A stretch of 64,000 nucleotides of DNA, from NCBI RefSeq assembly GCF_022095675.1, contig NZ_JAHYSG010000052.1, positions 1 through 64,000 of the forward strand. The letters are read 5' to 3'. This stretch comes from Dactylosporangium sp. AC04546 (GTDB lineage: Bacteria > Actinomycetota > Actinomycetes > Mycobacteriales > Micromonosporaceae). Below are positions 1 through 64,000 of the stretch, piece by piece. Below the pieces are notes generated by a model, which did no database searches, was not told the origin of the DNA, and saw only the letters and a list, made by a program, of their open reading frames with translations. Positions within the stretch are counted from its first letter, which is position 1. Each line of letters opens with the position of its first letter. Position numbers and translations under genes: made by a program.

Positions 1-142
1 CCGACCACCCGGGCCGCGTCACCTGAGGTGCTCGCCGGCCCTTGAGGTCACCCTGGCGGGGGGATGGCCGGTAGCTCCCGGGAGTACCACGCTGAATCCA
101 CGGGCTAGCCCAGACCGAGTTCTTGAGGACCGGAGGTAGGCG

Positions 143-571
143 ATGGACATATCGTTCGGCGAGATCCTGCTGTCGACCGTGTGGTTCATGCTGGTGTTCG
201 CCTGGATCTGGCTGATGGTGAGCATCCTGACGGATCTGTTCCGGGATCCGTCGATGTCAGGATGGGGCAAGGCGGCGTGGACATTGTTCCTCATCGTGTT
301 GCCGTGGATCGGCGCGCTGACGTACCTGGTCGCGCGTGGCCGGTCCATGAACGAGCGGGCCGCGGAACGGGCCCGGCAGCAGGAGGCGCGGATGCGTCAG
401 TACGTGCGCGAGGTCGCCAGCGAACCCGCCACGACGGCGTCCGCCAGCACGAGCGACGACCTCGTCAAGCTCGCCGACCTCCGGCAGCGCGGGGTGCTGA
501 CCCAGTCCGAGTTCGAGCGGGCCAAGGCGGTACTGCTCGGCTCGAACGGGAATGTGCCGCAGCGGGCCTGA
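143..571 (+). CDS. Membrane protein with phospholipase D-nuclease N-terminal-like segment and SHOCT domain
   Basis: A 142-residue protein. Two hydrophobic helices (about residues 8-30 and 44-65) are followed by a charged, probably helical linker. The C-terminal module (about 107-135, with RQRGVLTQSEFERAKAVLL) is a SHOCT domain, a short helical module often found at the ends of bacterial membrane proteins. The helix pair resembles the PLDc_N type. A GGAGGT Shine-Dalgarno sequence lies just upstream of the ATG. The 142 bases before it hold no recognisable gene. The substrate or partner is unknown; SHOCT is thought to mediate oligomerisation. It precedes another membrane protein gene on the same strand. 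Confidence 0.8.
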   Translation: MDISFGEILLSTVWFMLVFAWIWLMVSILTDLFRDPSMSGWGKAAWTLFLIVLPWIGALTYLVARGRSMNERAAERARQQEARMRQYVREVASEPATTASASTSDDLVKLADLRQRGVLTQSEFERAKAVLLGSNGNVPQRA

Positions 572-632
572 CCATGCACGCGGGGCGCGGGGACCCCTCC
601 GCGCCCCCCTTTCTCCTGGGAGGTCGTCGCAG

Positions 633-1220
633 ATGACCACAGTTCCGGGCAGGGCCGCCGTCGCGCACGGGCGGGTGACCCTCCCGTTCTGGCAGCTGCT
701 GGCTGCCGGCGTCCTGACCCTCGTGTTCGGACTTGCCGTCCTCGCCTGGCCCCAGGCGACCCTGCGCCTGCTCGGCGTCCTCGCCGGGCTCTGGCTGCTC
801 GCCATCGGCCTGACCCGCGTGATCGGCATCTTCCGCCGCTCCCCCGACGCCGCCCACCGCGTCACGACCCGCCAGGTCGTCGACGGCGCCTTCGGGGTGC
901 TGCTCGTCGTGATCGGCCTGGCCTGCCTGCGCGAGGTGGCCGCGGGCGTGACCGCGGTGGCCGTGCTGCTCGGCCTCGCCTGGCTGCTGAGCGGCTTCGC
1001 CGAGCTGCTGCTGGGCATGTTCGCCGAGGGCCGCACCCGCACGTGGCTCCTGGTGATCGGCGCGCTGTCGGTCGCGCTGGGCCTGCTGTTCCTGGCCTGG
1101 CCGGGGCTGACGCTGCACGCCCTGGTCCTGCTGACGGGCATCACGGCCCTGGTGATCGGCATCGCCGAGATCGTGGTGGCCTTCGAGTCCCGCCACCACG
1201 CCGCGGTGACGTCGGCATAG
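633..1220 (+). CDS. HdeD-family (DUF308) integral membrane protein
   Basis: A 195-residue protein made almost entirely of about six transmembrane helices in repeated pairs, with the LxxGxxLLAWPxATL type pattern of the HdeD/DUF308 family. In enterobacteria HdeD is linked to acid resistance; the role in actinomycetes is not established. The frame is open further upstream, but the ATG at 633 is chosen because a GGGAGG sequence sits about ten bases before it. It lies 61 bases after the SHOCT protein gene and may be co-transcribed with it. A GC palindrome follows the stop. Confidence 0.85.
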   Translation: MTTVPGRAAVAHGRVTLPFWQLLAAGVLTLVFGLAVLAWPQATLRLLGVLAGLWLLAIGLTRVIGIFRRSPDAAHRVTTRQVVDGAFGVLLVVIGLACLREVAAGVTAVAVLLGLAWLLSGFAELLLGMFAEGRTRTWLLVIGALSVALGLLFLAWPGLTLHALVLLTGITALVIGIAEIVVAFESRHHAAVTSA

Positions 1221-1227
1221 GAGCGAT

Positions 1228-1243
1228 GCCGCCCCGGGGCGGC
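1228..1243. terminator. GC palindrome between convergent genes
   Basis: A perfect 16-base palindrome (GCCGCCCC/GGGGCGGC) lies 8 bases after the HdeD-like gene, in the 64-base gap facing the convergent WrbA-like gene. It is placed as a bidirectional terminator would be. There is no T-tract and no loop, so the assignment is tentative. Confidence 0.4.
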
Positions 1244-1284
1244 GGCCCCAGCGCCGGGCCGGACCTGCCGCTCCCGGGGCCGGG

Positions 1285-1890
1285 TCAGGCGTTGAGCTTG
1301 GCCGCGATGCGGACCACGCGCTCGGCCAGGTGGTCCAGGGCCGCCAGCTGCGGGTCGCCCAGCGGGGTGTTGTTGGCGCCGCCCGTCACGTGGGAGACGC
1401 CGTAGGGATTGCCGTCCGCGTACTTCAGCGGGTCCGTGTAGCCCGGGGCCGCCAGTATGCCGCCGAAGTGGTGGATCGTGTTGTACAGGGCCAGCAGCGT
1501 CGACTCCTGGCCGCCGTGGGCGGTCATCGACGCGGTGAAGCCGGCGTAGACCTTGTCGGCCAGCAGGCCCTGCTGCCACTGCGGGCCCAGCCGGTCCAGG
1601 AACTGCTTGAGCTGGCTCGACACGTTGCCGTATCGGGTCGGTGAGCCGAACAGGACCGCGTCGGCCCACACCACGTCGCCGGCCCTCGCCCGCGGATCGT
1701 CCTTCGTGCGCTCGACATGCGCGGCCCAGGCCGGGTTCGAGGCGATGGCCTCCGGCGGCGCCAGCTCGTCGACCTGGCGGGTCCGTACGTCGGCGCCGGC
1801 CTTCTCGCCGGCCGCGGTGAGCCGCTGGGCCATCGCGTGCACCGTGCCGGTCGCGGAGTAGTAGATGACGGCGAGCTTGGGCTGGGCCAT
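1285..1890 (-). CDS. wrbA: NAD(P)H:quinone oxidoreductase, WrbA type
   Basis: A 201-residue flavodoxin-like protein. The N-terminal KLAVIYYSATGTVHAMAQ is the FMN phosphate-binding loop; the AVLFGSPTRYGNVSSQLKQF segment and the C-terminal HVTGGANNTP region are typical of WrbA. The family reduces quinones by two electrons with NAD(P)H and FMN and protects against redox cycling, as a cytoplasmic tetramer. The frame extends upstream to 1935, but the ATG at 1890 fits the family N-terminus and has AAGGGAG before it. It converges with the HdeD-like gene. Confidence 0.92.
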   Translation of the reverse strand: MAQPKLAVIYYSATGTVHAMAQRLTAAGEKAGADVRTRQVDELAPPEAIASNPAWAAHVERTKDDPRARAGDVVWADAVLFGSPTRYGNVSSQLKQFLDRLGPQWQQGLLADKVYAGFTASMTAHGGQESTLLALYNTIHHFGGILAAPGYTDPLKYADGNPYGVSHVTGGANNTPLGDPQLAALDHLAERVVRIAAKLNA

Positions 1891-1987
1891 GCGGAACTCC
1901 CTTCGACCCAGGCCGCCTACCCGCGCGCGCACCAAGAAAACAGCGACTTGTCAGATCGACAGTTCCGGACGCCACCCGCCAGCCCGG

Positions 1988-3406
1988 TCAGCCGGCGGTC
2001 TCACGCAGCCGCAGGGCCAGCCACAGCTCGGCGCGGACGTCCGCCGAGTCCAGGTCCCGCCCGGTGAGCTCGGCGACCCGGCGGATCCGGTTGCGCACCG
2101 TGTGCCGGTGCACGCCGAGCTCGGCCGCCGCCGGGTCCCACTGCCCGTGGTGGCGCAGCCACACGGCGAGGGTCCCGGCAAGCTCACCCAGCGGCGCCAG
2201 CACCGCGTCGGCGTACGCGCGCCCGGCGCCGCCGGGCAGCAGCCCGAGCAGCCCGCCGCCGGCCAGGTCGGCGAACCGCACGAGCGGCGTGCCGGCCCGC
2301 CGCGCGGCGCCGGCGGCGGCCAGCGCCTGCCGGTGCCCGTCGGCGAGGCGCTCCAGCGGCACCGGCTCGGACACCCCGGCAAAGAGTCCCGCCACCGGCT
2401 CGCGGGGGACGGCACCGAGCACGACGATGTGGTCGTCGTGCTCGGCGAAGAAGCCGTCGAGCAGCTCCAGCTGCGCCTCCAGCGCGGCGGCCGGCCCGGT
2501 CAGGACCGCGACCGGCCCGGGGGCGGGCGGCACCTCCCACACGGCGACCGCCACATCGGTGGCCAGCTCCGTGCTCCCGTCGAGCAGCAGCCGCAGCAGC
2601 CCGGTCCGCAGCCGCCGGTGCGCCCGGTCGAGCGCGGTGGACCGGGCCACGGCCAGGGTGAGCACCGACGCGGCGGCCCCGATGATCTGCTGCGCGGTGC
2701 GGTCGAACGGTGCGGACCGCCCCGCGACGAGCAGGCGCCGGCCGAGCATCTGTGCCACGACGTGCTCCCCGTCCGCCTCGAGGACCGCGCTGGCGAGCCG
2801 CCGGGTGCGCGGGAGCCGGTCCACCTCCGCCGCGAGCCGGGCCGCGGTCCGCCCGGCTGACGCGGGCGCGGCGTGCAGGACCGTGCCCGAGCGGTCCAGC
2901 AGGGCCGCCCAGCCGCCGAGCAGGTGGGCCAGGCGGCGGACCACCCCAGCCGGGCCCTGGGCGCCGAGCGCGACGCGGGTCAGCGCCTGCTGCGCCGCGC
3001 TCGTCGCGACGACCTCCGCGTAGGCGTCGGCCGCCTGCGCGGCCAGGACCGCCTTGGTGATCGCGATGAACGGGACCTCGCGCGGCACCTCCAGCACGGG
3101 CAGGCCCGTCGCCGACGCCGCCGCGAGCAGGCCGGGCGGCGGGGTCGCGTGGCTGAGTCCGATGCCGAAGCCGAGGCCGGCCACGCCCCGGCCGGCGAGC
3201 CGGGCCACGAACGCGTCGAGGTCCGACGCCGGTGACAGGCCGAGGCCGGTGGTCAGCAGCAGCTCCCCGCCGTCGAGGAACGGCGTCGGGTCGGCCAGCT
3301 CGCTCACGTGCACCCAGCTCACCGGCCGCTCCAGCGCCGCCGCACCCGCCACGACGCGCAGGCGCAGCCGCGCGTCGGCAACCAGCTGGGCCAGAGTGAG
3401 CGGCAC
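1988..3406 (-). CDS. PucR-family transcriptional regulator
   Basis: A 472-residue regulator. Residues 1-120 match the PucR N-terminal sensor region (LTLAQLVADARLRLRVVAG, then a WVHVSELADPTPFL segment). The C-terminal 60 residues hold the PucR-type helix-turn-helix (WDPAAAELGVHRHTVRNRI). Such proteins control purine, amine or aldehyde catabolism genes, often their neighbours. The GTG at 3406 is chosen because AGGAGG lies seven bases upstream and translation begins directly at the sensor domain. It is transcribed away from an aldehyde dehydrogenase gene 84 bases off, its probable target. Confidence 0.88.
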   Translation of the reverse strand: MPLTLAQLVADARLRLRVVAGAAALERPVSWVHVSELADPTPFLDGGELLLTTGLGLSPASDLDAFVARLAGRGVAGLGFGIGLSHATPPPGLLAAASATGLPVLEVPREVPFIAITKAVLAAQAADAYAEVVATSAAQQALTRVALGAQGPAGVVRRLAHLLGGWAALLDRSGTVLHAAPASAGRTAARLAAEVDRLPRTRRLASAVLEADGEHVVAQMLGRRLLVAGRSAPFDRTAQQIIGAAASVLTLAVARSTALDRAHRRLRTGLLRLLLDGSTELATDVAVAVWEVPPAPGPVAVLTGPAAALEAQLELLDGFFAEHDDHIVVLGAVPREPVAGLFAGVSEPVPLERLADGHRQALAAAGAARRAGTPLVRFADLAGGGLLGLLPGGAGRAYADAVLAPLGELAGTLAVWLRHHGQWDPAAAELGVHRHTVRNRIRRVAELTGRDLDSADVRAELWLALRLRETAG

Positions 3407-3490
3407 GCGGAGCCTCCTGGACAGTTCGGCGAAGTCCCAACGCCAGGTTATCCAGATCGGCCATGCCGCGAGGCGACCGGGCCACCGATC

Positions 3491-4942
3491 ATGACTGCCG
3501 TGAGCACAACGATCAGCCAACGGCCGGCCGCGCCGTACTGGGTCGCCGGGCGGCCCTGCCACAGCCCGGAGACGGTCGAGGTGCGCAGCCCCTACGACAA
3601 CACGCTCGCCGGGACGACGAGCAACGCGACGGCGGCGGACATCGAGGCGGCCGTCGCCGCGGCGGCGCAGGTGCCGGCATCCCTGCCGGCGCACGCCCGG
3701 GCCGCGGCCCTCGACCACGTGTCACGCCGGCTGGCCGAGCGCGCGGCCGAGGTCGGCGCGCTCATCACCGCCGAGTCCGGCAAGCCGGTGAAGTGGGCGG
3801 CGGCCGAGGTGACCCGCGCGGTGTCGACGTTCCGCTGGGCCGCCGAGGAGGCCCGCCGCGACTCCGGCCACCTGCAACGGCTCGACACCGACCCGGCCGC
3901 GACCGGCCGCCTGGCGCTGGTCCGCCGGGCGCCGCGCGGCCCGGTGCTCGGCATCACCCCGTTCAACTTCCCGCTGAACCTGGTCGCCCACAAGGTCGCG
4001 CCGGCCATCGCGGCCGGCTGCCCGATCATCGTCAAGCCCGCGCCCGCCACGCCCCTCACCGCCCTGCTGCTCGGCGAGCTGCTCGCCGAGACCGACCTGC
4101 CGGCGGGCGCCTGGTCGGTGCTGCCGATGCCGAACGCCGCCGTCGCCGACCTGGTCAGCGACCCGCGGCTGCCGGTGGTGTCGTTCACCGGCTCGGTGCC
4201 GGTCGGCTGGTCGATCCGCGACCGGGTGCCCCGCAAGCACGTGACGCTCGAGCTCGGCGGCAACGCGGCCGCGATCGTCTGTCCTGACTGGACAGACCCG
4301 GCGGACCTGGCGCACGCCGCCCGGCGGATCGCCACGTTCGCGATGTACCAGGGTGGCCAGTCGTGCATCTCGGTGCAGCGCGTCTACGCCCACCGGGACG
4401 TCTACGCGGAGCTCACCGAGCGGATCGTGGCCGAGGTGCGGGCCCTGCGCACCGGCGACCCCGCCGACCCGGCCACCGACGTCGGCCCGCTCATCAACGA
4501 GGCCGCCGCGATCCGGGTCCACTCGTGGGTCACGGCGGCCGGCGCCACCATCCTCACGGGCGGCGGGCGCAACGGGACCACGGTGGATCCGACGGTACTG
4601 GCGGGAGCGCCCGACGACAGCCAGGTCAACGCCGACGAGGTGTTCGGCCCGGTGCTGACCCTGGCCCCGGTCGACGACGTCGACGAGGCGTTCGCGCGGG
4701 TCAACGCGTCGCGGTTCGGCCTGCAGGCGGGCGTCTTCACCCACGACCTGCGCACGGCGTTCCGCGCGTCGGCCGAGCTCGCCGTCGGCGGCGTGATCGT
4801 CGGGGACGTGCCGAGCTACCGGGCCGACCAGATGCCGTACGGCGGGGTCAAGGACTCCGGGACGGGCCGCGAGGGGGTCCGCTCCGCGATGGACGACCTC
4901 ACCGAGGAGCGGACGCTGGTCCTCACCGGCATCCAGCTCTGA
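3491..4942 (+). CDS. NAD(P)-dependent aldehyde dehydrogenase
   Basis: A 483-residue aldehyde dehydrogenase. The catalytic cysteine is in MYQGGQSCISVQR, the general-base glutamate in HVTLELGGNAAA, and the cofactor loop in VVSFTGSVPVGWSI. It oxidises an aldehyde to the acid with NAD(P)+ in the cytoplasm; the substrate cannot be read from sequence. The ATG at 3491 is the family-like start; the open frame before it runs antisense into the pucR-type gene. Regulation by the divergent PucR protein is likely, as in many amine-catabolism loci. Confidence 0.9.
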   Translation: MTAVSTTISQRPAAPYWVAGRPCHSPETVEVRSPYDNTLAGTTSNATAADIEAAVAAAAQVPASLPAHARAAALDHVSRRLAERAAEVGALITAESGKPVKWAAAEVTRAVSTFRWAAEEARRDSGHLQRLDTDPAATGRLALVRRAPRGPVLGITPFNFPLNLVAHKVAPAIAAGCPIIVKPAPATPLTALLLGELLAETDLPAGAWSVLPMPNAAVADLVSDPRLPVVSFTGSVPVGWSIRDRVPRKHVTLELGGNAAAIVCPDWTDPADLAHAARRIATFAMYQGGQSCISVQRVYAHRDVYAELTERIVAEVRALRTGDPADPATDVGPLINEAAAIRVHSWVTAAGATILTGGGRNGTTVDPTVLAGAPDDSQVNADEVFGPVLTLAPVDDVDEAFARVNASRFGLQAGVFTHDLRTAFRASAELAVGGVIVGDVPSYRADQMPYGGVKDSGTGREGVRSAMDDLTEERTLVLTGIQL

Positions 4943-4979
4943 CCTCGGGCGAGGACGCCCCCGCCCGGCTCGCCGCCGG

Positions 4980-5573
4980 TCACGCGCCGCCGTCCCGACG
5001 GCCGAGCAGGGCGCGGGAGCACTCCGCCTCGAAGCGGGCGGCGGCGCGGGCGACGGCCGGCAGGGTGAGCGCGAAGAACGCGGCCAGGACCAGGTAGAAG
5101 ACCACCGCGGTCAGGTACGCGTCGCCGAGGCCGATGAGCTCGGGCAGCTCGTGGTCGTCCGGGCCGTCGGGCAGCGACCAGCCCCACAGCGACCAGGTCA
5201 GGCTGCCGAGCGCGGCGGCCCACCAGCCGGCCACCACGGAGAACGAGACGGTGTTGGGGATCCAGCGCAGCAGGGCGTGGGCCAGGTCCCGCCACGACCG
5301 CGGGTCGGTGAGCATCCGGCGGGCGCCGGTGCCGTAGGCGGGCTGGGGCACCGGCGTGCCGAGGACGGCCGAGATCCGGTCCCGTTCGGCGACCGCGAAG
5401 GTCCGGGCCAGGCCCAGGGCGGCGAGCACGAGCGGCACGCCGACCCAGAGCACGGCCAGTCCGACGCCGAGGGAGACGGTGGTGACGCAGAGCACCAGCG
5501 AGGCCAGGGCCACCGGGAAGCCGGTGAGGACGTAGCGGGTGTCGGCGGCGAGGCGTGGCAAGGTGGTCGTCAT
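4980..5573 (-). CDS. Membrane 'sensor'-domain protein without a kinase
   Basis: A 197-residue protein with four or five transmembrane segments: a pair near residues 17-57, one near 105-130 and one near 155-180. The layout and the N-terminal motif TRYVLTGFPVALASLVL resemble the putative sensor domain that precedes histidine kinases in actinomycetes. Here it stands alone, with no kinase gene beside it. The ATG at 5573 lacks a convincing Shine-Dalgarno sequence, so the start is less certain. It converges with the aldehyde dehydrogenase gene. Confidence 0.75.
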   Translation of the reverse strand: MTTTLPRLAADTRYVLTGFPVALASLVLCVTTVSLGVGLAVLWVGVPLVLAALGLARTFAVAERDRISAVLGTPVPQPAYGTGARRMLTDPRSWRDLAHALLRWIPNTVSFSVVAGWWAAALGSLTWSLWGWSLPDGPDDHELPELIGLGDAYLTAVVFYLVLAAFFALTLPAVARAAARFEAECSRALLGRRDGGA

Positions 5574-5653
5574 GGGTACGACGCTATGGATCGAGATCTT
5601 CGAAACCGATCCGGCGAGCCGCCCAAGCCGCGGTAGGGACAACCCCACCTGAC

Positions 5654-6334
5654 TCAGTCCAGGCCGCGCTTCCCGGGCGCCCAGAACGGCTTGACGACGA
5701 CCGACGTGCGGGGCCAGCCGCGCTCCGAGACGAAGTGGCGGCGGATCGCCTGGCAGGTGCGGGCCTCGCCGGCGACGTAGGCGGCGCCCGGCTGCGCCGG
5801 CAGGTCCAGTTCGCGCAGCGCGGCGATGATGCCGTCGGTACCGGTGCGGCCGATCCACCGCAGGTCCTCCGCGCGGGGCAGCGGCATCCGGTCGGCCGGG
5901 TCGGCGACCTCGACGACCCCGTGCACCGGCGTCGTCGCGGGCAGCGCCCGCAGCATCGCGCCGAAGGCCGGGCAGGCCGTCTCGTCGCCGGCGAACACGT
6001 GGTACGACACCTGCTCCCGCAGCACCATGCGGCCCTGGGGCCGGGTGAACGTCACCGGCTGGCCGACGCCGACGTCCCGGGACCAGCGGGCGCCCGGGCC
6101 GCCGGCCGGCTGGTCGAACACGCACAGGTCGAGGTGCTCGCCGTCGGCGTAGTCCCACACGGAGTAGGTGCGCAGGGTCATGCCCTCGACCCGGACCCGG
6201 ACGTGCTGCCCCGGCGCCCAGTCGAGCCCGCGCAGCGCGTCGCCGGTGCAACGGATCCGGCGCATGCGCGGCGTGACCGGCTCGGTGCCGGCGACCGTCG
6301 TGCGCACCAGGAAGTAGTCCATGAGGTTGCTCAT
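5654..6334 (-). CDS. Siderophore-interacting FAD-binding reductase
   Basis: A 226-residue protein of the SIP family, which uses FAD and NAD(P)H to release iron from ferric siderophores in the cytoplasm. The FAD-binding motif is MTLRTYSVWDY (about residues 52-62). An FDQPAGGPGARW segment follows, and the C-terminal YVAGEARTCQAIRRH is the NAD(P)H-binding part with the conserved GE. The length is normal for the short SIP class. It is divergent from a MerR regulator across a palindrome, which suggests control by that regulator rather than by a classical iron box; none was seen. Confidence 0.9.
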   Translation of the reverse strand: MSNLMDYFLVRTTVAGTEPVTPRMRRIRCTGDALRGLDWAPGQHVRVRVEGMTLRTYSVWDYADGEHLDLCVFDQPAGGPGARWSRDVGVGQPVTFTRPQGRMVLREQVSYHVFAGDETACPAFGAMLRALPATTPVHGVVEVADPADRMPLPRAEDLRWIGRTGTDGIIAALRELDLPAQPGAAYVAGEARTCQAIRRHFVSERGWPRTSVVVKPFWAPGKRGLD

Positions 6335-6350
6335 GCGGCACAGCCTGCCG

Positions 6351-6368
6351 CTTCATGTACACATGAAG
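6351..6368. promoter_or_regulatory. Palindromic operator in the SIP/MerR divergent region
   Basis: CTTCATGT-AC-ACATGAAG is a perfect 8-base inverted repeat with a two-base centre. It fills most of the 28-base gap between the SIP gene and the MerR gene and contains the MerR ATG at 6363. MerR proteins bind such dyads, so autoregulation and control of the reductase are inferred. Confidence 0.6.
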
Positions 6369-6749
6369 TCAAGCATCGGCGCCCTGGCCCGGCGGTTCGG
6401 GCTGGCCACGCACGTCCTGCGGCACTGGGAGAGCATGGGCCTGCTGACCCCGGCCCGCGACGAGTCGGGCCGGCGCGTCTACGGCGAGGCCGACCTGGTG
6501 CGGGTCGCGCTGATCCTGATGGGCAAGGAGGCCGGCTTCGAGCTGCGGGAGATGCGCGCCCTGCTGCGCTCGGGCAACCCGATGCAGCACCCCGACCTGC
6601 TCCGCCGCCACGTGGCCGAGCTGGAGCAGCGCATCGCCGCCGCGACGGCCGCGAAGGAGCTCATCGAGGAGGCCCTGGCCTGCACCCTGCCGTTCGCCGA
6701 GTGCCCACACGCCCAGGCCCACATCAACGCCCGCATTCCCGCCGAATAA
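6363..6749 (+). CDS. MerR-family transcriptional regulator
   Basis: A 128-residue MerR protein. The N-terminal winged helix is clear (IGALARRFGLATHVLRHWESMGLL, then DESGRRVYGEADLVRV). A coiled-coil dimerisation helix follows (about 70-105), and the short C-terminus holds two cysteines (LACTLPFAECPHA) that could bind metal or sense redox. The ATG at 6363 is chosen because translation starts directly before the winged helix; the in-frame ATGs upstream lie inside the operator and the neighbouring reductase start. There is no Shine-Dalgarno sequence, so the mRNA may be leaderless. Confidence 0.85.
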   Translation: MKSSIGALARRFGLATHVLRHWESMGLLTPARDESGRRVYGEADLVRVALILMGKEAGFELREMRALLRSGNPMQHPDLLRRHVAELEQRIAAATAAKELIEEALACTLPFAECPHAQAHINARIPAE

Positions 6750-6824
6750 CCAGCCAGCCGGTCGCCGCGACCGCGCCCGCCGCGTCCGAGGTCGTCGCGG
6801 CGCCGGACTCGCTGTACCAGGTGC

Positions 6825-7907
6825 TCAACTCGCAGTGACGGCGGCGTAGCGCAGCAGAGCGGCCACGCCGCCCTCGGCCCGCACCTCGTCCGGCGCGGCG
6901 AGGACCAGGTCGGCGTCGGAGCAGACGACCGCGCGCACCAGCGCCGCGTCCGCGCGGGCCCGCTGCGGGTCGGCGACGCCCATCGCGTGCAGCTGCGCGG
7001 GGTCGAACGACAGCTGCGCCGGCTCGGGGCCGACCCACAGCTGCGCCGTGGAGGACGGGTCGTCGACGAGCAGCACCGTGGCCACCTGGCCGCGCTGCAG
7101 CGCCCGCACCACGGCCGGCAGGCCGCCCGCGTCGCTGCCGCGGTAGCGGTCGACGGCGGCCTGCGCGTCGGCCGCGGCCCGCTCGGCGATCGCTTGCACG
7201 GTGGCGTCGTCGAAGGTGGTGCCCGCGCCCGCGTCGGTCTGCACCACCCGCTCCTGCCAGAACTCCGGCAGCTGCGCGACCAGCAGCGGTCGCGCCTGCG
7301 GGTCGCCGGCCACGACGATCACCTCCGCACCGCAGGCCCGGGCGGCCTCCGTGACCGCCGCGGCCACGTCGGCGGCGTTGCGCTGCCAGGTCACCTTGGC
7401 GGCGCGCTGGTACCGCGGCTGCGCCCACCCGCCGGGCTTGGTCCGGTGCAGCGGGAACACCTCGTGCCCCTCGACCGACTCGCCGCGCACCAGCCGCTCG
7501 GCGTCGACCGCCTCGACCCGGCCGCCGGTGCGGTCGACCAGCACCCGGACGTACGGGATCGACTCCCCCAGCTGGGCGAGCAGCGGCATGACGTGCGGCA
7601 GCGGGCCGAACGCGGCGATCTCCCGGCGGGGCGGGGCCGGCAGCTCCCGCACCAGCGGCGCCTCGCCGCCGTTGGCGAAGCCGGCCAGCCCGTACGACCC
7701 GCCCTGCACGGCGTGGCCGAGCAGGGCGCGCTCCAGGGCGCCGGCGGTGGCCGCGTCGCAGCCGGCCGCCTCGAGCGCCGTCCGCGCGGCCCGGCAGCGC
7801 AGCTCGAGCGCGCCGGCGGCGTTCTCGGTGTTGCGGGACGCGTCGAGGTACACCGACGCCCAGGGACCGGAGCGCTCGTACAACGGACGCAGGAATGCCA
7901 CATGCAT
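6825..7907 (-). CDS. Rv2629/Vms1-like (baeRF) release-factor-fold protein
   Basis: A 360-residue protein resembling mycobacterial Rv2629 and the bacterial/archaeal eRF1-like group: N-terminal VYLDASRNTENAAGALELR, central AEVIVVAGDPQARPLLVAQLPE and a C-terminal region with ADLVLAAPDEVRAEGGVAALLRY. Relatives are thought to act on stalled or dormant ribosomes, as hibernation factors or peptidyl-tRNA hydrolase-like proteins. An AAAGGAG Shine-Dalgarno sequence precedes the ATG. It is probably monocistronic: the next gene upstream belongs to another operon, 82 bases away. The name rests on overall pattern, not a unique motif. Confidence 0.75.
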   Translation of the reverse strand: MHVAFLRPLYERSGPWASVYLDASRNTENAAGALELRCRAARTALEAAGCDAATAGALERALLGHAVQGGSYGLAGFANGGEAPLVRELPAPPRREIAAFGPLPHVMPLLAQLGESIPYVRVLVDRTGGRVEAVDAERLVRGESVEGHEVFPLHRTKPGGWAQPRYQRAAKVTWQRNAADVAAAVTEAARACGAEVIVVAGDPQARPLLVAQLPEFWQERVVQTDAGAGTTFDDATVQAIAERAAADAQAAVDRYRGSDAGGLPAVVRALQRGQVATVLLVDDPSSTAQLWVGPEPAQLSFDPAQLHAMGVADPQRARADAALVRAVVCSDADLVLAAPDEVRAEGGVAALLRYAAVTAS

Positions 7908-7989
7908 GCTGGGCTCCTTTCTCGGCTCACCCGGGCAACTACCCGATCACGGGCGGGAAACGCATCCGGCCGGGAAGTCGGCGCCGGTC

Positions 7990-8808
7990 TCAACCCTTGA
8001 TCGCGCCCGAGGTCATGCCGGCGACGATCTGGCGGTTGAAGAACAGGAACATCAGCAGCGGCGGGATCGTGATGAGCAGGACGTCCATGAACAGCAGGTG
8101 GTACTGGGTGCTGTACTGGCTGGAGAAGTTGTAGAGGGTGAGCTGGACGGTGGCGTTCGTGTCGCCGGGCAGGAAGTACAGCGGATACGTGAAGTCGTTG
8201 AACACCGCCACCGACTGCACGACGACGACGGTGATGGCGACCGGGCGCAGCAGCGGCAGCACGACCCGGAAGAACAGCCGCAGCGGGCCGGCGCCGTCGA
8301 TGACGGCGGCCTCGTCCAGCTCGCGCGGGACGCCGGCGATGAACGCCCGGAAGAGCAGGATCGCGAACGACAGCCCGAACGCGATCTCGATGAGGATCAG
8401 GCCGGGCATCGTCTTGAACAGGCCGAGCTTCTGCAGCACCCAGATGGTCGGCACGACCGCGGGCGGGATGATGAGCCCGGACAGCACCAGGAAGTTCACC
8501 AGCGGCGTCCAGCGCGAGGCCCGCCGCTGCAGCACGAAGGCGACCATCGCGGCGAGCACGACCATGCCGGTGACGCTGGCGACGGTGAGGATCGTGCTGT
8601 TGATGAAGGCGATGATGAGCATGTAGTCGCGGGCCTTGACCACGTCGACGAAGTTCTGGACGGGCTGGAACGACGTGGGCCAGTCGAACGACGGCAGCGC
8701 CGACTGCTGCCGGTCCTTCATGGCGTTGATCGCGATGAACAGGAACGGCACGACGAAGACCACGCCCGACACGAGGATCGCGGCGATCCCCATGAGGTGG
8801 CGCCTCAC
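7990..8808 (-). CDS. Sugar ABC transporter permease (second permease of rhamnoside locus)
   Basis: A 272-residue permease of the carbohydrate uptake type 1 family (MalG-like) with about six transmembrane helices. The EAA loop that contacts the ATPase is EAAVIDGAGPLRLFFRVVLP. The start is GTG at 8808, which overlaps the TGA of the upstream permease in a GTGA junction and has GGGAGG before it. This signals translational coupling. It is the last gene of the operon running from the rhamnosidase. No ATP-binding subunit is encoded nearby, so a shared MsiK-type ATPase is expected. Confidence 0.9.
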   Translation of the reverse strand: MRRHLMGIAAILVSGVVFVVPFLFIAINAMKDRQQSALPSFDWPTSFQPVQNFVDVVKARDYMLIIAFINSTILTVASVTGMVVLAAMVAFVLQRRASRWTPLVNFLVLSGLIIPPAVVPTIWVLQKLGLFKTMPGLILIEIAFGLSFAILLFRAFIAGVPRELDEAAVIDGAGPLRLFFRVVLPLLRPVAITVVVVQSVAVFNDFTYPLYFLPGDTNATVQLTLYNFSSQYSTQYHLLFMDVLLITIPPLLMFLFFNRQIVAGMTSGAIKG

Positions 8809-9728
8809 TGCTGGACCTCCCTGCGGTTGAGGAACCAGAAGAGCGGGACGACGACGGCGGTGACGACGACGAAGAGCACGACGTTGCCGGCGGTGGACAG
8901 GCCGTAGAAGCCGGCCTGGTACTGCTTGTAGATGACCGACGCGATGACGTCGGACGTGAAGCCGGGGCCGCCGCGGGTCATCGCCCAGATGAGGTCGAAC
9001 GAGCGCAGCCCGCCGATGAGCGACAGGATGACGACGGTGACCGTGGCCGGGCGGGCCAGGGGCAGCACGATGTGGCGGAACCGGCCGAACGCGCTCGCGC
9101 CGTCGACGGAGGCGGCCTCGAAGTACTCCTGGGGGATCGAGACGATGCCGGCGATGTAGATGAGCGTGGCGAGGCCGACGCCCTTCCACACGTCGACGAA
9201 CGCCACCGACAGCAACGCCCACTGCGGGTCGGTGAGCCAGCCGGGCCCGTCGATGCCGAACGTCGCCAGGGTGGTGTTGATGAGCCCGTGCTCGGGGTTC
9301 ATCAGCACCGTGAACGTGATGCCGACGCCGATGGTGCTCACGAGCACCGGGAAGAACACCACCGAGCGCAGGTACCCCCGGGCCGTGATCTGCGAGGTCA
9401 GCAGCACGGCGAGCAGCAGGCCGAGGACGACCTTGAGCCCGGAGGTGACGACCGCGTAGATCATGGTGTTGGTGAAGCCCTTGACGAGGGCGGGCTCGGC
9501 GAAGAACTGGCGGAAGTTCTCGAGGCCGATGAACTCGTGGTCGAACAGCGTCCACCGGGTGAGGCTGAAGTAGAACGACGCGAACGTCGGCACCAGGAAC
9601 AGCGTGCCGTAGACGAGCGCCGCGGGCAGGTAGAACCAGTACGGGTACGGGCTGGGAGATCGGCGGCGGCGCGCGGCGGCGGCCCGTTCGCCGGTCGCGG
9701 TGCGGTGCTCGGGCACGGTGGTGGTCAT
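8805..9728 (-). CDS. Sugar ABC transporter permease (first permease of rhamnoside locus)
   Basis: A 307-residue MalF-like permease. A basic cytoplasmic N-terminus (about 35 residues) precedes six transmembrane helices, and the EAA loop reads EAASVDGASAFGRFRHIVLP. It forms the inner-membrane channel with the following MalG-like permease and is fed by the lipoprotein encoded just upstream. A strong hairpin separates it from the binding-protein gene, a usual way to make more binding protein than permease. Confidence 0.92.
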   Translation of the reverse strand: MTTTVPEHRTATGERAAAARRRRSPSPYPYWFYLPAALVYGTLFLVPTFASFYFSLTRWTLFDHEFIGLENFRQFFAEPALVKGFTNTMIYAVVTSGLKVVLGLLLAVLLTSQITARGYLRSVVFFPVLVSTIGVGITFTVLMNPEHGLINTTLATFGIDGPGWLTDPQWALLSVAFVDVWKGVGLATLIYIAGIVSIPQEYFEAASVDGASAFGRFRHIVLPLARPATVTVVILSLIGGLRSFDLIWAMTRGGPGFTSDVIASVIYKQYQAGFYGLSTAGNVVLFVVVTAVVVPLFWFLNRREVQQ

Positions 9729-9750
9729 GGCTGGGCCCTCCTCGACCCGG

Positions 9751-9778
9751 GCCCGTGGCCCCGCGCGGGGCCACGGGC
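9751..9778 (-). terminator. Intercistronic hairpin after the binding-protein gene
   Basis: A perfect 12-bp stem (GCCCGTGGCCCC with its complement) and a four-base GCGC loop lie 12 bases after the binding-protein stop and before the first permease. No T-tract follows. It most likely attenuates transcription or protects the upstream mRNA end. Confidence 0.65.
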
Positions 9779-9790
9779 GGGGACGGTGGA

Positions 9791-11104
9791 CTACCAGCCG
9801 GGCAGGCCGAGCTGCTGGGCCTGCTTCTTGACGTCCTGGTCGTAGAGCGCCGCGCCGTCGGGCGCCTTGCGGATGCCGGAGCCGATCTCGACGGTGATCT
9901 GCTCGAGCGACGGGCCCTTCACCGGCGACAGGAATTCCAGCGCCGGGCTGTTGTTGCCGGAGTCGAAGTACGGCTGCATGTCCTTGATCGGCTCGGCCAC
10001 GTCGGCCGGCAGGGCGCAGCCCTTGACGAGGAACGGCCCGAACGGCGTGGTGGCCTTCGCGACCGCGTCGCAGCCCTCCTTGCTCGCCACGAAGGCCAGG
10101 AACTTGCGGGCGCCGTCGAGCTTGGCGCCGCTGGTGGTCTTCGGGATGAAGATGCCGGCCGGCTCCCAGACGGTGAGGCCGTTCTTGCCGGCGTCGTCGC
10201 CGGGCAGGGCGAAGAAGCCGACGTCCTTGACCTTGTCGGGCGACTGGCCCACGAGCGTGCCGACGGCGAAGGTGAGCATCGGGTAGTGCACGCCGGTGCC
10301 GTCGGCGAGGTGCTTGATGCCGGCCTCCAGCTTGGTGGAGGCGAAGTCGGACGTCAGGTAGCCCGCGTCGTGCACGTCCTGGAGCTTCTGGAAGCTCTGC
10401 AGCGCCGCCGGGGTCGAGGCGTACTTGGCCTTCCCCGCGGTGTACTGGGTCGCGAAGTCGGACTGCGCCGCCGAGACGTTGTGGAAGTCGGCGAGCACGA
10501 TCACCTGGGAGGTCCAGGTGTCCTGGTAGGTCTGGATCACCGGGGCGATCCCGGCCGCCTTGATCTTGGCGTTGTTGGCCATGAAGTCGGCCCAGGTCTT
10601 GGGCACCTGCAGGCCGAGCTTCGCGTACACGGCCTTGTTGTAGAGGATGCCGCCGCCGGTCGCGCCGCCGAACGGCACGCCGTAGAGCTTCCCGCCGGCC
10701 GACACCGTGGTCTTGAACGTACCGTCGAGGTCGCCGACGTAGGACTGGTCGTCGATCGGGGCCAGGTTCTGCTCCGGCTTGAGGGCCTGGAACAGCGAGC
10801 CCGAGTTGTACATGAAGACGTCGGTCATGTCGCCGGTGGACAGCCGGGTCTTGACGACGTTGTCACCCTCGGAGCCCTGCGGCCGGGTCTCCACCTTCAC
10901 GGTCACGCCGCTGTTCCCGGCGTTGAAGGCCTTGGCGAGCGCCTCGGCGGTCTTGAGGCTGGCGTCGGAGTTGTCGGCGAGGAACGTGATGGTGGTGCCG
11001 GAGCCGCTGTCGCTGGAGCCGAGGTCGCCGGCGCTGCAGGCGCTCAGCGCCAGCGCCCCGGCGGCGAACGCCGCGAGCGCGGCTCGTGACCGGATTCGTC
11101 TCAT
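9791..11104 (-). CDS. Sugar ABC transporter substrate-binding lipoprotein
   Basis: A 437-residue extracellular solute-binding protein (family 1). The N-terminal signal peptide ends in the lipobox LALSAC, so the mature protein starts with a lipid-modified cysteine anchored outside the membrane. The body contains the usual features (TKLEAGIKHLADGTGVHYPM and a FVASKEGCDAVAKAT region). The ATG at 11104 is preceded by CGGAGG; the longer frame is not needed. It lies 34 bases after the rhamnosidase gene. The ligand is probably a rhamnose-containing oligosaccharide, inferred from context only. Confidence 0.92.
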   Translation of the reverse strand: MRRIRSRAALAAFAAGALALSACSAGDLGSSDSGSGTTITFLADNSDASLKTAEALAKAFNAGNSGVTVKVETRPQGSEGDNVVKTRLSTGDMTDVFMYNSGSLFQALKPEQNLAPIDDQSYVGDLDGTFKTTVSAGGKLYGVPFGGATGGGILYNKAVYAKLGLQVPKTWADFMANNAKIKAAGIAPVIQTYQDTWTSQVIVLADFHNVSAAQSDFATQYTAGKAKYASTPAALQSFQKLQDVHDAGYLTSDFASTKLEAGIKHLADGTGVHYPMLTFAVGTLVGQSPDKVKDVGFFALPGDDAGKNGLTVWEPAGIFIPKTTSGAKLDGARKFLAFVASKEGCDAVAKATTPFGPFLVKGCALPADVAEPIKDMQPYFDSGNNSPALEFLSPVKGPSLEQITVEIGSGIRKAPDGAALYDQDVKKQAQQLGLPGW

Positions 11105-11138
11105 GATCGCTACCTCCGATGGGGGTGTGTGAGGGTAC

Positions 11139-13707
11139 TCAGCCGTTCGTGGGGGGCGCGAACGGGTGGACGACGGGGACAGGGGACGGATCGTCACCGG
11201 CGTCGCGGAACGGGCAGCTGAAGGCGTGGTGGCCGGAGCCGATCTCGGCCGGGACGCCGGACGGCAGCTCGACCGTCGCCGTCACGCCGGGTGGCAGGGT
11301 GACGTCGACGTCGAGCCGGCCGTCCGCGCGCCGCCAGGCGACCACGATCCGGCCGTACGGGCTGTCGTGCGTGGCGGCGGCGCGGGTGAGCCCGCCGCCG
11401 GGGCGGGGCCGCACCGTGACCCGGCGGTAGCCGGGCGCGGCCGGGGCCAGGCCGGCCACCCGGCGGTGCAGCCAGTCGGCGACGGCGCCGAACGCGTAGT
11501 GGTTGAAGGAGGTCATGTCGCCCGGGTTCACCCGGCCGTCGGGCAGCAGGCTGTCCCAGCGCTCCCACATGGTCGTGGCGCCCATCGTGATCGGGTACAG
11601 CCAGGACGGGCACTCCCGCTGCAGCAGCAGGTGGTAGGCCGTGTCGTCGGCGCCGACGCTGCTCAGCGCGTCGCAGATGAGCGGCGTGCCGGCGAAGCCG
11701 GTGCTGACGTGGTAGCCGTCGACGCGCACCAGCTCGGCGAGGCGGTGCCCGGCCCGCTCCCGCTGCTCCTCCTTGGCGAGCAGCCCGGCGGTGAGGGCGA
11801 GCGCGTACGCGGTCTGCGCGTCGCTGGCCAGCCGGCCGCTCGGCGTCACGAACTCGTCGTTGAACGCCTCGGCGACGGCGGTGGCGTGGGCGGTGTACCG
11901 CGCGTGGTCGGCCTCCTCGCCGAGCAGCGCGGCGATCGCGGCCAGCCGGCGAGCGCTGTCGGCGTGGGCGGCGGTGGCCACGAGGTGCGGGTCGGTGCGG
12001 GCGGCCGCCGGCTGGTCGGCCGGCGCGGCCGGGTCGAGCCAGTCGCCGAACTGGAACCCGGTGTCCCACAGCCGGTGCTCGCCGGCGAGCGCGGCGACCT
12101 GGTCGACCCAGGCCTTCATGCTCGCGTACTGCGCCCGCAGGATCCCGGTGTCGCCGAACCGCTCGTGCAGCACGTCGGGTCCGACGACCGCGACGTCGCC
12201 CCACACGGCGGCCGGCTGGGCCGGGCCGAGCAGCTCCAGCCACGGCACGTAGAACGGGACGGTGCCGATCTCCTCCTGCTCGGCGGCCAGGTCGGCCAGC
12301 CAGGAGGTGAGCAGCCCGGCGCAGTCGTACAGGAAGCTCGCGGTCGGGGCGAACACGGCGAGGTCGCCGGTCCAGCCGAGCCGCTCGTCGCGCTGCGGGC
12401 AGTCGGTGGGCACGTCGAGGAAGTTGCCGCGCAGGCTCCACACGACGTTGTCGTGCAGGCGGTTCAGCAGCGGGTCGTCGCACTCGAACCAGCCGGTGCG
12501 GGTCATGTCGGTGTGGCAGACCACGGCCTCGACGTCCTCGGCGGCCGCCGCGCCGGTCACCTCGGCGTAGCGGAACCCGTGGACGGTGAAGCGCGGCTCC
12601 CACGTCTCGGCGTCGCCGCCGCGCAGCACGTACTCGTCGCGGGCGGCCGCCTGCCGCAGCGGCCGCGTGTACAGCTCGCCGTCCTGGAGCACCTCGGCGT
12701 GGCGCAGCACGACCGTGTCGCCGGCCGCGCCGCGCACGCGGACCCGCAGCCGGCCGGTGATGTTCTGGCCGAAGTCGAGGATCGTCGCGCCGGACGGCGC
12801 GGTGGTGACGGTGACCGGGCGCAGCGTCTCGGTGCGGCGCACCGGCGGCCCGTCGGGGGCGACCAGCCGGGCGGCGTCGAACGGCAGCGTCTCGACCGGC
12901 GTCCAGTCGCCGTCGTCGAAGCCGGGGCTCGACCAGCCGTCCCGTTCGAGGCGGGCGTCGTGGCGCTCGCCGTCGTACAGGCCGGTGGAGGTGACCGGCC
13001 CGGACGCCGACCGCCACCGGTCGTCCGTGCCGATCACGTATCGGGCCCCGTCGGCGCACCGGACCTCCAGTTGGGCGAGCAGGCCGGTGCGGTCGCCGTA
13101 GACCGCCCGCCGGCCGCCGTTGAACCCGAGCCGGCCGCGGTACCACCCGTCGGCGAGCCAGGCACCGATGACGTTCTCGCCGGCGGTGAGGTGGCCGGTC
13201 ACGTCGAAGGTCTGGTACCGCAGCCGGTGGTGGTAGCTGGTCCAGCCCGGCGCCAGCACGTGGTCGCCGACCGTCCGTCCGTTGAGCTCGACCTCGTACA
13301 CGCCGTGCGCGGTGACGTAGAGCCGCGCCTCGACGACGTCCGACGGCAGCTCGAACGCCCGGCGCAGCAGCACCGCCGGCCCGTCGGCGCCGGCCGGCTG
13401 GGGCGCCGGCCCGACCATGCCCGCGGACCAGTCCCCGGTCTCCAGCAGGCCGGCCTCGACCGCGAGCTCGTCGCTCCCGGGACGCCAGCGCCGCGGCAGG
13501 CCATGGCACCAGAACCTGCTCGGCGGAGGCGACCCGGCCCGAGGTGGACTCGGTGCCGTCCGCGTCCCGCACGGCGATCTCGTAGGCCGACTGGACCCAG
13601 TCCGCGCCGGCCGCCTCGGCCCGCCACGACAGCCGGGGCGTGCCGGTGCCGAGGCCGAGGGGCTCGCGGTGGTGATCGGCCCGCAGGCCGGAGACGCGAA
13701 GCGACAC
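11139..13707 (-). CDS. GH78 alpha-L-rhamnosidase, frameshifted near the N-terminus
   Basis: The reading frame is split. Residues 1 to about 77 read from GTG 13707 (SLRVSGLRADHHREPLGLG, typical of the GH78 N-terminal beta-domain, with AGGGAG upstream). From about 13475 the homologous sequence continues one frame over (DELAVEAGLLETGDWSAGM) to the stop at 11139. The catalytic (alpha/alpha)6 domain is intact: FLDVPTDCPQRDERLGWTGD is the hallmark motif. The enzyme would release terminal L-rhamnose from glycosides. The strand that normally joins SRER to WSDELAV is missing, so a small out-of-frame deletion is more likely than a one-base error. No signal peptide; probably cytoplasmic. Neighbours are the importer and a LacI regulator. 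Confidence 0.85.
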
Positions 13708-13717
13708 GGGAACTCCC

Positions 13718-13729
13718 TGAAACGATTCA
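13718..13729. promoter_or_regulatory. Candidate LacI operator at the rhamnosidase start
   Basis: TGAAACGATTCA is a 12-base dyad with a central CG (ten of twelve positions symmetric), the form of many LacI/GalR operators. It lies 11 bases before the rhamnosidase GTG, where bound repressor would block transcription or initiation. Assignment to the adjacent LacI protein is inferred. Confidence 0.45.
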
Positions 13730-13846
13730 AAGGGACTGTGAACGCAACCGCGCGACCAAGGGGTGCTGTCGCACGGTGCCGGAGATGCTGGGGGTGTTTC
13801 GTAGAGCGTTCTTCATTGTTATGACGGTCACAGAGGTTGTCAAGAC

Positions 13847-13872
13847 GACCTGTTCGCAGGTCTGTGTAGACC
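13847..13872. promoter_or_regulatory. Overlapping inverted repeats in the rhamnosidase/LacI divergent promoter
   Basis: Two dyads share a GGTC half-site: GACCTG-TTCG-CAGGTC (13847-13862) and GGTCT-GTGT-AGACC (13859-13872). A TTGTCA hexamer lies just to the left. They sit about 80 bases before the LacI gene and may be binding sites for it or a second regulator. Nothing else recognisable is in this 245-base region. Confidence 0.4.
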
Positions 13873-13952
13873 AATGTCCACGACGTTGGGCGCGATCAAG
13901 ACCGGCTAGACTGCCCGAGCTGGTGTAGTCCGTTCTACGAAGGAGGCCGAGC

Positions 13953-14993
13953 ATGGCCGCCGGACCGTCGCCCCGCCGGGCCACCATCACCGACGTCGCC
14001 AACCTGGCCCAGGTGTCGCCGGCGGCGGTGTCGAAGGTGCTGCGCAACGCCTACGGCGTGAGCCCGGCGATGCAGGAGCGCGTCCGCGCCGCGATGGCCG
14101 AGCTGGGCTACCGCCCGCACGCCGCCGCCCGCGGCATGCGCGGCCAGACGTACACGATCGGCGTGCTCATCCCCGACCTGCGCAACCCGTTCTTCCCCGA
14201 GCTCATCGAGGGCATCGGCGAGCACCTCGACGGCACCGACTACCAGACGGTGCTCGGCCCGGGCGGCAGCACCCCGGAGACGCAGTCGCGCACCACGGAC
14301 GCGCTCGTCGACCGGCGCGTCGACGGCCTGGTCATGATCGCGCCGGCCCTGCCGCGCACCCGCCTGGAGCAGATCGCGCGGACGGTGCCGGTGGTGGTGA
14401 TCGGCCGGCACGGCAAGTCGGCCGAGTACGACGGCGTGGTCGACGACGACCTCATGGGCGCCGGCCTGGTGGTGGACCACCTGGCCGACCTGGGCCACCG
14501 CCGGATCGCCCACATCGAGCACCGCGACACCACCCGCGGCATCCCGACCACGATGCCGCAGACGGTCCGGGCGGAGGGCTACCGCCAGGCGATGGAGCGC
14601 CGCGGCCTGGCCGCCGAGATCGACATCGTCCCGAGCACGTACAGCGAGGCGGGCGGCTACAGCGCCGCGCTGGAGCTGCTGGCCCGCCCGGTCCGCCCGA
14701 CGGCCGTCTTCGCCGGCGCCGACGTCGCCGCGATCGGCGTCCTCAACGCGGTGCACGAGGCCGGCCTGCGCATCCCGGAGGACCTCTCGGTGGCGGGCTA
14801 CGACAACACGACGGTGGCGGCGATGGGCCCGATCTCGCTGACGAGCGTCGACCAGGACGGCCACCTGATGGGCGCCAACGCGGCCCGCCTGCTCCTGGAG
14901 CGCATCGAGCGCAAGCGCGACCGCTCGGTCCTGCTGTCCTTCTCCCCCACCCTGGTCCCTCGCCGCAGCACGGCCCCGCCGCTCGACGCGTAG
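13953..14993 (+). CDS. LacI-family transcriptional regulator
   Basis: A 346-residue LacI protein. The N-terminal helix-turn-helix and hinge are complete (ATITDVANLAQVSPAAVSKVLRN, then AMAELGYRPHAAARGMRG). The periplasmic-binding-protein-like effector domain follows (IGVLIPDLRNPFFPELIEGI) and ends with TLVPRRSTAPP. An AAGGAGG Shine-Dalgarno sequence precedes the ATG. It is divergent from the rhamnosidase/ABC operon, so it is probably its repressor, with a rhamnose-containing sugar as effector. A large hairpin terminates the gene. Confidence 0.93.
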   Translation: MAAGPSPRRATITDVANLAQVSPAAVSKVLRNAYGVSPAMQERVRAAMAELGYRPHAAARGMRGQTYTIGVLIPDLRNPFFPELIEGIGEHLDGTDYQTVLGPGGSTPETQSRTTDALVDRRVDGLVMIAPALPRTRLEQIARTVPVVVIGRHGKSAEYDGVVDDDLMGAGLVVDHLADLGHRRIAHIEHRDTTRGIPTTMPQTVRAEGYRQAMERRGLAAEIDIVPSTYSEAGGYSAALELLARPVRPTAVFAGADVAAIGVLNAVHEAGLRIPEDLSVAGYDNTTVAAMGPISLTSVDQDGHLMGANAARLLLERIERKRDRSVLLSFSPTLVPRRSTAPPLDA

Positions 14994-14997
14994 GGGC

Positions 14998-15065
14998 TGC
15001 CTCAGCGCCGGGCGGAAGGTTCCCGGGCGCCGCTGCAACCCGGGAACCGTGCCGGGCGTGAGGCA
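14998..15065 (+). terminator. Large stem-loop after the LacI gene
   Basis: The core is a perfect 10-bp stem, GGTTCCCGGG/CCCGGGAACC (15018-15048), with an 11-base loop. Outer flanks also pair (TGCCTCA at 14998 with TGAGGCA at 15059) with an imperfect GC-rich stretch between. It starts five bases after the LacI stop and insulates the following sigma-factor gene. Confidence 0.7.
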
Positions 15066-15107
15066 TGGTGACGGGTTGGACAAGCGGAGCGGGGGCGGGG
15101 CCGACGC

Positions 15108-15608
15108 ATGAGGGATGCAGCGGATTTTGACGAGTTCTACCGGGCCACGTCAGCGAGACTGCTGCGGTTCGGGTACGCGGTCTGCGGCGACCTCACCGAG
15201 GCGCAGGACCTCGTGCAGGAAGCCTACACACGGGCCTGGTCGCACTGGCGGACCGTGGCCGGGCACCCGAATCCCGAAGGGTGGCTGCGGCTCGTCGTCG
15301 CGCGGCTGGCCACCGATCGGCGACGACGGCTGCAGCGATGGCGGGGTGTACTGCTGCGGACCGGGCCGCCCGCGGTCGGCGCGCCGCCCGGGGAGGACAC
15401 CGTCGTGCTGGTCGCGGCGCTGCGGCAGCTGCCGGTCGCGCACCGGCAGGCGCTCGCGCTGCACTACCTGTTCGATCTGCCGGTCACGGACATCGCCAGC
15501 GAGATCGGCGTGGCCGTCGGCACGGTGAAGTCGTGGCTGTCGCGGGGGCGGGCGGGGCTCGCCGCCGTCCTGGGTGAGCCGGCCGTGGCGAAGGAGGGGG
15601 ACCGATGA
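15108..15608 (+). CDS. ECF RNA polymerase sigma factor, SigE-family type
   Basis: A 166-residue ECF sigma factor. Region 2 is at residues 6-65 (FYRATSARLLRFGYAVCGD, then EAQDLVQEAYTRAWSHW). Region 4 is at 100-155 with ALALHYLFDLPVTDIASEIG and the recognition helix VAVGTVKSWLSRGRAGL. The short domain linker and the small size match the actinobacterial SigE-type group. Its stop overlaps the next gene by four bases (ATGA), so sigma factor and membrane partner are translationally coupled. Confidence 0.92.
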   Translation: MRDAADFDEFYRATSARLLRFGYAVCGDLTEAQDLVQEAYTRAWSHWRTVAGHPNPEGWLRLVVARLATDRRRRLQRWRGVLLRTGPPAVGAPPGEDTVVLVAALRQLPVAHRQALALHYLFDLPVTDIASEIGVAVGTVKSWLSRGRAGLAAVLGEPAVAKEGDR

Positions 15609-16498
15609 ACGACCTGCAGGAACTCTACGCAGCACTGGCCCGTGAGGCCGACGGCACGCGCCTGGACGGGCCCGACCTGCCGCGCCGGCGGGCCGACCGG
15701 CGGCGGCGGGCCCGGGTGGTGGTGACCGTGGCGGCCGTGGCCGCGCTGGTCGCCGGGATCACCGTCGGCGGGCGGGTGGTGCTCGGGGCGGACGGCCCAC
15801 CGCTTCCCCCGAGCATCACCTCGTCCCCCGAGCCGTCGAGAACGCCGTCCGGAAAGGTCTCGTCCGAGCCGGCGCCGTCCGAACCGGCGGTGCCCGCGAA
15901 GGCCATCCCCGACAGCGCGTTCCTCCAGCAGCCGGACACCAACCGGGCCGACGCCCCGTACGAGGTCCCGTCCAACCACATGCTCCCCGAGCTGTGCGCG
16001 GCGAAGTACCCCAGCGACGCGCTCGTCCAGGGCCGCCGGACCTTGCACGCCATCTACTCGAAGGACCCGTCGCGCCAGGACATGGTGCCCGACGGGGCGT
16101 TCGACGAGACCGTCACGACGTACCGCGCCGACGGCGCCACGCAGTTCATGCAGCAGCTGCGCGCCGCCGTGACCGCATGCCCGTCCCAGACGCGGGAGGG
16201 CATCCGGTACCAGCACCGGATGCTCACCGCCGGGCAGCACGGTGACGAGGCGATCCTGTTCGAGGTCCGCTACCCCACCCTCAACACGGACGGCAAGCCG
16301 ACCGGTGGCGAGGACGTGCGGCTGGTCAGCGTCGTGCGGGTCGGCACCGTGGTCCTGGTGCTGTACGAGCAGGGCTGGGAACGCGGCTCGTCGGCCGATC
16401 GCGCCGACGTCGACCGCTTCACCACCGTCGCGCTCAGCCGGCTGCGCGCCTGGCTCGGCGCCGGCGCAGGATCAGCCAGCCCAGGCCCGTCGCAGTAA
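15605..16498 (+). CDS. Single-pass membrane protein coupled to the ECF sigma gene (putative anti-sigma factor)
   Basis: A 297-residue protein. About 38 cytoplasmic residues rich in arginine precede one transmembrane helix (VVVTVAAVAALVAGITVGG, about 39-58), a proline/serine-rich linker (70-100) and an extracytoplasmic domain of about 190 residues that I do not recognise (two cysteines, LCAAKY and TACPSQ, may form a disulphide). Gene order and the 4-base overlap are those of anti-sigma factors, but no zinc-binding anti-sigma motif (HxxxCxxC) is present. Its last 65 bases overlap the end of the convergent gene. Confidence 0.75.
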   Translation: MNDLQELYAALAREADGTRLDGPDLPRRRADRRRRARVVVTVAAVAALVAGITVGGRVVLGADGPPLPPSITSSPEPSRTPSGKVSSEPAPSEPAVPAKAIPDSAFLQQPDTNRADAPYEVPSNHMLPELCAAKYPSDALVQGRRTLHAIYSKDPSRQDMVPDGAFDETVTTYRADGATQFMQQLRAAVTACPSQTREGIRYQHRMLTAGQHGDEAILFEVRYPTLNTDGKPTGGEDVRLVSVVRVGTVVLVLYEQGWERGSSADRADVDRFTTVALSRLRAWLGAGAGSASPGPSQ

Positions 16499-17720
16499 AC
16501 AGCACGACGGCCGCGGTGAGCAGCCGCAGCCACAGCGGCCACGGGCCGCGCTGCGGGTCGCCGGTCTCGGCGACCCGCAGCTCTGGCAGCAGCCCGGCGG
16601 CGACCTGCAGGTCGTACGTGGTGCTGCCGCCGCCGACGCGGGCCAGCGGTCGCGGTGTGCCGCTGAGCGGGACCGCCGACACGGTGCGCCCGACGGTGGA
16701 ACTGCCCTCGGTGAGCAGCAGCTCGTCCGTGGCGCGCCAGCCCAGCAGCGCGATCTCGCCGGATCGCTCGATCGCCGGCGGTACCGCCGCATCCCCGTCG
16801 ACAGCGACGAACGTCAGCGTGCAGGGGATCTTCCCCACGCCGGCGTTGTCGACGAGTGCGACGTAGCGCCCGTCCGGGGACCAGGCGTTCGGGCCGGCGA
16901 TCCGCGCGCCGAACGGGATCGATCCCACGGTCCTCGGCTCCCCGCCGGCGAGCTCGACGATCAGCAGTTCACTGCGCGTCTCCAGCTGCTGCTGTACCGC
17001 GAGGCGCCGCCCGTCCGGCGCGAACGCCGCCGCGACCGCCCGGACGGGCAGCGTCGTGGACGTGCCGGAGCGCAGGTCGAGCAGGGCCGTCTCGGCCCCG
17101 GCGTCGTACACGAGCCGGGTGCCGTCCGGCGACCAGGCCCGCGGCTCGATCACGCCGGTGACCGGGGCGGCGAAGTGCCGGGTGGCCCCCGTGGTGAGGT
17201 CGACGACGGCCACGTCACGGGCGTCGCCGAGGCTGCCGACCGCGACCGCCGCGCCGTCCGGGGACAGCAGCACGGGGGCGTCCTGCCAGGTGGACAGCTC
17301 GACCTTGCCGCCGCGGCGCTCGGCCTCGTCGACCCGGCGGTACGTGCGGCCGTCGTACGCGACCACCACCGTCTGGAGCGTGTGGAGCATCCGCGGCCCG
17401 TTGCTGCCCTGGACGTACGCGGCGACGGCCGGCCCCGGCGGCGCGGCCGACACGGGCGCGGTGAGCAGCGAGAGCCCGGCGAACGTGCGCGGCAGCACCG
17501 GCGCGGCGGCGCGGGGCTGCCCGGTCTGGGCCAGCAGGCCGGGCCCGGCGACCGCGCCGAGCAGCACCGACAGCACGGCGACGGCGCTGAGCACGGGCCG
17601 CCAGCGGGCCGGCCGGGCCGCCCGGGCCAGGAGCACCTCGGGCTCGGGCGGGACGACCGGCAGGTCGTCGGCGACCTCCCGGAGCGCCGCGCCGATGCGG
17701 GTGTGCGGGTCAGTCGACAT
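16434..17720 (-). CDS. Membrane-anchored beta-propeller (WD40/PD40-like) protein coupled to a sigma factor
   Basis: A 428-residue protein. It has a cytoplasmic N-terminus, a transmembrane helix at about 45-70, and an extracytoplasmic beta-propeller with repeated blade motifs (LSPDGAAVAVG, WSPDGTRLVYD, FAPDGRRLAVQ, WSPDGRYVALV). A second helix near the C-terminus (LLTAAVVLFTATGLGWLIL) is followed by a basic tail. The ATG at 17720 overlaps the preceding sigma-factor gene by 11 bases, so it is probably the sensor/anti-sigma partner. Its 3' end overlaps the convergent gene by 65 bases. Confidence 0.8.
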   Translation of the reverse strand: MSTDPHTRIGAALREVADDLPVVPPEPEVLLARAARPARWRPVLSAVAVLSVLLGAVAGPGLLAQTGQPRAAAPVLPRTFAGLSLLTAPVSAAPPGPAVAAYVQGSNGPRMLHTLQTVVVAYDGRTYRRVDEAERRGGKVELSTWQDAPVLLSPDGAAVAVGSLGDARDVAVVDLTTGATRHFAAPVTGVIEPRAWSPDGTRLVYDAGAETALLDLRSGTSTTLPVRAVAAAFAPDGRRLAVQQQLETRSELLIVELAGGEPRTVGSIPFGARIAGPNAWSPDGRYVALVDNAGVGKIPCTLTFVAVDGDAAVPPAIERSGEIALLGWRATDELLLTEGSSTVGRTVSAVPLSGTPRPLARVGGGSTTYDLQVAAGLLPELRVAETGDPQRGPWPLWLRLLTAAVVLFTATGLGWLILRRRRARRAAG

Positions 17721-18234
17721 CGAGCTCCTCCTTGACCGCGGCCAGGCCACGGTGCAGCAGCGACTTGACCGTCCCCGGCCGGCAGCCGAGCGCCGCGGCG
17801 ATCTGCGCCTCGGACAGGTCCAGGTAGAACCGCAGGAACACCGCCGCCCGCTGGCGGGGGTTCAGGCGGTGCAGGGCGGCCCGGACGGCCTGCGCGTCGG
17901 CGCTGCCGGCAGCTTCCCCGGCGGCCGCGGCGGCACCGGAGGCCCAGGTCGGCTCGGCGGCGCCGGCGTGCCGGCGCTCCAGGCGGCGCCGGCGCACCCA
18001 CGACGTGCACCGGGACACGACCGCCCGGCGCAGGTAGGGCACGGGCTCGCGGACCTGGGCGCCGCGGCGGTACCACTCGATGAACGCCTCCTGCACGACG
18101 TCCTCGGCGGCGGCCCGGCTCCCGGTCGTCACGTACGCGAGCCGCACGAGCGGCACGTAGTGCGCGGCGTACACCGCCCGGAAGGCCTCGTGGTCGAGGC
18201 CCTCCGGCGCGGGCCGGTCAGTCAGCACGGTCAC
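17710..18234 (-). CDS. SigE-family RNA polymerase sigma-70 factor
   Basis: A 174-residue ECF sigma factor. Region 2 is FRAVYAAHYVPLVRLAYVTTG followed by AAAEDVVQEAFIEWYRR; region 4 is RQRAAVFLRFYLDLSEAQIA with the recognition helix CRPGTVKSLLHRGLAAVKEEL. The last residues, EELDVD, are typical of this group. The start is a GTG at 18234; another GTG six bases inward is possible. It is co-transcribed with the propeller membrane protein and perhaps with the two genes upstream. Confidence 0.92.
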   Translation of the reverse strand: MTVLTDRPAPEGLDHEAFRAVYAAHYVPLVRLAYVTTGSRAAAEDVVQEAFIEWYRRGAQVREPVPYLRRAVVSRCTSWVRRRRLERRHAGAAEPTWASGAAAAAGEAAGSADAQAVRAALHRLNPRQRAAVFLRFYLDLSEAQIAAALGCRPGTVKSLLHRGLAAVKEELDVD

Positions 18235-18274
18235 ATGGTGCAGGGCGCACGGGTCGCGCGTTCGGTTCCGGGCG

Positions 18275-18856
18275 TCAGCCGGCGAAATGTTCCCGGGCCG
18301 CGGACGGGGCGCAGCCGGCCGGGGCCGGCGTGAAGTCGTCCAGCGCGGCCCACAGCGCCGGCACGCTGACCAGGGCCGCGGCGGCCACCTCGTCGCGCTC
18401 GCGCAGCCAGGCCAGGTGGCGCAGCGCGTGGACGGCGACCGCGTCGACGGGCACCGCCGCCGGGCTCGGCGCCGCCGGGTCGCCCGAGCCGATCACCGTG
18501 CGTGACGCGAGTGGCACGAAGTCCGCGGTCGGCGCGCCGTCCAGCACGGCGGCGTAGGTCAGCACCACGCCGCCCGCCTCGAAGCGCCAGGACGTGGAGT
18601 GCAGGATGGTGAGCGCGGGCGGCGCCCAGCCGGGCTGAGGACCATCGCGCCGGGCGCCGCCCACCGGCGAGCCGGCCGGGGCCGCGGCGAGGTCCGCGGC
18701 CACCGCGTCCGGGTGCGTGTCCCGGGGCAGCGGCGCGCAGGCCCGCCGGTAGTACACCGCGGCGTCGCGCGCGCCCACGATGAGCACCTCGACCCGTACC
18801 GGAGCGTCTCGCCACACCACTGCCACTGTGCAGTATTTGCCACTCAGTTGCAACAA
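18275..18856 (-). CDS. Conserved hypothetical protein
   Basis: About 180-193 residues; I do not recognise a family. The sequence is regular and gene-like: a beta-rich first half (VRVEVLIVGARDAAVYYRR; ALTILHSTSWRFEAGGVVLTY) and a helical second half (AVAVHALRHLAWLRERDEVAAAAL). No membrane segment or signal peptide. The longest frame begins with a TTG at 18856; GTG codons at 18826, 18820 or 18817 are equally possible, and none has a good Shine-Dalgarno sequence. It lies nine bases after the LuxR/NB-ARC gene and 40 before the sigma gene, so probably in one operon. Confidence 0.65.
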   Translation of the reverse strand: MLQLSGKYCTVAVVWRDAPVRVEVLIVGARDAAVYYRRACAPLPRDTHPDAVAADLAAAPAGSPVGGARRDGPQPGWAPPALTILHSTSWRFEAGGVVLTYAAVLDGAPTADFVPLASRTVIGSGDPAAPSPAAVPVDAVAVHALRHLAWLRERDEVAAAALVSVPALWAALDDFTPAPAGCAPSAAREHFAG

Positions 18857-18865
18857 GCGGCGGTC

Positions 18866-21250
18866 TCAGGTTCGACGCGCCGTGCGCCCCTCCGCGAACG
18901 CGGCTGCGAACGCGTCGGCACCGAGCGCGGCGGCCAGGCCCGCCTGGAGGTCCTCGTCCGGGGGCGCCAACGGGTGGCGGCTCGCCGACTCGCGCTCGCG
19001 GTGCGCCGCGCCGAGCAGCACGGCTGCCTCCCGGGGCCGGTCGCGCACGACGAGGACCGCGGCGAGCGACTCCAGGGCCGAGACGAGCACGATCGACTGC
19101 CCGGCCACCGCCACCGCCTCGGCGCTGGCCCGCAGCAAGTCCTCCGCCGCGTCCAGGCGGCCGGCCGCGCGGGCCTCCTCGCCGAGCATGAACAGGGCCC
19201 GGCCGGTGCAGCGGCGGTCGCCGAGCCGGCGCAGGGTCGGCAGCAGCGACCGCATGAGCCCGGCCGCCCGGCCGGTCTCGCCGCGGACCCAGGCCAGCTG
19301 GGCGAAGCCGACCGCCGCGTGGGCGATGTCGGCCTCGCTGCCGGCCGCATCGGCGAGCTCCCGGCTCTCGGTGAGCCAGCCGCGGACCTCGTCGTCGCCG
19401 ACGCCGGCGTTCATCGCCCGCTGGGCCATCATGAACAGGGTGTTGGCGGCGAACACCTGGTCGCCGACCCGGCGGAACAGCGTCACGGCGTCGCGGCCCC
19501 ACTGCAGCGCCTCGCTGAGCGCGCTGGAGATCGAGACGAAGCCCTGCATGACGAGCGCGCGATCCCAGTCGTACCCGGCGCCGAAGCCGGCGAGCGCCTC
19601 CGTCAGCGCGGGCCGGCTCAGCTCGGGCCGCAGCCACGTCGCGCTCACCCCGAGCGCATGGGCGGCCCGGGCCCGGCTGACGTCGTCCAGGCCGGCCGCG
19701 AGGCGCCGGGCCCGCTCGGCGAGGTCGAGCGCGGTGCGGCCGTCGGAGGCGTGCAGCAGCGCGCTCGCGGCGGCGAGCCCGGCCACGACCGCGGGCGACG
19801 CGGGCGGCTCGCCGGCGGCCAGGACCCGCTGCACCCACTCGCTCGCCTCCCGGCGCTGGCCGGTGACGTCCCAGAAGCGCTCCAGCGCGGCGATCCAGCG
19901 CCAGGCCGCCGGCAGGTCGCCGGCCTCGACGCAGTGGGCCAGCGCGGCCCGGAGGTTCGGCTGCTCCGCGGTGAGCCGGTCGAGCCACCGGCGCTGGCCG
20001 GCGCCGCGCAGGTGCCCGGCGGCGTCCTCGGCGAACGCGACGTAGTGGGCGGCGTGGTCGCGGCGGGCGGCCGCGGCGGCGGCGCTGCCGGCCAGCCGCT
20101 CGGCCGCGTAGGCGCGGATGGTCTCCAGCAGCCGGTACCGGCGCTCGTCCGCGCCGGCCGAGGTGACGAGCGACTTGTCGACCAGGGTCGGCAGCAGCGA
20201 CACGACGGCCCCGGGGTGCACGGCCCGCACGGCGGCGTAGTCGAAGTCGGCCGGGAACACGCCGAGCCGGTCGAACAGTGCCCGCTCGTCGTCGTCGAGC
20301 AGCCGGTAGCTCCAGTCGATCGCGCCGCGCAGCGTGCGGTGGCGCGGGCCGGTGGTGCGGGCGCCCGCGGAGAGCAGGTCGAAGCGGTGCTCCAGGTGCT
20401 CGACGAGCTCGGCCGGCCCGAAGGTGCGGATCCGCGACGCGGCCAGCTCGATCGCGAGGGGCAGCCCGTCGACCCGCCGGCAGAGCGCGGCGACCGCGGC
20501 CGCGTTGGCGTCGGTGAGCGCGAAGCCGGGTGACGCGGCGGCGGCCCGCTCGACGAACAGCCGGACCGCGGCGCTGTCCCCGACGGCGGCGCCGTCCTCC
20601 GGCACGTCGAGCGGCGGCACGGGGTACACCACCTCCCCCGGCACACCGAGTGGCTCCCGGCTCGTCGCGAGCACCGCCAGCGACCCGCCGCCGAGCAGCT
20701 CGGCGACGACGGCGGCGGCCTCGGCCACGACGTGCTCGCAGTTGTCCACCAGCAGCAGGCCGGTCACGTCGGAGGCGAGCGACCAGCCGGGCTCGGGCAC
20801 GACGCCGAGGGCCCGCGCGACGACGCCGCCGACCAGGTCCGCGGTCACCGGCGCAAGGTCGGCGAAGAAGACGACCGGACCGGCGACGTGCAGCGCGAGG
20901 CGCGTCTTGCCCACGCCGCCGGGGCCGACGAGCGTCACGAGGCGGTGGGTACCGAGCCGTTCGCGCACCTCGGCCGCCTCCCGCTCGCGCCCGACGAGGC
21001 TGGTCAGCGGGGCCGGTGCCGCCGGGCGGCCCGGGACCGGCCGGCGCAGCAGGCGCTCGCCGGCCTCGACGAGCCCGGCCCGGTCGGCCACGCCCAGCTT
21101 GCGCAGCAGGGCCGCGATGTGGCTCTCCACGGTGCGGATCGAGACGTGCAGCCGCTCGGCGATCTCGCGGTTACGCAGCCGCTCGCCCACCGCCCGCAGG
21201 ACCTCGGCCTCCCGCTCGGTGACGCCGGCCCGGGCCAGCTCGTCTGCCAT
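18866..21250 (-). CDS. LuxR-type regulator with NB-ARC ATPase and TPR-like region
   Basis: A 794-residue regulator. Unusually, the LuxR helix-turn-helix is at the N-terminus (TEREAEVLRAVGERLRNREI, then HVSIRTVESHIAALLRKLGV). The ATPase domain has Walker A GPGGVGKT and Walker B LLLVDNCEH, a GLPLAIELAASRIRTF segment and a winged-helix part; a helical TPR-like region fills the C-terminal half. Such STAND ATPases sense an effector and activate transcription. The ATG at 21250 is chosen with GGAG upstream; a GTG at 21265 would add five residues. The divergent flavoprotein gene is the likely target. Confidence 0.9.
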   Translation of the reverse strand: MADELARAGVTEREAEVLRAVGERLRNREIAERLHVSIRTVESHIAALLRKLGVADRAGLVEAGERLLRRPVPGRPAAPAPLTSLVGREREAAEVRERLGTHRLVTLVGPGGVGKTRLALHVAGPVVFFADLAPVTADLVGGVVARALGVVPEPGWSLASDVTGLLLVDNCEHVVAEAAAVVAELLGGGSLAVLATSREPLGVPGEVVYPVPPLDVPEDGAAVGDSAAVRLFVERAAAASPGFALTDANAAAVAALCRRVDGLPLAIELAASRIRTFGPAELVEHLEHRFDLLSAGARTTGPRHRTLRGAIDWSYRLLDDDERALFDRLGVFPADFDYAAVRAVHPGAVVSLLPTLVDKSLVTSAGADERRYRLLETIRAYAAERLAGSAAAAAARRDHAAHYVAFAEDAAGHLRGAGQRRWLDRLTAEQPNLRAALAHCVEAGDLPAAWRWIAALERFWDVTGQRREASEWVQRVLAAGEPPASPAVVAGLAAASALLHASDGRTALDLAERARRLAAGLDDVSRARAAHALGVSATWLRPELSRPALTEALAGFGAGYDWDRALVMQGFVSISSALSEALQWGRDAVTLFRRVGDQVFAANTLFMMAQRAMNAGVGDDEVRGWLTESRELADAAGSEADIAHAAVGFAQLAWVRGETGRAAGLMRSLLPTLRRLGDRRCTGRALFMLGEEARAAGRLDAAEDLLRASAEAVAVAGQSIVLVSALESLAAVLVVRDRPREAAVLLGAAHRERESASRHPLAPPDEDLQAGLAAALGADAFAAAFAEGRTARRT

Positions 21251-21347
21251 GCACGCATTCTCCACGGCCGCACGGACGCGGCGTCAGTGCGAAGTTCCGT
21301 GCGGCGCACGGATGAGTCCGGGCGCCCGGGCGGCGACGCTCATCGGT

Positions 21348-22505
21348 GTGAACACCCGCTCCGACGTCGTCATCGTGGGCGCCCGCGCCGCGGGCGCCGC
21401 GACCGCGCTGCTGCTGGCCCGGCTGGGCCACGACGTGGTCGTGCTCGACCGGGCCGTCTTCCCGGCCGACACGCTCTCGACCCACCAGATCGCCCGGACC
21501 GGCGTGGTGCAGCTGCACCGCTGGGGGCTGCTCGACGCGGTCCTCGGCACCGGCGCGCCCGCGATCCGCAGGGTGTCGTTCACCGCGGGCGGCGAGACCG
21601 TCACCCGCGCCGTGAAGGACAAGGCCGGCGTGGACCTGCTCGTCGCGCCGCGCCGGCAGGTGCTCGACACCCTCCTCGCCGAGGCCGCCGCCCGGGCCGG
21701 TGCCCGGATCCGGTTCGGCGTGACCGCCACCGGGCTGCGCCGCGACGGCACCGGCCGGGTCGTCGCGGTCACCGGCCACGACGGGCGGGGCGACCCGGTG
21801 CGCTACGACGGGCGGTTCGTCGTCGGCGCCGACGGCCTGCGCTCGATGGTGGCCCGCGAGGCCGGGGCCGCGGTCGTCGAGGAGCACGCCGCCGGCGGCG
21901 CCGCCCAGTACGCCTACTACGACGGCGTCCCGTGGGACGGCATCGAGCTGATCATCGCCGACCGCGCGCTCACCGGGGTCTTCCCGACCCACGACGGCGC
22001 GGCCTGCGTGTGGATCTGCGGGCCGTCCGGCGACGCGCACCGGGCCCGGCGGGCCCGCCCGACGCGGGCCGAGGCGTTCACCGCCTACCTGCGCCGCACC
22101 GCGCCCGAGCTCGCCCGCCGGCTGGAGCACGGGCGGCGGGTCTCGCCCGTCACCGGCATGCTGCGCACCCCGAACGTGCGCCGCGCGGCGCACGGCCCCG
22201 GCTGGGCGCTCGTCGGCGACGCCGCCTACCACCGCGACGCGGTGACCGGCCTCGGCATCAGCGACGCGTACCGCGACGCCGAGCTGCTGGCCGCCGCCCT
22301 CGACGCGGCGCTGCGCGGCACGACCGACGAGCGCGCCGCGCTGGCCGGCTACCGGCACCGCCACGAGCTCGCCCTGCGCGAGCTGTTCGACCTGACCCTC
22401 GCCCTGGCCGCGTACCCGCCGGTGCCGCGCTTCGTCGAGCTGCAGAAGCGGCTCGCCGTGGCGATCGACACGGCGGCGGCCGACCTGCTCACCCTGTCCC
22501 AATAG
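21348..22505 (+). CDS. FAD-dependent oxidoreductase (geranylgeranyl reductase/PHBH fold)
   Basis: A 385-residue flavoprotein. The N-terminal VVIVGARAAGAATALLLARLG binds the ADP part of FAD in the variant with an A-R pair in the glycine motif. GADGLRSMVAREAGA and the GDAAYHRDAVTGLGIS motif near residue 290 bind the rest of FAD. Relatives hydroxylate aromatics or reduce isoprenoids; the substrate is unknown. The start is uncertain: GTG 21348 fits the Rossmann domain, while ATG 21312 would add 12 residues. It is followed after 15 bases by the OsmC-like gene. Confidence 0.88.
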   Translation: MNTRSDVVIVGARAAGAATALLLARLGHDVVVLDRAVFPADTLSTHQIARTGVVQLHRWGLLDAVLGTGAPAIRRVSFTAGGETVTRAVKDKAGVDLLVAPRRQVLDTLLAEAAARAGARIRFGVTATGLRRDGTGRVVAVTGHDGRGDPVRYDGRFVVGADGLRSMVAREAGAAVVEEHAAGGAAQYAYYDGVPWDGIELIIADRALTGVFPTHDGAACVWICGPSGDAHRARRARPTRAEAFTAYLRRTAPELARRLEHGRRVSPVTGMLRTPNVRRAAHGPGWALVGDAAYHRDAVTGLGISDAYRDAELLAAALDAALRGTTDERAALAGYRHRHELALRELFDLTLALAAYPPVPRFVELQKRLAVAIDTAAADLLTLSQ

Positions 22506-22520
22506 TTGAAAGGACCCGAA

Positions 22521-23090
22521 ATGACCACCGCACTCAACGACTCCACCCGCAACGGCGTCGACACGGCCACCCTGTTCGCCACGATCGACGCGGTGAAGGC
22601 CGCGCCGGAGGCCGCCCGGTTCCAGTTCCGGGCGCACAACGAGTGGCTCAGCGGCACCCACAGCCGCGGCACCATCCACGACTACTTCGGCGTCGGCGAC
22701 GAGCGCGAGCACGAGCGGACGTTCACGTTCGACGCCGACCACCCGGCCGTGCTGGTCGGGCGGGACAACGGCCCCACGCCGGTGGAGTACGTGCTGCACG
22801 CCCTCGCCGCCTGCCTCACCGCGGGCCTGGCCAACATCGCCGCGGCCCGCGGCATCCGGCTCACCGAGGTCCGCTCGACGGTGACCGGCGACATCGACCT
22901 CAACGGCATCCTCGGGCTCGACCCGGCCGTCCGCAACGGCTACCAGGGCATCACGGTCCGGTTCACAGTCAAGGGCGACGCCCCGGCCGAGGACCTGCGC
23001 CGCCTGGTCGAGCAGTCGCAGGCCCGCTCCGCCGTGCTCGACGTCATCACCAACCAGGTCCCCGTCACCGTCGAGGTCACCACCGCCTGA
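22521..23090 (+). CDS. OsmC-family protein with a single cysteine
   Basis: A 189-residue OsmC/Ohr-fold protein (TPVEYVLHALAACLTAGLAN and the C-terminal VITNQVPVTVEV). OsmC enzymes reduce organic hydroperoxides through two cysteines. Here only the cysteine in AAC is present, and the position of the other is serine-containing (EQSQARSAVLD), as in YhfA-like relatives, so peroxidase activity is doubtful. GAAAGGA lies before the ATG. It is probably co-transcribed with the flavoprotein gene. Confidence 0.88.
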   Translation: MTTALNDSTRNGVDTATLFATIDAVKAAPEAARFQFRAHNEWLSGTHSRGTIHDYFGVGDEREHERTFTFDADHPAVLVGRDNGPTPVEYVLHALAACLTAGLANIAAARGIRLTEVRSTVTGDIDLNGILGLDPAVRNGYQGITVRFTVKGDAPAEDLRRLVEQSQARSAVLDVITNQVPVTVEVTTA

Positions 23091-23181
23091 GGTCGCCCGC
23101 GCTCGTGGCCGCGGTCCGCTGCGTCCAGGGGCGGCACGCTGTCCGCCGCGGTCTCCAGGAGCGTAGGTGTCTTGGGTTGGG

Positions 23182-23223
23182 CGATATTCCTGTGGGGATT
23201 ATTTATTCCTCACAGGAATATCG
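23182..23223. other. Long inverted repeat with an AT-rich loop
   Basis: CGATATTCCTGTGGGG (23182-23197) pairs with CCTCACAGGAATATCG (23208-23223), with one mismatch, around a 10-base loop made only of A and T. It lies in the 182-base gap between the convergent OsmC-like and M20 genes. It could be a bidirectional terminator, but its low GC content in this GC-rich DNA sets it apart. The rest of the gap shows nothing. Confidence 0.6.
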
Positions 23224-23272
23224 TTCAGCGCCACACCATGTCTCCTGGTCGGGTGCTGCACCCACTGGCCCC

Positions 23273-24463
23273 CTACGGCGCCGGCTCCGTACTCTCGGCC
23301 CGCGTCAGGCGGCGCGCCGCGAGCTCGGCGAGCAGGACCGCCCCGTCGTAGAGAACGCTGTCGTCGAACAGGGCCCGCGGCGAGTGGTTGCTGGGCACGG
23401 CCGTGTGGTCGTCGCCGGCGGCGGCGCTCAGGAACAGGTAGGCGCCCGGCACGCGCTGGAGCACCCGGGAGAAGTCCTCGGACCCCGCATCCGGGTGCTC
23501 CATGCGCTGGAACCGGCCGGCGCCGAACAGCTCGCCCACGGTGCCGGCCACGAACTCGTACGAAGCGGTGTCGTTGACGGTGACCGGGTACTCCATCTCG
23601 AAGCGCACGTCGGCCCGCAGCCCGTGGGCGGCGGCGATGCCCTCGCAGAGTCGCACCGAGTCGCGGGCCATCTGCTCGGCCGCGGCCGTGCTGAACGTGC
23701 GGACCGTGGCCTCGAAGACCGCCTCGTCGGGGATGATGTTGCGCAGCGTGCCCGCGTGGAAGCTGCCGACCGTGACCACCACCGGCTCGAACGGGCTGAA
23801 CCGCCGGCCCACCATCGTCTGCAGCGCGGTCACCATCTCGCAGGCGGCCGGGATCGGGTCGAGGGCGTCGTGCGGCGCCGAGCCGTGCCCGCCCGCGCCG
23901 ACCACCCGCACGAACAGCCCCGCCGCGGCCGACATCAGCGGGCCGGGGCGGCTGGCGAACACGCCGCGCGGGAAGTCGGCCGAGGTCACGTGCAGGCCGT
24001 AGGCGAAGTCGGCCGGGCGGCCGGCCGCGTCGAGCACGCCCTCGTCGATCATCAGCCCGGCGCCGTTGTGGCCCTCCTCGCCCGGCTGGAACATGAAGAC
24101 CACGTCGCCGGCCAGCTCCTCGCGCCGCGCGGCGAGCAGGCGGGCGGCGCCGACCAGGCCCGCGGTGTGCAGGTCGTGGCCGCAGGCGTGCATGACGCCG
24201 GGGACCGTGGAGGCGAACGGCACGTCGGCCGCCTCGTGCACCGGCAGCGCGTCCATGTCGCCGCGCAGCAGCACGACCGGTCCGGGGGCTCCCCCGCGCA
24301 GCACCGCGGTCACCGACGACAGTGCGGTCCCGGTGCGCACCTCCAGCGGCAGCCCGGCCAGGGCGTCGAGCACCCGCCGCTGGGTGCCCGGCAGGTCGAG
24401 GCCGATCTCCGGGTGGCGGTGCAGGTCCCGCCGCAGCTCGATCAGATCTTCACGCAGTCCCAT
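23273..24463 (-). CDS. M20-family metallo-amidohydrolase/peptidase
   Basis: A 396-residue enzyme of the M20D group (hippurate hydrolase, IAA-amino-acid or N-acetyl-amino-acid amidohydrolase type). Conserved metal-site segments: VMHACGHDLHTAG with the bridging cysteine, FMFQPGEEGHNGAGLMI, HVTSADFPRG, and HPDAGSEDF near the C-terminus; a dimerisation domain with GAGGHGSAPH lies between. It hydrolyses N-acyl amino acids or small amides in the cytoplasm. The ATG at 24463 overlaps the upstream HTH gene by 14 bases; a GTG at 24472 is an alternative. It is the last gene of the alpha-galactoside operon. Confidence 0.9.
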   Translation of the reverse strand: MGLREDLIELRRDLHRHPEIGLDLPGTQRRVLDALAGLPLEVRTGTALSSVTAVLRGGAPGPVVLLRGDMDALPVHEAADVPFASTVPGVMHACGHDLHTAGLVGAARLLAARREELAGDVVFMFQPGEEGHNGAGLMIDEGVLDAAGRPADFAYGLHVTSADFPRGVFASRPGPLMSAAAGLFVRVVGAGGHGSAPHDALDPIPAACEMVTALQTMVGRRFSPFEPVVVTVGSFHAGTLRNIIPDEAVFEATVRTFSTAAAEQMARDSVRLCEGIAAAHGLRADVRFEMEYPVTVNDTASYEFVAGTVGELFGAGRFQRMEHPDAGSEDFSRVLQRVPGAYLFLSAAAGDDHTAVPSNHSPRALFDDSVLYDGAVLLAELAARRLTRAESTEPAP

Positions 24464-24815
24464 CCGCGCCACGGTACCGGCGGAGCCGCCCGCAGGCCTC
24501 GAGGGCCTGGTGGAGGGCGTGCTCGGCGGCGGTGAGGTCGTGCCGGTCGAGGGCGTGCCGGACCCGGACCAGGCAGGTCGCGAGCAGCCGGGCGTCGCCG
24601 CGGGACGCCTGGGCCCGGGTGGCGCCGCCGCGGATGCGGGTGAGGGCACCGCTGGTCGCCAGCCGGGCCAGGTCCCGCTGGGTGGTGGCCAGCGACGCGC
24701 CGGTCGCGTCGCTGACCTCGGTGACCGTCACGTACTCGCGCTGGGCCAGCAGTTCGAGGATGCGCCGGTGCCGGACCGCCGGCAGCATCGGCGTCTCGGC
24801 TTGCCTGGTGACCAT
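24450..24815 (-). CDS. Stand-alone DeoR-type HTH protein
   Basis: A 121-residue protein holding only the DeoR helix-turn-helix (RHRRILELLAQREYVTVTEV, then GASLATTQRDLARLATSGAL and the wing RIRGGAT). The sugar-phosphate-sensing domain of full DeoR proteins (about 250 residues) is absent; about 60 helical residues replace it. The ATG at 24815 lies four bases after the alpha-galactosidase stop, and its stop overlaps the M20 gene, so it is an operon member. An internal ATG at 24788 is possible. It may be a minimal local regulator. Confidence 0.75.
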   Translation of the reverse strand: MVTRQAETPMLPAVRHRRILELLAQREYVTVTEVSDATGASLATTQRDLARLATSGALTRIRGGATRAQASRGDARLLATCLVRVRHALDRHDLTAAEHALHQALEACGRLRRYRGADGTA

Positions 24816-24819
24816 GGCG

Positions 24820-26313
24820 TCAGGAGATGGGGTACAGCTGGTCGCCGGTGCCGGCCGCGACGGCCGGGCCGAAGTCGACCTCCCGCCCGTCGACGGTGAA
24901 CCGGTACCGGCTCAGCTGCCGGATCGCCGGGGTGGCGTCGAGGTACTCGCGCAGGTCCTCCAGCTCGGCCGGGGTCAGCCAGCTCGGCGGGTCGGAGACC
25001 GCGCGGAAGCCGCAGACGTCGGCGAGGTCGCGCAGCCACCGCAGCTGCTGGCTGGTGAGCAGGTTGAGCTTGCTGCGGAAGTACACGACGTCGGGGTCGA
25101 CCTCCACGAGCGGCGACTGCCACAGCCGGTGCACGCTGTTGACGACGGCGTTGCGGGCGGTGGCGTCGGACGGGTCGACCGAGGCGTAGTTGTCCCACAT
25201 CGGGGCCACGTCGGGGCCGCTGCGCAGGCCGTCGAGCAGGCCGAGCGAGGGCAGCAGGATCGCGCCGGAGCCGAGCAGGTAGACGTCGTCGCCGGCGACC
25301 TCGCGGATGAGGGCGAGCCCGTCGCGGTACACCTGCTCGCGGTGGCGCCCCGGCAGGTAGGCGGCCGCGGCGTTGATGAAGTCGAGCTTGAGATATTTGA
25401 ATCCCCACTCGTGCACGACGGTGCGGATCAGGTCGGCGACATGCTCCAGCGCGGCCGGCAGGGTGAGGTCGAGCGCGTAGTAGGGTCCGCCCCAGTTGTA
25501 GCCGGCGACGACGGGCTGACCGGAGGCGGAGCGCAGCAGCAGCTCCGGGCGCTCGGTGGCCAGCCGCGAGTTGGGCAGCGCGATGAACGGGGCGAGCCAC
25601 AGCCCCGGGGTGAACCCGGCGTCGGCGATGCGGTCGGCGAGGCTGCGCATGCCGCTGGGGAACTTCGCGTTGGGCACCCAGTCGCCGACCTTCTCCTCCC
25701 AGCCGTCGTCGATCTGCACGACGTCGAAGGGCAGCCCGGCCAGGTCGGCGACGTCCTTGGCGAGCTGGGCCTCGGTGACGTTCTCGTAGTAGGCGTACCA
25801 GCTGCACCAGACGTTGCCGGCCCGGCGGCCGCGCACGCCGAAGCGCTCGGCGAGCTGGGCGGCGTAGGCGGCGAACACCTCCTGCTCGTCGCCGTGGGCG
25901 AGGAACCAGTCGGCGCCGCCGGTCGCGTACCAGCCGGTGAGCGTGTCGCGGTCGGCGACGAGCCGCGGGGTGTCCAGGCCCAGCGCGCCGAGCAGGAGCG
26001 TGGAGCCGTCGGCGCCGTGCAGCGCGGCGACCGCCGACGAGTGGTGCCGGGACGGGTCGTCGAACGCGGGGTCGTCCGCGGTGACGAGCCGGGTCGGGTT
26101 CGGCACACGCAGCGGAGGTTGGCTCAGCGGCCGCCAGCCACAGGGACTCCACGAGTTCTGCCCGTGCCGGTAGAACGATGCGTCGTCGAGTCCGTGCAGG
26201 ACCGCGACCCGGCCCGGGGGCAGCAGGACGCCGCCGGGGACCGGCCGCGGTGCGCCTTGGCCGGAGTGCTGGAGGGCGAACGAGCGTCCGCCGAGCTCCA
26301 CGAGCTGTGCCAT
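24820..26313 (-). CDS. GH36-type alpha-galactosidase
   Basis: A 497-residue glycosidase of clan GH-D. Motifs: VWCSWYAYYENVTE and VQIDDGWEEKVGDW in the barrel, the nucleophile aspartate in GFKYLKLDFINAA, and the acid/base aspartate in LRSGPDVAPMWDN. It removes alpha-galactose (or a related alpha-linked sugar) from oligosaccharides. It lacks a signal peptide, so it acts on imported sugar, consistent with the binding protein and permeases encoded immediately upstream. It is shorter than classical GH36 enzymes (about 720 residues). Confidence 0.9.
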   Translation of the reverse strand: MAQLVELGGRSFALQHSGQGAPRPVPGGVLLPPGRVAVLHGLDDASFYRHGQNSWSPCGWRPLSQPPLRVPNPTRLVTADDPAFDDPSRHHSSAVAALHGADGSTLLLGALGLDTPRLVADRDTLTGWYATGGADWFLAHGDEQEVFAAYAAQLAERFGVRGRRAGNVWCSWYAYYENVTEAQLAKDVADLAGLPFDVVQIDDGWEEKVGDWVPNAKFPSGMRSLADRIADAGFTPGLWLAPFIALPNSRLATERPELLLRSASGQPVVAGYNWGGPYYALDLTLPAALEHVADLIRTVVHEWGFKYLKLDFINAAAAYLPGRHREQVYRDGLALIREVAGDDVYLLGSGAILLPSLGLLDGLRSGPDVAPMWDNYASVDPSDATARNAVVNSVHRLWQSPLVEVDPDVVYFRSKLNLLTSQQLRWLRDLADVCGFRAVSDPPSWLTPAELEDLREYLDATPAIRQLSRYRFTVDGREVDFGPAVAAGTGDQLYPIS

Positions 26314-26330
26314 GGTTCTCCTTCGCAGGC

Positions 26331-26357
26331 GGTGGGGGTGCCCCCGGCACCCCCACC
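26331..26357 (-). terminator. Intercistronic hairpin after the second binding-protein gene
   Basis: A perfect 12-bp stem, GGTGGGGGTGCC/GGCACCCCCACC, with a three-base loop occupies the 51-base gap between the binding-protein stop and the alpha-galactosidase start. It has the same position relative to a binding-protein gene as the hairpin at 9751-9778. Probably an attenuator or an mRNA-stabilising element. Confidence 0.65.
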
Positions 26358-26364
26358 AGGTGGT

Positions 26365-27699
26365 CTACTTGAACAGGGCGTTGACCTGGTCGTTGGCCTT
26401 CTTCAGCGCGTCGGCCGGTGCGGCCTGGCCGAGGACAACGGACTGGATGGCGTCCTGCACGATCTGGCTGACCTCGTTGCCGTGGTCGCTGATCGGCAGG
26501 AAGAAGGTCCCGCCGGGCGCCGCGGCCTCGTCGGTGAAGACGTGCACGTCCCGGCCGGCCGCCTTGTGGGCGGCGAGGGCCTTCTCGGCGCCGGACTTGA
26601 TGGCGGGGAACACGACCGCCTTCTCGCCGACGATGTCCTGGCAGGCGGACGAGCCGAGGAACTTCACCCAGGCCCACGCCTGGTCCGGGTGCTTGGTGCC
26701 GGCGTAGATCGCGTCGGACAGGCCGTTGATGGCGGTCTTGCGGCCCTGCGGGCCGACCGGCAGCGGCGCGAAGGCGTACTGCTGCTTGGCGCCGGTCCCG
26801 AGGTACGAGTTGATGGTCCAGGAGCCGACGATGGTGAACGCGGCGCCGCCGGCGTCCATCACGGCGTCGCGGCCGAGCGTGGACTGCTTGTCGAACTTCG
26901 GCGCCCAGCCCTTGTCGATGAGCTTCTTGAACCAGGCGATGGTCTCGGCCAGCTTCGGGTCGTCGTACTTGTACTTCGTGCCCCACGGGTTCTTGTCGAG
27001 GTACGTGAACCCGTTGCTCACGGCCAGGTCGCCCCAGCCGTTCTGGCCCTGCGAGCCGTCGCCCCACTCCGGCAGGAAGCCGTAGACCTTGACGTTGTTC
27101 TTGTCGAAGGCCGGGTCGAGGCCGTTGCGGCCCTGCGCGTCGACGGTCGCCTTGGCGATCGCCTGCTCGAACGTGCCGCCGTCGGCCGGGTTCCAGGTGA
27201 GCTTGTCCAGGCCGGCGCTGTCGGTGACGAGCTTTTTGTTGTAGACGACGGCCATGGTGTCCCAGTCCTTCGGCAGGCCGTAGCGCTTGCCGTCCTTGAC
27301 GAACAGGTCGGCCAGGCCCCCCGCGTACTGGGTCAGGTCCACCTTGTCGCGGTCGACGTACGGCTGGATGTCGAGGATCTGGTTGCTGGAGACGAACTGC
27401 GGGTAGTACGAGGCGTGGTCGGTCCAGACGTCGGGCGCGGCGCCGGCGGCCAGCTGGGTGGTGAGGTTCTGCCAGTACTGCGCCCACGCGGTCTGCGTGA
27501 ACTTGATCGTGACGCCGGGGTTGGCCTTGGTGAACTCGTCGGCGCAGGCCTGGTAGGCCGGCTGCTGCTTGTCGTCCCAGAGCCAGTAGTTGAGCACGAC
27601 GTTGCCGCCGTCCTCGCCGGACTCGCCCGAGCACGCGGCGAGCGGCAGGGCGAGCGCCGCGACGGTGAGCGCCGCCGCGGAACGGAGTCGTCTGGACAT
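26365..27699 (-). CDS. Sugar ABC transporter substrate-binding lipoprotein
   Basis: A 444-residue family-1 solute-binding protein. The signal peptide ends in the lipobox LPLAAC, giving a membrane-anchored lipoprotein. Characteristic body segments are NYWLWDDKQQPAYQACADEF and ATVDAQGRNGLDPAFDKNNV. ATG 27699 is chosen with AAGGGA upstream. It sits between two permease genes and the alpha-galactosidase, so it probably captures an alpha-galactoside (raffinose/melibiose type); this is inference from context. Confidence 0.92.
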   Translation of the reverse strand: MSRRLRSAAALTVAALALPLAACSGESGEDGGNVVLNYWLWDDKQQPAYQACADEFTKANPGVTIKFTQTAWAQYWQNLTTQLAAGAAPDVWTDHASYYPQFVSSNQILDIQPYVDRDKVDLTQYAGGLADLFVKDGKRYGLPKDWDTMAVVYNKKLVTDSAGLDKLTWNPADGGTFEQAIAKATVDAQGRNGLDPAFDKNNVKVYGFLPEWGDGSQGQNGWGDLAVSNGFTYLDKNPWGTKYKYDDPKLAETIAWFKKLIDKGWAPKFDKQSTLGRDAVMDAGGAAFTIVGSWTINSYLGTGAKQQYAFAPLPVGPQGRKTAINGLSDAIYAGTKHPDQAWAWVKFLGSSACQDIVGEKAVVFPAIKSGAEKALAAHKAAGRDVHVFTDEAAAPGGTFFLPISDHGNEVSQIVQDAIQSVVLGQAAPADALKKANDQVNALFK

Positions 27700-27743
27700 C
27701 GGGTTCCCTTTCACGGATTGGGTCAGGGGTGTCGCAGGGGGTG

Positions 27744-28625
27744 TCATTTGATGCCGGTGAAGTTCAGCGACTGCACCAGCCGCTTGCCGAGGAAGATCAG
27801 CAACAGGAGGACGGGCAGGACGGACAGCGTGGAGCCGGCCATGAGGCCGGTCCAGTCCGGCCGGGTGTTGGGTGACTGCTGGAGGAACACACCGAGCGCG
27901 ACGGTGAGCACCCGGTTGTCCTCCCCGCGGCCGACGAGCAGCGGCCACAGGAAGTCCTTCCACGCCCACACCGAGGTGGTGAGCACGATGGTGATGAGCG
28001 GCCCCCGGCTCATCGGGACGATGACCCGCCAGAAGACGCTCCAGCGGCCGGCGCCGTCGATGACGGCCGCCTCCTCGACCTCGCGCGGCACGGACAGGAA
28101 GAACTGCCGGAGGAAGAACACGGCGAACGGGGTCATCAGCAGCGACGGCGCGACCATGCCGGCGAAGGTGTTGACCAGGCCGAGGTTCTTGACGAGGGCG
28201 AAGTTGGGCAGCAGCGTGAAGATCGGCGGCACCATCAGCGCGGCGACCATGGCCCCGAAGAGCAGGTCGCGGCCGGGGAAGCGCAGCCGCGCGAAGGCGT
28301 AGCCGGCCATGGCGCAGCAGAAGGTCTGCACGGCCGCGATGAGCCCGCTGTAGATGAGGGAGTTGACGGTGTACCGCAGGAAGTTGATCTTCGCCCCGGA
28401 CCCTCCGGCGGCCCGCGCCGTCTCGTCGTCGACGAGGCCGAGGACGCGCCAGAAGTTGATGAGCGTCGGGTGCTGGGGCAGCACGCCGGTGCTGTCGGTG
28501 TAGATGTCGGCGGCCGGGGTGATCGCCGTGCGGATCATCCAGTAGAACGGCACGATCGTGACGACGAGGAACACGACGAGGACGGTCCAGGCCAGCAGCC
28601 GGCCGGGCGTCAGGCGGCGGGACAT
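27744..28625 (-). CDS. Sugar ABC transporter permease (MalG-like)
   Basis: A 293-residue permease with six transmembrane helices. The EAA loop is EAAVIDGAGRWSVFWRVIVP. The N-terminal LAWTVLVVFLVVTIVPFYWM is the first helix. It lies 13 bases after the MalF-like gene and 44 before the binding-protein gene. The order permease, permease, binding protein is the reverse of the rhamnoside locus, so the two importers are not simple copies. No ATPase gene accompanies it. Confidence 0.92.
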   Translation of the reverse strand: MSRRLTPGRLLAWTVLVVFLVVTIVPFYWMIRTAITPAADIYTDSTGVLPQHPTLINFWRVLGLVDDETARAAGGSGAKINFLRYTVNSLIYSGLIAAVQTFCCAMAGYAFARLRFPGRDLLFGAMVAALMVPPIFTLLPNFALVKNLGLVNTFAGMVAPSLLMTPFAVFFLRQFFLSVPREVEEAAVIDGAGRWSVFWRVIVPMSRGPLITIVLTTSVWAWKDFLWPLLVGRGEDNRVLTVALGVFLQQSPNTRPDWTGLMAGSTLSVLPVLLLLIFLGKRLVQSLNFTGIK

Positions 28626-28638
28626 GTGACGGCCCTTC

Positions 28639-29592
28639 TCAGGTGAGGTCGGAACGGGAGGCACGCAGCAGCCACATCTGCACGGCGGTGAGGACACCGA
28701 GGATGAGCACGAGCGCCATCGCGACGGCGGACGCGTAGCCCATGTGGAAGTACGTGAATGCCTGCTGGTAGATGTAGTAGTAGATGACCCGGGTGGCGCC
28801 GACCGGCACGACCTTGTCGGTGACGGCGACGGTGTCGAAGATCTGGAACGAGCCGATCAGCGACACGACGAGCACCAGGGCCAGGATCGGGCGCAGCAGC
28901 GGCAGCGTGATCATGCGGAACATCCGCAGCTCCCCCGCGCCGTCCAGGGCGGCCGACTCGTAGAGGTGCGGCGGGATCTGCAGCATCCCCGCGTAGAGCA
29001 GCAGCGCGGTGTAGCCGGTGTAGGCCCAGGTGTTGATGAGCGCGATCGACGGCAGGGCCAGGTCGGGCGAGGTGAGGAAGCCCCGGCTGTCCAGGCCCAC
29101 CGCGGTGAGCAGGTGGTTGACGAAGCCGAGGTTGGCGTCGAGCAGCCACATCCACAGCAGGCCGACGGTCACGTTCGGCACCAGCCACGGCAGCAGGATC
29201 GTGGCCCGCAGCACGACCGAGCGGGTCAGCCGGTGCATGAGCGCGGCGACGACGAGCGCGAGCAGCGTCTGCGAGCCGATGTTGAGCAGCACGTACCACG
29301 CGGTGAGCCGCAGCGACTTCCAGAACTGCGCGTCGCTCGCGAGCTTGGCGTAGTTGTCGGCACCGACGTACGACGGGGTGTTGAGCAGGCTGTAGTCGGT
29401 GACCGAGTACCAGACGCCGCGGATCGTCGGGTACAGGTAGAACACGGCGAAGCCGGCGAGCACGGGCATTAGGAACAGCCACGCGATCCGGCGGTCGTCG
29501 CGGTGGCGGCGGCGCGGACCGGCGACGGGCGGGCCGCCGGGCGGGTCCGGTGCCGGCGGCGCGGTCACCGCCACGGAGTTACGCATCGTCAC
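28639..29592 (-). CDS. Sugar ABC transporter permease (MalF-like)
   Basis: A 317-residue permease, first gene of the alpha-galactoside operon. A proline-rich, then basic cytoplasmic N-terminus (about 35 residues) precedes six helices; the EAA loop is ESAALDGAGELRMFRMITLP, with ESA in place of EAA. The GTG at 29592 is preferred over the ATG at 29586 because GAGG lies seven bases before it. A perfect TTGACA on this strand (29694 to 29689) is embedded in the candidate ROK operator upstream. Confidence 0.9.
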   Translation of the reverse strand: MTMRNSVAVTAPPAPDPPGGPPVAGPRRRHRDDRRIAWLFLMPVLAGFAVFYLYPTIRGVWYSVTDYSLLNTPSYVGADNYAKLASDAQFWKSLRLTAWYVLLNIGSQTLLALVVAALMHRLTRSVVLRATILLPWLVPNVTVGLLWMWLLDANLGFVNHLLTAVGLDSRGFLTSPDLALPSIALINTWAYTGYTALLLYAGMLQIPPHLYESAALDGAGELRMFRMITLPLLRPILALVLVVSLIGSFQIFDTVAVTDKVVPVGATRVIYYYIYQQAFTYFHMGYASAVAMALVLILGVLTAVQMWLLRASRSDLT

Positions 29593-29684
29593 GATCCGGC
29601 CTCGTTTCGTCGATCGACCGCTGTCGAATTTTGCGTCTTGCGGCCGGGGGTGGGCGGCCGCTAATAATGATGAAGCTCAGGGAA

Positions 29685-29698
29685 AGTTTGTCAACACC
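29685..29698. promoter_or_regulatory. Candidate ROK operator in the divergent promoter
   Basis: AGTTTGTCAACACC differs at two positions from AGTTTGTAAACATC upstream of the ROK gene (34629-34642). On the minus strand it includes a perfect TTGACA, the likely -35 element of the permease operon, so a bound repressor would occlude the promoter. The 144-base region is AT-richer than its surroundings. Confidence 0.5.
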
Positions 29699-29736
29699 TC
29701 TTCGTATCAGGCATCCAACTTCCCGGAGGTCCACCC

Positions 29737-32064
29737 ATGCGCACCGCCCTGCGGCGGCGCCGCCTCGCGCTCGCCACCGCACTCTGCACGGTCGCCGCCA
29801 GTGCCGTGCTCGCCCTGGCGCCGCCCGGCGCCCTCGCCGCTCCCGCGGGCCCGCCGGCCCGTCCGGCCGCGCCGGGCAGCCCGGGCCCGTCGCTCACCGA
29901 CCACCCGCTGACCGCCGCCCCCAGCCCGCTCGACAACCCGCTCAAGGGCTTCGCCCGGTTCTACTTCCCGGGCGACAACCAGAACCTCGGCTACCCGCGG
30001 TCACTGGCCTGGAGCTACTTCGGCCTCTCCGAGGTGATGACCAGCGCCACCAACTGCGCCACCTACGACTGGTCCATCGTGGACAACGCGCTGAACGAGA
30101 TCGCCTCGTACGGCAACCAGGCCGCCATCCGCTTCTACATGGAGTACCCCGGCGGCACCGGCAGCCACCCGGGCAACGCGATCCCGCACTGCTTCGACGG
30201 CCACGTCACCTACCGCACCAACACGTTCTGGGGCACCACCTCCCCCGACTACGACAGCCCCTACCTGCTGAGCGCGGTCACGAACTTCATCGCCGCGTTC
30301 GGCGCCCGCTACGACGGCGACCCGCGCATCGGCTTCATCAACCTCGGCATCGTCGGCCTGTGGGGCGAGTGGCACACGTGGCCGTTCGACACCGACACCG
30401 CCGACGGCTACCCGAACCTGATGCCGACCGACGCGCACGGGGCGCAGATCATCCAGGCCTTCGACACCGCCTTCAACACGACGAAGCTGGAGATCCGCTA
30501 CCCCGACTCGGCCGGCGGCGCCGCCAACACCCGCCGGATCGGCTACCACGACGACTCGTTCTGCTACCGGGAGGGCTCGCCGCTGGCCGGCGTGACCCTG
30601 CCGCAGTCGATGGGCGGTGCGAGCTACTCGCAGCTCCAGCGCGCGCTGAACATAGGCGTGGAGAACAAGTGGGTCACCGACTCGATGGGCGGCGAGGTCC
30701 GCCCCGAGATCCAGAGCTCAGCGTTCACCGCGTGGCCCGGCGGCTCCGGCCAGGTCGACAACATGAAGGCCTGCATCGAGCTCGAGCACACCACGTGGAA
30801 GATCAACCAGACCAGCCAGAGCTATGCCGCGTCGGACGCGAACGTCGCGGCCGCGGTGCGGCTCATGGGCTACGACCTCACCGCCACCCACGCCTACTTC
30901 ACCGACACCGCCTCCGGCAGCGCGACCGTCGGCGTCACCGTCGTCAACAACGGCGTCGCCCCGTTCTACTACCCGTGGACGATGACGCTCGGGCTGAAGA
31001 ACCCGGCCGGCACGGTGGTCAAGACCTGGGACACGCCGTGGGACCTGCGGACCGTGATGCCCCTGAAGATCCGGGCGTTCCCGGACTGGGGCGTCGGCGC
31101 CGACCCGACGTACCGGGACTTCGGCTACCCGCAGTACTTCCAGTCGAGCGTCAGCCTGGCCGGCGTCGCGTCCGGCTCGTACCAGCTGGTGCTGCGGGTG
31201 AAGAACCCCCTGGAGGCGCTCAGCCCGGCCGCGAAGAAGCTCCGCTTCGGCAACGCCACCCAGAACGCCGACGGGTGGCTCGGGCTCGGCGCCATGAGCG
31301 TCGGCACCGGCGGTGGCACCGACACCACGCCGCCGTCCGCGCCGACCGGCCTCGCCTCGCCGGCGAAGACGGCCTCGACCGTGTCGCTCACCTGGACCGC
31401 GTCGACCGACAACGTCGGCGTCACCGGCTATCGCGTGCTGCGCGGCGGCACGCAGGTCGCCACCACGGCCACGACGTCCTACACCGACTCCGGCCTCACC
31501 GCGGCGACGGCGTACACCTACACCGTCCAGGCCTATGACGCGGCGGGCAACACCTCGGCCGCGTCGGCCCCGCTGACCGTCACGACCTCCACCCAATCCA
31601 CGCCCGGCCTTGTGCTCGACGACTTCGACGGCTCGCCCGCCTACCCCTCAGCCGCCCAGAACGACCTCGGCAAGTGGACCGGCGGCAACTGCTTCCTCAA
31701 CGGCGGCGGCAGCGGCGCCGTCACCGGCGGAGCACTCACCCTGCAGTACAACAACTGCGGCTGGTTCGGCAGCGACGTCGGCACCGACCTCACCGGCTAC
31801 ACCTACCTCGTCGTCCGCATCAAGGGCAACGCCGGCGGCGAGCAGACCCACTTCAACCTCGGCCTCGGCGGCACCACAAAGGTCTTCGGCGACTACACCC
31901 TCGACGGCGGCGCACACCCCGTCATCACCACCACCTACCAGGAGATACGCATCCCGCTCACCGCCAACGGCATCAACCGCAACAGCCCGGCCCAGCTCGC
32001 CATGGGCTTCTGGTACGGCGGCAACAGCAGCATCACCATCGACGGCTTCTCCTTCACGAACTGA
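29737..32064 (+). CDS. Secreted DUF4832-type protein with FN3 and C-terminal carbohydrate-binding-like module
   Basis: A 775-residue secreted protein. The Sec signal peptide (about 1-35) ends LALAPPGALAAPAG. Residues about 65-500 form a DUF4874/DUF4832-like (alpha/beta)8-type region (NPLKGFARFYFPGD; LGIVGLWGEWHTW; IRYPDSAGGAANTRRIGYHD), likely glycoside-hydrolase-related but of unproven activity. One fibronectin III domain follows (about 529-618) and a beta-sandwich module (626-775) probably binding carbohydrate. A CGGAGG Shine-Dalgarno sequence precedes the ATG. The C-terminal module is nearly identical at DNA level to that of the next gene. Divergent from the alpha-galactoside importer. Confidence 0.88.
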   Translation: MRTALRRRRLALATALCTVAASAVLALAPPGALAAPAGPPARPAAPGSPGPSLTDHPLTAAPSPLDNPLKGFARFYFPGDNQNLGYPRSLAWSYFGLSEVMTSATNCATYDWSIVDNALNEIASYGNQAAIRFYMEYPGGTGSHPGNAIPHCFDGHVTYRTNTFWGTTSPDYDSPYLLSAVTNFIAAFGARYDGDPRIGFINLGIVGLWGEWHTWPFDTDTADGYPNLMPTDAHGAQIIQAFDTAFNTTKLEIRYPDSAGGAANTRRIGYHDDSFCYREGSPLAGVTLPQSMGGASYSQLQRALNIGVENKWVTDSMGGEVRPEIQSSAFTAWPGGSGQVDNMKACIELEHTTWKINQTSQSYAASDANVAAAVRLMGYDLTATHAYFTDTASGSATVGVTVVNNGVAPFYYPWTMTLGLKNPAGTVVKTWDTPWDLRTVMPLKIRAFPDWGVGADPTYRDFGYPQYFQSSVSLAGVASGSYQLVLRVKNPLEALSPAAKKLRFGNATQNADGWLGLGAMSVGTGGGTDTTPPSAPTGLASPAKTASTVSLTWTASTDNVGVTGYRVLRGGTQVATTATTSYTDSGLTAATAYTYTVQAYDAAGNTSAASAPLTVTTSTQSTPGLVLDDFDGSPAYPSAAQNDLGKWTGGNCFLNGGGSGAVTGGALTLQYNNCGWFGSDVGTDLTGYTYLVVRIKGNAGGEQTHFNLGLGGTTKVFGDYTLDGGAHPVITTTYQEIRIPLTANGINRNSPAQLAMGFWYGGNSSITIDGFSFTN
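31615..31979 (+). repeat. Direct repeat, copy 1 (C-terminal module)
   Basis: This 365-base stretch is repeated 2,506 bases downstream with only three differences seen by direct comparison: one silent C/T and two adjacent changes near its end. It encodes residues 627-748 of the first DUF4832 protein. Such identity within otherwise diverged genes implies recent gene conversion or module duplication. Confidence 0.92.
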
Positions 32065-32071
32065 GCGGACG

Positions 32072-34570
32072 ATGCGACGAACCCTCGCGACACTTCTCGC
32101 CCTCGCGCTCGCCGGCCTGCCCGGCGTCGCGCACGCCGACGCGCCGACCACGACCGTGACCTTCACCGCCGACACCGCGACCGTGTTCACCAACCCGGAG
32201 CGCGGCTTCCACAACCGGTACGAGATCGTCAACGACCCGACCGTCAACGACTACGCGAGCAACACCATCCCCGGCTTCAACCCCGACATGCTCGACCGCA
32301 CGTTCGCCCGGGCGCACGCGGCCGGGAACACGCTCATCCACAGCTACGTCCACCTCGACAAGTACCAGACGAGCGACCTGCCGCCGGCCCTGCTGGACAA
32401 CCTCGGGACCGGCCTGGGCGCGATCCGGGCCCAGGGCATGAAGATCGTGCTGCGGTTCGCCTACGTCTGGGACGGCTACTCCGCGGTCACCGAGCCGCAG
32501 ATGGAGCGGCACCTCGACCAGCTGGCCCCGGTGCTGGCGGCGAACGCCGACGTCATCATGCACATCGAGGGCGGGTTCTTCGGGGCGTGGGGCGAGTGGC
32601 ATTCCAGCCCCTACACGGCCTCCTCCGAGGAGAGCCAGGCGCCGGTGCGGTACCGCCTCGTGAAGAAGCTGCTCAGCAGCACGCCGGCGACGATCCCGAT
32701 CGCCATCCGCTACCCCATCTTCAACTACGAGTTCGCCCAGCGCACCACGCCGCCGCCCGGCTGCCCGCTGCCGGACAACTGCCTGATGACCACCCAGGAC
32801 TTCGACCGGCTCGGCTTCCACGACGACTGCTTCCTGGCCGACTCGGCCGACATGGGCACGTACGACCAGAACTCCTGGCTGGGCTGGTTCGACGTGGCCA
32901 CGAAGAAGCAGTGGGTGTACGACATGGCGACGTCCACCGGCGGCAACAAGCTCGTCGGCGGGGAGACCTGCAACTCCAGCGGGGCCAACGACGCCGCCGG
33001 GGTCAACGCCCAGTTCGAGCTGTCGCACCAGCACTGGACCGAGATCAACGAGGACTACGCGCCGGTCAACATCGACATCTGGAAGGCGGCGCAGCTGCCG
33101 GCGTCGGGCGCCGACCCGGCCGAGACACTGTTCCACCGGGTCGAGCGCAAGCTCGGCTACCGGCTGCGCCTCACCGACGCCACCTGGACCGCGCAGGCGA
33201 CCGCCGGCGCGCCGTTCACCTTCGCCGCCCACCTGGCCAACGACGGCTACGCGGGCATCGTGAAGGCCCGCCCGGTGTTCCTGGTCTTCGACAACGGCAC
33301 GAACCGCTACAACGTGCCGCTCACCGGCCTCGACCCGCGCACCTGGCGGCCGGGCGCGGCCACCGTGCCGACCCAGACGGTCACGCTGCCGGCGATGGCG
33401 GCCGGCACGTACAAGCTCGCGCTCTGGCTGCCCGACCAGGCGACCGGCCTGCGGGCGAACCCCGCCTACTCGGTCCGGCTGGCCAATGCCGGGACCTGGG
33501 ACGCCACCAAGGGCTACAACGTGCTGTCCACGGCGATCCCGGTCGGCTCGTGCACCGCGGACTGCGTGGCACCGACGGCGCCGGCGCTGACGGTCACCGG
33601 GTCGACGTCGTCGTCCGTGTCGCTGTCCTGGAGCGGCGCGACCGACAACGTCGGGGTGACCGGCTACGCGGTCTACCGTGACGGCGTCCTGCGCACGACG
33701 GTCACCGGCACCTCGTACACCGACACCGGCGTGCCGGCCGGGTCGCACACCTACACCGTGCGGGCCCGCGACGCGGCCGGGAACGAGTCGGCGGCGAGCA
33801 ACGCGGTGACGGTCGGCGTCGGCTGCACCGACTGCGCGGCGCCGTCCACGCCGGGCGGCCTGGCGGTCACGGCGACGACACCGACGTCGATCGCGCTGTC
33901 GTGGACCGCCTCGACCGACAACGTCGGCGTCACGGGCTACCAGGTGTACCGCGACGGCGTCCTGCGCACGACCGTGACCGGCACGTCCTACACCGACACC
34001 GGCCTGGCGGCCGGCTCGTACACCTACACCGTCAGGGCCCGGGACGCGGCCGGCAACCTCTCCCCGGCGTCGGCGCCGGTGACCGCGGCGACCGCGCCGC
34101 CGACGCCGCCGGGGCTGGTCCTCGACGACTTCGACGGCTCGCCCGCCTACCCCTCAGCCGCTCAGAACGACCTCGGCAAGTGGACCGGCGGCAACTGCTT
34201 CCTCAACGGCGGCGGCAGCGGCGCCGTCACCGGCGGAGCACTCACCCTGCAGTACAACAACTGCGGCTGGTTCGGCAGCGACGTCGGCACCGACCTCACC
34301 GGCTACACCTACCTCGTCGTCCGCATCAAGGGCAACGCCGGCGGCGAGCAGACCCACTTCAACCTCGGCCTCGGCGGCACCACAAAGGTCTTCGGCGACT
34401 ACACCCTCGACGGCGGCGCACACCCCGTCATCACCACCACCTACCAGGAGATACGCATCCCGCTCGTCGCCAACGGCATCAACCGGGCCAGCCCCGCGCA
34501 GCTCGCGATGGGCTTCTGGTTCGGCGGCAACAGCGCCATCACGATCGACAGCATCTCGTTCAGCAACTGA
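32072..34570 (+). CDS. Secreted DUF4874/DUF4832 protein with two FN3 domains and C-terminal carbohydrate-binding-like module
   Basis: An 832-residue secreted protein with a short signal peptide (LATLLALALAGLPGVAHADA). The DUF4874 part (NPERGFHNRYEI; ANTLIHSYVHLDKYQTSD-like region) and the DUF4832 part (IEGGFFGAWGEWHSSPY; RLGFHDDCFLADSADMGTYD) form residues about 35-480. Two fibronectin III domains (about 499-585 and 589-675) lead to the module shared with the preceding protein (683-832). It starts seven bases after that gene, so they are co-transcribed. A secreted polysaccharide-acting function is likely; the catalytic residues are unknown. A strong terminator follows. Confidence 0.88.
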   Translation: MRRTLATLLALALAGLPGVAHADAPTTTVTFTADTATVFTNPERGFHNRYEIVNDPTVNDYASNTIPGFNPDMLDRTFARAHAAGNTLIHSYVHLDKYQTSDLPPALLDNLGTGLGAIRAQGMKIVLRFAYVWDGYSAVTEPQMERHLDQLAPVLAANADVIMHIEGGFFGAWGEWHSSPYTASSEESQAPVRYRLVKKLLSSTPATIPIAIRYPIFNYEFAQRTTPPPGCPLPDNCLMTTQDFDRLGFHDDCFLADSADMGTYDQNSWLGWFDVATKKQWVYDMATSTGGNKLVGGETCNSSGANDAAGVNAQFELSHQHWTEINEDYAPVNIDIWKAAQLPASGADPAETLFHRVERKLGYRLRLTDATWTAQATAGAPFTFAAHLANDGYAGIVKARPVFLVFDNGTNRYNVPLTGLDPRTWRPGAATVPTQTVTLPAMAAGTYKLALWLPDQATGLRANPAYSVRLANAGTWDATKGYNVLSTAIPVGSCTADCVAPTAPALTVTGSTSSSVSLSWSGATDNVGVTGYAVYRDGVLRTTVTGTSYTDTGVPAGSHTYTVRARDAAGNESAASNAVTVGVGCTDCAAPSTPGGLAVTATTPTSIALSWTASTDNVGVTGYQVYRDGVLRTTVTGTSYTDTGLAAGSYTYTVRARDAAGNLSPASAPVTAATAPPTPPGLVLDDFDGSPAYPSAAQNDLGKWTGGNCFLNGGGSGAVTGGALTLQYNNCGWFGSDVGTDLTGYTYLVVRIKGNAGGEQTHFNLGLGGTTKVFGDYTLDGGAHPVITTTYQEIRIPLVANGINRASPAQLAMGFWFGGNSAITIDSISFSN
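34121..34485 (+). repeat. Direct repeat, copy 2 (C-terminal module)
   Basis: Second copy of the 365-base module described at 31615-31979, encoding residues about 684-805 of the second DUF4832 protein. Identity ends sharply on both sides, and the remaining 85 bases of the gene are clearly more diverged. Confidence 0.92.
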
Positions 34571-34578
34571 AACCCCAC

Positions 34579-34612
34579 GTCCCGGCGCCGCGGTCGCACG
34601 CGGCGCCGGGAC
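34579..34612 (+). terminator. Rho-independent-type hairpin after the DUF4832 pair
   Basis: A perfect 14-bp stem, GTCCCGGCGCCGCG with its complement, and a six-base loop lie eight bases after the second DUF4832 stop. The T-tract is weak, as is common in GC-rich actinomycetes. It separates this operon from the ROK gene. Confidence 0.85.
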
Positions 34613-34628
34613 TTGCGCTCCTCCGGGG

Positions 34629-34642
34629 AGTTTGTAAACATC
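34629..34642. promoter_or_regulatory. Candidate ROK operator upstream of the ROK gene
   Basis: AGTTTGTAAACATC, a partial dyad (GTTTGTAAAC), is the second copy of the 14-mer found at 29685-29698. It lies 38 bases before the ROK start. Two sites flanking the same locus suggest autoregulation plus control of the importer and DUF4832 genes. Confidence 0.5.
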
Positions 34643-34679
34643 ATAGCAATATTACGTTCACCGACCCGAAGGGCAGACC

Positions 34680-35849
34680 GTGACAGACCAGGTCATCGCC
34701 GGCACCGACCTGTCGCGGCTGCGGGAGCTGAACTCGCTGACGGTGGTCCGGGCGCTGCGCGACCAGCCGCCGACCACGGTCACGGAGCTGGCCAACGTGA
34801 CCGGGCTGTCCCGCCCCGCGGTCGACGTGATCGCGCAGGGCCTGGTCAGCAGCGGCTGGGCGACGATCGTCGAGCCCGGCGGGAGCAGCACGGTCGGCCG
34901 ACCGGCCCGGCGGTACCGCTTCCGGGCCACCGCCGGCTACGTCATCGGCGTCGACGTCGGCGCCCACAAGATCCTGGTGCTGCTGGCCGACCTCGACGGC
35001 AACGTCGTGCACACGGCCCGGTGCGCGGTCGCCGCGGACGCCGACCCGGCCGCGCGGCTCGCCGCCCTCGACCAGATCCTCGCCGCGACCCTGGAGGAGT
35101 CGGGCAAGGCCCCGGCCGACATCTGGGCGGTCACCGTCGGCGTCACCGGCCCGGTCGACGCGTCCGGCAAGACGACGCTGTTCACCCCGCTGCCCGGCTG
35201 GCGGACGGTCGACCTCCCGGCCCACCTGAGTGACCGCTTCACCTGCCCGATCATCGTCGAGAACGACTGCAAGCTGGCCGCCCTCGCCGAGCGCTGGCAG
35301 GGCGCGGCCCGTGACGCGAACGACATCGTGTTCCTGCTCGCCGGCATGCGCCTGGGCGCCGGCCTCATCATCGACGGCGTCCTGCGCCGCGGCTACGGCG
35401 GGGCGGCGGGCGAGATCGGCGCCCTGAAGGCCGTCCGCTGGCTGACCGCCCCGTCGCACCTGCAGAGCTGCCCCGGCGTTCCGACCACGGTGAGCCCGGA
35501 CGACGCCGCGGCCTGGGTCTTCAACGCGGCCCGCGCCGGCAACCGCGACGCCCGCACAGCGGTGAACCGCTACGTGAAGGACCTGGCGATCGGCACCGCA
35601 GCCCTGGTCCTGGCCCTGGACCCGCAGATCGTGGTCTACGGCGGCGGCTTCTCCCGCTCCGCCGACCTGGTCCTGGAGCCCCTGCACCGCGAGCTGCAGA
35701 AGCTCTGCCTGCGCGTGCCGGACGTGCGGGCCTCGACCCTGGGCGCGGACAGCGTGGCCCTGGGCGCCCTCCGCCTGGCCCTGAACGAGGTCGACCAGCG
35801 CCTGTTCACGGTCGGCCTGAGTGCCCCGGTCGCCCCTCGGCGCGACTAG
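34680..35849 (+). CDS. ROK-family transcriptional repressor lacking the kinase zinc motif
   Basis: A 389-residue ROK protein. The N-terminal winged helix (residues 15-65: LTVVRALRDQPPTTVTELAN, then GLSRPAVDVIAQGLVSSGW) precedes the sugar-kinase-like fold (GYVIGVDVGAHKILVLLADL; VGVTGPVDASGKTTLF; IVENDCKLAALAE; GYGGAAGEIGAL). The CxCGxxGC zinc motif of ROK kinases is missing, so it is probably a regulator only, responding to a sugar. The start is GTG 34680. It likely controls the flanking alpha-galactoside and DUF4832 operons. Confidence 0.9.
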   Translation: MTDQVIAGTDLSRLRELNSLTVVRALRDQPPTTVTELANVTGLSRPAVDVIAQGLVSSGWATIVEPGGSSTVGRPARRYRFRATAGYVIGVDVGAHKILVLLADLDGNVVHTARCAVAADADPAARLAALDQILAATLEESGKAPADIWAVTVGVTGPVDASGKTTLFTPLPGWRTVDLPAHLSDRFTCPIIVENDCKLAALAERWQGAARDANDIVFLLAGMRLGAGLIIDGVLRRGYGGAAGEIGALKAVRWLTAPSHLQSCPGVPTTVSPDDAAAWVFNAARAGNRDARTAVNRYVKDLAIGTAALVLALDPQIVVYGGGFSRSADLVLEPLHRELQKLCLRVPDVRASTLGADSVALGALRLALNEVDQRLFTVGLSAPVAPRRD

Positions 35850-35853
35850 CGGG

Positions 35854-36474
35854 TCACCAGCCGAGGACCGGGCCGTCCAGGACCGCGCCGCCGGCCAGGG
35901 CGGCCAGGTGGGCCGCGAGCTCCGGCATCTCGGGCGGGACGTGCACGTAGAGGTTGTGACCCGGGTGCGGCGGGCGGTGCCACAGCTCGGCGCCGTTGAC
36001 GCTCAGCTCGAATCCGGACTCGTGATGGACCCCCGGCCAGTGCGTCAGCCACGAGATCGTGGCCGGCTCCGGGCCGGCCAGCGCGAGGATCGTGTCCGGC
36101 AGCGGGCTCGGCAGCGGCTGGTCGTAGGCGGTGAACTCGGCCGGGACCGGTGGCAGCTCCCGCAGCGCGGCGCGCAGCCCGGGCGTCAGGCGCGTGCCCA
36201 CCCGCACGCCGCCGTCGTCCCGGCGCGGGATCGGCAGCTCGTCCGGCGGGAGCAGCGGCGTGAGCACGGTCGCGGCCCGCGCATCGGGGAACTGGACGCA
36301 GACCATGCCGTCGACGTCCGCGAAGCGGTCCAGGTCGTGGGAGCCGGTCGTGACCGACGCGCCGACCTCCGGCTGGCAGCAGGGCGGGGCGACCGCGGCG
36401 AGGCGCCGCGCCATCGCAAAGGCCTCGGCGAGGTCGTCGCCGGTGTGGATGCGGTAGACGGCCGAGTTGCCCAA
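35854..36474 (-). CDS. Hypothetical protein
   Basis: A 206-residue protein I cannot assign. It is gene-like (continuous third-position GC bias, no strongly biased composition) with a central segment LLPPDELPIPRRDDGGVRVG and a C-terminal ISWLTHWPGVHHESGFELSV region; a CC pair (APPCCQPEVG) is near residue 33. There is no signal peptide or membrane segment. The longest frame starts with a TTG at 36474 after a GGGGCAGG sequence. It lies 26 bases after the SGNH hydrolase gene, probably in the same transcript. Confidence 0.55.
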   Translation of the reverse strand: MGNSAVYRIHTGDDLAEAFAMARRLAAVAPPCCQPEVGASVTTGSHDLDRFADVDGMVCVQFPDARAATVLTPLLPPDELPIPRRDDGGVRVGTRLTPGLRAALRELPPVPAEFTAYDQPLPSPLPDTILALAGPEPATISWLTHWPGVHHESGFELSVNGAELWHRPPHPGHNLYVHVPPEMPELAAHLAALAGGAVLDGPVLGW

Positions 36475-36500
36475 CGCCTGCCCCGTTCCGTAGCCGACGC

Positions 36501-37307
36501 TCAGTAGCCGATCGCGGTGGCCGCCACGCCACGGAGGTACGACGCGACGGGCGCGGTCAGGTACAGGTCCGGAAGGTCACGGGGCGACTCGCGGAACAGG
36601 ATGCCATACAGGGTCACCGCGTCGAGATAGATCGCGGTCTGGTTGGGGTGCTTGCCGTCGGGGGCGATGAGGTAGGCCGTGCCGCGGTCGGCGACGACGG
36701 TCTCGAACGTGTCGCCGATCGGCGCGAGGAGGTTCGGGGTGGCCAGGGCGGCCGACAGCGCCGCGTAGTTGGCGTCGATGGCGGCCTTCGCGGCGGCCCG
36801 GGACGGGAACGGGGACGGGTCGACCAGGGCCCAGTTCTTGAACAGCACCACCCGGCCGCCCGGCTTCAGCGCGCGGGCGAAGGTCGGGGCGTAGGCGTCG
36901 AGCAGCGTGGCCGTCGCGGCGGACAGGTCGGTCGCCACCAGCGTGCTGTACTCCTGCAGCACGATGGCGTCGTATTGGCGCTCGCCGTCGAGGGCCGTCC
37001 GCACGGGACCTTCCTCCCAGTGCCGGCGCAGCGTGTAGCCGGAGTGCAGGACCTCGGTGGCGTGCAGCGTGCGGCCCACCGCCGACGCCAGGTGGCGCAC
37101 CAGGGCCGGCGTGTTCTCGCCGGGGGTGTCGGCCACGGCACCGAGCAGGCTGTTGCCCACGAACAGCACGTCGACGGCGGCGTCGTCGACCAGCGACACA
37201 CCGCGGACGACCCGGCCGTCGCTCGCGGCGACCTGGGGCGCCGCCCAGGCCAACACGACGGCGATCGCGAGGACGGCGGCGATCGCCAGCCGGTGACGGT
37301 ACGGCAC
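36501..37307 (-). CDS. Secreted SGNH-type hydrolase (DUF4886-like)
   Basis: About 268 residues. The N-terminal helix (LAIAAVLAIAVVLAWAAPQVAA) is a signal peptide or anchor. Block I of the SGNH fold is VDVLFVGNSLLGAV, with the nucleophile serine after GN rather than GD. AIVLQEYSTL and the catalytic histidine in DGKHPNQTAIYLDAVTLYG complete the pattern. An esterase or deacetylase acting outside the membrane is likely. The GTG at 37307 with GAGGAG upstream is the preferred start; the frame is open further upstream without a signal-peptide-like beginning. Confidence 0.8.
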   Translation of the reverse strand: MPYRHRLAIAAVLAIAVVLAWAAPQVAASDGRVVRGVSLVDDAAVDVLFVGNSLLGAVADTPGENTPALVRHLASAVGRTLHATEVLHSGYTLRRHWEEGPVRTALDGERQYDAIVLQEYSTLVATDLSAATATLLDAYAPTFARALKPGGRVVLFKNWALVDPSPFPSRAAAKAAIDANYAALSAALATPNLLAPIGDTFETVVADRGTAYLIAPDGKHPNQTAIYLDAVTLYGILFRESPRDLPDLYLTAPVASYLRGVAATAIGY

Positions 37308-37443
37308 AGTGCGGTGACTCCTCGAACACGACGACCCGGTGGTGCCCGCCCAGGGTGGGCACCACCGCACACCGTGTCAATCGCGGGCGCCCGCGACTCC
37401 TCCGAACCGCGACCAGGTCGACCCGGGCGTCGGACACCGGCGG

Positions 37444-38412
37444 CTACATCGTCACGACGAGCTTGCCGGTCGTGTGCCGGCGGGCGAAGTCGACGCAGGC
37501 CTGCGCGCCCTCGTCCAGGGTGTACCGGCGGCCGATCGTCACCGGCAGGCCGCCGCCCGCGGCCAGGTCCGCCACCTCGCGCATGCCGCCGAGCGTGCCG
37601 TCCATGTCGAGCACGAACCGCAGGTCGACGTCGGGCCGGCCGAGCCAGCCGGGCTCCGGCACCGGGAAGGTGATGGTGAGCACGCGACCGCCGGGGCGGA
37701 CGGCGGCGGCCACGCCCCGGAGGCGGTCGCTCGGCAGCGTCAGGTTGAACGCCGCGTCGACGCCCGCCGGGTAGCCGGACTCCGCGTAGCCGATGGTCTC
37801 GGCGGCGCCCAGCGCCCGCAGGACGTCCGCGTCGGCGTCGGTGGACGTCGCGACCACCCGCGCCCCGGCCGCGGCGAGCATCGGGACGACCGCGGTGCCG
37901 ACGCCGCCGGTGGCCCCGACGACCAGGACCGTCTCGCCGGGCCGCACGGCGGCGGTGGCCATGAGCGCCCGGGCGGTGAGCCCGACGGTCGGCAGGGCGG
38001 CCGCCTCCTCGACGCCGAGCCCGGCCGGACGGTGGGCCAGGAACGGGGTGTCGGCCTCGAACACGGCGAACTCGGCGAGGGAGCCGGTGCTCAGCGACGG
38101 CCGGGCCGCGCCGGCCATCGCGCGCAGCGCCCGTGGTACCGCCTGGCCGAAGATCTCGTCGCCGACCCGGAACGCCGTCACGCCGGGGCCGGCCTCGCTC
38201 ACCGTGCCGGCGAAGTCGTTGCCCGGCACGTGCGGGAACGGCAGCGGCGTCGTGTCGCGGAACTCGCCGCTGGGCAGGCGGACGTCGGCCGGGTTGATCG
38301 AGGCGGCGGCGATGCGCACCAGGATCTGGCCCGGGCCGGGCCGTGGTTGCGGCACGTCGCCCACCACGTACTCCTCCGGCGGGCCGTAGCCGGTCACGAC
38401 GACTGCTTTCAT
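37444..38412 (-). CDS. Zinc-independent NADP-dependent quinone oxidoreductase (MDR superfamily)
   Basis: A 322-residue medium-chain reductase of the quinone oxidoreductase (QOR) group. N-terminal MKAVVVTGYGPPEEYVVGDV, the catalytic-domain motif HVPGNDFAGTVSEAGPGV and the nucleotide-binding GATGGVGTAVVPMLAAAGARVV are present; the zinc-binding cysteines of alcohol dehydrogenases are absent. It reduces quinones or enones with NADPH. GGAGG lies six bases before the ATG at 38412. It is divergent from a TetR gene, with two matching operators between them. Confidence 0.9.
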   Translation of the reverse strand: MKAVVVTGYGPPEEYVVGDVPQPRPGPGQILVRIAAASINPADVRLPSGEFRDTTPLPFPHVPGNDFAGTVSEAGPGVTAFRVGDEIFGQAVPRALRAMAGAARPSLSTGSLAEFAVFEADTPFLAHRPAGLGVEEAAALPTVGLTARALMATAAVRPGETVLVVGATGGVGTAVVPMLAAAGARVVATSTDADADVLRALGAAETIGYAESGYPAGVDAAFNLTLPSDRLRGVAAAVRPGGRVLTITFPVPEPGWLGRPDVDLRFVLDMDGTLGGMREVADLAAGGGLPVTIGRRYTLDEGAQACVDFARRHTTGKLVVTM

Positions 38413-38430
38413 CTGAGCCTCCAATAAGCG

Positions 38431-38442
38431 GACCGTGCGGTC
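38431..38442. promoter_or_regulatory. TetR operator, site 1
   Basis: GACCGTGCGGTC is a dyad of the GACCGnnCGGTC type used by many TetR proteins. It is part of a 19-base direct repeat, TAAGCGGACCGkGCGGTCA, whose second copy begins 28 bases on. Located in the 69-base gap between the oxidoreductase and the TetR gene. Confidence 0.8.
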
Positions 38443-38458
38443 ACATTAAGGCTAAGCG

Positions 38459-38470
38459 GACCGGGCGGTC
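38459..38470. promoter_or_regulatory. TetR operator, site 2
   Basis: GACCGGGCGGTC, the second copy of the operator dyad, 12 bases before the TetR start. The 28-base centre-to-centre distance is close to three DNA turns, which would place two dimers on nearly the same face. Confidence 0.8.
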
Positions 38471-38481
38471 AACTTGCTATC

Positions 38482-39078
38482 GTGACGCCCGTGATGCGCG
38501 CCGACGCCGCCCGCAACCGGCGGCTGCTGCTGGCGGCCGCCGCCGACGAGTTCGCCGAGCGGGGGCTGGACGCCTCGGTGGCCGACATCGCCCGGCGGGC
38601 CGGGCTCGGCAAGGGGACCGTGTTCCGGCACTTCCCGACCAAGGACGACCTGCTGGCGGCGATCGTGCTCGACCGCATCGACGAGCTCGTCGCGGCCGGC
38701 GAGCGGCTCCTGGCCCACGACGACGCGGGCGCCGCGCTGCTGGAGTTCCTCACCGTCGCCGCGCACCAGCGCCAGCAGCGCGACCTGTCGTTCCTGCACG
38801 AGGCAAGCGCGCCGAGCCCGGACGTGACCCGGGCCCGCGAACGGATGGACACCACCGTCGCCCGGCTCGTCGAGCGGGCCCGCGAGCAGGGCGCCGTGCG
38901 GGCCGACGTCACCGGCACCGACGTGGTGCTGCTGATGTGCGCGCCCAACTACGTCACGAGCTACGTGCCGGGCGCCCCGCCCGACCTGTGGCGGCGCTAC
39001 CTCGCGATCATCTTCGACGGCCTGCGTCCCCAGGGCGCCCATCCGCTGCCGCACCCACCACCGGATGCGTCCCTGTAA
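38482..39078 (+). CDS. TetR-family repressor
   Basis: A 198-residue TetR protein. The helix-turn-helix is at residues 12-58 (RRLLLAAAADEFAERGLDAS; IARRAGLGKGTVFRHFPTKD). The C-terminal ligand-binding domain is of the SbtR/KstR2-like type (LLMCAPNYVTSYVPGAPPDLWRRYL). It starts at GTG 38482 or ATG 38494. With two operators in the shared promoter region it probably represses itself and the quinone oxidoreductase, and is released by an electrophilic or quinone-like ligand. Confidence 0.92.
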   Translation: MTPVMRADAARNRRLLLAAAADEFAERGLDASVADIARRAGLGKGTVFRHFPTKDDLLAAIVLDRIDELVAAGERLLAHDDAGAALLEFLTVAAHQRQQRDLSFLHEASAPSPDVTRARERMDTTVARLVERAREQGAVRADVTGTDVVLLMCAPNYVTSYVPGAPPDLWRRYLAIIFDGLRPQGAHPLPHPPPDASL

Positions 39079-39145
39079 GGGTGGATTTGCGGGTGAACGC
39101 CGGTAGTCTCGTCCCGACGCCGGCCGCCCGACCCCTAGGGAGATC

Positions 39146-40156
39146 ATGAGGAAGTCCGCCGTGCTCGTGGGAGTGCTCGCCGTGTTCGCCTTCGCAGCCG
39201 CCTTCGCCTGGTCCGACAAGTCGCCCGACAGGTCCCCGCAGTCCACCGCACAACCCGCCGCCAGGAAGCTCGGCCTGCACGTCCAGGGCCGCGACGTCGT
39301 GGAGGCCGGCGGGACCCCGTTCGTGATGCGCGGGATCAGCCACCCGTACGCCTGGATGAAGGACCAGGGGCAGGCGTTCGCCGACGTCAAGCGGCTGGGC
39401 GCCAACACGGTCCGGGTGGTGCTCACCAGCGAGGTGGGCGCGAGCGAGGTGGCCGACGTCATCGCCACCTGCAAGCAGCAGCGGCTCATCTGCGTGCTGG
39501 AGAACCACGACACCACCGGCTACGGCGACCAGGCCGGCGCCGCGACGCTCGACCGGGTGGCCGACTGGTGGGCCGGGCTGCGTGACGTGCTCGCCGGCCA
39601 GGAGGACTACGTCGTCGTCAACATCGGCAACGAGCCGTACGGCAACAGCGGTACCGGCGAATGGACCGCGGCGACCAGCGCGGCGATCGGCAAGCTGCGC
39701 GCCGCCGGGCTGCGCCACCTGCTCATGGCCGACGCGCCGAACTGGGGCCAGGACTGGTCCGGCGTCATGCGCGACAACGCCGCGTCGGTGCTGGCCGGCG
39801 ACCCCCTGCACAACACGGTGTTCTCGGTGCACATGTACGGCGTGTACGGCACCGCCGACAAGGTCACCACCTACCTCGACGCCTTCCACGAGCGGGGGCT
39901 GCCGCTGGTCGTCGGCGAGTTCGGCTGGAAGCACACCGACGGCGCCGTCGCCGACGAGGCCATCATGCGCGCCGCGCAGGAGCGCGGGATCGGTTACCTG
40001 GGCTGGTCGTGGAGCGGCAACAGCGGCGGCGTGGAGTACCTCGACGCGGCCGCCGGCTTCGACGCCGAACGGCTGACGGACTGGGGCCGGCGCCTCTTCG
40101 CCGGCATCAAGGAGACCGCGCGGGAGGCCACCGTCTTCGCGACGGCATCGCGATGA
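39146..40156 (+). CDS. Secreted GH5 (mannanase-like) glycoside hydrolase
   Basis: A 336-residue secreted enzyme with an uncleaved or short signal (VLVGVLAVFAFAAAFAW). GH5 features: FVMRGISHPYAWMK near the start, RVVLTSEVG, LENHDTTGYGD, the acid/base glutamate in VVVNIGNEPYGN, HMYGVYG and the nucleophile glutamate in LVVGEFGWKHTDG. The pattern (HxYAWM, WLGWSWSGN-like YLGWSWSGNSGG) matches GH5 subfamily 8 endo-beta-1,4-mannanases. It would cut mannan outside the cell. It converges with a membrane glycosyltransferase gene. Confidence 0.9.
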   Translation: MRKSAVLVGVLAVFAFAAAFAWSDKSPDRSPQSTAQPAARKLGLHVQGRDVVEAGGTPFVMRGISHPYAWMKDQGQAFADVKRLGANTVRVVLTSEVGASEVADVIATCKQQRLICVLENHDTTGYGDQAGAATLDRVADWWAGLRDVLAGQEDYVVVNIGNEPYGNSGTGEWTAATSAAIGKLRAAGLRHLLMADAPNWGQDWSGVMRDNAASVLAGDPLHNTVFSVHMYGVYGTADKVTTYLDAFHERGLPLVVGEFGWKHTDGAVADEAIMRAAQERGIGYLGWSWSGNSGGVEYLDAAAGFDAERLTDWGRRLFAGIKETAREATVFATASR

Positions 40157-40177
40157 CCGGCCTCGCGATAACCGGCT

Positions 40178-41662
40178 TCACGACGGCTTCGCGATGACCT
40201 GGAAGCGGTTCTCCGTGCGGCGGGCGAACTTCAGGAACCCGCGCAGCCCGGGGATGCCCTCCATGAGCCCGAAGAACGGGATGAGCATCAGCACGACCGG
40301 CGGCTCCCACCAGCGCCGCCGGTCGTGGGCCGACACGGTGGCGTTGATGCGCAGGCCCTCCCAGTACATCCAGATGGTGTAGGCCATGTTCAGCGCCCAC
40401 AGCGGGATGACGAGCAGGGTCTCCGGTGACGTGTTCGGGTCGGCGACGAGCAGGCCGATGAACAGCACCACGCCCACGTTCTGGAACGGGCCGACGACCC
40501 ACGACAGCACCGAGTAGCCCAGCAGCACCCGGTTGCGCCGCTGCAGCGAGCGGTTGAACACCAGCGCCGCCAGCCCCCACGACCAGCGCTCGCGCTGGCG
40601 GAAGAAGTCGCGGACGCCGGCCGGGGACGCGCCGTAGCACCGGCCGGCGAACCAGCCGCTGCGGCCCGGGTAGCGGTCGCTGAACAGCAGCGCGAACTGG
40701 GCGTCCTCCACCAGGCTGCGCGGGCCGAAGTCCCAGCCGATGGTGGCCTCGACCGAGGCCCGCACGAGCAGCAGCTCGCCGTGCACACCGGCCCGGGGCG
40801 TGCCACTGCCCGTCCAGGCGGAGAACCGCCCCACGTCCTCGGCCGGGCGGACCGCGTCGGCGAGCCAGGTGAGCCGGTTGACCGCGTACTCGCGCGGATA
40901 CGTGAGCATGCCCTGGGCCAGGTGCTTGACCCGGTCCCCGGCGCTGGCCTGCTCCGCGACGAAGCGGGCCATCGCCACGGTCGTGTCGGGGCCGACGCCG
41001 GTGTCGTCGTCCATGTGCAGGACCCACACGTCGTCGCGGGCCTCGCCCTCGTACAGCCGCAGCTCGTGCGCGTAGTGCGTGGCGCGCGCCTTGAACCGGG
41101 TGCCGTTCGGCGTGCGGTACCGCCGCGGCACCACGACCAGCCGGATCAGCTCGCTCCCGGCGGCGAGCGCCGCGATGCGCTCGGCCGCCTCGCACCCCTC
41201 GTCGATGACGACGTCCACCCGCAGGCGCGGAAAGCACCGGGGCAGGCAGGCGACGTAGGAGCGGACCGAGCGTTCGAGGGCGGGATAGGTGTCGTGCCGC
41301 CCGATGGTCGGCACGACCACGACGAGCCGGTCGTTTATCACCGGCGTCCCGCGCCCGGACCACCGCGCCGCCGACTCGCGCATCGCCCGCCGGGTCCGCC
41401 GCAGGCCCACGATGCCGGTGAGTGTGGTGAAGATGGGCCAGGTCCACAGGATCGTCAACGGCCAGCCGAGCCGCCCGCCGTAGCGGCCGGTGAACCAGAA
41501 GTCGCTGGCCAGGATGATCAGGTAGGAGAGCACGAGCGGCCAGTAGGAGGGCCGCCAGCGGGCCAGTCGCCGGCGCACGGCCCGCCGCTCGCCGGCGACG
41601 GCGGGCGCGTACCGGACGGCGGCCGGCGGCAGCCCGGCGTCCCACTCAGAAGTTCCTGCCAC
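40178..41662 (-). CDS. Membrane GT2 glycosyltransferase
   Basis: A 494-residue GT2 enzyme. Two transmembrane helices at about 37-57 and 66-90, the glycosyltransferase domain (LVVVVPTIGRHDTYPALERS; metal-binding DDDTGVGPDT), acceptor-site segment SLVEDAQFALLFSDR and the QxxRW motif in FFRQRERWSWGL, then about four C-terminal helices. The layout is that of processive or egghead-like beta-mannosyl/glucosyl transferases. It probably makes or extends a surface polysaccharide or glycolipid. It starts at ATG 41662 with GGGAG upstream. Confidence 0.88.
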   Translation of the reverse strand: MAGTSEWDAGLPPAAVRYAPAVAGERRAVRRRLARWRPSYWPLVLSYLIILASDFWFTGRYGGRLGWPLTILWTWPIFTTLTGIVGLRRTRRAMRESAARWSGRGTPVINDRLVVVVPTIGRHDTYPALERSVRSYVACLPRCFPRLRVDVVIDEGCEAAERIAALAAGSELIRLVVVPRRYRTPNGTRFKARATHYAHELRLYEGEARDDVWVLHMDDDTGVGPDTTVAMARFVAEQASAGDRVKHLAQGMLTYPREYAVNRLTWLADAVRPAEDVGRFSAWTGSGTPRAGVHGELLLVRASVEATIGWDFGPRSLVEDAQFALLFSDRYPGRSGWFAGRCYGASPAGVRDFFRQRERWSWGLAALVFNRSLQRRNRVLLGYSVLSWVVGPFQNVGVVLFIGLLVADPNTSPETLLVIPLWALNMAYTIWMYWEGLRINATVSAHDRRRWWEPPVVLMLIPFFGLMEGIPGLRGFLKFARRTENRFQVIAKPS

Positions 41663-41816
41663 GGTGGGGCTCCCTGCGTCGTCGGGGGATCTCGCGGGGC
41701 GGGATCGGATCTACCCGCCGAGAACCCGGCCATGCCGCCGACCGGGTTCTCGGCTGCCCAGGTCAGGGCCGGCCGGTCGCCGGGTCGCCGGCCCAGGCCG
41801 GCACCGTGGTGCCCGC

Positions 41817-42005
41817 GCCGATACCTCCGCGGCGCTCGGCCATGAGCCGACCCGGCTGCTGGACGGGCTGACCGAGCCGGCCGACACCAGCCTCGTTCGG
41901 GTCACCGCCGACGGCGACGGGTCGCGGCACACGCTGCCCGACGCGATGCGGGAGCCGGCCACCGAGCGGCTCGCCGCATCGGCCGACCGCCACGGACCCG
42001 CAGGC
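41817..42005 (+). pseudogene. Remnant of an AfsR/LuxR-type NB-ARC regulator
   Basis: In the 345-base gap between two minus-strand genes, this frame encodes a recognisable piece of the winged-helix part of NB-ARC regulators: PTRLLDGLTEPADTSLVRV, then MREPATERLAASADR, matching the family pattern of a DGL..VD.SLV segment followed by ..T.RE.A.ERL. There is no start codon, no ATPase motif and no continuation. The nearest intact relative in the window is at 18866-21250. The remaining bases of the gap show nothing. Confidence 0.6.
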
Positions 42006-42007
42006 AC

Positions 42008-42358
42008 TTACACGGATGCTCGCCTGAGCTCGTCAGCGTGCTCGACCGCCCACTCGCCGATCGCGATGACCAGCGGCAGCAGCGAGCGACCCAGGTCGGT
42101 GAGCGCGTACTCGACCCGCTCCGGCGTCTCGCGGCGGCTCACCAGCCCGTCGGCCTCCAGCCCGCGCAGGGTGCGGGTGAGGATGCGCCGGCTCAGCCCG
42201 TGCACGGTGCGGTCGAGCTCGTTGAACCCGTACGGCCGCTCGCGCAGCACGGCCAGGATGAGCACGCTCCATTTCTCGCCGACCCGGCGCAGCACGTCGG
42301 TCGCCACACAGGACGCGCGGTCGGCCGGCGTCACGGGCAGGGGCAGCACAGGTGACAT
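42008..42358 (-). CDS. HxlR-family winged-helix regulator
   Basis: A 116-residue HxlR protein. Typical features: a cysteine near the N-terminus (ASCVATDVL), VGEKWSVLILAVLRERPYGFNEL, the recognition helix LSRRILTRTLRGLEADGLV and the wing ETPERVEYALTDLGRSLLPL. Many relatives sense quinones or aldehydes through the conserved cysteine. It is divergent from a short-chain dehydrogenase gene 47 bases away, its probable target. Confidence 0.92.
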   Translation of the reverse strand: MSPVLPLPVTPADRASCVATDVLRRVGEKWSVLILAVLRERPYGFNELDRTVHGLSRRILTRTLRGLEADGLVSRRETPERVEYALTDLGRSLLPLVIAIGEWAVEHADELRRASV

Positions 42359-42364
42359 CGATGT
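42355..42364. promoter_or_regulatory. Palindrome at the HxlR start
   Basis: ACATCGATGT, a perfect 10-base palindrome, covers the HxlR start codon and leads into the divergent promoter. It is a candidate HxlR autoregulatory site; short palindromes also occur by chance. Confidence 0.3.
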
Positions 42365-42405
42365 GCCTTCTTTCGCGGTCGGCGCGCGGGAACCACCATC
42401 CGAGT

Positions 42406-43164
42406 ATGCGCACAGTAGTGATCACCGGCGGGACCCGCGGCATCGGCGGCGCCCTCGCCGAGCGGCTCCGGCAGGCCGGCGACGAGGTCGTGGCGATCGG
42501 CAGCGCCGACGCCGACCTCACCTCGGTCCGCCAGACGGCCGCCCTCGCCGACCGGCTCCCCGACCGCATCGACGCCCTCGTCCTCGCCGCCGGGCGGTTC
42601 GGGTCGCGGCGGGTCGTCACGCCCGAGGGCTTCGAGCAGACATTCGCGATCGGCGTGCTCAGCCGCTACCTGCTCGCGGAACGGCTGCGCCCGGCCCTCG
42701 AGCGCGCTGCCCGCCCGGTCGTGCTCAATCTCAGCGGTACCGGTGGCATCCGCGCCGGCGAGGTGCACTGGGACGACCTGCAGCTGACCGGCGGGTACTC
42801 GCTGCTCGCCGCGACCATGCAGGCGGCCCGGGCGAACGACCTGCTCGGCGCCGGATTCGCGGCCCGCCACCCGGACAGCCCGGTCCGGTACGTGCTGTAC
42901 AACCCGCTCTTCGTCAACTCCGGCCTGCAGCGGCACTTCGACCCGCCGACGCGCTGGATGGTCGGCGCCGCGGCCGCCGTGTTCGGCGCGTCGACGGCCC
43001 GCGCGGCGGCCCGGCTGGTCCCCCTGCTCGACGACCCGCCGGCGGCGCCGCTGACCGCACTGCGCCGCGGCACCCCGGTGCCGCTGTCCCGCCCCGAGTT
43101 CGACCCGGCCGCGGCAGAACGCCTTTACACGGTCCTGGCCGGGCTGACTACGGTACGGGGGTGA
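42406..43164 (+). CDS. Short-chain dehydrogenase/reductase
   Basis: A 252-residue SDR. The cofactor motif is VVITGGTRGIGGALAERL and ALVLAAGRFGSRRV replaces the NNAG segment. The catalytic serine is in VVLNLSGTGGIR; the usual YxxxK is absent in its standard form: GGYSLLAATMQAARANDLL aligns there without the lysine, so classical activity is doubtful. The ATG at 42406 begins the Rossmann fold. It is divergent from, and probably controlled by, the HxlR regulator. Confidence 0.85.
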   Translation: MRTVVITGGTRGIGGALAERLRQAGDEVVAIGSADADLTSVRQTAALADRLPDRIDALVLAAGRFGSRRVVTPEGFEQTFAIGVLSRYLLAERLRPALERAARPVVLNLSGTGGIRAGEVHWDDLQLTGGYSLLAATMQAARANDLLGAGFAARHPDSPVRYVLYNPLFVNSGLQRHFDPPTRWMVGAAAAVFGASTARAAARLVPLLDDPPAAPLTALRRGTPVPLSRPEFDPAAAERLYTVLAGLTTVRG

Positions 43165-43204
43165 TGACGTTCCCGGTCGACGACGCGGCGGCCGCCGCGA
43201 TCGG

Positions 43205-44506
43205 CTACTGAACGGGGGCAGTCATGGGCAACCCATTCTCCACAGCGGTGTAGAGGCGCTGCGGCCGCAGGAGGTCCTCGACGGTGTCGCGGACCCGGAT
43301 CAGGTACGACCGGCCGCCGTCGACGAGGACCTCGGCGGGATGGCCGTGGCTGAGGAACAACACCGGCGACGCGCTCGGCCCGTAGGCGCCCGACCGGAAG
43401 ATGCCGATGAGGTCGCCCGGGCGTACCGGCGGCAGGTCGACCGCCTTGCCCAGCGTGTCGCTCGGCGTGCAGAGCGGGCCGGTGACGTGCCACGACTCGG
43501 TGGCCGGCGCGTCGCGGCGGTTGAGCACCGCCATCGGGAAGTTGCGCTTGACGAACGAGCCGATGCCGACCGCCGCCATGTGGTGGTTGGTGCCGCCGTC
43601 GGCGACCGCGAACCGCTCCCCCATCGACGTCTTGGTCCCGGTGACCCGCACGACGTAGGTGCCGGCGGTCGCGGCGAGGTACCGCCCCGACTCCAGCAGC
43701 AGCCGGGTGCCCGGGTGCCGGTCGGCGAACGCCGCCACCACCGGGTTCAGCCGCTCGGTGAGCAGCACCGGGTCGAGGTCGCGCTCGCCGTCGAAGTAGG
43801 CGACGCCGAGGCCCCCGCCGACGTCGACGAGCTCCAGCGGGAAGCCGCACCGGGCGGCGACCCGCTCGGCCAGCTCGAAGATCCGCTCGGTGTTCTCGAC
43901 GATGACGTCCTCGCTGAGGATCCGGGTGCCGACGTACGCCTGGACCCCGATGACCCGCACGCCCGGGCGGCGCAGCAGGTCCGGGCCGAGGTCGAGGACC
44001 TGCTGCTCGTCGATGCCGAACTGGCGCGGCTTGCCGCCCATCGTCAGGCCGGAGCCGCGCACCGAGAAGGCCGGGTTGACCCGCAGCACGACCGGGGTGA
44101 CGACGCCGGCGGTGCGGGCGATGCCGTCCACGAGGTCGATCTCGGGCACCGACTCGCAGACCACGGCGGCCAGGCCGGCCCGGACGCAGGCGGTGAGCTC
44201 GGCGACGCTCTTGCCCGGGCCGAGGAAGATGACGTGCTCCGGCGGGATCCCGGCCCGCTGCGCGGTGACCAGCTCGGCCAGCGACGAGATCTCGGCGCGT
44301 GCGCCGAGTGAGCCGAGCAGCGCACAGATCGACAGGTTCGGGTTGGCCTTCAGCGAGAAGAAGATCTCCATCGCCGGGTGCAGCGCGGCGCGCAGCGTGC
44401 CGAACCGGTGGCGCAGTTCGTCGCCGTCGTAGAGGTACATCGGCGTGCCGTAGCGCTCGGCCAGCTCGCCGATCGTGATGCCCTGCACGGTGTGCTCGCC
44501 GGTCAT
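43205..44506 (-). CDS. Group III PLP-dependent decarboxylase (DapDC/ornithine decarboxylase-like)
   Basis: A 433-residue alanine-racemase-fold decarboxylase. The PLP lysine is in IFFSLKANPNLSICALL, the glycine-rich phosphate loop in LELVDVGGGLGVAYF, the beta-domain ESGRYLAATAGTYVV and the active-site cysteine in VTGPLCTPSDTLG, with GAYGPSASPVLF near the end. The family decarboxylates diaminopimelate, ornithine, lysine or acyl-linked amino acids. Its ATG overlaps the stop of the upstream ATP-grasp gene (ATGA), so ligation and decarboxylation are probably successive steps of one pathway. Confidence 0.9.
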   Translation of the reverse strand: MTGEHTVQGITIGELAERYGTPMYLYDGDELRHRFGTLRAALHPAMEIFFSLKANPNLSICALLGSLGARAEISSLAELVTAQRAGIPPEHVIFLGPGKSVAELTACVRAGLAAVVCESVPEIDLVDGIARTAGVVTPVVLRVNPAFSVRGSGLTMGGKPRQFGIDEQQVLDLGPDLLRRPGVRVIGVQAYVGTRILSEDVIVENTERIFELAERVAARCGFPLELVDVGGGLGVAYFDGERDLDPVLLTERLNPVVAAFADRHPGTRLLLESGRYLAATAGTYVVRVTGTKTSMGERFAVADGGTNHHMAAVGIGSFVKRNFPMAVLNRRDAPATESWHVTGPLCTPSDTLGKAVDLPPVRPGDLIGIFRSGAYGPSASPVLFLSHGHPAEVLVDGGRSYLIRVRDTVEDLLRPQRLYTAVENGLPMTAPVQ

Positions 44507-45870
44507 GTGGTGGTCCTCTCGGCCAGGCCGGCGAGCCGGCGGGTCAGCTCCTCGTCGATGGCCTCCGCCTCGGTCGCGGTACCGGCGACGAGCAGGGCGT
44601 AGAGCCGGCCGTCGAACGGCTTGCCGCCCTCGCCGGCGGCCGCGTTGACGGTGGCGAAGTTGTTCACGATCGCGCCGCTGCCGCCGGCCCGCGCCGGCAG
44701 AAGGTCGGCGATCGCGCCGCGCAGCTCGGCGTACGAGACCGGGCGGCCCAGCCGCAGCGGGTACTGCCGGGCCAGGGCCGCGCCGCCGTCCGGCACGCAC
44801 GCCTCCTGCAGCCGCACCTGGTAGGTCGACATGTTGCTGCGGGCGTTGATCTCGATGACCGGGAACAGCCGCTCGTCGTCGCCGACCAGCGCGTCGACCC
44901 CGGCGACGCCGTGGTAGCCGTCGGCGGCGAGGGCCGCGCCGATCGCCTCGGCCGCCGCCCGCACCTCGACCAGCTGCGCGGCGTCGAGCCGGGCCGGCAT
45001 GCGGTGTCCCTTGTGGACACCGTTGGCGGTGAGCGCCTCCTTGACGAAGTCGAACCGCGGGGTACCGTCGCGGCCCACGGTGACCTGGTAGTTGAGGTCG
45101 GCCCGCTTGCCGACCCAGGTCTCGACGACGAGCGTGAGCCGGTCGTCGCCGCGCCGCTCGGCCCGCTCGTGCAGCTTCCGGTCGAGCCGCAGCAGCATCG
45201 GCTCGTCCCGGACCGTCATGATGCCCTTGCCGGACACCCCGAACGCGTCCTTGACCACGACGGTCCGGCCGGCGGCCAGCAGCGCGCGGGCGGACTCGGC
45301 CGCGGCCCGCCACTCCTGCAGGGTCGTGCAGGTCCAGCCGTCCGGCTGGCGCAGCCCGAGCCGGTCGGCGAGCCGCCGGCTGTAGATCTTGCTGTTGACC
45401 GCCTTGCACACGGCGGCCGGGCTGCCCGCGATCCCCAGGCCGGTCGCCTCGGCCAGCTGCTCCTCCAGGGCCGAGACGCCGTGCGGGAGCAGTCGGGCCC
45501 CGCCCGGCGCGAGGGCCCGGAGCCGGCCGAGCAGCACCGGGTCGGCGAGCGCGTCGGCGGTGACCACGCGGGCCGGGTCGCCGTCGCCGGCGGCGAGCAC
45601 GCGCGGCAGGTCGAGGCCGAGCCGGGCCAGGTCGTCGAGGTGGTCCGGGTCGGGCGCGGCCTTGAGCACCACCGCGTCACCGCCGCCGGCGAGCAGCAGC
45701 GCGAACTCGTCCATCCGGTGCACCATCGCCGCGGAAGTGCCGAAGGCGTAGCGGGGCAGCCCCGGCTCGCCCTCCGCCCAGCGGTCCTCGACCTCGAAGT
45801 TGCCGACGAAGACCAGGGGCGTGGCGGCGTCCCCGGTCGTCGCCCGCTTGAGCCGGGGCAGGAATGGCAT
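44503..45870 (-). CDS. ATP-grasp ligase with preATP-grasp domain
   Basis: A 455-residue protein. Residues 1-140 resemble the preATP-grasp domain (VFVGNFEVEDRW; LLPHGVSALEEQLAE). The ATP-grasp part follows: SKIYSRRLADRLGLRQPDG, the phosphate-binding VVVKDAFGVSGKGIM, and the metal-binding FPVIEINARSNMSTYQV. Relatives join carboxylates to amines with ATP, for example amino-acid or peptide ligases of natural-product pathways. It is divergent from the nucleotide-sugar dehydrogenase, with 155 bases between. No clear Shine-Dalgarno sequence is seen. Confidence 0.87.
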   Translation of the reverse strand: MPFLPRLKRATTGDAATPLVFVGNFEVEDRWAEGEPGLPRYAFGTSAAMVHRMDEFALLLAGGGDAVVLKAAPDPDHLDDLARLGLDLPRVLAAGDGDPARVVTADALADPVLLGRLRALAPGGARLLPHGVSALEEQLAEATGLGIAGSPAAVCKAVNSKIYSRRLADRLGLRQPDGWTCTTLQEWRAAAESARALLAAGRTVVVKDAFGVSGKGIMTVRDEPMLLRLDRKLHERAERRGDDRLTLVVETWVGKRADLNYQVTVGRDGTPRFDFVKEALTANGVHKGHRMPARLDAAQLVEVRAAAEAIGAALAADGYHGVAGVDALVGDDERLFPVIEINARSNMSTYQVRLQEACVPDGGAALARQYPLRLGRPVSYAELRGAIADLLPARAGGSGAIVNNFATVNAAAGEGGKPFDGRLYALLVAGTATEAEAIDEELTRRLAGLAERTTT

Positions 45871-46025
45871 GGCGTCAACCGTCCGCCGCCGCGCCGGACC
45901 CAGGAAGTCGCGATGGTGCGCCCATGCGGCGGGGCGGTTGGCGTACCCGGTCGGGCAGCTTGAGGCGGCCCGCGGGCGCGGCTAGCGTCCGTGCCGCGAC
46001 CGGTGGCCCGAGCGGAGGACGACTG

Positions 46026-47321
46026 ATGCCCGACCAGCAGACCATCACTGACCGCTACGACGTCGCGGTCGTCGGCCTCGGCTACGTCGGGCTCCCGCTC
46101 GCCGGGCTGTTCGCCGCCGCGGGCGTGCGGGCACTCGGGGTCGACACCGACCCGGCGGCCCGGGCCGCGGCGGCCCGCGGCGAGCCCGGGTTCTTCGAGC
46201 CCGGCCTGCCCGGCCTGCTGACGCGGAGCGGGCTCGAGCTGGCCGGCGCCCTGCCCGCGCAGCCGCCGGCCGCGGTGGTCATCTGCGTCGGCACCCCGGT
46301 CGACGAGGAGACCCGCACGCCGGACCTGCGCCAGCTGGTCGCGGCGACCGAGCACGTGGCCGCCCACCTGGGCCCGGACACGCTGGTCGTGGTGCGCAGC
46401 ACGGTGCCGGTCGGCACCTGCCGCACGGTGGTCCTGCCGATCCTGCGCCGGGCGGTGGACCAGCCGCTGCTGGCGTTCTGCCCGGAGCGGACGATCCAGG
46501 GCCGGGCGGTGGCCGAGATCCAGCAGCTGCCACAGGTGATCGGCGGGCTCGACGAGCGGTCGCTCGAACGGGCGCGCGAGCTCCTCGCGCCGCTGGCCGC
46601 CGACCAGGTCACCGTGTCCTCGCTGGAGGCGGCCGAGCTGGTGAAGCTCGCCTGCAACGCGCACACCGACCTCATCTACGGCTTCGGCAATGAGCTGGCG
46701 ACCATCGCCGAGCACCTCGGGCTCGACGCGCACGAGGTGATCCGCGGGGCCAACCTGCGCTACCCGCGGCCCGACCTGGCCCGGCCCGGGTTCGTCGGCG
46801 GCAGCTGCCTGACCAAGGACCCGTACCTGCTCGCGCACAGCGCCCGCGCGGCCGGCTACGAGCCGCCGATGGTCGCCGCGTCCCGGGCCGTGAACGAGGC
46901 GGTACCGGTGCGCGCGGCCCGGCGGGTCCTGGCGGCGCTGGCGGGTCGGGCCACGCCGGTCGCCGAGTGCACGGTGCTCGTCTGCGGGGTCGCCTACAAG
47001 GGCCGCCCGGAGACCGACGACGTGCGCGGCGCCGCGTCGGTGACGATCGCCCGCGAGCTGGGCCCGTGGGTGGGCCGGCTGCTCGGCCACGACCCGCTCG
47101 TGCCGGCGGCCCGCATCGCCGCGGCCGGGCTGGAGCCGGTCGCCCTGGCCGACGGCCTGCGCGCCGCCGACGCGCTGGTCGTGCTCACCGACCACCCGGC
47201 GTACGCCGGCCTGACCGCCGACGTCGTCCGGGCGCCCGTGGTGTTCGACATGTGGAGCGTGCTCGCCGACCGGCTGCGCGACGCGCCCGGTGTCGTGTAC
47301 CTCGAGCTCGGCCGTGGCTGA
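46026..47321 (+). CDS. Nucleotide-sugar 6-dehydrogenase (UDP-ManNAc/UDP-glucose dehydrogenase family)
   Basis: A 431-residue dehydrogenase. The NAD-binding motif is VAVVGLGYVGLPLAGLFAAAG; ICVGTPVDEETRTPDL, VVRSTVPVGTCRTVV and FCPERTIQGRAVAEI follow; the catalytic cysteine is in FVGGSCLTKDPYLLA. The C-terminal domain has VAYKGRPETDDVRGA. ERT after FCP is closer to the WecC (UDP-N-acetylmannosaminuronate) branch. It oxidises C6 of an NDP-sugar to the uronate. GGAGG precedes the ATG. It overlaps the glycosyltransferase gene by eight bases. Confidence 0.9.
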   Translation: MPDQQTITDRYDVAVVGLGYVGLPLAGLFAAAGVRALGVDTDPAARAAAARGEPGFFEPGLPGLLTRSGLELAGALPAQPPAAVVICVGTPVDEETRTPDLRQLVAATEHVAAHLGPDTLVVVRSTVPVGTCRTVVLPILRRAVDQPLLAFCPERTIQGRAVAEIQQLPQVIGGLDERSLERARELLAPLAADQVTVSSLEAAELVKLACNAHTDLIYGFGNELATIAEHLGLDAHEVIRGANLRYPRPDLARPGFVGGSCLTKDPYLLAHSARAAGYEPPMVAASRAVNEAVPVRAARRVLAALAGRATPVAECTVLVCGVAYKGRPETDDVRGAASVTIARELGPWVGRLLGHDPLVPAARIAAAGLEPVALADGLRAADALVVLTDHPAYAGLTADVVRAPVVFDMWSVLADRLRDAPGVVYLELGRG

Positions 47322-48375
47322 GGCCCGGCGCCGGATCCTCACCGTCTTCGCCGGCCTCCCCGGCGGCCAGACATCGGGTGCGCAGCGCATGGCGTGGCGC
47401 ACCACGGCCGCCCTCGCCCGCCGCGGCCACATCGTGGCGGTGCGGACCGACGCGGCCCCACCATCCGAGGTGGACACCGCATTCGCCGAACCGGCCGGCT
47501 TCGTCCCCGACGTCGTGCACGCCTACGACCTGGCGCTGCCCGGCGCGGTGGTGCTGGCCCGGGACCTGGCCCGGCGCTGCGGTGCCGTGTTCGTCCTCAC
47601 CCCCGCGTCGGCGCCGTCGGTCTGGCCGGACGTGGACCTCGGGGCCCGGCTGTGCGCCGCCGCCGAGGCGCTCTTCCTGCTCACCCCGGCCGAGGCGGCG
47701 GCGCTGCGGGCGTTCGGCGCCGACCCGGCCCGGCTGCGGACCCTGCCGTCGGCGCCCGATCTCGCCGGCCGCCCGGACCCGGACGGCTTCCGGGCCCGCC
47801 ACGGCATCGCCGGCCCACTGGTGCTGTTCCTCGGCCGGCGGGTGGCGACGAAGGGCTACCGGGTGCTGCTCGACGCCGCGCCGCGGGTCTGGGCCGACCA
47901 TCCGGGCACGACGTTCGCGTTCGCGGGCCCGTACGCCGAGCCGGGGGCCGCGGCGGCGTTCGCGGCCGCCGACCCGCGGATCCGCGACCTCGGCGTGCTG
48001 GACGAGCAGGCCAAGCATGACGCGCTCGCCGCCTGCGACGTGTTCTGCCTGCCCACGTCGGCCGACGTGTTCCCGCTGGTCTTCGCCGAGGCGTGGAGCC
48101 TGGCCCGGCCGGTGGTGACCGGCCGGTTCCCGGGGGTGCGCGACGTGGTCGGCGACGGCGTCGACGGCCTGGTGGTGGCGGCGCGGGCGGCCGACGTGGC
48201 GGCGGCCGTGGGCCGGTTGCTGGCCGACCCGGCGCTGCGGGCGGCCCTGGGCGCCCGGGGACGGGCCCGGGTCGCGGCGACGATGGGCTGGGACCGGGTC
48301 GCCGCCGCGGTGGAGGCCGGCTATCCCGGGTACAGGACCACCTTCAGCGCGCCGCCGCGGTCGAACAGGTCGTAG
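47314..48375 (+). CDS. GT4-family glycosyltransferase
   Basis: About 353 residues with the GT-B fold. The N-terminal RILTVFAGLPGGQTSGAQRM is an acceptor-side loop; LVLFLGRRVATKGYRVLLDA starts the donor domain; the donor-binding motif is LPTSADVFPLVFAEAWSLARPVV, an E-x7-E-like GT4 signature. It would transfer the sugar oxidised by the preceding dehydrogenase. The GTG at 47314 within GTGGCTGA is chosen; an ATG at 47290 is an alternative. The last 55 bases overlap the convergent dehydrogenase gene. Confidence 0.88.
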   Translation: MAEARRRILTVFAGLPGGQTSGAQRMAWRTTAALARRGHIVAVRTDAAPPSEVDTAFAEPAGFVPDVVHAYDLALPGAVVLARDLARRCGAVFVLTPASAPSVWPDVDLGARLCAAAEALFLLTPAEAAALRAFGADPARLRTLPSAPDLAGRPDPDGFRARHGIAGPLVLFLGRRVATKGYRVLLDAAPRVWADHPGTTFAFAGPYAEPGAAAAFAAADPRIRDLGVLDEQAKHDALAACDVFCLPTSADVFPLVFAEAWSLARPVVTGRFPGVRDVVGDGVDGLVVAARAADVAAAVGRLLADPALRAALGARGRARVAATMGWDRVAAAVEAGYPGYRTTFSAPPRSNRS

Positions 48376-49355
48376 GCCGCGGGCGCCTCGTCCAGCGGGA
48401 ACCGGTGCGACACCAGCGCCGCCGGGTCGAGGCGGCCCGAGCTGATGAGCTCCAGCGCCGGCGCCCGGTCGGCGATCGGGTCCCCCACGACGAACCGGAC
48501 CGTCAGCTCCCGCGCGAACCCCGTCCCGGTCGGCAGCGGCGCGTCGGTGGCGTGGTGGGCCCCGACGACGGCGATCCGCCCGCGCGGCCCGGCCACCAGC
48601 ATCGCCTGGGCCAGGGCGGCCGGAGAGCCGACCGCCTCGACCACCGCGTCGGCCGGTCCGCCGGAGGCGGCGAGCGCGTCCGCGAGGCCGTCCGGGGCGA
48701 CCGCCGCGAACCCGAGCGCCTCGGCCGCGGCCCGCCGGGCCGGCAGCGGGTCGGCGACGACGACCCGGGCCGCGCCGGCCTCCCGGGCACACATGGCGCT
48801 GAGCAGGCCGACCGGGCCACCGCCGACGACCGCGACCGACTCACCGGGCGTCACCGAGGAGCGCCGGATCGCGGTGTGCGCGGTGGTGAGCGTGTCGCAC
48901 ACGAACAGCGCCTGCTCGGGGGTCACCGACGCTGGGCGGCGGGCCAGCACGTACGCGGCGTGCGGCACCAGCACCAGGTCGGCCTGCCCGCCGTCGACGG
49001 CGGCCCCGACGACGGTGGAGTAGCCGAACAGCGTCGCCGACGGGCACTGGTAGTGCCAGCCCCGGGCGCAGACCCGGCAGGTACCGCAGCTGATGAGGTC
49101 GGACGCGAACACCTCGTCGCCGGGCCGGTGGCCGGCGTCGGCGCCGGCGGCGACCACGGTCCCGACGAACTCGTGGCCGAGCACGGTGCCGGGCGCGAAG
49201 CCGGGGATCTCGCCGCGGTACGGGTGCAGGTCGGTGCCGCAGATCGCCGCGCAGGTGACCCGCACCAGCGCGTCGCCGGGCCCGCACCGGGGCGGCTCGG
49301 GCAGGTCGCGGCGCACCCGCACCCGCCGGGGTCCCTCGTACACCACACCGCGCAT
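48321..49355 (-). CDS. Zinc-dependent alcohol/sugar dehydrogenase
   Basis: A 344-residue MDR enzyme with both zinc sites: catalytic CAAICGTDLHPYRGEI and GHEFVGTVV; structural CGTCRVCARGWHYQC. The NAD-binding region reads VAVVGGGPVGLLSAMCAREAG. It oxidises an alcohol, possibly a sugar or cyclitol hydroxyl, with NAD+. It is the last gene of the operon beginning at 55303, three bases after the glycosidase gene. Its 3' end overlaps the convergent glycosyltransferase by 55 bases. Confidence 0.9.
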   Translation of the reverse strand: MRGVVYEGPRRVRVRRDLPEPPRCGPGDALVRVTCAAICGTDLHPYRGEIPGFAPGTVLGHEFVGTVVAAGADAGHRPGDEVFASDLISCGTCRVCARGWHYQCPSATLFGYSTVVGAAVDGGQADLVLVPHAAYVLARRPASVTPEQALFVCDTLTTAHTAIRRSSVTPGESVAVVGGGPVGLLSAMCAREAGAARVVVADPLPARRAAAEALGFAAVAPDGLADALAASGGPADAVVEAVGSPAALAQAMLVAGPRGRIAVVGAHHATDAPLPTGTGFARELTVRFVVGDPIADRAPALELISSGRLDPAALVSHRFPLDEAPAAYDLFDRGGALKVVLYPG

Positions 49356-49358
49356 CCC

Positions 49359-51176
49359 TCAGCCCTCCACGTTGACGATCGCCCAGTCCTTGCCCGGCAG
49401 CGCCACGCGCCGGGTCGCGCCGGACGGCCGGCGCAGCTCGGTGTCGGCCGGGGTGGCCCGGTGGTTGACCGCCAGCACCGCGCCCGGCGGCTCGACCAGC
49501 GCCACCAGCTCGACGTCGGGGTCGTCGCACGAGACGTCGGGCACGACGCCGGCGCCGGCCGCGACCGTCGCGTACCAGGCGTGCCAGGGCGCCGCGTCGA
49601 GGCGGTGCGGATGGTCGAGCAGCCGTTCGAGGGGCAGCGGCGCGAAGTAGACGGTGCCGGCGCCGGCCCGGTTGCGCAGCAGCGCGGGTGCCCCGTCGGC
49701 GAACGTCGCGAGCACCTCCGCGGTCGTCGGGCGGACCTCGGCCAGCAGCTCGCCCGCCGGGACGCGCACCGGCCAGGTGACGCCGGCCCAGGCGAACTCG
49801 CGCGGCCCGCCCTCGGCAAGCGCGAAGTCGACGAGCTCGGCGCCGGCGAGGGCCGCGCCGGGGAAGCCGTGCAGGTGGTCGTCGAGGGTGAACCAGACGG
49901 TACCGCCGGCGCGGACCACGGCGTGCAGGCGGTCGAGGTCGGCCGCGGTCACCTGCTGTACCGAGGGGCAGATCACCACGTCGTAGCCGGTGAGGTCGCC
50001 GGTCACCAGGTCGCAGCGCAGGTGGGCCCGCTTGAGCAGCAGGTAGGCGTAGAACGTGGCGAGCGCCGGCCCGGCCGGGTCGAGGTACGAGGCGGCGCCA
50101 CCCGACGGCGGCGGGCCGCCGGCGAAGAGCGCCACCCGGGCCCGGCCCGGCGCCGGGCGCAGCGCGGCCGCGTGCCGGGCCAGCCGTCGCACGGCGGCCA
50201 TCCGCGGCTTCGGCACACCGTCCACATCGGACAGCCCGGCGAACCGCTCCATGGGCCGGGCGTCGTAGGGCTCGGCGGTGGAGGCGACGTCCTGCCAGCA
50301 CCAGTAGATCGCGCCGAGCCCGCCGCCGGCGAGGCACGACGCCGTGCTCGCGGCGAGGTGCCCGGTCGCGACCGCCTCGTCGGTGCCGTAGCTGCCGAGC
50401 TCGTCCACGAGGGACGGCCGCCAGGCCGACGCGTACCAGGCCGCGAACGCCGCCAGGTGGCTCGCCTTCACCGCGCGGGTCGACTCGACGCTGCCGGGCG
50501 ACCAGGTGGGGAACGCGTGCACGGCGGTGACGTCCAGCCCGCCGGTGCGCCGCACGTCGAAGGCCGACGGGCCGAAGACCGCGCTCGCGTCGTTGGCCTG
50601 GCAGACCAGCGTCCCCGGGGCGGCGGCGCGCACCGCGTCGGCGAGCGTGCGCCGCCAGCGCTCGACCTCGGCGACCGTCAGCCCGGCCGCCTCGGCCGGG
50701 TCGACGTTGCCGATCTCGTCGCCGAGGTCGACCAGGAGCAGCGCGTCCGCGCCGGCGAGGGCACCCGCGACGGCGCCGGCGTAGCGGGCCTGCGCCGCCA
50801 GCAGGTCCGGGTCGCGCCACAGGCTGCGGCCGCGCCGCCAGGGCGGGTCGAGCCGCTGGCCGTTCATCCAGATCGTGACGAGGGACAGCACGCAGGCCAG
50901 GCCGTGCCGGCCGGCCGCGTCGACCGCCCAGCGCACCCGGTCGAGCACGGCCGGGTCGAGGCGGCCCTCGTCCGGTTCGGCGTCGCGCCAGAACAGGAAC
51001 AGGCGCACGGTGTTCAGCCCGGTCGCGGCGATGGCGGCGAAGTCGTCCTCGACGGCCTTCGGCGCCCAGTCCCGCCACAGCTCGCAGCCGGCGGCGGCGG
51101 GCCAGTAGGTGACGCCGAGCGGGGTGAACGGCGCGCCGTCGCGGGTCAGGCGACCGTTGTCGATGTGGTACGTCAC
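49359..51176 (-). CDS. Clan GH-A glycosidase-like protein of unassigned family
   Basis: A 605-residue protein. It starts directly with a TIM-barrel (FTPLGVTYWPAAAGCELWRD; LNTVRLFLFWRDAEP). The expected acid/base pair is LVDLGDEIGNVD, with DE where clan GH-A enzymes usually have NE; the nucleophile position is LVDELGSYGTDE. A second domain (about 335-500) resembles the beta-galactosidase trimerisation fold (VALFAGGPPPSGG; VVICPSVQQVTAADLDRL). No signal peptide. The start GTG overlaps the aminotransferase stop (GTGA). Its place inside a sugar-nucleotide operon suggests trimming of an intermediate. Confidence 0.8.
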   Translation of the reverse strand: MTYHIDNGRLTRDGAPFTPLGVTYWPAAAGCELWRDWAPKAVEDDFAAIAATGLNTVRLFLFWRDAEPDEGRLDPAVLDRVRWAVDAAGRHGLACVLSLVTIWMNGQRLDPPWRRGRSLWRDPDLLAAQARYAGAVAGALAGADALLLVDLGDEIGNVDPAEAAGLTVAEVERWRRTLADAVRAAAPGTLVCQANDASAVFGPSAFDVRRTGGLDVTAVHAFPTWSPGSVESTRAVKASHLAAFAAWYASAWRPSLVDELGSYGTDEAVATGHLAASTASCLAGGGLGAIYWCWQDVASTAEPYDARPMERFAGLSDVDGVPKPRMAAVRRLARHAAALRPAPGRARVALFAGGPPPSGGAASYLDPAGPALATFYAYLLLKRAHLRCDLVTGDLTGYDVVICPSVQQVTAADLDRLHAVVRAGGTVWFTLDDHLHGFPGAALAGAELVDFALAEGGPREFAWAGVTWPVRVPAGELLAEVRPTTAEVLATFADGAPALLRNRAGAGTVYFAPLPLERLLDHPHRLDAAPWHAWYATVAAGAGVVPDVSCDDPDVELVALVEPPGAVLAVNHRATPADTELRRPSGATRRVALPGKDWAIVNVEG

Positions 51177-52315
51177 GCCGTCAACGCCGCTCGGACGGCG
51201 TGCACGACGTGGTCGGCGTCGGCGTCGCTGAGCAGGGCGTGCAGCGGGAGGCTCACCAGCCGCCCGGCGAGCGCGTCGAGGACGGGCAGGGGCCGCCCGG
51301 TGCTGCGATAGCGGCGGCGGTACAGCGACATGTGGTGGATCGGCTGGTAGTGCACGGACGTCTGGACGCGGTTGCGCCACAGCGCGGCCCGGAACGCGTC
51401 CCGGTCGGCGCCGTCGGGCAGCAGCACCGGGAACAGGTGGTGGGCCTCGTCCGGCTGCGCCGCCGTGCCCGGCAGGCCGAGGCCGGGCACGTCGCCCAGC
51501 CCGGCGCGGTAGCGGGCGGCCAGCGCCGCGCGCCGCCGCCGCTCGTCGGGCAGCCGGCCGAGCTGGACCCGGCCGATCGCCGACGCGATCTCGGTCGGCC
51601 GGTAGTTGAGGCCGACGTCGTCGACGTCGTAGCTCGCAACCGCGTCGGTGCTGCGCTCCCAGGTGGCCCGGGTGAGGCTGTGCGAGCGCAGCCGGCGGAT
51701 GCGCGCCAGGCGGCCCGGGTCGGCGGCGACGACCATGCCGCCCTCGCCGGTGGTGAGGTTCTTCGTGGCGAAGAAGCTGAAGCAGCCGACGTCGCCGACG
51801 GTGCCGAGCGCGCCGGCCGGGTGGGCCACGACGGGCGCGTGGGCGGCGTCCTCGACAAGCGCGACGGGCGTGCCGGCGAGCAGGTCCCGCAGCGCCGTCA
51901 GGTCGGCCGCCCGGCCGGCGTAATGGGTCGCGACGACCGCGCGGACCGCGGGGTTGAGCAGCCGGGCGACGTCCGCCGGGTCGATCGTGAGGTCGTCGGC
52001 CGAGCGGACGTCGGCGAAGACGGGCGTGGCGCCGTGCAGCGCGACGACGGCGGCCCCGGCGACGAACGTCAGGCTCGGCACGATCACCTGGTCGCCGGGG
52101 CGCAGGTCGAGCGAGAGCATCGCGAGGTGCAGCGCGGCGGTACCGCTGGACACCGCGACCGCGTCGCCGACACCGAGGGCCGCGGCGAACTCCAGCTCGA
52201 ACGACCGGGTGACCGGGCCGGCCGACAGCCAGCGCGAGCGCAGCACCTCGGTCACCGCCGCGATCTCCGCGTCGCCGACGGTGGTGTCGGCCAGCATGAT
52301 CATCGCCTCGCTCAT
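51173..52315 (-). CDS. DegT/DnrJ/EryC1/StrS sugar aminotransferase
   Basis: A 380-residue PLP enzyme. Motifs: TVGDAEIAAVTEVLRSRWLS at the N-terminus, VSSGTAALHLAMLSLDLRPG, EDAAHAPVV with the PLP-binding aspartate, and the PLP lysine in CFSFFATKNLTTGEGGMVV. It transfers an amino group from glutamate to a keto-sugar nucleotide. The ATG at 52315 overlaps the preceding epimerase stop (ATGA), and its own stop overlaps the glycosidase start. It indicates an amino sugar product. Confidence 0.92.
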   Translation of the reverse strand: MSEAMIMLADTTVGDAEIAAVTEVLRSRWLSAGPVTRSFELEFAAALGVGDAVAVSSGTAALHLAMLSLDLRPGDQVIVPSLTFVAGAAVVALHGATPVFADVRSADDLTIDPADVARLLNPAVRAVVATHYAGRAADLTALRDLLAGTPVALVEDAAHAPVVAHPAGALGTVGDVGCFSFFATKNLTTGEGGMVVAADPGRLARIRRLRSHSLTRATWERSTDAVASYDVDDVGLNYRPTEIASAIGRVQLGRLPDERRRRAALAARYRAGLGDVPGLGLPGTAAQPDEAHHLFPVLLPDGADRDAFRAALWRNRVQTSVHYQPIHHMSLYRRRYRSTGRPLPVLDALAGRLVSLPLHALLSDADADHVVHAVRAALTA

Positions 52316-53268
52316 CGCGTGTACCACGCGTACGTCTGCCGCAGCCCGTCTGCCAGGCCGACCGCCGGCTCATAGCCGGTCAGCTCGCGCAGCCGGCGCA
52401 GGTCGGGCGCCCGGCGGTCCGGCGATCCCTGCGGTGCGGGCCGCGGGTCGATCCGGGGCGACCGCCCGGCCAGCGCGCACAGCCGCCCGGCCAGGTCGGC
52501 GATGCGGATCTCCTCGCGGTCGTTGCCGATGTTCACGGTGACCGCACCGGGATCCGGATGTCGCAGGACCGCGACCGTCGCGTCGACCGCGTCGTCGACA
52601 TGGCAGAACGAGCGGGTCTGATCGGCGCCGGGCAGACCCAGGGGGTCCTCGCCGCCCTGGATGCGCCCGATGAGCTGCGGGATCACGTGCCGGTTGCCCA
52701 TCCGCGGGCCGTACACGTTGTGGTACCGCGCGATCCGGACCCGGCTCGGCAGCCCGAGATGGCCGAGGAGGTGCTCGCCGGCCATCTTGCCCAGCGCGTA
52801 CGCGGTGCGGGGCGAGCCCGGCTCGGCGAGCACCCACGGCACGTCCTCCGGCACCGGGAAGCCGGCCAGCCCGGTGCGGGCGGCGCCGTCGCCGACCTCG
52901 CTGGTCGAGCTGAAGAGCAGCACCGACGGCGGCCGGCGGGCGCACCAGTCGGCGAGGTGGACGGTGCCGAGCAGGTTCGTCCGCAGCACCGCGGCCGGCC
53001 GGGTGAGGGCCTGGGCGACGCCGACGACGGCGGCGAGGTGCACGACCGTGTCGTACGGGTCGGGCAGCAGCGCGTCGGGGATCGGCGTGGTGAGGTCGTG
53101 GCGGGCGAGCGTGGCGCCGTCGTCGAGGACACGCCGCAGGGCCGGGTCGTCGGCACCGCGGGACAGGTCGTCGAGCAGGGTGACGGCGGCGCCGTCGCGC
53201 TGCAGCCGCCGGGCGAGGTGAAGCCCGACGAACCCGGCGCCCCCGGTGATCAGCACCCGCTCGGTCAT
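52312..53268 (-). CDS. NAD-dependent sugar-nucleotide epimerase/dehydratase
   Basis: A 318-residue extended SDR. The NAD motif is VLITGGAGFVGLHLARRL. DTVVHLAAVVGVAQAL and the catalytic SSTSEVGDG with TAYALGKMAGEHLLG (YxxxK) follow, then VRIARYHNVYGPRMG. It matches UDP-glucose 4-epimerase/4,6-dehydratase relatives; which reaction it carries out is not decided by sequence. It is translationally coupled on both sides (ATGA with the ligase and with the aminotransferase). Confidence 0.9.
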   Translation of the reverse strand: MTERVLITGGAGFVGLHLARRLQRDGAAVTLLDDLSRGADDPALRRVLDDGATLARHDLTTPIPDALLPDPYDTVVHLAAVVGVAQALTRPAAVLRTNLLGTVHLADWCARRPPSVLLFSSTSEVGDGAARTGLAGFPVPEDVPWVLAEPGSPRTAYALGKMAGEHLLGHLGLPSRVRIARYHNVYGPRMGNRHVIPQLIGRIQGGEDPLGLPGADQTRSFCHVDDAVDATVAVLRHPDPGAVTVNIGNDREEIRIADLAGRLCALAGRSPRIDPRPAPQGSPDRRAPDLRRLRELTGYEPAVGLADGLRQTYAWYTR

Positions 53269-54578
53269 GTCGTGGACTCCTCACGTGACGGGCGGGGCAG
53301 CCGCCCGCGGTCGACCTTGCCGAGCGGGCCGCGCGGCAGCTCGGGCAGCACGTGCACGGCGCGCGGCAGCTCGTGCGGGGACAGCCGGCGCCGGCACGCC
53401 TCCATCACCCGGTCCGGCTCGGCGCCGACGACGGCGAGGTGGACCTCCTCGTCGCCGGTGCGCATGGCGACGCCGTAGGCGACGACGTCGCGCACCGGAA
53501 CCGCCTCGCGCACGACCCGTTCGAGCCGGGCCGGGTTGACCTTGCGGCCACCCACGTTGATGAACGTCGACTTCCGGCCGAGCAGCCGCAGCTCGCCGTC
53601 CTCGAGCCGGCCGGCGTCGCCGGTCGCGAACGCCGGGGCGGTGCGGGGCGGCTCTCCGAGGTACCCGTCGAACATCGTGTCCGTGGTGACGTGGAGGAGC
53701 CCGTCGTCCGCCACCGCGATCCGGGCGCCGGGGACCGGGGACCCGACGCCGTCCGGGTGCCACGGGAGGTCCCGCTCGTGCTGGGCGCAGATGAGGCCGG
53801 TCTCGGTGCTGCCGTAGCACTGCCACGGCGGCCGGCCGTTCCAGGCGGTGGTCGCGGCGACGACGTCGGCGGGCATCGGGCCGCCGGAGGTGAGCAGGGT
53901 GGCCGGGCGGGGCAGGGGCGCCGGGCGGGCCTGCGCGAGCAGCGAGTACAGCAGGGGCGTGCCTAGCAGCACCGGCGCCGGGTCGCCCGCCAGCAGCGCG
54001 GCGAGCGACCGCAGGTTGAGCCGCGGCATGGTGACCAGCGTCGCGCCACCGGCCAGGGCGGCGGCGAGCCCGGCGCCGAGGCCGAACGAGTGCGCGAGCG
54101 GCAGCGGCGCCACGATCACGCTGCCGGCGGTGAGGCCGTGCAGGTCCCGATACAGCTCCCCGCCGCGCAGGATGTGCTCCAGCGGCTGTACCGCCAGCTT
54201 CGGCTCGCCGGTCGACCCGGAGGTGAACTGCAGCACGCGCGGCGGGTCGACCGGCGGGAGCGGGCGGTCCTCGGCGAAAACGATGTCGCCGGGTGCGAGG
54301 ACGGCGCGGACGTTGGGCCGGGCGTCGGCGAGGTAGGAGCTGCCCGGCTCGGCCAGGAGCACGTCGAGGCCCGCGAGCCAGCAGCCGAGCAGGCCGGCGA
54401 TCGTCTCGGGGGTGCCGTCGACACACAGCGCGACCCGCTCCCCGGGTGCGAACCGGCGGCGCAGGCCGTGGGCGGCGCGCCGGGCCAGCCCGGCCAGTTC
54501 GTCCCGGCCGACGGCGACATCGGTCCCAGCCATCCGGACCGCCGCCCGGACCGCCACGCCGCCCAGCTCGCTGCTCAC
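53265..54578 (-). CDS. AMP-forming acyl/amino-acid ligase (ANL superfamily)
   Basis: A 437-residue ANL enzyme, shorter than usual (about 500 or more). The phosphate loop is LQFTSGSTGEPKLAV; A5-like CYGSTETGLI; FATGDAGRLEDGELRLLG; hinge RKSTFINVGGRKVNP; the catalytic lysine is in GPLGKVDRGRL. It activates a carboxylic acid as the adenylate and passes it to a thiol, either CoA or a carrier protein of the cluster. The GTG at 54578 overlaps the stop of the pyrophosphorylase (GTGA). Finding it between sugar-nucleotide genes suggests acylation of an amino sugar. Confidence 0.87.
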   Translation of the reverse strand: MSSELGGVAVRAAVRMAGTDVAVGRDELAGLARRAAHGLRRRFAPGERVALCVDGTPETIAGLLGCWLAGLDVLLAEPGSSYLADARPNVRAVLAPGDIVFAEDRPLPPVDPPRVLQFTSGSTGEPKLAVQPLEHILRGGELYRDLHGLTAGSVIVAPLPLAHSFGLGAGLAAALAGGATLVTMPRLNLRSLAALLAGDPAPVLLGTPLLYSLLAQARPAPLPRPATLLTSGGPMPADVVAATTAWNGRPPWQCYGSTETGLICAQHERDLPWHPDGVGSPVPGARIAVADDGLLHVTTDTMFDGYLGEPPRTAPAFATGDAGRLEDGELRLLGRKSTFINVGGRKVNPARLERVVREAVPVRDVVAYGVAMRTGDEEVHLAVVGAEPDRVMEACRRRLSPHELPRAVHVLPELPRGPLGKVDRGRLPRPSREESTT

Positions 54579-55303
54579 CGCGGCTCGCCGATGAGCGGTT
54601 CGGCGAGGAACCGGCCCGGGTCGTCCAGGAAGTCGAGCTCGGCGCGGGCCAGGCTCTCCGGGGTGCCGACGTCGTGCCAGGTGTCCGCGAACCGGTGGGT
54701 GGCGACCGGCCGGCCCGCGTCGACCAGCCGGGTGATGAGCTCCGGCATGTCGAGCGGCCGGTCCGGCGGCAGCTGCCCGACGACGCTGGGGTCCACCACG
54801 TACATCCCGGCGGCCACGTCGACGGTGACCGTCGGCTTCTCCTCGACCGCGGTCACCCGGCCCGCGGCGTCGGTGCGCAGGACACCGAACGCGACCGGCA
54901 CGGGGCACTCCCGCACGGCGACGGTGAGCACGGCGCCGCCGTGGCGGTGCGCCGCGACGAGCCGGTCGAGCTCCGCGGTCGTCAGGATGTCGGCGTTCAT
55001 CACCAGGGCCGGCGCGTCGAACCCGGCGACGGTGCGCAGCGGGCCGGCGGTGCCGAGCGGGGTGCGGTCCCAGTTGTACGCGATCGACACGCCGAACCGG
55101 CGGCCGTCGCCGAGCGCCTGTTCGATCTGCGCGCCGAGATGCGACACGCAGATCGTCAGCCGGTCGAATCCGGAGGCCCGCAGTTGCCGGACGATGATTT
55201 CGATGATCGGGTTTCCCCCCACCTCGATCAGCGGTTTGGGAATCCGCGGGGCGACGGCGGCCAGCCGGCGGCCCATTCCCCCGGCCATGACGATTGCGTG
55301 CAT
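54575..55303 (-). CDS. Sugar-phosphate nucleotidyltransferase (NDP-sugar pyrophosphorylase)
   Basis: A 242-residue nucleotidyltransferase. The nucleotide-binding motif AIVMAGGMGRRLAAV, the lysine motif RIPKPLIEVGGNPIIE and VMNADILTTAELDRLV (metal-binding aspartate) are intact. It is of the short HddC/RmlA-like type and makes an NDP-sugar from a sugar 1-phosphate. It is the first gene of the six-gene operon that runs to 48321. The 187-base upstream region is shared with the divergent adenylation-enzyme gene. Confidence 0.9.
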   Translation of the reverse strand: MHAIVMAGGMGRRLAAVAPRIPKPLIEVGGNPIIEIIVRQLRASGFDRLTICVSHLGAQIEQALGDGRRFGVSIAYNWDRTPLGTAGPLRTVAGFDAPALVMNADILTTAELDRLVAAHRHGGAVLTVAVRECPVPVAFGVLRTDAAGRVTAVEEKPTVTVDVAAGMYVVDPSVVGQLPPDRPLDMPELITRLVDAGRPVATHRFADTWHDVGTPESLARAELDFLDDPGRFLAEPLIGEPR

Positions 55304-55490
55304 CGGCGTCTCTTTCGACCGTCAGGCGCGTGCTGTCCGGGAAATCTTCGGCAGCGGCGGATTCGCGCGGCAAGGATCGGCCGCCCGCACGATGGACCTA
55401 GCCGCTTTGCCAGGTCCCGTGGTCATTGACATTTCTCGAAAATCGCTGGGACAGTGGCGCCGGTCGTTCCCTGGTGAAAAGGAGACCGTC

Positions 55491-57032
55491 GTGCAGTCCC
55501 TGGCGTCCCTGGTGCGGCATCACGCGCGGCGGGCCCCCGATGCGGTCGCGGTGGTGCACGGCGCCGACCGGCTGACCTACGGCGAGCTCGACGAGCAGAG
55601 CGACCAGCTCGCGGGTGCGCTGCTCGCCGCCGGGGTCGGGCCCGGCGACCGGGTGGTGCTGCTGGTGCCCCGCTCGACCGGCCTGATCCGCTCGGTGTTC
55701 GGCGTGCTCAAGAGCCGCGGCGTCTACGTGCCGCTGGAGATCGACGCCCCGGCGGCCCGGCTGGCGCCCCGGATCGCCGCCGCCGAGCCGCGCGTCGTGA
55801 TCGCCCACCCGCGGGCCGCGCACCTGCTCGGCGCGGTCCGCGCCGCCGCACCGGCCGCCGTGCTCTGGACCGGGGACTCCCCGCCCGGCGCGGCCCGCCC
55901 GGGCGGTGGCCCGGTGCCGCTGCCGGAGGGCCGCCGCGACGACCTCGCCTACCTGCTGTTCACGTCGGGCTCCACCGGCGTGCCGAAGGGCGTGCCGATC
56001 ACCCACGACAGCGTGCTGACGTTCGCCACCTGGGTCGCCGGCGAGCTCGGCATCGGCCCGGACGACCGGGTGTCGGGGCACTCGGCACTGTCGTTCGACT
56101 TCTCGGTCTTCGACCTGTACGGGGCGATGGTCGCCGGTGCCGCGCTACACCTGGTGCCCGAGCACCTGAACCTCGTGCCGGACCTGCTGGCCGGTTTCAT
56201 CCGCGAGTCGCGGCTGACCCAGTGGTCGTCGGTGCCGTCGGTGATGACCGCGATGGCCGGCCGCGGCGTCGTGCGGGACTTCCCGGACCTGCGCCGGGTC
56301 GTGTGGAGCGGCGACGTCTTCCCCGCACCCGCGCTGCGGCACTGGATGCTGGCGCTGCCGGGGGTGCCGTTCACGAACCTGTTCGGCCCGACGGAGACGA
56401 CGGTGGCGAGCTGCATCGCCACGCTGAGCGTGCCGCCCGGCGCGGCCGATCCGATCCCGATCGGCCGGGCCGTCGGCGGGGACCGGGTGGCGCTGCTGGA
56501 CGACGACCTGCGGCCGGTCCCGGCCGGCACGATCGGCGAGCTGTACTTCGCCGGCGCGGGCCTCAGCCCGGGGTACTGGCGCGATCCCGGCGCGACGGAG
56601 CGGGCGTTCCGGGTCGTCGACGGGATCCGCTGGTACCGCACCGGCGACCTCGCCACCCTCGGGCCGGACGGCCTGTACTACTTCCACGGCCGGCGCGACC
56701 GGCAGGTCAAGTCCCGCGGCTACCGCATCGAGCTGGACGAGATCACGGCGGCAGCCGGCCGGCTCACCGGGGTCGTCGCGGCGGCGGTGGTCGCGGTCGA
56801 CGCACCGGGCCTCGCCGGCCGGGAGCTCTGCGCGGCGTACGTCCCGGCCGGCGGGGCGGCGCTCGACCCGGCCCGGCTGCGGGCCGAGCTGAGCGCGACG
56901 CTGCCGACGTACATGCTGCCGACCCGCTGGCTCGCCCTCGACCGGCTGCCGGTGAACACCAACGGCAAGATCGACCACGGCGCGGTCGTGCGGGTCTTCG
57001 AGGACGTCGCCGCCGCGCCGTCGCACGGATGA
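55491..57032 (+). CDS. Stand-alone amino-acid adenylation enzyme (NRPS A-domain type)
   Basis: A 513-residue adenylation enzyme. Core motifs in order: LTYGELDEQSDQLA, A3 YLLFTSGSTGVPKGV, A4 LSFDFSVFDLYGAM, A5 NLFGPTETTV, A7 WYRTGDLA, A8 GRRDRQVKSRGYRIELDEI and A10 NTNGKID. The A4 aspartate that holds the alpha-amino group is present, so an amino acid is the likely substrate. My by-eye pocket reading is D-F-F-S-V-S-L-V-A-K, which I cannot assign. The GTG at 55491 has AAAAGGAGA upstream; a TTGACA lies 60 bases before it. The carrier protein gene follows 15 bases on. Confidence 0.9.
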   Translation: MQSLASLVRHHARRAPDAVAVVHGADRLTYGELDEQSDQLAGALLAAGVGPGDRVVLLVPRSTGLIRSVFGVLKSRGVYVPLEIDAPAARLAPRIAAAEPRVVIAHPRAAHLLGAVRAAAPAAVLWTGDSPPGAARPGGGPVPLPEGRRDDLAYLLFTSGSTGVPKGVPITHDSVLTFATWVAGELGIGPDDRVSGHSALSFDFSVFDLYGAMVAGAALHLVPEHLNLVPDLLAGFIRESRLTQWSSVPSVMTAMAGRGVVRDFPDLRRVVWSGDVFPAPALRHWMLALPGVPFTNLFGPTETTVASCIATLSVPPGAADPIPIGRAVGGDRVALLDDDLRPVPAGTIGELYFAGAGLSPGYWRDPGATERAFRVVDGIRWYRTGDLATLGPDGLYYFHGRRDRQVKSRGYRIELDEITAAAGRLTGVVAAAVVAVDAPGLAGRELCAAYVPAGGAALDPARLRAELSATLPTYMLPTRWLALDRLPVNTNGKIDHGAVVRVFEDVAAAPSHG

Positions 57033-57047
57033 GGAGGTCCCTCCACA

Positions 57048-57323
57048 ATGGACGACGTCATCGCCGCGTGGCCGGCCGAATTCGAGGCGCTGCTGCGCGA
57101 GCAGCTGCACGACCTGCCACGGCACGACCCGATCCCGGCCGGCACGTCGCTCATCGAGCTGGGCCTGGACTCGCTCGGCGCGGTGTCGCTGATCACCGAG
57201 GCCGAGGAGGCGTTCGGGGTGTCCTTCGGCGAGGAACTGCTCGACCCGCGGTTCTTCTCCTCGGCGGCCCACCTGTGGTCCGTCGTCGAGCGCCTGCGGG
57301 CCGAGCAGGGCGTGACGGCTTAG
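57048..57323 (+). CDS. Acyl/peptidyl carrier protein 1
   Basis: A 91-residue carrier protein. The phosphopantetheine serine is in IELGLDSLGAVSLI (about residue 43). It probably receives the aminoacyl adenylate from the enzyme encoded immediately upstream, with GAGGAGG before the ATG. Its last four codons and stop lie within the left arm of the terminator-like palindrome, so the insertion at 57320 begins at its stop codon. Confidence 0.92.
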   Translation: MDDVIAAWPAEFEALLREQLHDLPRHDPIPAGTSLIELGLDSLGAVSLITEAEEAFGVSFGEELLDPRFFSSAAHLWSVVERLRAEQGVTA

Positions 57324-57498
57324 GTCCTGTCCTGCCGATCATGCCGGCCTGCGACGGGCCCAGATTTCGTCTGGCGCCACCCCGCGAAAGCCCGGTTACA
57401 ACACCGGTAGCCGGACTTCCGCGGGGCGACGCCAGACGAAGTCTGGACTCCGTCTCGGCTCGACATGATCGGCAGGACAGGACCTAGGCCGTCACGCC
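57309..57498. mobile_element. Nested palindrome: probable MITE inserted in the carrier-gene terminator
   Basis: Outer arms GGCGTGACGGC (57309-57319) and GCCGTCACGCC (57488-57498) form an 11-bp stem that looks like a terminator. Inside are TTAG and CTAG (shared TAG, a possible target duplication), then perfect terminal repeats of the form GTCCTGTCCTGCCGATCATG (57324-57343 and 57464-57483). A second pair of 37-base arms (57359-57395, 57411-57447) has six mismatches, all transitions. The loop is 15 bases. There is no coding capacity. This is the structure expected of a miniature inverted-repeat element. Confidence 0.72.
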
Positions 57499-57526
57499 GG
57501 CGCACTCCCACAGGATTAGCGCCGCC

Positions 57527-58153
57527 CTAGACCAGGCCGATCTTCATCGCGGTCACCACTGCGGCGGTGCGGTTGGGCGCGCCGAGCTTGATGAGCACGG
57601 CGCTCACCAGGCGCTTCGCGCCGTGCGTGGAGATGCGCAGGTTGCGGGCGATCTGCTTGTTGCTCAGGCCGACGGCGAGCAGGCCCAGCGTCTCGGCCTC
57701 GCGGGCGGTGAGGCTCACGGCCCGGGACTGCCGCTCCGGGATGCGGGCCTGCCCGCCGGTCAGCAGCCGCCGGGCGAGGTCGCCGGGCATCGGCAGCTCC
57801 CCGCGCAGCGCGCGCTCCAGGGTGTCCTCGAGAACCTCCGCCGACAGGCTGTCGACCGACACGAATCCGTCGGCCGGGAGGTCGGGGTCGAGGTCCACGG
57901 CGTCCGCATCGAGCAGCACCACCACGAGCGGCCGGTCGGGCGGCTCGCCGGCCAGCTCGAGCGCGCGCCACCGGCGGCCGGCGACCAGCAGGACGTCGAC
58001 GTCCCCGGTGGGCTCGCCCTCGCTGAGGACGCGCGTGGCGCAGCCGATGCGGTCCAGCAGAAGCCGGAGCCCGCCGCGCAGCACCTCGCTGTCGACCAGC
58101 AGGCCAGCGGTGATCTTCGTGATGTCCGGAAGTACGTCCCCCGTCGGCGGCAA
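57527..58153 (-). CDS. LuxR-type regulator with degenerate receiver-like domain
   Basis: A 208-residue regulator. The C-terminal helix-turn-helix is clear (VSLTAREAETLGLLAVGLSN, then ARNLRISTHGAKRLVSAVLIKLGAP). The N-terminal 120 residues look like a receiver fold (GLLVDSEVLRGGLRLLLDRI), but the phosphorylatable aspartate position reads VDVLLVAGRR, so phosphorylation is unlikely. It starts at a TTG at 58153 with AAGGGAG upstream. Located between the adenylation/carrier genes and the ketosynthase operon, it is probably the pathway-specific regulator. Confidence 0.83.
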   Translation of the reverse strand: MPPTGDVLPDITKITAGLLVDSEVLRGGLRLLLDRIGCATRVLSEGEPTGDVDVLLVAGRRWRALELAGEPPDRPLVVVLLDADAVDLDPDLPADGFVSVDSLSAEVLEDTLERALRGELPMPGDLARRLLTGGQARIPERQSRAVSLTAREAETLGLLAVGLSNKQIARNLRISTHGAKRLVSAVLIKLGAPNRTAAVVTAMKIGLV

Positions 58154-58314
58154 GATGTCGTCTCCCTTGTCCTGAAGGGCGCCAGCAGGACCGCTGCGAC
58201 CCTACGTGCAGGCTAGGACATCGACAGTGATTGCACTAGATTTATGCGACCTGCTGATTGAAATTTGCAGACCAAACGAAGATTCTTTCTGCCACCTTGC
58301 GAACAACGGACATT

Positions 58315-58346
58315 ACCGCCCGGTCCACGCAGCGGGACCGGGCGGT
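58315..58346 (-). terminator. Terminator hairpin of the ketosynthase operon
   Basis: A perfect 12-bp stem, ACCGCCCGGTCC/GGACCGGGCGGT, with an eight-base loop, 20 bases after the stop at 58366. The downstream region toward the LuxR gene (58154-58314) is AT-rich and should hold its promoter; I could not fix the hexamers. Confidence 0.8.
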
Positions 58347-58365
58347 CGCAGTGGAGCGAGCGCGC

Positions 58366-59175
58366 TCAGCCGGGCGGCGCGCCGCCCACGGTGACGGCCG
58401 CGAAGCGTCCCGCGTCCGGGCAGTAGTCGGCGACCACGGTCCGCCCGCCGGACCCGAGCACCCCGGCGAGGACGCTCCAGACGCCCGTCGCGGGCAGCCC
58501 GGCCGGGGCCGGCAGCACGGTGACCGCACCGTCGCCGCGCACGGCGTCCGCCGCGGCCGGGGCAAGCCCCCGGCCGAGGATCAGCGTCACCGGCCCCGCG
58601 CCCTCGGCCAGCGCGCGGAGGCGGGCCGTGGCGGCGGGCGGCGTGAGCGGCTCCGGGCCGTGGACCGTCACCGGGGCACCGGCCGGCGCCGCGTCGAAGA
58701 GCACGGCTACCGCGACGTTGCGGGTCGCCCGCAGCCGCTCGGGCACGGGCTCGTCGTGGTGGACCGTGCGCTGGTCCGCCACCAGCAGCGCCGCCCGCGC
58801 CGCCGGGGAGGCGCGCAGGCTGTGGGCGATGATCCGCAGCGCGGTGAACGGCCCCGTGGCACCCTGGTCGCAGATGCCGAAGGCGTGCCCCACCTCGGCC
58901 ACGCTCGCGAGGTAGCTCGTCGGCCAGCCGGGCTCGCCGTCCGGGACCGCGGCGGCCAGCACCGCCAGGTCCACGGGGCCGGCCAGCCGCGGGGCCAGCT
59001 CGCCGAGCAGCTCGCGGAACGACGCGCGGCGGGCCGTCGCCAGCCGCGCCGGCACCGGCACGCTGAACGAGCCGAGCAGGTCGGTGAAGTAGTCGAGCTC
59101 GTCGGCCGTGAACGGCTCCCGCTCGGCCAGCGAGACGACCTCGACCGACCGCAGCGCCAGCGGCACGGTGGACAC
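58366..59175 (-). CDS. Degenerate FabH-like ketosynthase partner (Cys to Ala)
   Basis: A 269-residue thiolase-fold protein. The stretch FGICDQGATGPFTALRIIAH corresponds to the KAS III nucleophile region, where the cysteine is replaced by alanine (GATG), and no His or Asn active-site segment is recognisable. It is shorter than KAS III enzymes (about 320). It is the third gene after an intact KAS III and a carrier protein, so it is probably a non-catalytic subunit, as PqsB is to PqsC or a chain-length factor is to its KS. GTG start, six bases after the carrier stop. Confidence 0.7.
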   Translation of the reverse strand: MSTVPLALRSVEVVSLAEREPFTADELDYFTDLLGSFSVPVPARLATARRASFRELLGELAPRLAGPVDLAVLAAAVPDGEPGWPTSYLASVAEVGHAFGICDQGATGPFTALRIIAHSLRASPAARAALLVADQRTVHHDEPVPERLRATRNVAVAVLFDAAPAGAPVTVHGPEPLTPPAATARLRALAEGAGPVTLILGRGLAPAAADAVRGDGAVTVLPAPAGLPATGVWSVLAGVLGSGGRTVVADYCPDAGRFAAVTVGGAPPG

Positions 59176-59181
59176 CGGCGG

Positions 59182-59427
59182 TCAGACCCGGGAGCGGGCG
59201 GCGACGTACCGGGCCAGGGTCTCGACGGACTGGAAGTCGTCCGCCTCCAGCGTGTCCGGGTCGAAGTCGAAGTCGAGGTCCGTCTCCAGCTGCATGAGCA
59301 GTTCGAGGATGGTCGTGGAGTCGAACCCCAGGTCCTCGAAGAACCGGCTCTGCGCCGTGATCGACGACGGCGCGCGGCCGACCATGACCGCGGCGGAGTC
59401 GATCACCTTCGCGACGACGTCCTGCAT
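59182..59427 (-). CDS. Acyl carrier protein 2
   Basis: An 81-residue acyl carrier protein. The phosphopantetheine serine is in FFEDLGFDSTTILELL (about residue 37). It is acidic and of standard length. It lies between the intact KAS III (18 bases upstream) and the degenerate partner (six bases downstream), so it is probably the dedicated carrier for that condensing enzyme. Confidence 0.92.
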   Translation of the reverse strand: MQDVVAKVIDSAAVMVGRAPSSITAQSRFFEDLGFDSTTILELLMQLETDLDFDFDPDTLEADDFQSVETLARYVAARSRV

Positions 59428-59445
59428 GCGTGATCCCTTTCTCGG

Positions 59446-60384
59446 TTAGTGCTCGAAGACCATGGCGGAGAAGGTGGCGCCCAGGCCGACGGCCGTCATC
59501 AGGTACCGGTCGCCGGGGCGCAGCCGGCCGGCCTGCCGCGCGTCGCGCAGGCTGACGAACGAGTCGGCGCCGAAGCAGTGCCCGTGCTGCGCCAGGTTGT
59601 CCAGGTGCAGCAGGTCCGTGCCGCGCAGCCCGAGCAGCTTGAGGATCCGCAGCCACGACATCCGGTTGACGTTGTGGGGCAGGATCAGGGCGAGGTCGGC
59701 CAGGCCCAGCCCGGCCGAGTCGAGTGCGGCCCGGACGACCCCGGCGAGCGTCTCCGCGTAGACCTCGGTGAACAGCGCGCTCGCCGCCGGGTCGAGCCAG
59801 GCGCCGCGGTGGAACTCGCTGCGGGTGCGGGTGGCGTAGCCGAGCACGCGGTCCCGTGGCCCGTCCAGCCCGACCAGGACGGCCGCGGCGGTCTCGCCCA
59901 TGACGCCGGTGTCCTCCAGCACCTTGGCCCGCGAGGTGAACGTCTTCTCGCCGGCGAGGATCAGCGCGAGCGCGTCCGGGTCACCGTCACCGGCCAGGAG
60001 CTTGCCGGCCAGGTCGACGCCGAGCAGCCCGGAGGCGCAGGCGTGCTGGGTCAGGCAGAATGCGTTGGCGTGGGCCAGGCCGAGCTTGCGGCAGGCGTCC
60101 TGCAGCGGGTTGGCCGGATAGGGCGCGACGATCGGCATCGTGCGCGCGTGCATGACGTACCGCACCCGGTGCTCCTGCCCGGCCAGCCCGCGCAGCTCGG
60201 AGGCGGCCCGGACGAGCAGGTCGGTCAGGTCGCCACCGGGGTCGACCCGGACCTCGCCGAACCCGAAGCACCGCTCGTGCACCTTGATGCGCGCCTCCGC
60301 GACGCCGAACGGGCGCAGGATGTCGCTCACGTGCACTCGCGACGGCGGCACGTAGCTGGCCACCTCGAGCAGCGCGGTCTTCAC
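59446..60384 (-). CDS. 3-oxoacyl-ACP synthase III (FabH-like) with atypical triad
   Basis: A 312-residue KAS III-family enzyme. The nucleophile cysteine is in LTQHACASGLLGVDL and the first histidine in LILPHNVNRMSW. Where FabH has the GN of GNTSAAS, this protein reads LAQHGHCFGADSF, so the asparagine is replaced by histidine. PqsC-type enzymes also work without the asparagine. The start is GTG 60384. It condenses an acyl donor with an acyl- or aminoacyl-carrier. It is first in the operon with carrier 2 and the degenerate partner. Confidence 0.87.
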   Translation of the reverse strand: MKTALLEVASYVPPSRVHVSDILRPFGVAEARIKVHERCFGFGEVRVDPGGDLTDLLVRAASELRGLAGQEHRVRYVMHARTMPIVAPYPANPLQDACRKLGLAHANAFCLTQHACASGLLGVDLAGKLLAGDGDPDALALILAGEKTFTSRAKVLEDTGVMGETAAAVLVGLDGPRDRVLGYATRTRSEFHRGAWLDPAASALFTEVYAETLAGVVRAALDSAGLGLADLALILPHNVNRMSWLRILKLLGLRGTDLLHLDNLAQHGHCFGADSFVSLRDARQAGRLRPGDRYLMTAVGLGATFSAMVFEH

Positions 60385-60508
60385 CGGACCAGCCTGCGCA
60401 GCGCCGGGCGGCGGAAACAGTGCACGATGGGCGCGCGACGACCCTGGCCCCTCGGCCATACCGCAAAGAGGGGGTCGGCGGGCCGGTGAAGACGGCGATA
60501 GTGGGACG

Positions 60509-61921
60509 GTGCTCGATCTCACCACGACCACGGGGGCGGCCCTGCCGGTCCGCGACCCCGCGACCGGCGAAACGTTCGCCCACGTGCCCGACGACGGCCC
60601 GGCCGAGGCGTCCGCGGCGGTCGGCGCGGCCGGCGACGCGTTCGCCGGCTGGGCCGCCCGGCCGCACGCCGAACGGGCCGCGCTGCTGCGCGAGTGCGCC
60701 GCGGCCCTGCGGCCGCACGCCGGCGACCTGGCCCGGCTGCTGACCCGCGAGCAGGGCAAGCCGCTCGCGCAGGCCGCGGCGGAGGTCGGCCTCGCCGTCG
60801 ACTGGTTCGACCTGACGGCGGACCTCACGCTCGACCCGGAGATCGTCGAGGACGGCCCGGTCCACGTGACCGTCGGGCGGATGCCGCACGGGCCGGTCGC
60901 CGCTATCGCCCCGAACAACTTCCCGGTCATCCTCGCGGTCACGAAGGTCGCCCCGGCGCTGCTGGCGGGGAACACCGTCGTGCTGAAACCCTCCCCCGTC
61001 ACGCCGCTGACCACGCGGTACCTCGGGGAGATCCTCGGCGGCGTCCTGCCGGCCGGCGTCCTCACCGTGCTCACCGGCGGCCCCGCCCTGGGACCGGCCC
61101 TCACCGCGGACCCGCGGATCCTCCTGGTGTCGTTCACCGGCTCGGTCGAGACCGGCCGGGCGATCGCCGCCGCCGTCGCGCCCCGGCTCGCCCGCGTCGT
61201 GCTGGAGCTCGGCGGCAACGACGCCTGCGTGGTCCTGCCCGGCGCCGACCTCGACGCGGTCGCGCCGGCCGTGTACGCGGCCGCGATGCGCAACACCGGC
61301 CAGTTCTGCGCCGCCATCAAGCGCGTCTACGCCCACCGGGAGCAGGCCTCAGCACTGGCCGGGGCGCTGGCCGAGCTGGCGGCGAAGGCGGTCGTCGGCG
61401 ACGGCCTCGACCCGGCGTCGGAGCTGGGCCCGCTGACCGTGCCGGCCCAGCGCGACACCGTGGCGCGCATGGTGGCGCAGGCGTCGGCGGCCGGCGCGCG
61501 GGTGCTCACCGGCGGCGCCGCGCTCGACCGGCCGGGCAGCTTCTACGCCCCGACGGTCGTCGGCGACCTGCCGCCCGGGACCGAGCTGGAGCTGGAGGAG
61601 CAGTTCGGCCCGGTCATCCCGGTGATCGCCGTCGACGGCGTCGAGGAGGCCGTGCGCCGCGCCAACGGGACGCGCTACGGCCTGGGCGGGTCGGTGTGGG
61701 GCGACCCGGACGAGGCGCGGGCGGTCGCCGGGCGGCTCGAGTGCGGTACCGCCTGGGTCAACACCCACGGCGAGCTGCGGGCCGACGTCCCGTTCGGCGG
61801 GCACCGCTCGTCCGGCCTCGGCGTGGAGTACGGCTACTGGGGCCTGCTGGAGTACACCCGTATCACGGTGTGCCACGAACGGCGGACACCAGGAAGCTCC
61901 GCGGCAGCCCCGGCAGGTTGA
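60509..61921 (+). CDS. Aldehyde dehydrogenase of the cluster
   Basis: A 470-residue aldehyde dehydrogenase. The catalytic cysteine is in MRNTGQFCAAIKRVYAH, the glutamate in VVLELGGNDACVVL, and the cofactor loop in LVSFTGSVETGRAI; IAPNNFPVILAVTKVAPALL is the N-terminal signature. It probably oxidises an aldehyde intermediate of the pathway. The GTG at 60509 is the start. It is divergent from the KAS III operon (124 bases between), and its last 59 bases overlap the convergent methyltransferase. Confidence 0.9.
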   Translation: MLDLTTTTGAALPVRDPATGETFAHVPDDGPAEASAAVGAAGDAFAGWAARPHAERAALLRECAAALRPHAGDLARLLTREQGKPLAQAAAEVGLAVDWFDLTADLTLDPEIVEDGPVHVTVGRMPHGPVAAIAPNNFPVILAVTKVAPALLAGNTVVLKPSPVTPLTTRYLGEILGGVLPAGVLTVLTGGPALGPALTADPRILLVSFTGSVETGRAIAAAVAPRLARVVLELGGNDACVVLPGADLDAVAPAVYAAAMRNTGQFCAAIKRVYAHREQASALAGALAELAAKAVVGDGLDPASELGPLTVPAQRDTVARMVAQASAAGARVLTGGAALDRPGSFYAPTVVGDLPPGTELELEEQFGPVIPVIAVDGVEEAVRRANGTRYGLGGSVWGDPDEARAVAGRLECGTAWVNTHGELRADVPFGGHRSSGLGVEYGYWGLLEYTRITVCHERRTPGSSAAAPAG

Positions 61922-62720
61922 CCGGGTTGGCGCCGGCCGGCCAGCGCCCGAAGTCGGCGTCCGGCCGGCCCGGCTCGAGGACCGTCACGTCCGCCCAGCC
62001 GTTGGCGCGGACGAACCCGGCCGGGTCGTCAGTGCCGAACTGCCACGGGCTGCCGGCGTCGGCCAGCTTGCGCAGAAACGGGCGGGTGTACGGCAGCCGG
62101 AATACGCCGAGGCCGACCAGGTCGGCGGCGAGCCGGCTGCCCGGCGCGGACAGCGCGGCCATGGCCCGGACCACCTCGGCGGCGAGGGCCTCGGGCAGGT
62201 AGAAGAGCACGCCCTCGGCGAACCACAGCGTGGGCCGCGCCGGGTCGAAGCCGGCGTCGCGCAGCGCGCCGGTCCAGCCGCCGCCGAGGTTCGCCGGCAC
62301 CACCCGCCGCTCGCAGCGCGGCTCGGGCGCGAGCGGGGCCAGCCGGTCGGCCTTGTAGTCGAGCAGGGCCGGCTGATCGAGCTCGAACAGCACGGTGCCG
62401 GTCGGCCAGGCGAGCCGGAACGCGCGGCTGTCGAGCCCGGCACCGATCCCGACGACCTGCCGGGGCCCGCCCGGCGCGGCGATCGCCGCGACGACGGTGT
62501 CGTCGAACCAGCGGGTGCGGATCGGCAGGAACGGGTTGCCGTCGTCGGCCGCGTGCTCGGTGTGGAAGTGCTGGAGCAGCGCCACGCCGGTGGGTCCCGC
62601 GAGCACCTCGGCGAACGGGTCGGAGAACAGCCGGTCCGCGCGCCGGCTCTCGCGGGCACGGGCGGCGGCGGTCCACAGCGCGGTGTCGGCGACGCCACCG
62701 ACGGCTCGGGCATTGGTCAC
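61863..62720 (-). CDS. SAM-dependent O-methyltransferase (LCMT/PpmM-like)
   Basis: A 285-residue class I methyltransferase of the leucine-carboxyl-methyltransferase-like group. Motifs: ADRLFSDPFAEVLAGP, RTRWFDDTVVAAI, the SAM-binding VVGIGAGLDSRAFRL, VLFELDQPALLDYKA, and LWFAEGVLFYLPEALAAEVV. Relatives methylate polyketide hydroxyls or carboxyl groups. The GTG at 62720 gives the family N-terminus (VTNARAVGGVADTAL-like). It is divergent from carrier 3, with 127 bases between. Confidence 0.9.
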   Translation of the reverse strand: MTNARAVGGVADTALWTAAARARESRRADRLFSDPFAEVLAGPTGVALLQHFHTEHAADDGNPFLPIRTRWFDDTVVAAIAAPGGPRQVVGIGAGLDSRAFRLAWPTGTVLFELDQPALLDYKADRLAPLAPEPRCERRVVPANLGGGWTGALRDAGFDPARPTLWFAEGVLFYLPEALAAEVVRAMAALSAPGSRLAADLVGLGVFRLPYTRPFLRKLADAGSPWQFGTDDPAGFVRANGWADVTVLEPGRPDADFGRWPAGANPVNLPGLPRSFLVSAVRGTP

Positions 62721-62847
62721 CTGGCCGACGGTATCGACGCCGCCCGCGCAGCGGCATCGGTCCTTCCGGACATGGCCAACCGGGCATCTCGTCCGGGCGG
62801 CCGCTCGCCGATCCCGGCGCGCGGGCCGGGCCGACAGATTGGGACCC

Positions 62848-63117
62848 ATGACTGAGACCGACGTCGTCGCCCGGACGATGGGTGAGCTGTTGTCGGCACC
62901 GCCGCTGGAACCGGCCGACGACTTCTTCATCCGCGGCGGTGACTCGCTGCGCGCGGTGGAGCTCATCGCGCGCCTGTCCGCCGCGTTCCCGGCGCCGGAC
63001 GGGACACCGGACGAGAACCTCGGGGCGGCGCTGCTGCTGGTGCTGTTCGAGGACGCGACCCCGCAGGCGCTCGGCGACGCGGTCACGCGGCACCGCGCGG
63101 CGCTCGCCGCGGGGTGA
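62848..63117 (+). CDS. Peptidyl/acyl carrier protein 3
   Basis: An 89-residue carrier protein. The phosphopantetheine serine is in DFFIRGGDSLRAVELI (about residue 33); GGDSL is typical of NRPS-type carriers. The region after helix 3 has an insertion (PDGTPDENLGAALLL). Its stop overlaps the amidase start in a GTGA junction, so the two proteins are made together. Confidence 0.9.
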   Translation: MTETDVVARTMGELLSAPPLEPADDFFIRGGDSLRAVELIARLSAAFPAPDGTPDENLGAALLLVLFEDATPQALGDAVTRHRAALAAG

Positions 63118-64000
63118 CCGCTGCGCACTGGTGGCCGGCGGGCCGGGTCGCGGCGGCGATCGCCGGCGGCGAGCTGTCCGCGGCCGAGTACCTCGACCTG
63201 CTGCTCGACCGGGTCGCGCGGCTCGACCCCGGCCTGGAGCTGCTGGTCACCGTCGACGACACCGCCCGGGACCGGGCCCGCGCCGCCGACCGGGCGGTGG
63301 CCCGTGGCGAGCCGCTCGGCCCGCTGCACGGGGTCGCGCTGACCGTCAAGGACAGCCTGGCCACCGCCGGCCTGCGCACCACCGCGGGCAGCGCGCTGCG
63401 CCGCGACCACGTCCCGGCGGCCGACGCCCGTGCGGTGACCGCGCTGCGCCGCGCCGGGGCGATCGTGTTCGGCAAGACGAACCTGCCCGAGCACTGCGCC
63501 GACATCCAGGCCCGCAGCGTCTACGGCGTGTCCCGCAACCCGTGGGACCCGGCGTACAGCACCGGCGGCTCGTCCGGCGGCGGCGCGGGCGCGGTGGCCG
63601 CGGGCCTCACCCCGGTCGAGGTCGGCTCCGACGTGGCCGGCTCGATCCGCATCCCGGCCGGGTACTGCGGCGTCGCCGGGCACAAGCCGACCTACGGCAT
63701 CGTGCCGCTCGACGGCCACCTGCCGCCGTACCACCCGACGACCCCGGACGTGGTGGTCGTCGGGCCGCTCGCCCGCACGGTCGACGACCTGGAGCTGATG
63801 CTCGGGGTCCTCAGCGGGCCCGGCGGCCGGGACGGCTCGGCCTGGCGGCTCGACCTGCCGCCCGCCCGGCCGGTCCGGCGGATCGCGCTGTGGACCGGCG
63901 ACCCCGCGGTACCGACGGATCCCGAGATCGTCGCCGTCCTGCACGACGTCGCCGAGCGCCTCGGCAAGGAGGGGGTCGCGGTCGAGGAGGACGCGCCGCC
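63114..64000 (+). CDS. Amidase-signature enzyme (partial, runs off the window)
   Basis: The first 295 residues of an amidase-signature hydrolase are open to the window edge. The catalytic lysine is in GVALTVKDSLATAG, the bridging serine in YSTGGSSGGGAGAVAAG and the nucleophile serine in VGSDVAGSIRIPAGYCG. The full family length is about 450. It starts at GTG 63114 within the carrier-protein stop. Coupling to a carrier suggests release or transfer of a carrier-bound or amide intermediate. Confidence 0.9.
   Translation, partial: MTAAHWWPAGRVAAAIAGGELSAAEYLDLLLDRVARLDPGLELLVTVDDTARDRARAADRAVARGEPLGPLHGVALTVKDSLATAGLRTTAGSALRRDHVPAADARAVTALRRAGAIVFGKTNLPEHCADIQARSVYGVSRNPWDPAYSTGGSSGGGAGAVAAGLTPVEVGSDVAGSIRIPAGYCGVAGHKPTYGIVPLDGHLPPYHPTTPDVVVVGPLARTVDDLELMLGVLSGPGGRDGSAWRLDLPPARPVRRIALWTGDPAVPTDPEIVAVLHDVAERLGKEGVAVEEDAP

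Follow-up and report, generated by a model that had tools for sequence, protein, structure and literature searches.

A biosynthetic cluster spanning about 43.2–71.2 kb of an 83.7-kb contig of Dactylosporangium sp. AC04546, which extends beyond the end of the window (the whole stretch of DNA analysed, 64,000 nucleotides), is best explained as two interleaved modules, A and B, acting in one pathway. In this pathway, an aminopyrrole acid, put on the carrier g58 by the AMP ligase g48, would be joined to (dehydro)-beta-alanine by a pair of KAS III-type proteins. We consider this explanation as a whole to be probable. Module A comprises g55, g53, g41, g40, g54, and g61/g62, and module B comprises g42–g47, g49, and g56. 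Gene content, homology, conserved linkage, and active-site residues support the two modules directly, and from these we infer the substrates, the order of steps, and the product. A first-pass annotation of the window had already proposed that one cluster combines an aminoacyl-carrier step with a pair of KAS III-type proteins, which is supported here, and knew of no described cluster of the same combination; no description of A together with B was found in the literature searched.

Loci with both modules number 11 and are spread over five families; their gene orders differ, and all fall within one KAS III clade. At a level of confidence slightly short of even, we propose that five actinobacterial families make pyrrole-beta-alanine (or pyrrole-dehydro-beta-alanine) amides, the amide between the PCP-bound aminopyrrole acid and the ACP-bound beta-alanine being formed by a KAS III heterodimer and not by a condensation domain. 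It is possible, though we think it unlikely, that the product itself is not new but a known pyrrolamide with unpublished genes, e.g., pyrronamycin. Pyrronamycins are pyrrole-amide compounds named in the accessible parts of PMC4047045 and PMC11640851, and the literature searched yielded no gene cluster for them; however, their source is a Streptomyces according to the accessible part of PMC4047045, and S. olivaceoviridis is the only Streptomyces among the 11 loci.

Extent and Gene Content of the Cluster

Genes were called with a codon-usage script, so that start codons are approximate, and families were assigned by Pfam and TIGRFAM profile matches on g40–g65. Pfam supports the enzyme families named in the first-pass annotation (g50, g51/g54/g58, g55, g41, g40, g44–g49, g42, g43, g57, and g59), and none of g40–g65 is a modular NRPS or PKS, as had also been stated there. 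The suggested extension to the right of position 64,000 revealed that the cluster continues with g60–g65 (64490–71150) to about 71,150, the contig ending at 83,681; this part contributes a free-standing C domain, the dehydrogenase pair, and an exporter. Further additions to the inventory are the aldehyde dehydrogenase g56, the LuxR regulator g52, and the glycoside-hydrolase-like g45. Six tightly packed minus-strand genes, g44–g49, include their own AMP ligase (g48), and three carriers display the serine motifs GLDS (g51), GFDS (g54), and GGDS (g58). Module A genes sit on both sides of module B in the window.

Module A and the Putative Beta-Alanine Unit

The PLP decarboxylase g40 (43205–44506, minus strand) is of the BtrK type as judged from PDB sequence matches: the two best are BtrK sequences with 304 bits, followed by diaminopimelate decarboxylase with 180 bits, and the PLP lysine, Lys53, is kept in 81/81 aligned rows. 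The ATP-grasp ligase g41 (44503–45870, minus strand) contains a PreAtp-grasp domain (PF18604, E 2.5e-17) and is presumably related to BtrJ. The carrier of the module is g54 (59182–59427, minus strand; PF00550), and the acyl-CoA dehydrogenase g61 (within 64490–71150; PF00441/PF02770) is accompanied in the same interval by its pair partner g62, which has no Pfam match. Glu369 of g61, which we take to be the catalytic glutamate, lies in an EG motif shared by at least 95% of 67 rows. Of the features of the dehydro-beta-alanine type, the cluster holds a BtrK-like PLP decarboxylase, a KAS III homologue, a free ACP, and an acyl-CoA dehydrogenase.

Among 80 named actinobacterial loci retrieved via the ATP-grasp enzyme, 52 contain all seven module A genes and 61 show KAS III, ligase, decarboxylase, and carrier in this order and all adjacent; the dehydrogenase pair and KAS III travel with the cassette in this comparison. 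A proline-to-pyrrole route by adenylation enzyme, carrier, and dehydrogenase was dropped, since the dehydrogenase accompanies the BtrK-like module. The pair was not found in the 40 kb fetched for each of Pseudonocardia and S. olivaceoviridis, and neither ligase nor pair was found in the 60 kb fetched for G160, so the ligase and dehydrogenase steps are not universal. The amino acid had been thought to be loaded by the adenylation enzyme g50. However, ligase, decarboxylase, carrier, and KAS III remain linked in loci that lack any relative of g50, which makes the ATP-grasp ligase the more likely loader of the module A carrier. In the proposed route, g41 would load aspartate on g54 and g40 would decarboxylate aspartyl-g54 to beta-alanyl-ACP; the KAS III pair g55/g53 would then acylate the beta-alanyl amine with the pyrrole-acyl group, and g61/g62 would desaturate the amide to a dehydro-beta-alanine enamide.

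Module A matches a route that has been studied in the bolagladins and put forward for the autucedines, i.e., aspartyl-ACP, beta-alanyl-ACP, N-acylation by KAS III, and desaturation. In the accessible part of the bolagladin study, loading is assigned to the adenylating enzyme BolO, aspartate is the suggested substrate of the BtrK-like enzyme, and a KAS III is proposed to couple the acyl group with beta-alanyl-ACP; deletion of the BtrK-like bolN abolished the product, and upon deletion of the dehydrogenase gene bolQ beta-alanine replaced dehydro-beta-alanine (PMC7756342). BtrK-like decarboxylase, free ACP, KAS III homologues, and acyl-CoA dehydrogenase are common to both systems (bolO, bolC, bolN, bolM/bolP, and bolQ being the bolagladin genes described there). 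In contrast to bolagladin as covered in that part, the loader here is an ATP-grasp ligase and not a VinN-like adenylating enzyme, KAS III keeps a cysteine where BolM/BolP have Ser/Thr, the dehydrogenase comes with a second, degenerate half, and a pyrrole, not a fatty acid, is the probable acyl group (PMC7756342). For autucedine, enamidonin, and olenamidonin, which we liken by description and not by aut sequences, the accessible part of PMC11204786 describes, in common with module A as proposed here, a dehydro-beta-alanine unit and a 3-oxoacyl-ACP synthase as its proposed acylating enzyme; for olenamidonin, this synthase is suggested to attach acyl chains to the ACP-bound unit. These compounds are lipopeptides built from Phe, two diaminopropionates, and Gly, and aminopyrrole genes are not reported for their clusters in that part of the article (PMC11204786).

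The decarboxylase g40 is BtrK-like by sequence and recalls the butirosin side-chain genes btrI/btrJ/btrK. In butirosin, the unit is attached to an aminoglycoside, and neither a KAS III nor a dehydrogenase is known to take part. The carrier-bound amino acid could be glutamate, converted to 4-aminobutyryl-ACP as in butirosin, so that the linker would be GABA (or 4-aminocrotonate) and not beta-alanine. The name of the closest solved relative of g40, L-glutamyl-[BtrI acyl-carrier protein] decarboxylase, speaks for this, but the dehydrogenase pair and KAS III go with the cassette as they do in bolagladin, where aspartate is the proposed substrate of the BtrK-like enzyme, and we regard a GABA linker as quite improbable.

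The KAS III Pair

The KAS III protein g55 (59446–60384, minus strand; PF08541, C-terminal domain) is the proposed N-acyltransferase. Cys116, His237, and His269, the latter at the site of the FabH asparagine, are each present in 91/91 KAS III rows, which represent 89 different sequences (some genomes of the family searches coincide with named ones, namely G185/L084, G193/L081, and G115/L112, so that a few rows count twice). With histidine at the asparagine position, g55 fits acyl transfer better than the chain extension suggested in the first-pass annotation, and the latter was rejected. The degenerate partner proposed there finds support: g53 (58366–59175, minus strand) gave no match in the Pfam search, and a Foldseek comparison of its predicted model (mean pLDDT 88) returned KAS III-type folds, with a best E of 1.6e-9.

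Module B and the Putative Aminopyrrole Acid

Module B is formed by the nucleotide-sugar dehydrogenase g42 (46026–47321, plus strand; TIGR03026 above cut-off), the GT4-type glycosyltransferase g43 (47314–48375, plus strand; PF13692/PF00534), the zinc alcohol dehydrogenase g44 (48321–49355, minus strand; PF08240/PF00107), the glycoside-hydrolase-like marker g45 (49359–51176, minus strand; PF00150 and PF08532), the DegT-family aminotransferase g46 (51173–52315, minus strand; PF01041, E 4e-99), the NAD-dependent epimerase/dehydratase g47 (52312–53268, minus strand; PF01370), the sugar-1-phosphate nucleotidyltransferase g49 (54575–55303, minus strand; PF00483), and the aldehyde dehydrogenase g56 (60509–61921, plus strand; PF00171). 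These proteins share 38–60% identity with those of the congocidine-like locus G571 (g42, 50%; g43, 44%; g44, 51%; g45, 42%; g46, 54%; g47, 52%; g49, 38%; g56, 60%), and where a g56 relative is seen in an A+B locus, identity is 57–64%. When 392 genomes of a presumed Streptomyces genus were searched with g45, six loci including G571 emerged; in 6/6 of these, relatives of g42–g47 and g49 share one fetched stretch, g49 lying some kb away in two. We take it that genes of the g42–g47/g49 type make 4-acetamidopyrrole-2-carboxylate in congocidine biosynthesis, and presume the enzyme-level assignments of the cgc genes likewise. Aminopyrrole rings are part of DNA-binding antibiotics.

The proposed loader g48 (53265–54578, minus strand; PF00501) is 39% identical over 363 aa to the AMP ligase of G571, with counterparts of 40–44% in A+B loci that show one, and the carrier g58 (62848–63117, plus strand; PF00550), proposed as the pyrrole-loaded PCP, aligns with the G571 PCP at 39% identity over 72 aa (E 1e-6). 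As proposed for congocidine, g49, g47, g42, g46, g43, g45, g44, and probably g56 would convert a nucleotide sugar to 4-acetamidopyrrole-2-carboxylate, which g48 would put on g58, and the amidase g59 (63114–64000 in the window, continuing to 64478 in the contig, plus strand; PF01425; relatives of 53–57% in A+B loci that show one) may free the amine.

G571 also carries a free PCP, two C domains, an amidohydrolase, an AMP ligase, and an ABC transporter, resembling parts named for congocidine in the accessible part of PMC4047045. Likeness to the congocidine/distamycin type (S. ambofaciens cgc and S. netropsis pya, as given there) was judged via G571 and not via the cgc or pya sequences (PMC4047045). 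Counterparts (29–60%) exist in G571 for g42–g47, g49, the AMP ligase, a free carrier, the aldehyde dehydrogenase, the LuxR regulator, and a free C domain. Compared with the congocidine type, g40–g65 add the KAS III, ATP-grasp, decarboxylase, and dehydrogenase pair of module A; they include neither a C-PCP protein of the Cgc18 kind (pyrrole polymerisation), g60 being the only free C domain, nor an Amidohydro_2 protein like Cgc14, g59 belonging to another amidase family. The extra G571 families, presumably the 3-aminopropionamidine genes, are also absent from g40–g65.

The stand-alone amino-acid adenylation enzyme g50 (55491–57032, plus strand; TIGR01733 above cut-off) has a specificity code that, read by hand, suggests a small polar amino acid and is too weak to use; its neighbouring carrier is g51 (57048–57323, plus strand; PF00550). 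In the first-pass annotation, an amino acid activated by this enzyme would be lengthened by the KAS III pair and then coupled with an acylated amino sugar or uronate, consistent with the sugar-nucleotide and glycosyltransferase families present and with the adenylation enzyme adjoining a carrier. We consider this very unlikely and have rejected such a conjugate, because the sugar-type genes match those of a congocidine-like cluster; moreover, histidine replaces the FabH asparagine throughout the KAS III rows, g51 has no match in the other A+B loci, and the best relative of g50 in these is only 32% identical (an 869-aa Pseudonocardia protein).

The remaining genes are the LuxR-type regulator g52 (57527–58153, minus strand; PF00196; 47% to a G571 gene, relatives of 43–61% in A+B loci that show one), the LCM-family methyltransferase g57 (61863–62720, minus strand; PF04072; relatives of 58–64% in G130, G034, G160, Sinosporangium, and A. 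cyaneus), and, assigned by Pfam within 64490–71150, the free C domain g60, the transglutaminase-like g63, the O-methyltransferase g64, and the MATE protein g65. The chain might be completed or capped by g60, g50/g51, g63, and the methyltransferases, and g65 would export the product.

Linkage of Both Modules Across Genomes

KAS III relatives are present in 47/200 family genomes and g45 in 4/200, each time at most 12 kb from a KAS III relative. In a supported KAS III clade (97/94), 11 of the 15 rows derive from loci with g45; Lentzea and Micromonospora ATCC 39149 were initially scored as lacking module B, which was located there only after the KAS III tree. S. silaceus belongs to the clade, yet g45 was not found in its genome, nor was it found in G188, G114, or G009. 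The first-pass annotation named independent occurrence of the gene subsets as an argument against one cluster, and each module does occur alone, A without a g45 match in 21/24 ligase-bearing family genomes and B with no module A in the stretches retrieved for 6/6 presumed Streptomyces loci, but their union is itself conserved. Two unrelated clusters touching by chance, to which their separate occurrence would lend some weight, were rejected as highly improbable, given that A flanks B in the window and that the union recurs across families within a single KAS III clade, its gene order varying.

Perspective

If the proposed pathway is true, an undescribed branch of the pyrrole-amide compounds, which include DNA binders, would become accessible through its genes, and a thiolase-fold enzyme pair would serve as an aroyl N-transferase where an NRPS condensation domain would otherwise act. 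Beta-alanine is placed between pyrroles in synthetic polyamides that bind DNA, so a natural counterpart would have practical interest. Seen as a cassette, module A also points to those among scores of actinobacterial clusters in which a (dehydro)-beta-alanine unit may be present. In apparently joining two known recipes, for aminopyrrole rings and for a rare unsaturated link derived from beta-alanine, this cluster of a soil bacterium may yield a kind of natural product so far undescribed.

Extent and Composition of the Gene Cluster

The contig comprises 83,681 bases of a 13-Mb genome, the window covers its first 64 kb, and genes were called with a codon-usage script. The gene families named in the first-pass annotation are backed by Pfam and NCBIfam scans, and extension to the right of 64 kb, as it had suggested, revealed that the cluster continues with the remainder of the amidase g59, a free condensation (C) domain (g60), an acyl-CoA dehydrogenase (g61), its partner g62, a transglutaminase-like protein (g63), an O-methyltransferase (g64) and a MATE exporter (g65), all located beyond the window. 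The cluster thereby spans from g40 at 43205 to the end of g65 at 71150. Its left flank contains an SDR-type gene, an HxlR regulator, a GT2 gene and a GH5 gene, a grouping that did not turn up in 19 compared loci of other genomes; relatives of two left-flank genes (g36 and g38) occur in genome G160 alone among these 19. Outside the cluster, the window encodes an alpha-L-rhamnosidase adjoining a sugar-binding transport protein (9791–13418), and two large neighboring proteins with DUF4832 and fibronectin type III domains (29737–34570).

Module A Is a Widespread Cassette

Module A consists of the KAS III enzyme g55, its degenerate partner g53, the ATP-grasp ligase g41, the decarboxylase g40, the carrier g54 and the dehydrogenase pair g61/g62. 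The nearest solved structure to g40 is BtrK (304 bits; next 180), and its matches to NCBIfam TIGR03099 and lysA are below cut-off. Pfam assigns a PreAtp-grasp domain to g41, which has one weak relative among solved structures (E 1e-4), and no family to g53, for which structure prediction gives a KAS III-type fold. The g62 family was modeled from the Dactylosporangium vinaceum relative rather than from g62 itself (mean pLDDT 91); the top-ranking folds are those of acyl-CoA dehydrogenases (E 2.4e-6), including the steroid enzyme Tcur3481-Tcur3483, and in this model the family resembles one dehydrogenase half that has degenerated.

Scanning the ligase alignment against 84,980 species, one genome per species, yielded 121 relatives, the best 80 of which were retained. 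Within flanks of at most 10 kb, where some contigs end early and absences are not firm, these 80 loci contain KAS III in 70, the decarboxylase in 69, the carrier in 67, the degenerate KAS III in 63, the dehydrogenase in 59 and its partner in 55 cases; the complete seven-gene module is present in 52/80, and in 61/80 the genes for KAS III, ligase, decarboxylase and carrier follow one another directly in this order. Module A is a widespread cassette. Nine Amycolatopsis loci among the best 80 of 121 have only the ligase out of the seven genes (L086, L090, L096, L097, L099, L101, L109, L111, and L119), and type II PKS, diaminopropionate-type and NRPS genes were read by eye alongside it. Of 200 genomes from the window's own family, 47 encode a KAS III relative and 24 the ligase. 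The window's genome also encodes a second KAS III (G000:C44:75912-76829; locus L050), accompanied by a carrier, a degenerate partner and a protein of 445 aa with 28% identity to g60; neither ATP-grasp nor decarboxylase is present within the 17 kb fetched there.

Module B as Probable Aminopyrrole Block

Module B comprises the sugar-type genes g42–g47, g49 and probably g56, with g45 as its marker. Sugar-type enzymes reportedly make the pyrrole, according to the title of a 2012 study. Searching 296 genomes of the phylum with g45 returned two matches, one being the window's own genome, and 392 genomes of the presumed Streptomyces genus returned six. All six have relatives of g42, g43, g44, g46, g47, and g49 within the stretch fetched around them, the g49 relative being some kb away from the others in G535 and G687, and module A is absent from these stretches (40 kb; 19 kb for G635).

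A domain scan of ten genes picked from the congocidine-like locus G571 revealed two C domains, one PCP, Amidohydro_2, DHO_dh, an AMP ligase, an ABC transporter, a nucleoside deoxyribosyltransferase, a creatininase-like protein and a methyltransferase. A congocidine study names the amidohydrolase Cgc14, free-standing C and PCP domains, and 4-acetamidopyrrole-2-carboxylate among the components of congocidine biosynthesis, and gives 297 nm as the wavelength at which pyrrolamides absorb (PMC4047045). Meaningful G571 counterparts exist for 12 of the 26 proteins g40–g65 (29–60%); a thirteenth match, which pairs the adenylation enzyme g50 with the AMP ligase, is generic. Judged by these similarities, module B is probably an aminopyrrole block. 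Congocidine-type clusters have a C-PCP protein and an amidohydrolase of the Cgc14 type, and since neither was found among g40–g65, the window cluster is not classed with them. In G535, G545, and G687 (L169-L170, L172-L173, L178-L179), the block adjoins proteins of ~1050–1160 aa with adenylation-domain similarity, a third setting, without module A.

Joint Occurrence of Both Modules

The marker g45 occurs in four of the 200 family genomes, with a KAS III relative less than 12 kb away in all four; the ligase is present in three and absent in G160. Loci with both modules (A+B loci) are the window, G130, G034, G160, Sinosporangium album, Streptomyces olivaceoviridis, Pseudonocardia xinjiangensis, Lentzea aerocolonigenes, Micromonospora sp. 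ATCC 39149, Actinoplanes cyaneus (two contigs, each with A and B genes) and Marinitenerispora (a single 8.9-kb contig with three A and three B genes), and their gene orders differ. S. silaceus has module A genes with relatives of the AMP ligase g48 and the carrier g58, and a search of its genome did not find g45. The g45 relative of Micromonospora sp. ATCC 39149 (L208, L209) is in two overlapping pieces, one with internal stops, representing a frameshift or an assembly error. Furthermore, three A+B loci encode a second PreAtp-grasp protein (L031:14231-15580, the copy with the domain by Pfam, and counterparts in G034 and A. cyaneus G883 contig C31), 42–44% identical to one beside the G571 genes.

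Proposed Pathway

For bolagladin, it has been proposed that aspartate is loaded on a carrier and decarboxylated by a BtrK-like enzyme, after which a KAS III homolog condenses an acyl group onto the beta-alanyl amine and desaturation follows; deletion of bolN backs the decarboxylation and deletion of bolQ the desaturation (PMC7756342). Autucedine-type lipopeptides carry the same type of dehydro-beta-alanine unit, a 3-oxoacyl-ACP synthase being proposed for the acyl join (PMC11204786).

In the proposed pathway, the pyrrole acid would be carried on g58 and beta-alanine on g54, g55/g53 would join them, and g61/g62 would desaturate the product. Cys116 and His237 are invariant in the KAS III alignment (91 rows, 89 different), and every row has His at the position that corresponds to the FabH Asn. 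Decarboxylative condensation by FabH requires this Asn, so acyl transfer is the better guess for the KAS III. The dehydrogenase pair is absent from the 40 kb seen of Pseudonocardia and S. olivaceoviridis, as are pair and ligase from 60 kb of G160; these loci therefore likely use another loader or leave the linker saturated.

Among the other A+B loci, the carrier g51 has no match, the best match of g50 is 32%, and g60 has a 30% match in Sinosporangium. A macrolactam review describes a second adenylation enzyme adding alanine to a beta-aminoacyl carrier (PMC11284099), and g50 could, as a guess, act likewise.

Origin of the Combination

Among the papers searched, mostly from outside subscription journals, none on the enzymes, the enamide, pyrrolamides or all of these together was found to describe the combination, so a cluster of this kind may already have been published. 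In the KAS III tree (91 rows), 11 rows were labeled A+B, among them S. silaceus and an additional copy from G160 on a long branch. With these original labels, the tree required 4 changes against a shuffle mean of 10.6 (0/500 shuffles as low), and 10 of the 11 rows fall in a single 15-row clade (support 97/94). Two of its five unlabeled rows, Lentzea and Micromonospora, were found after the tree to lie near g45 and g47; g45 loci hold 11/15 clade rows, the exceptions being S. silaceus, G188, G114, and G009. Short of proof, the clade speaks for one event that joined modules A and B, with change afterwards.
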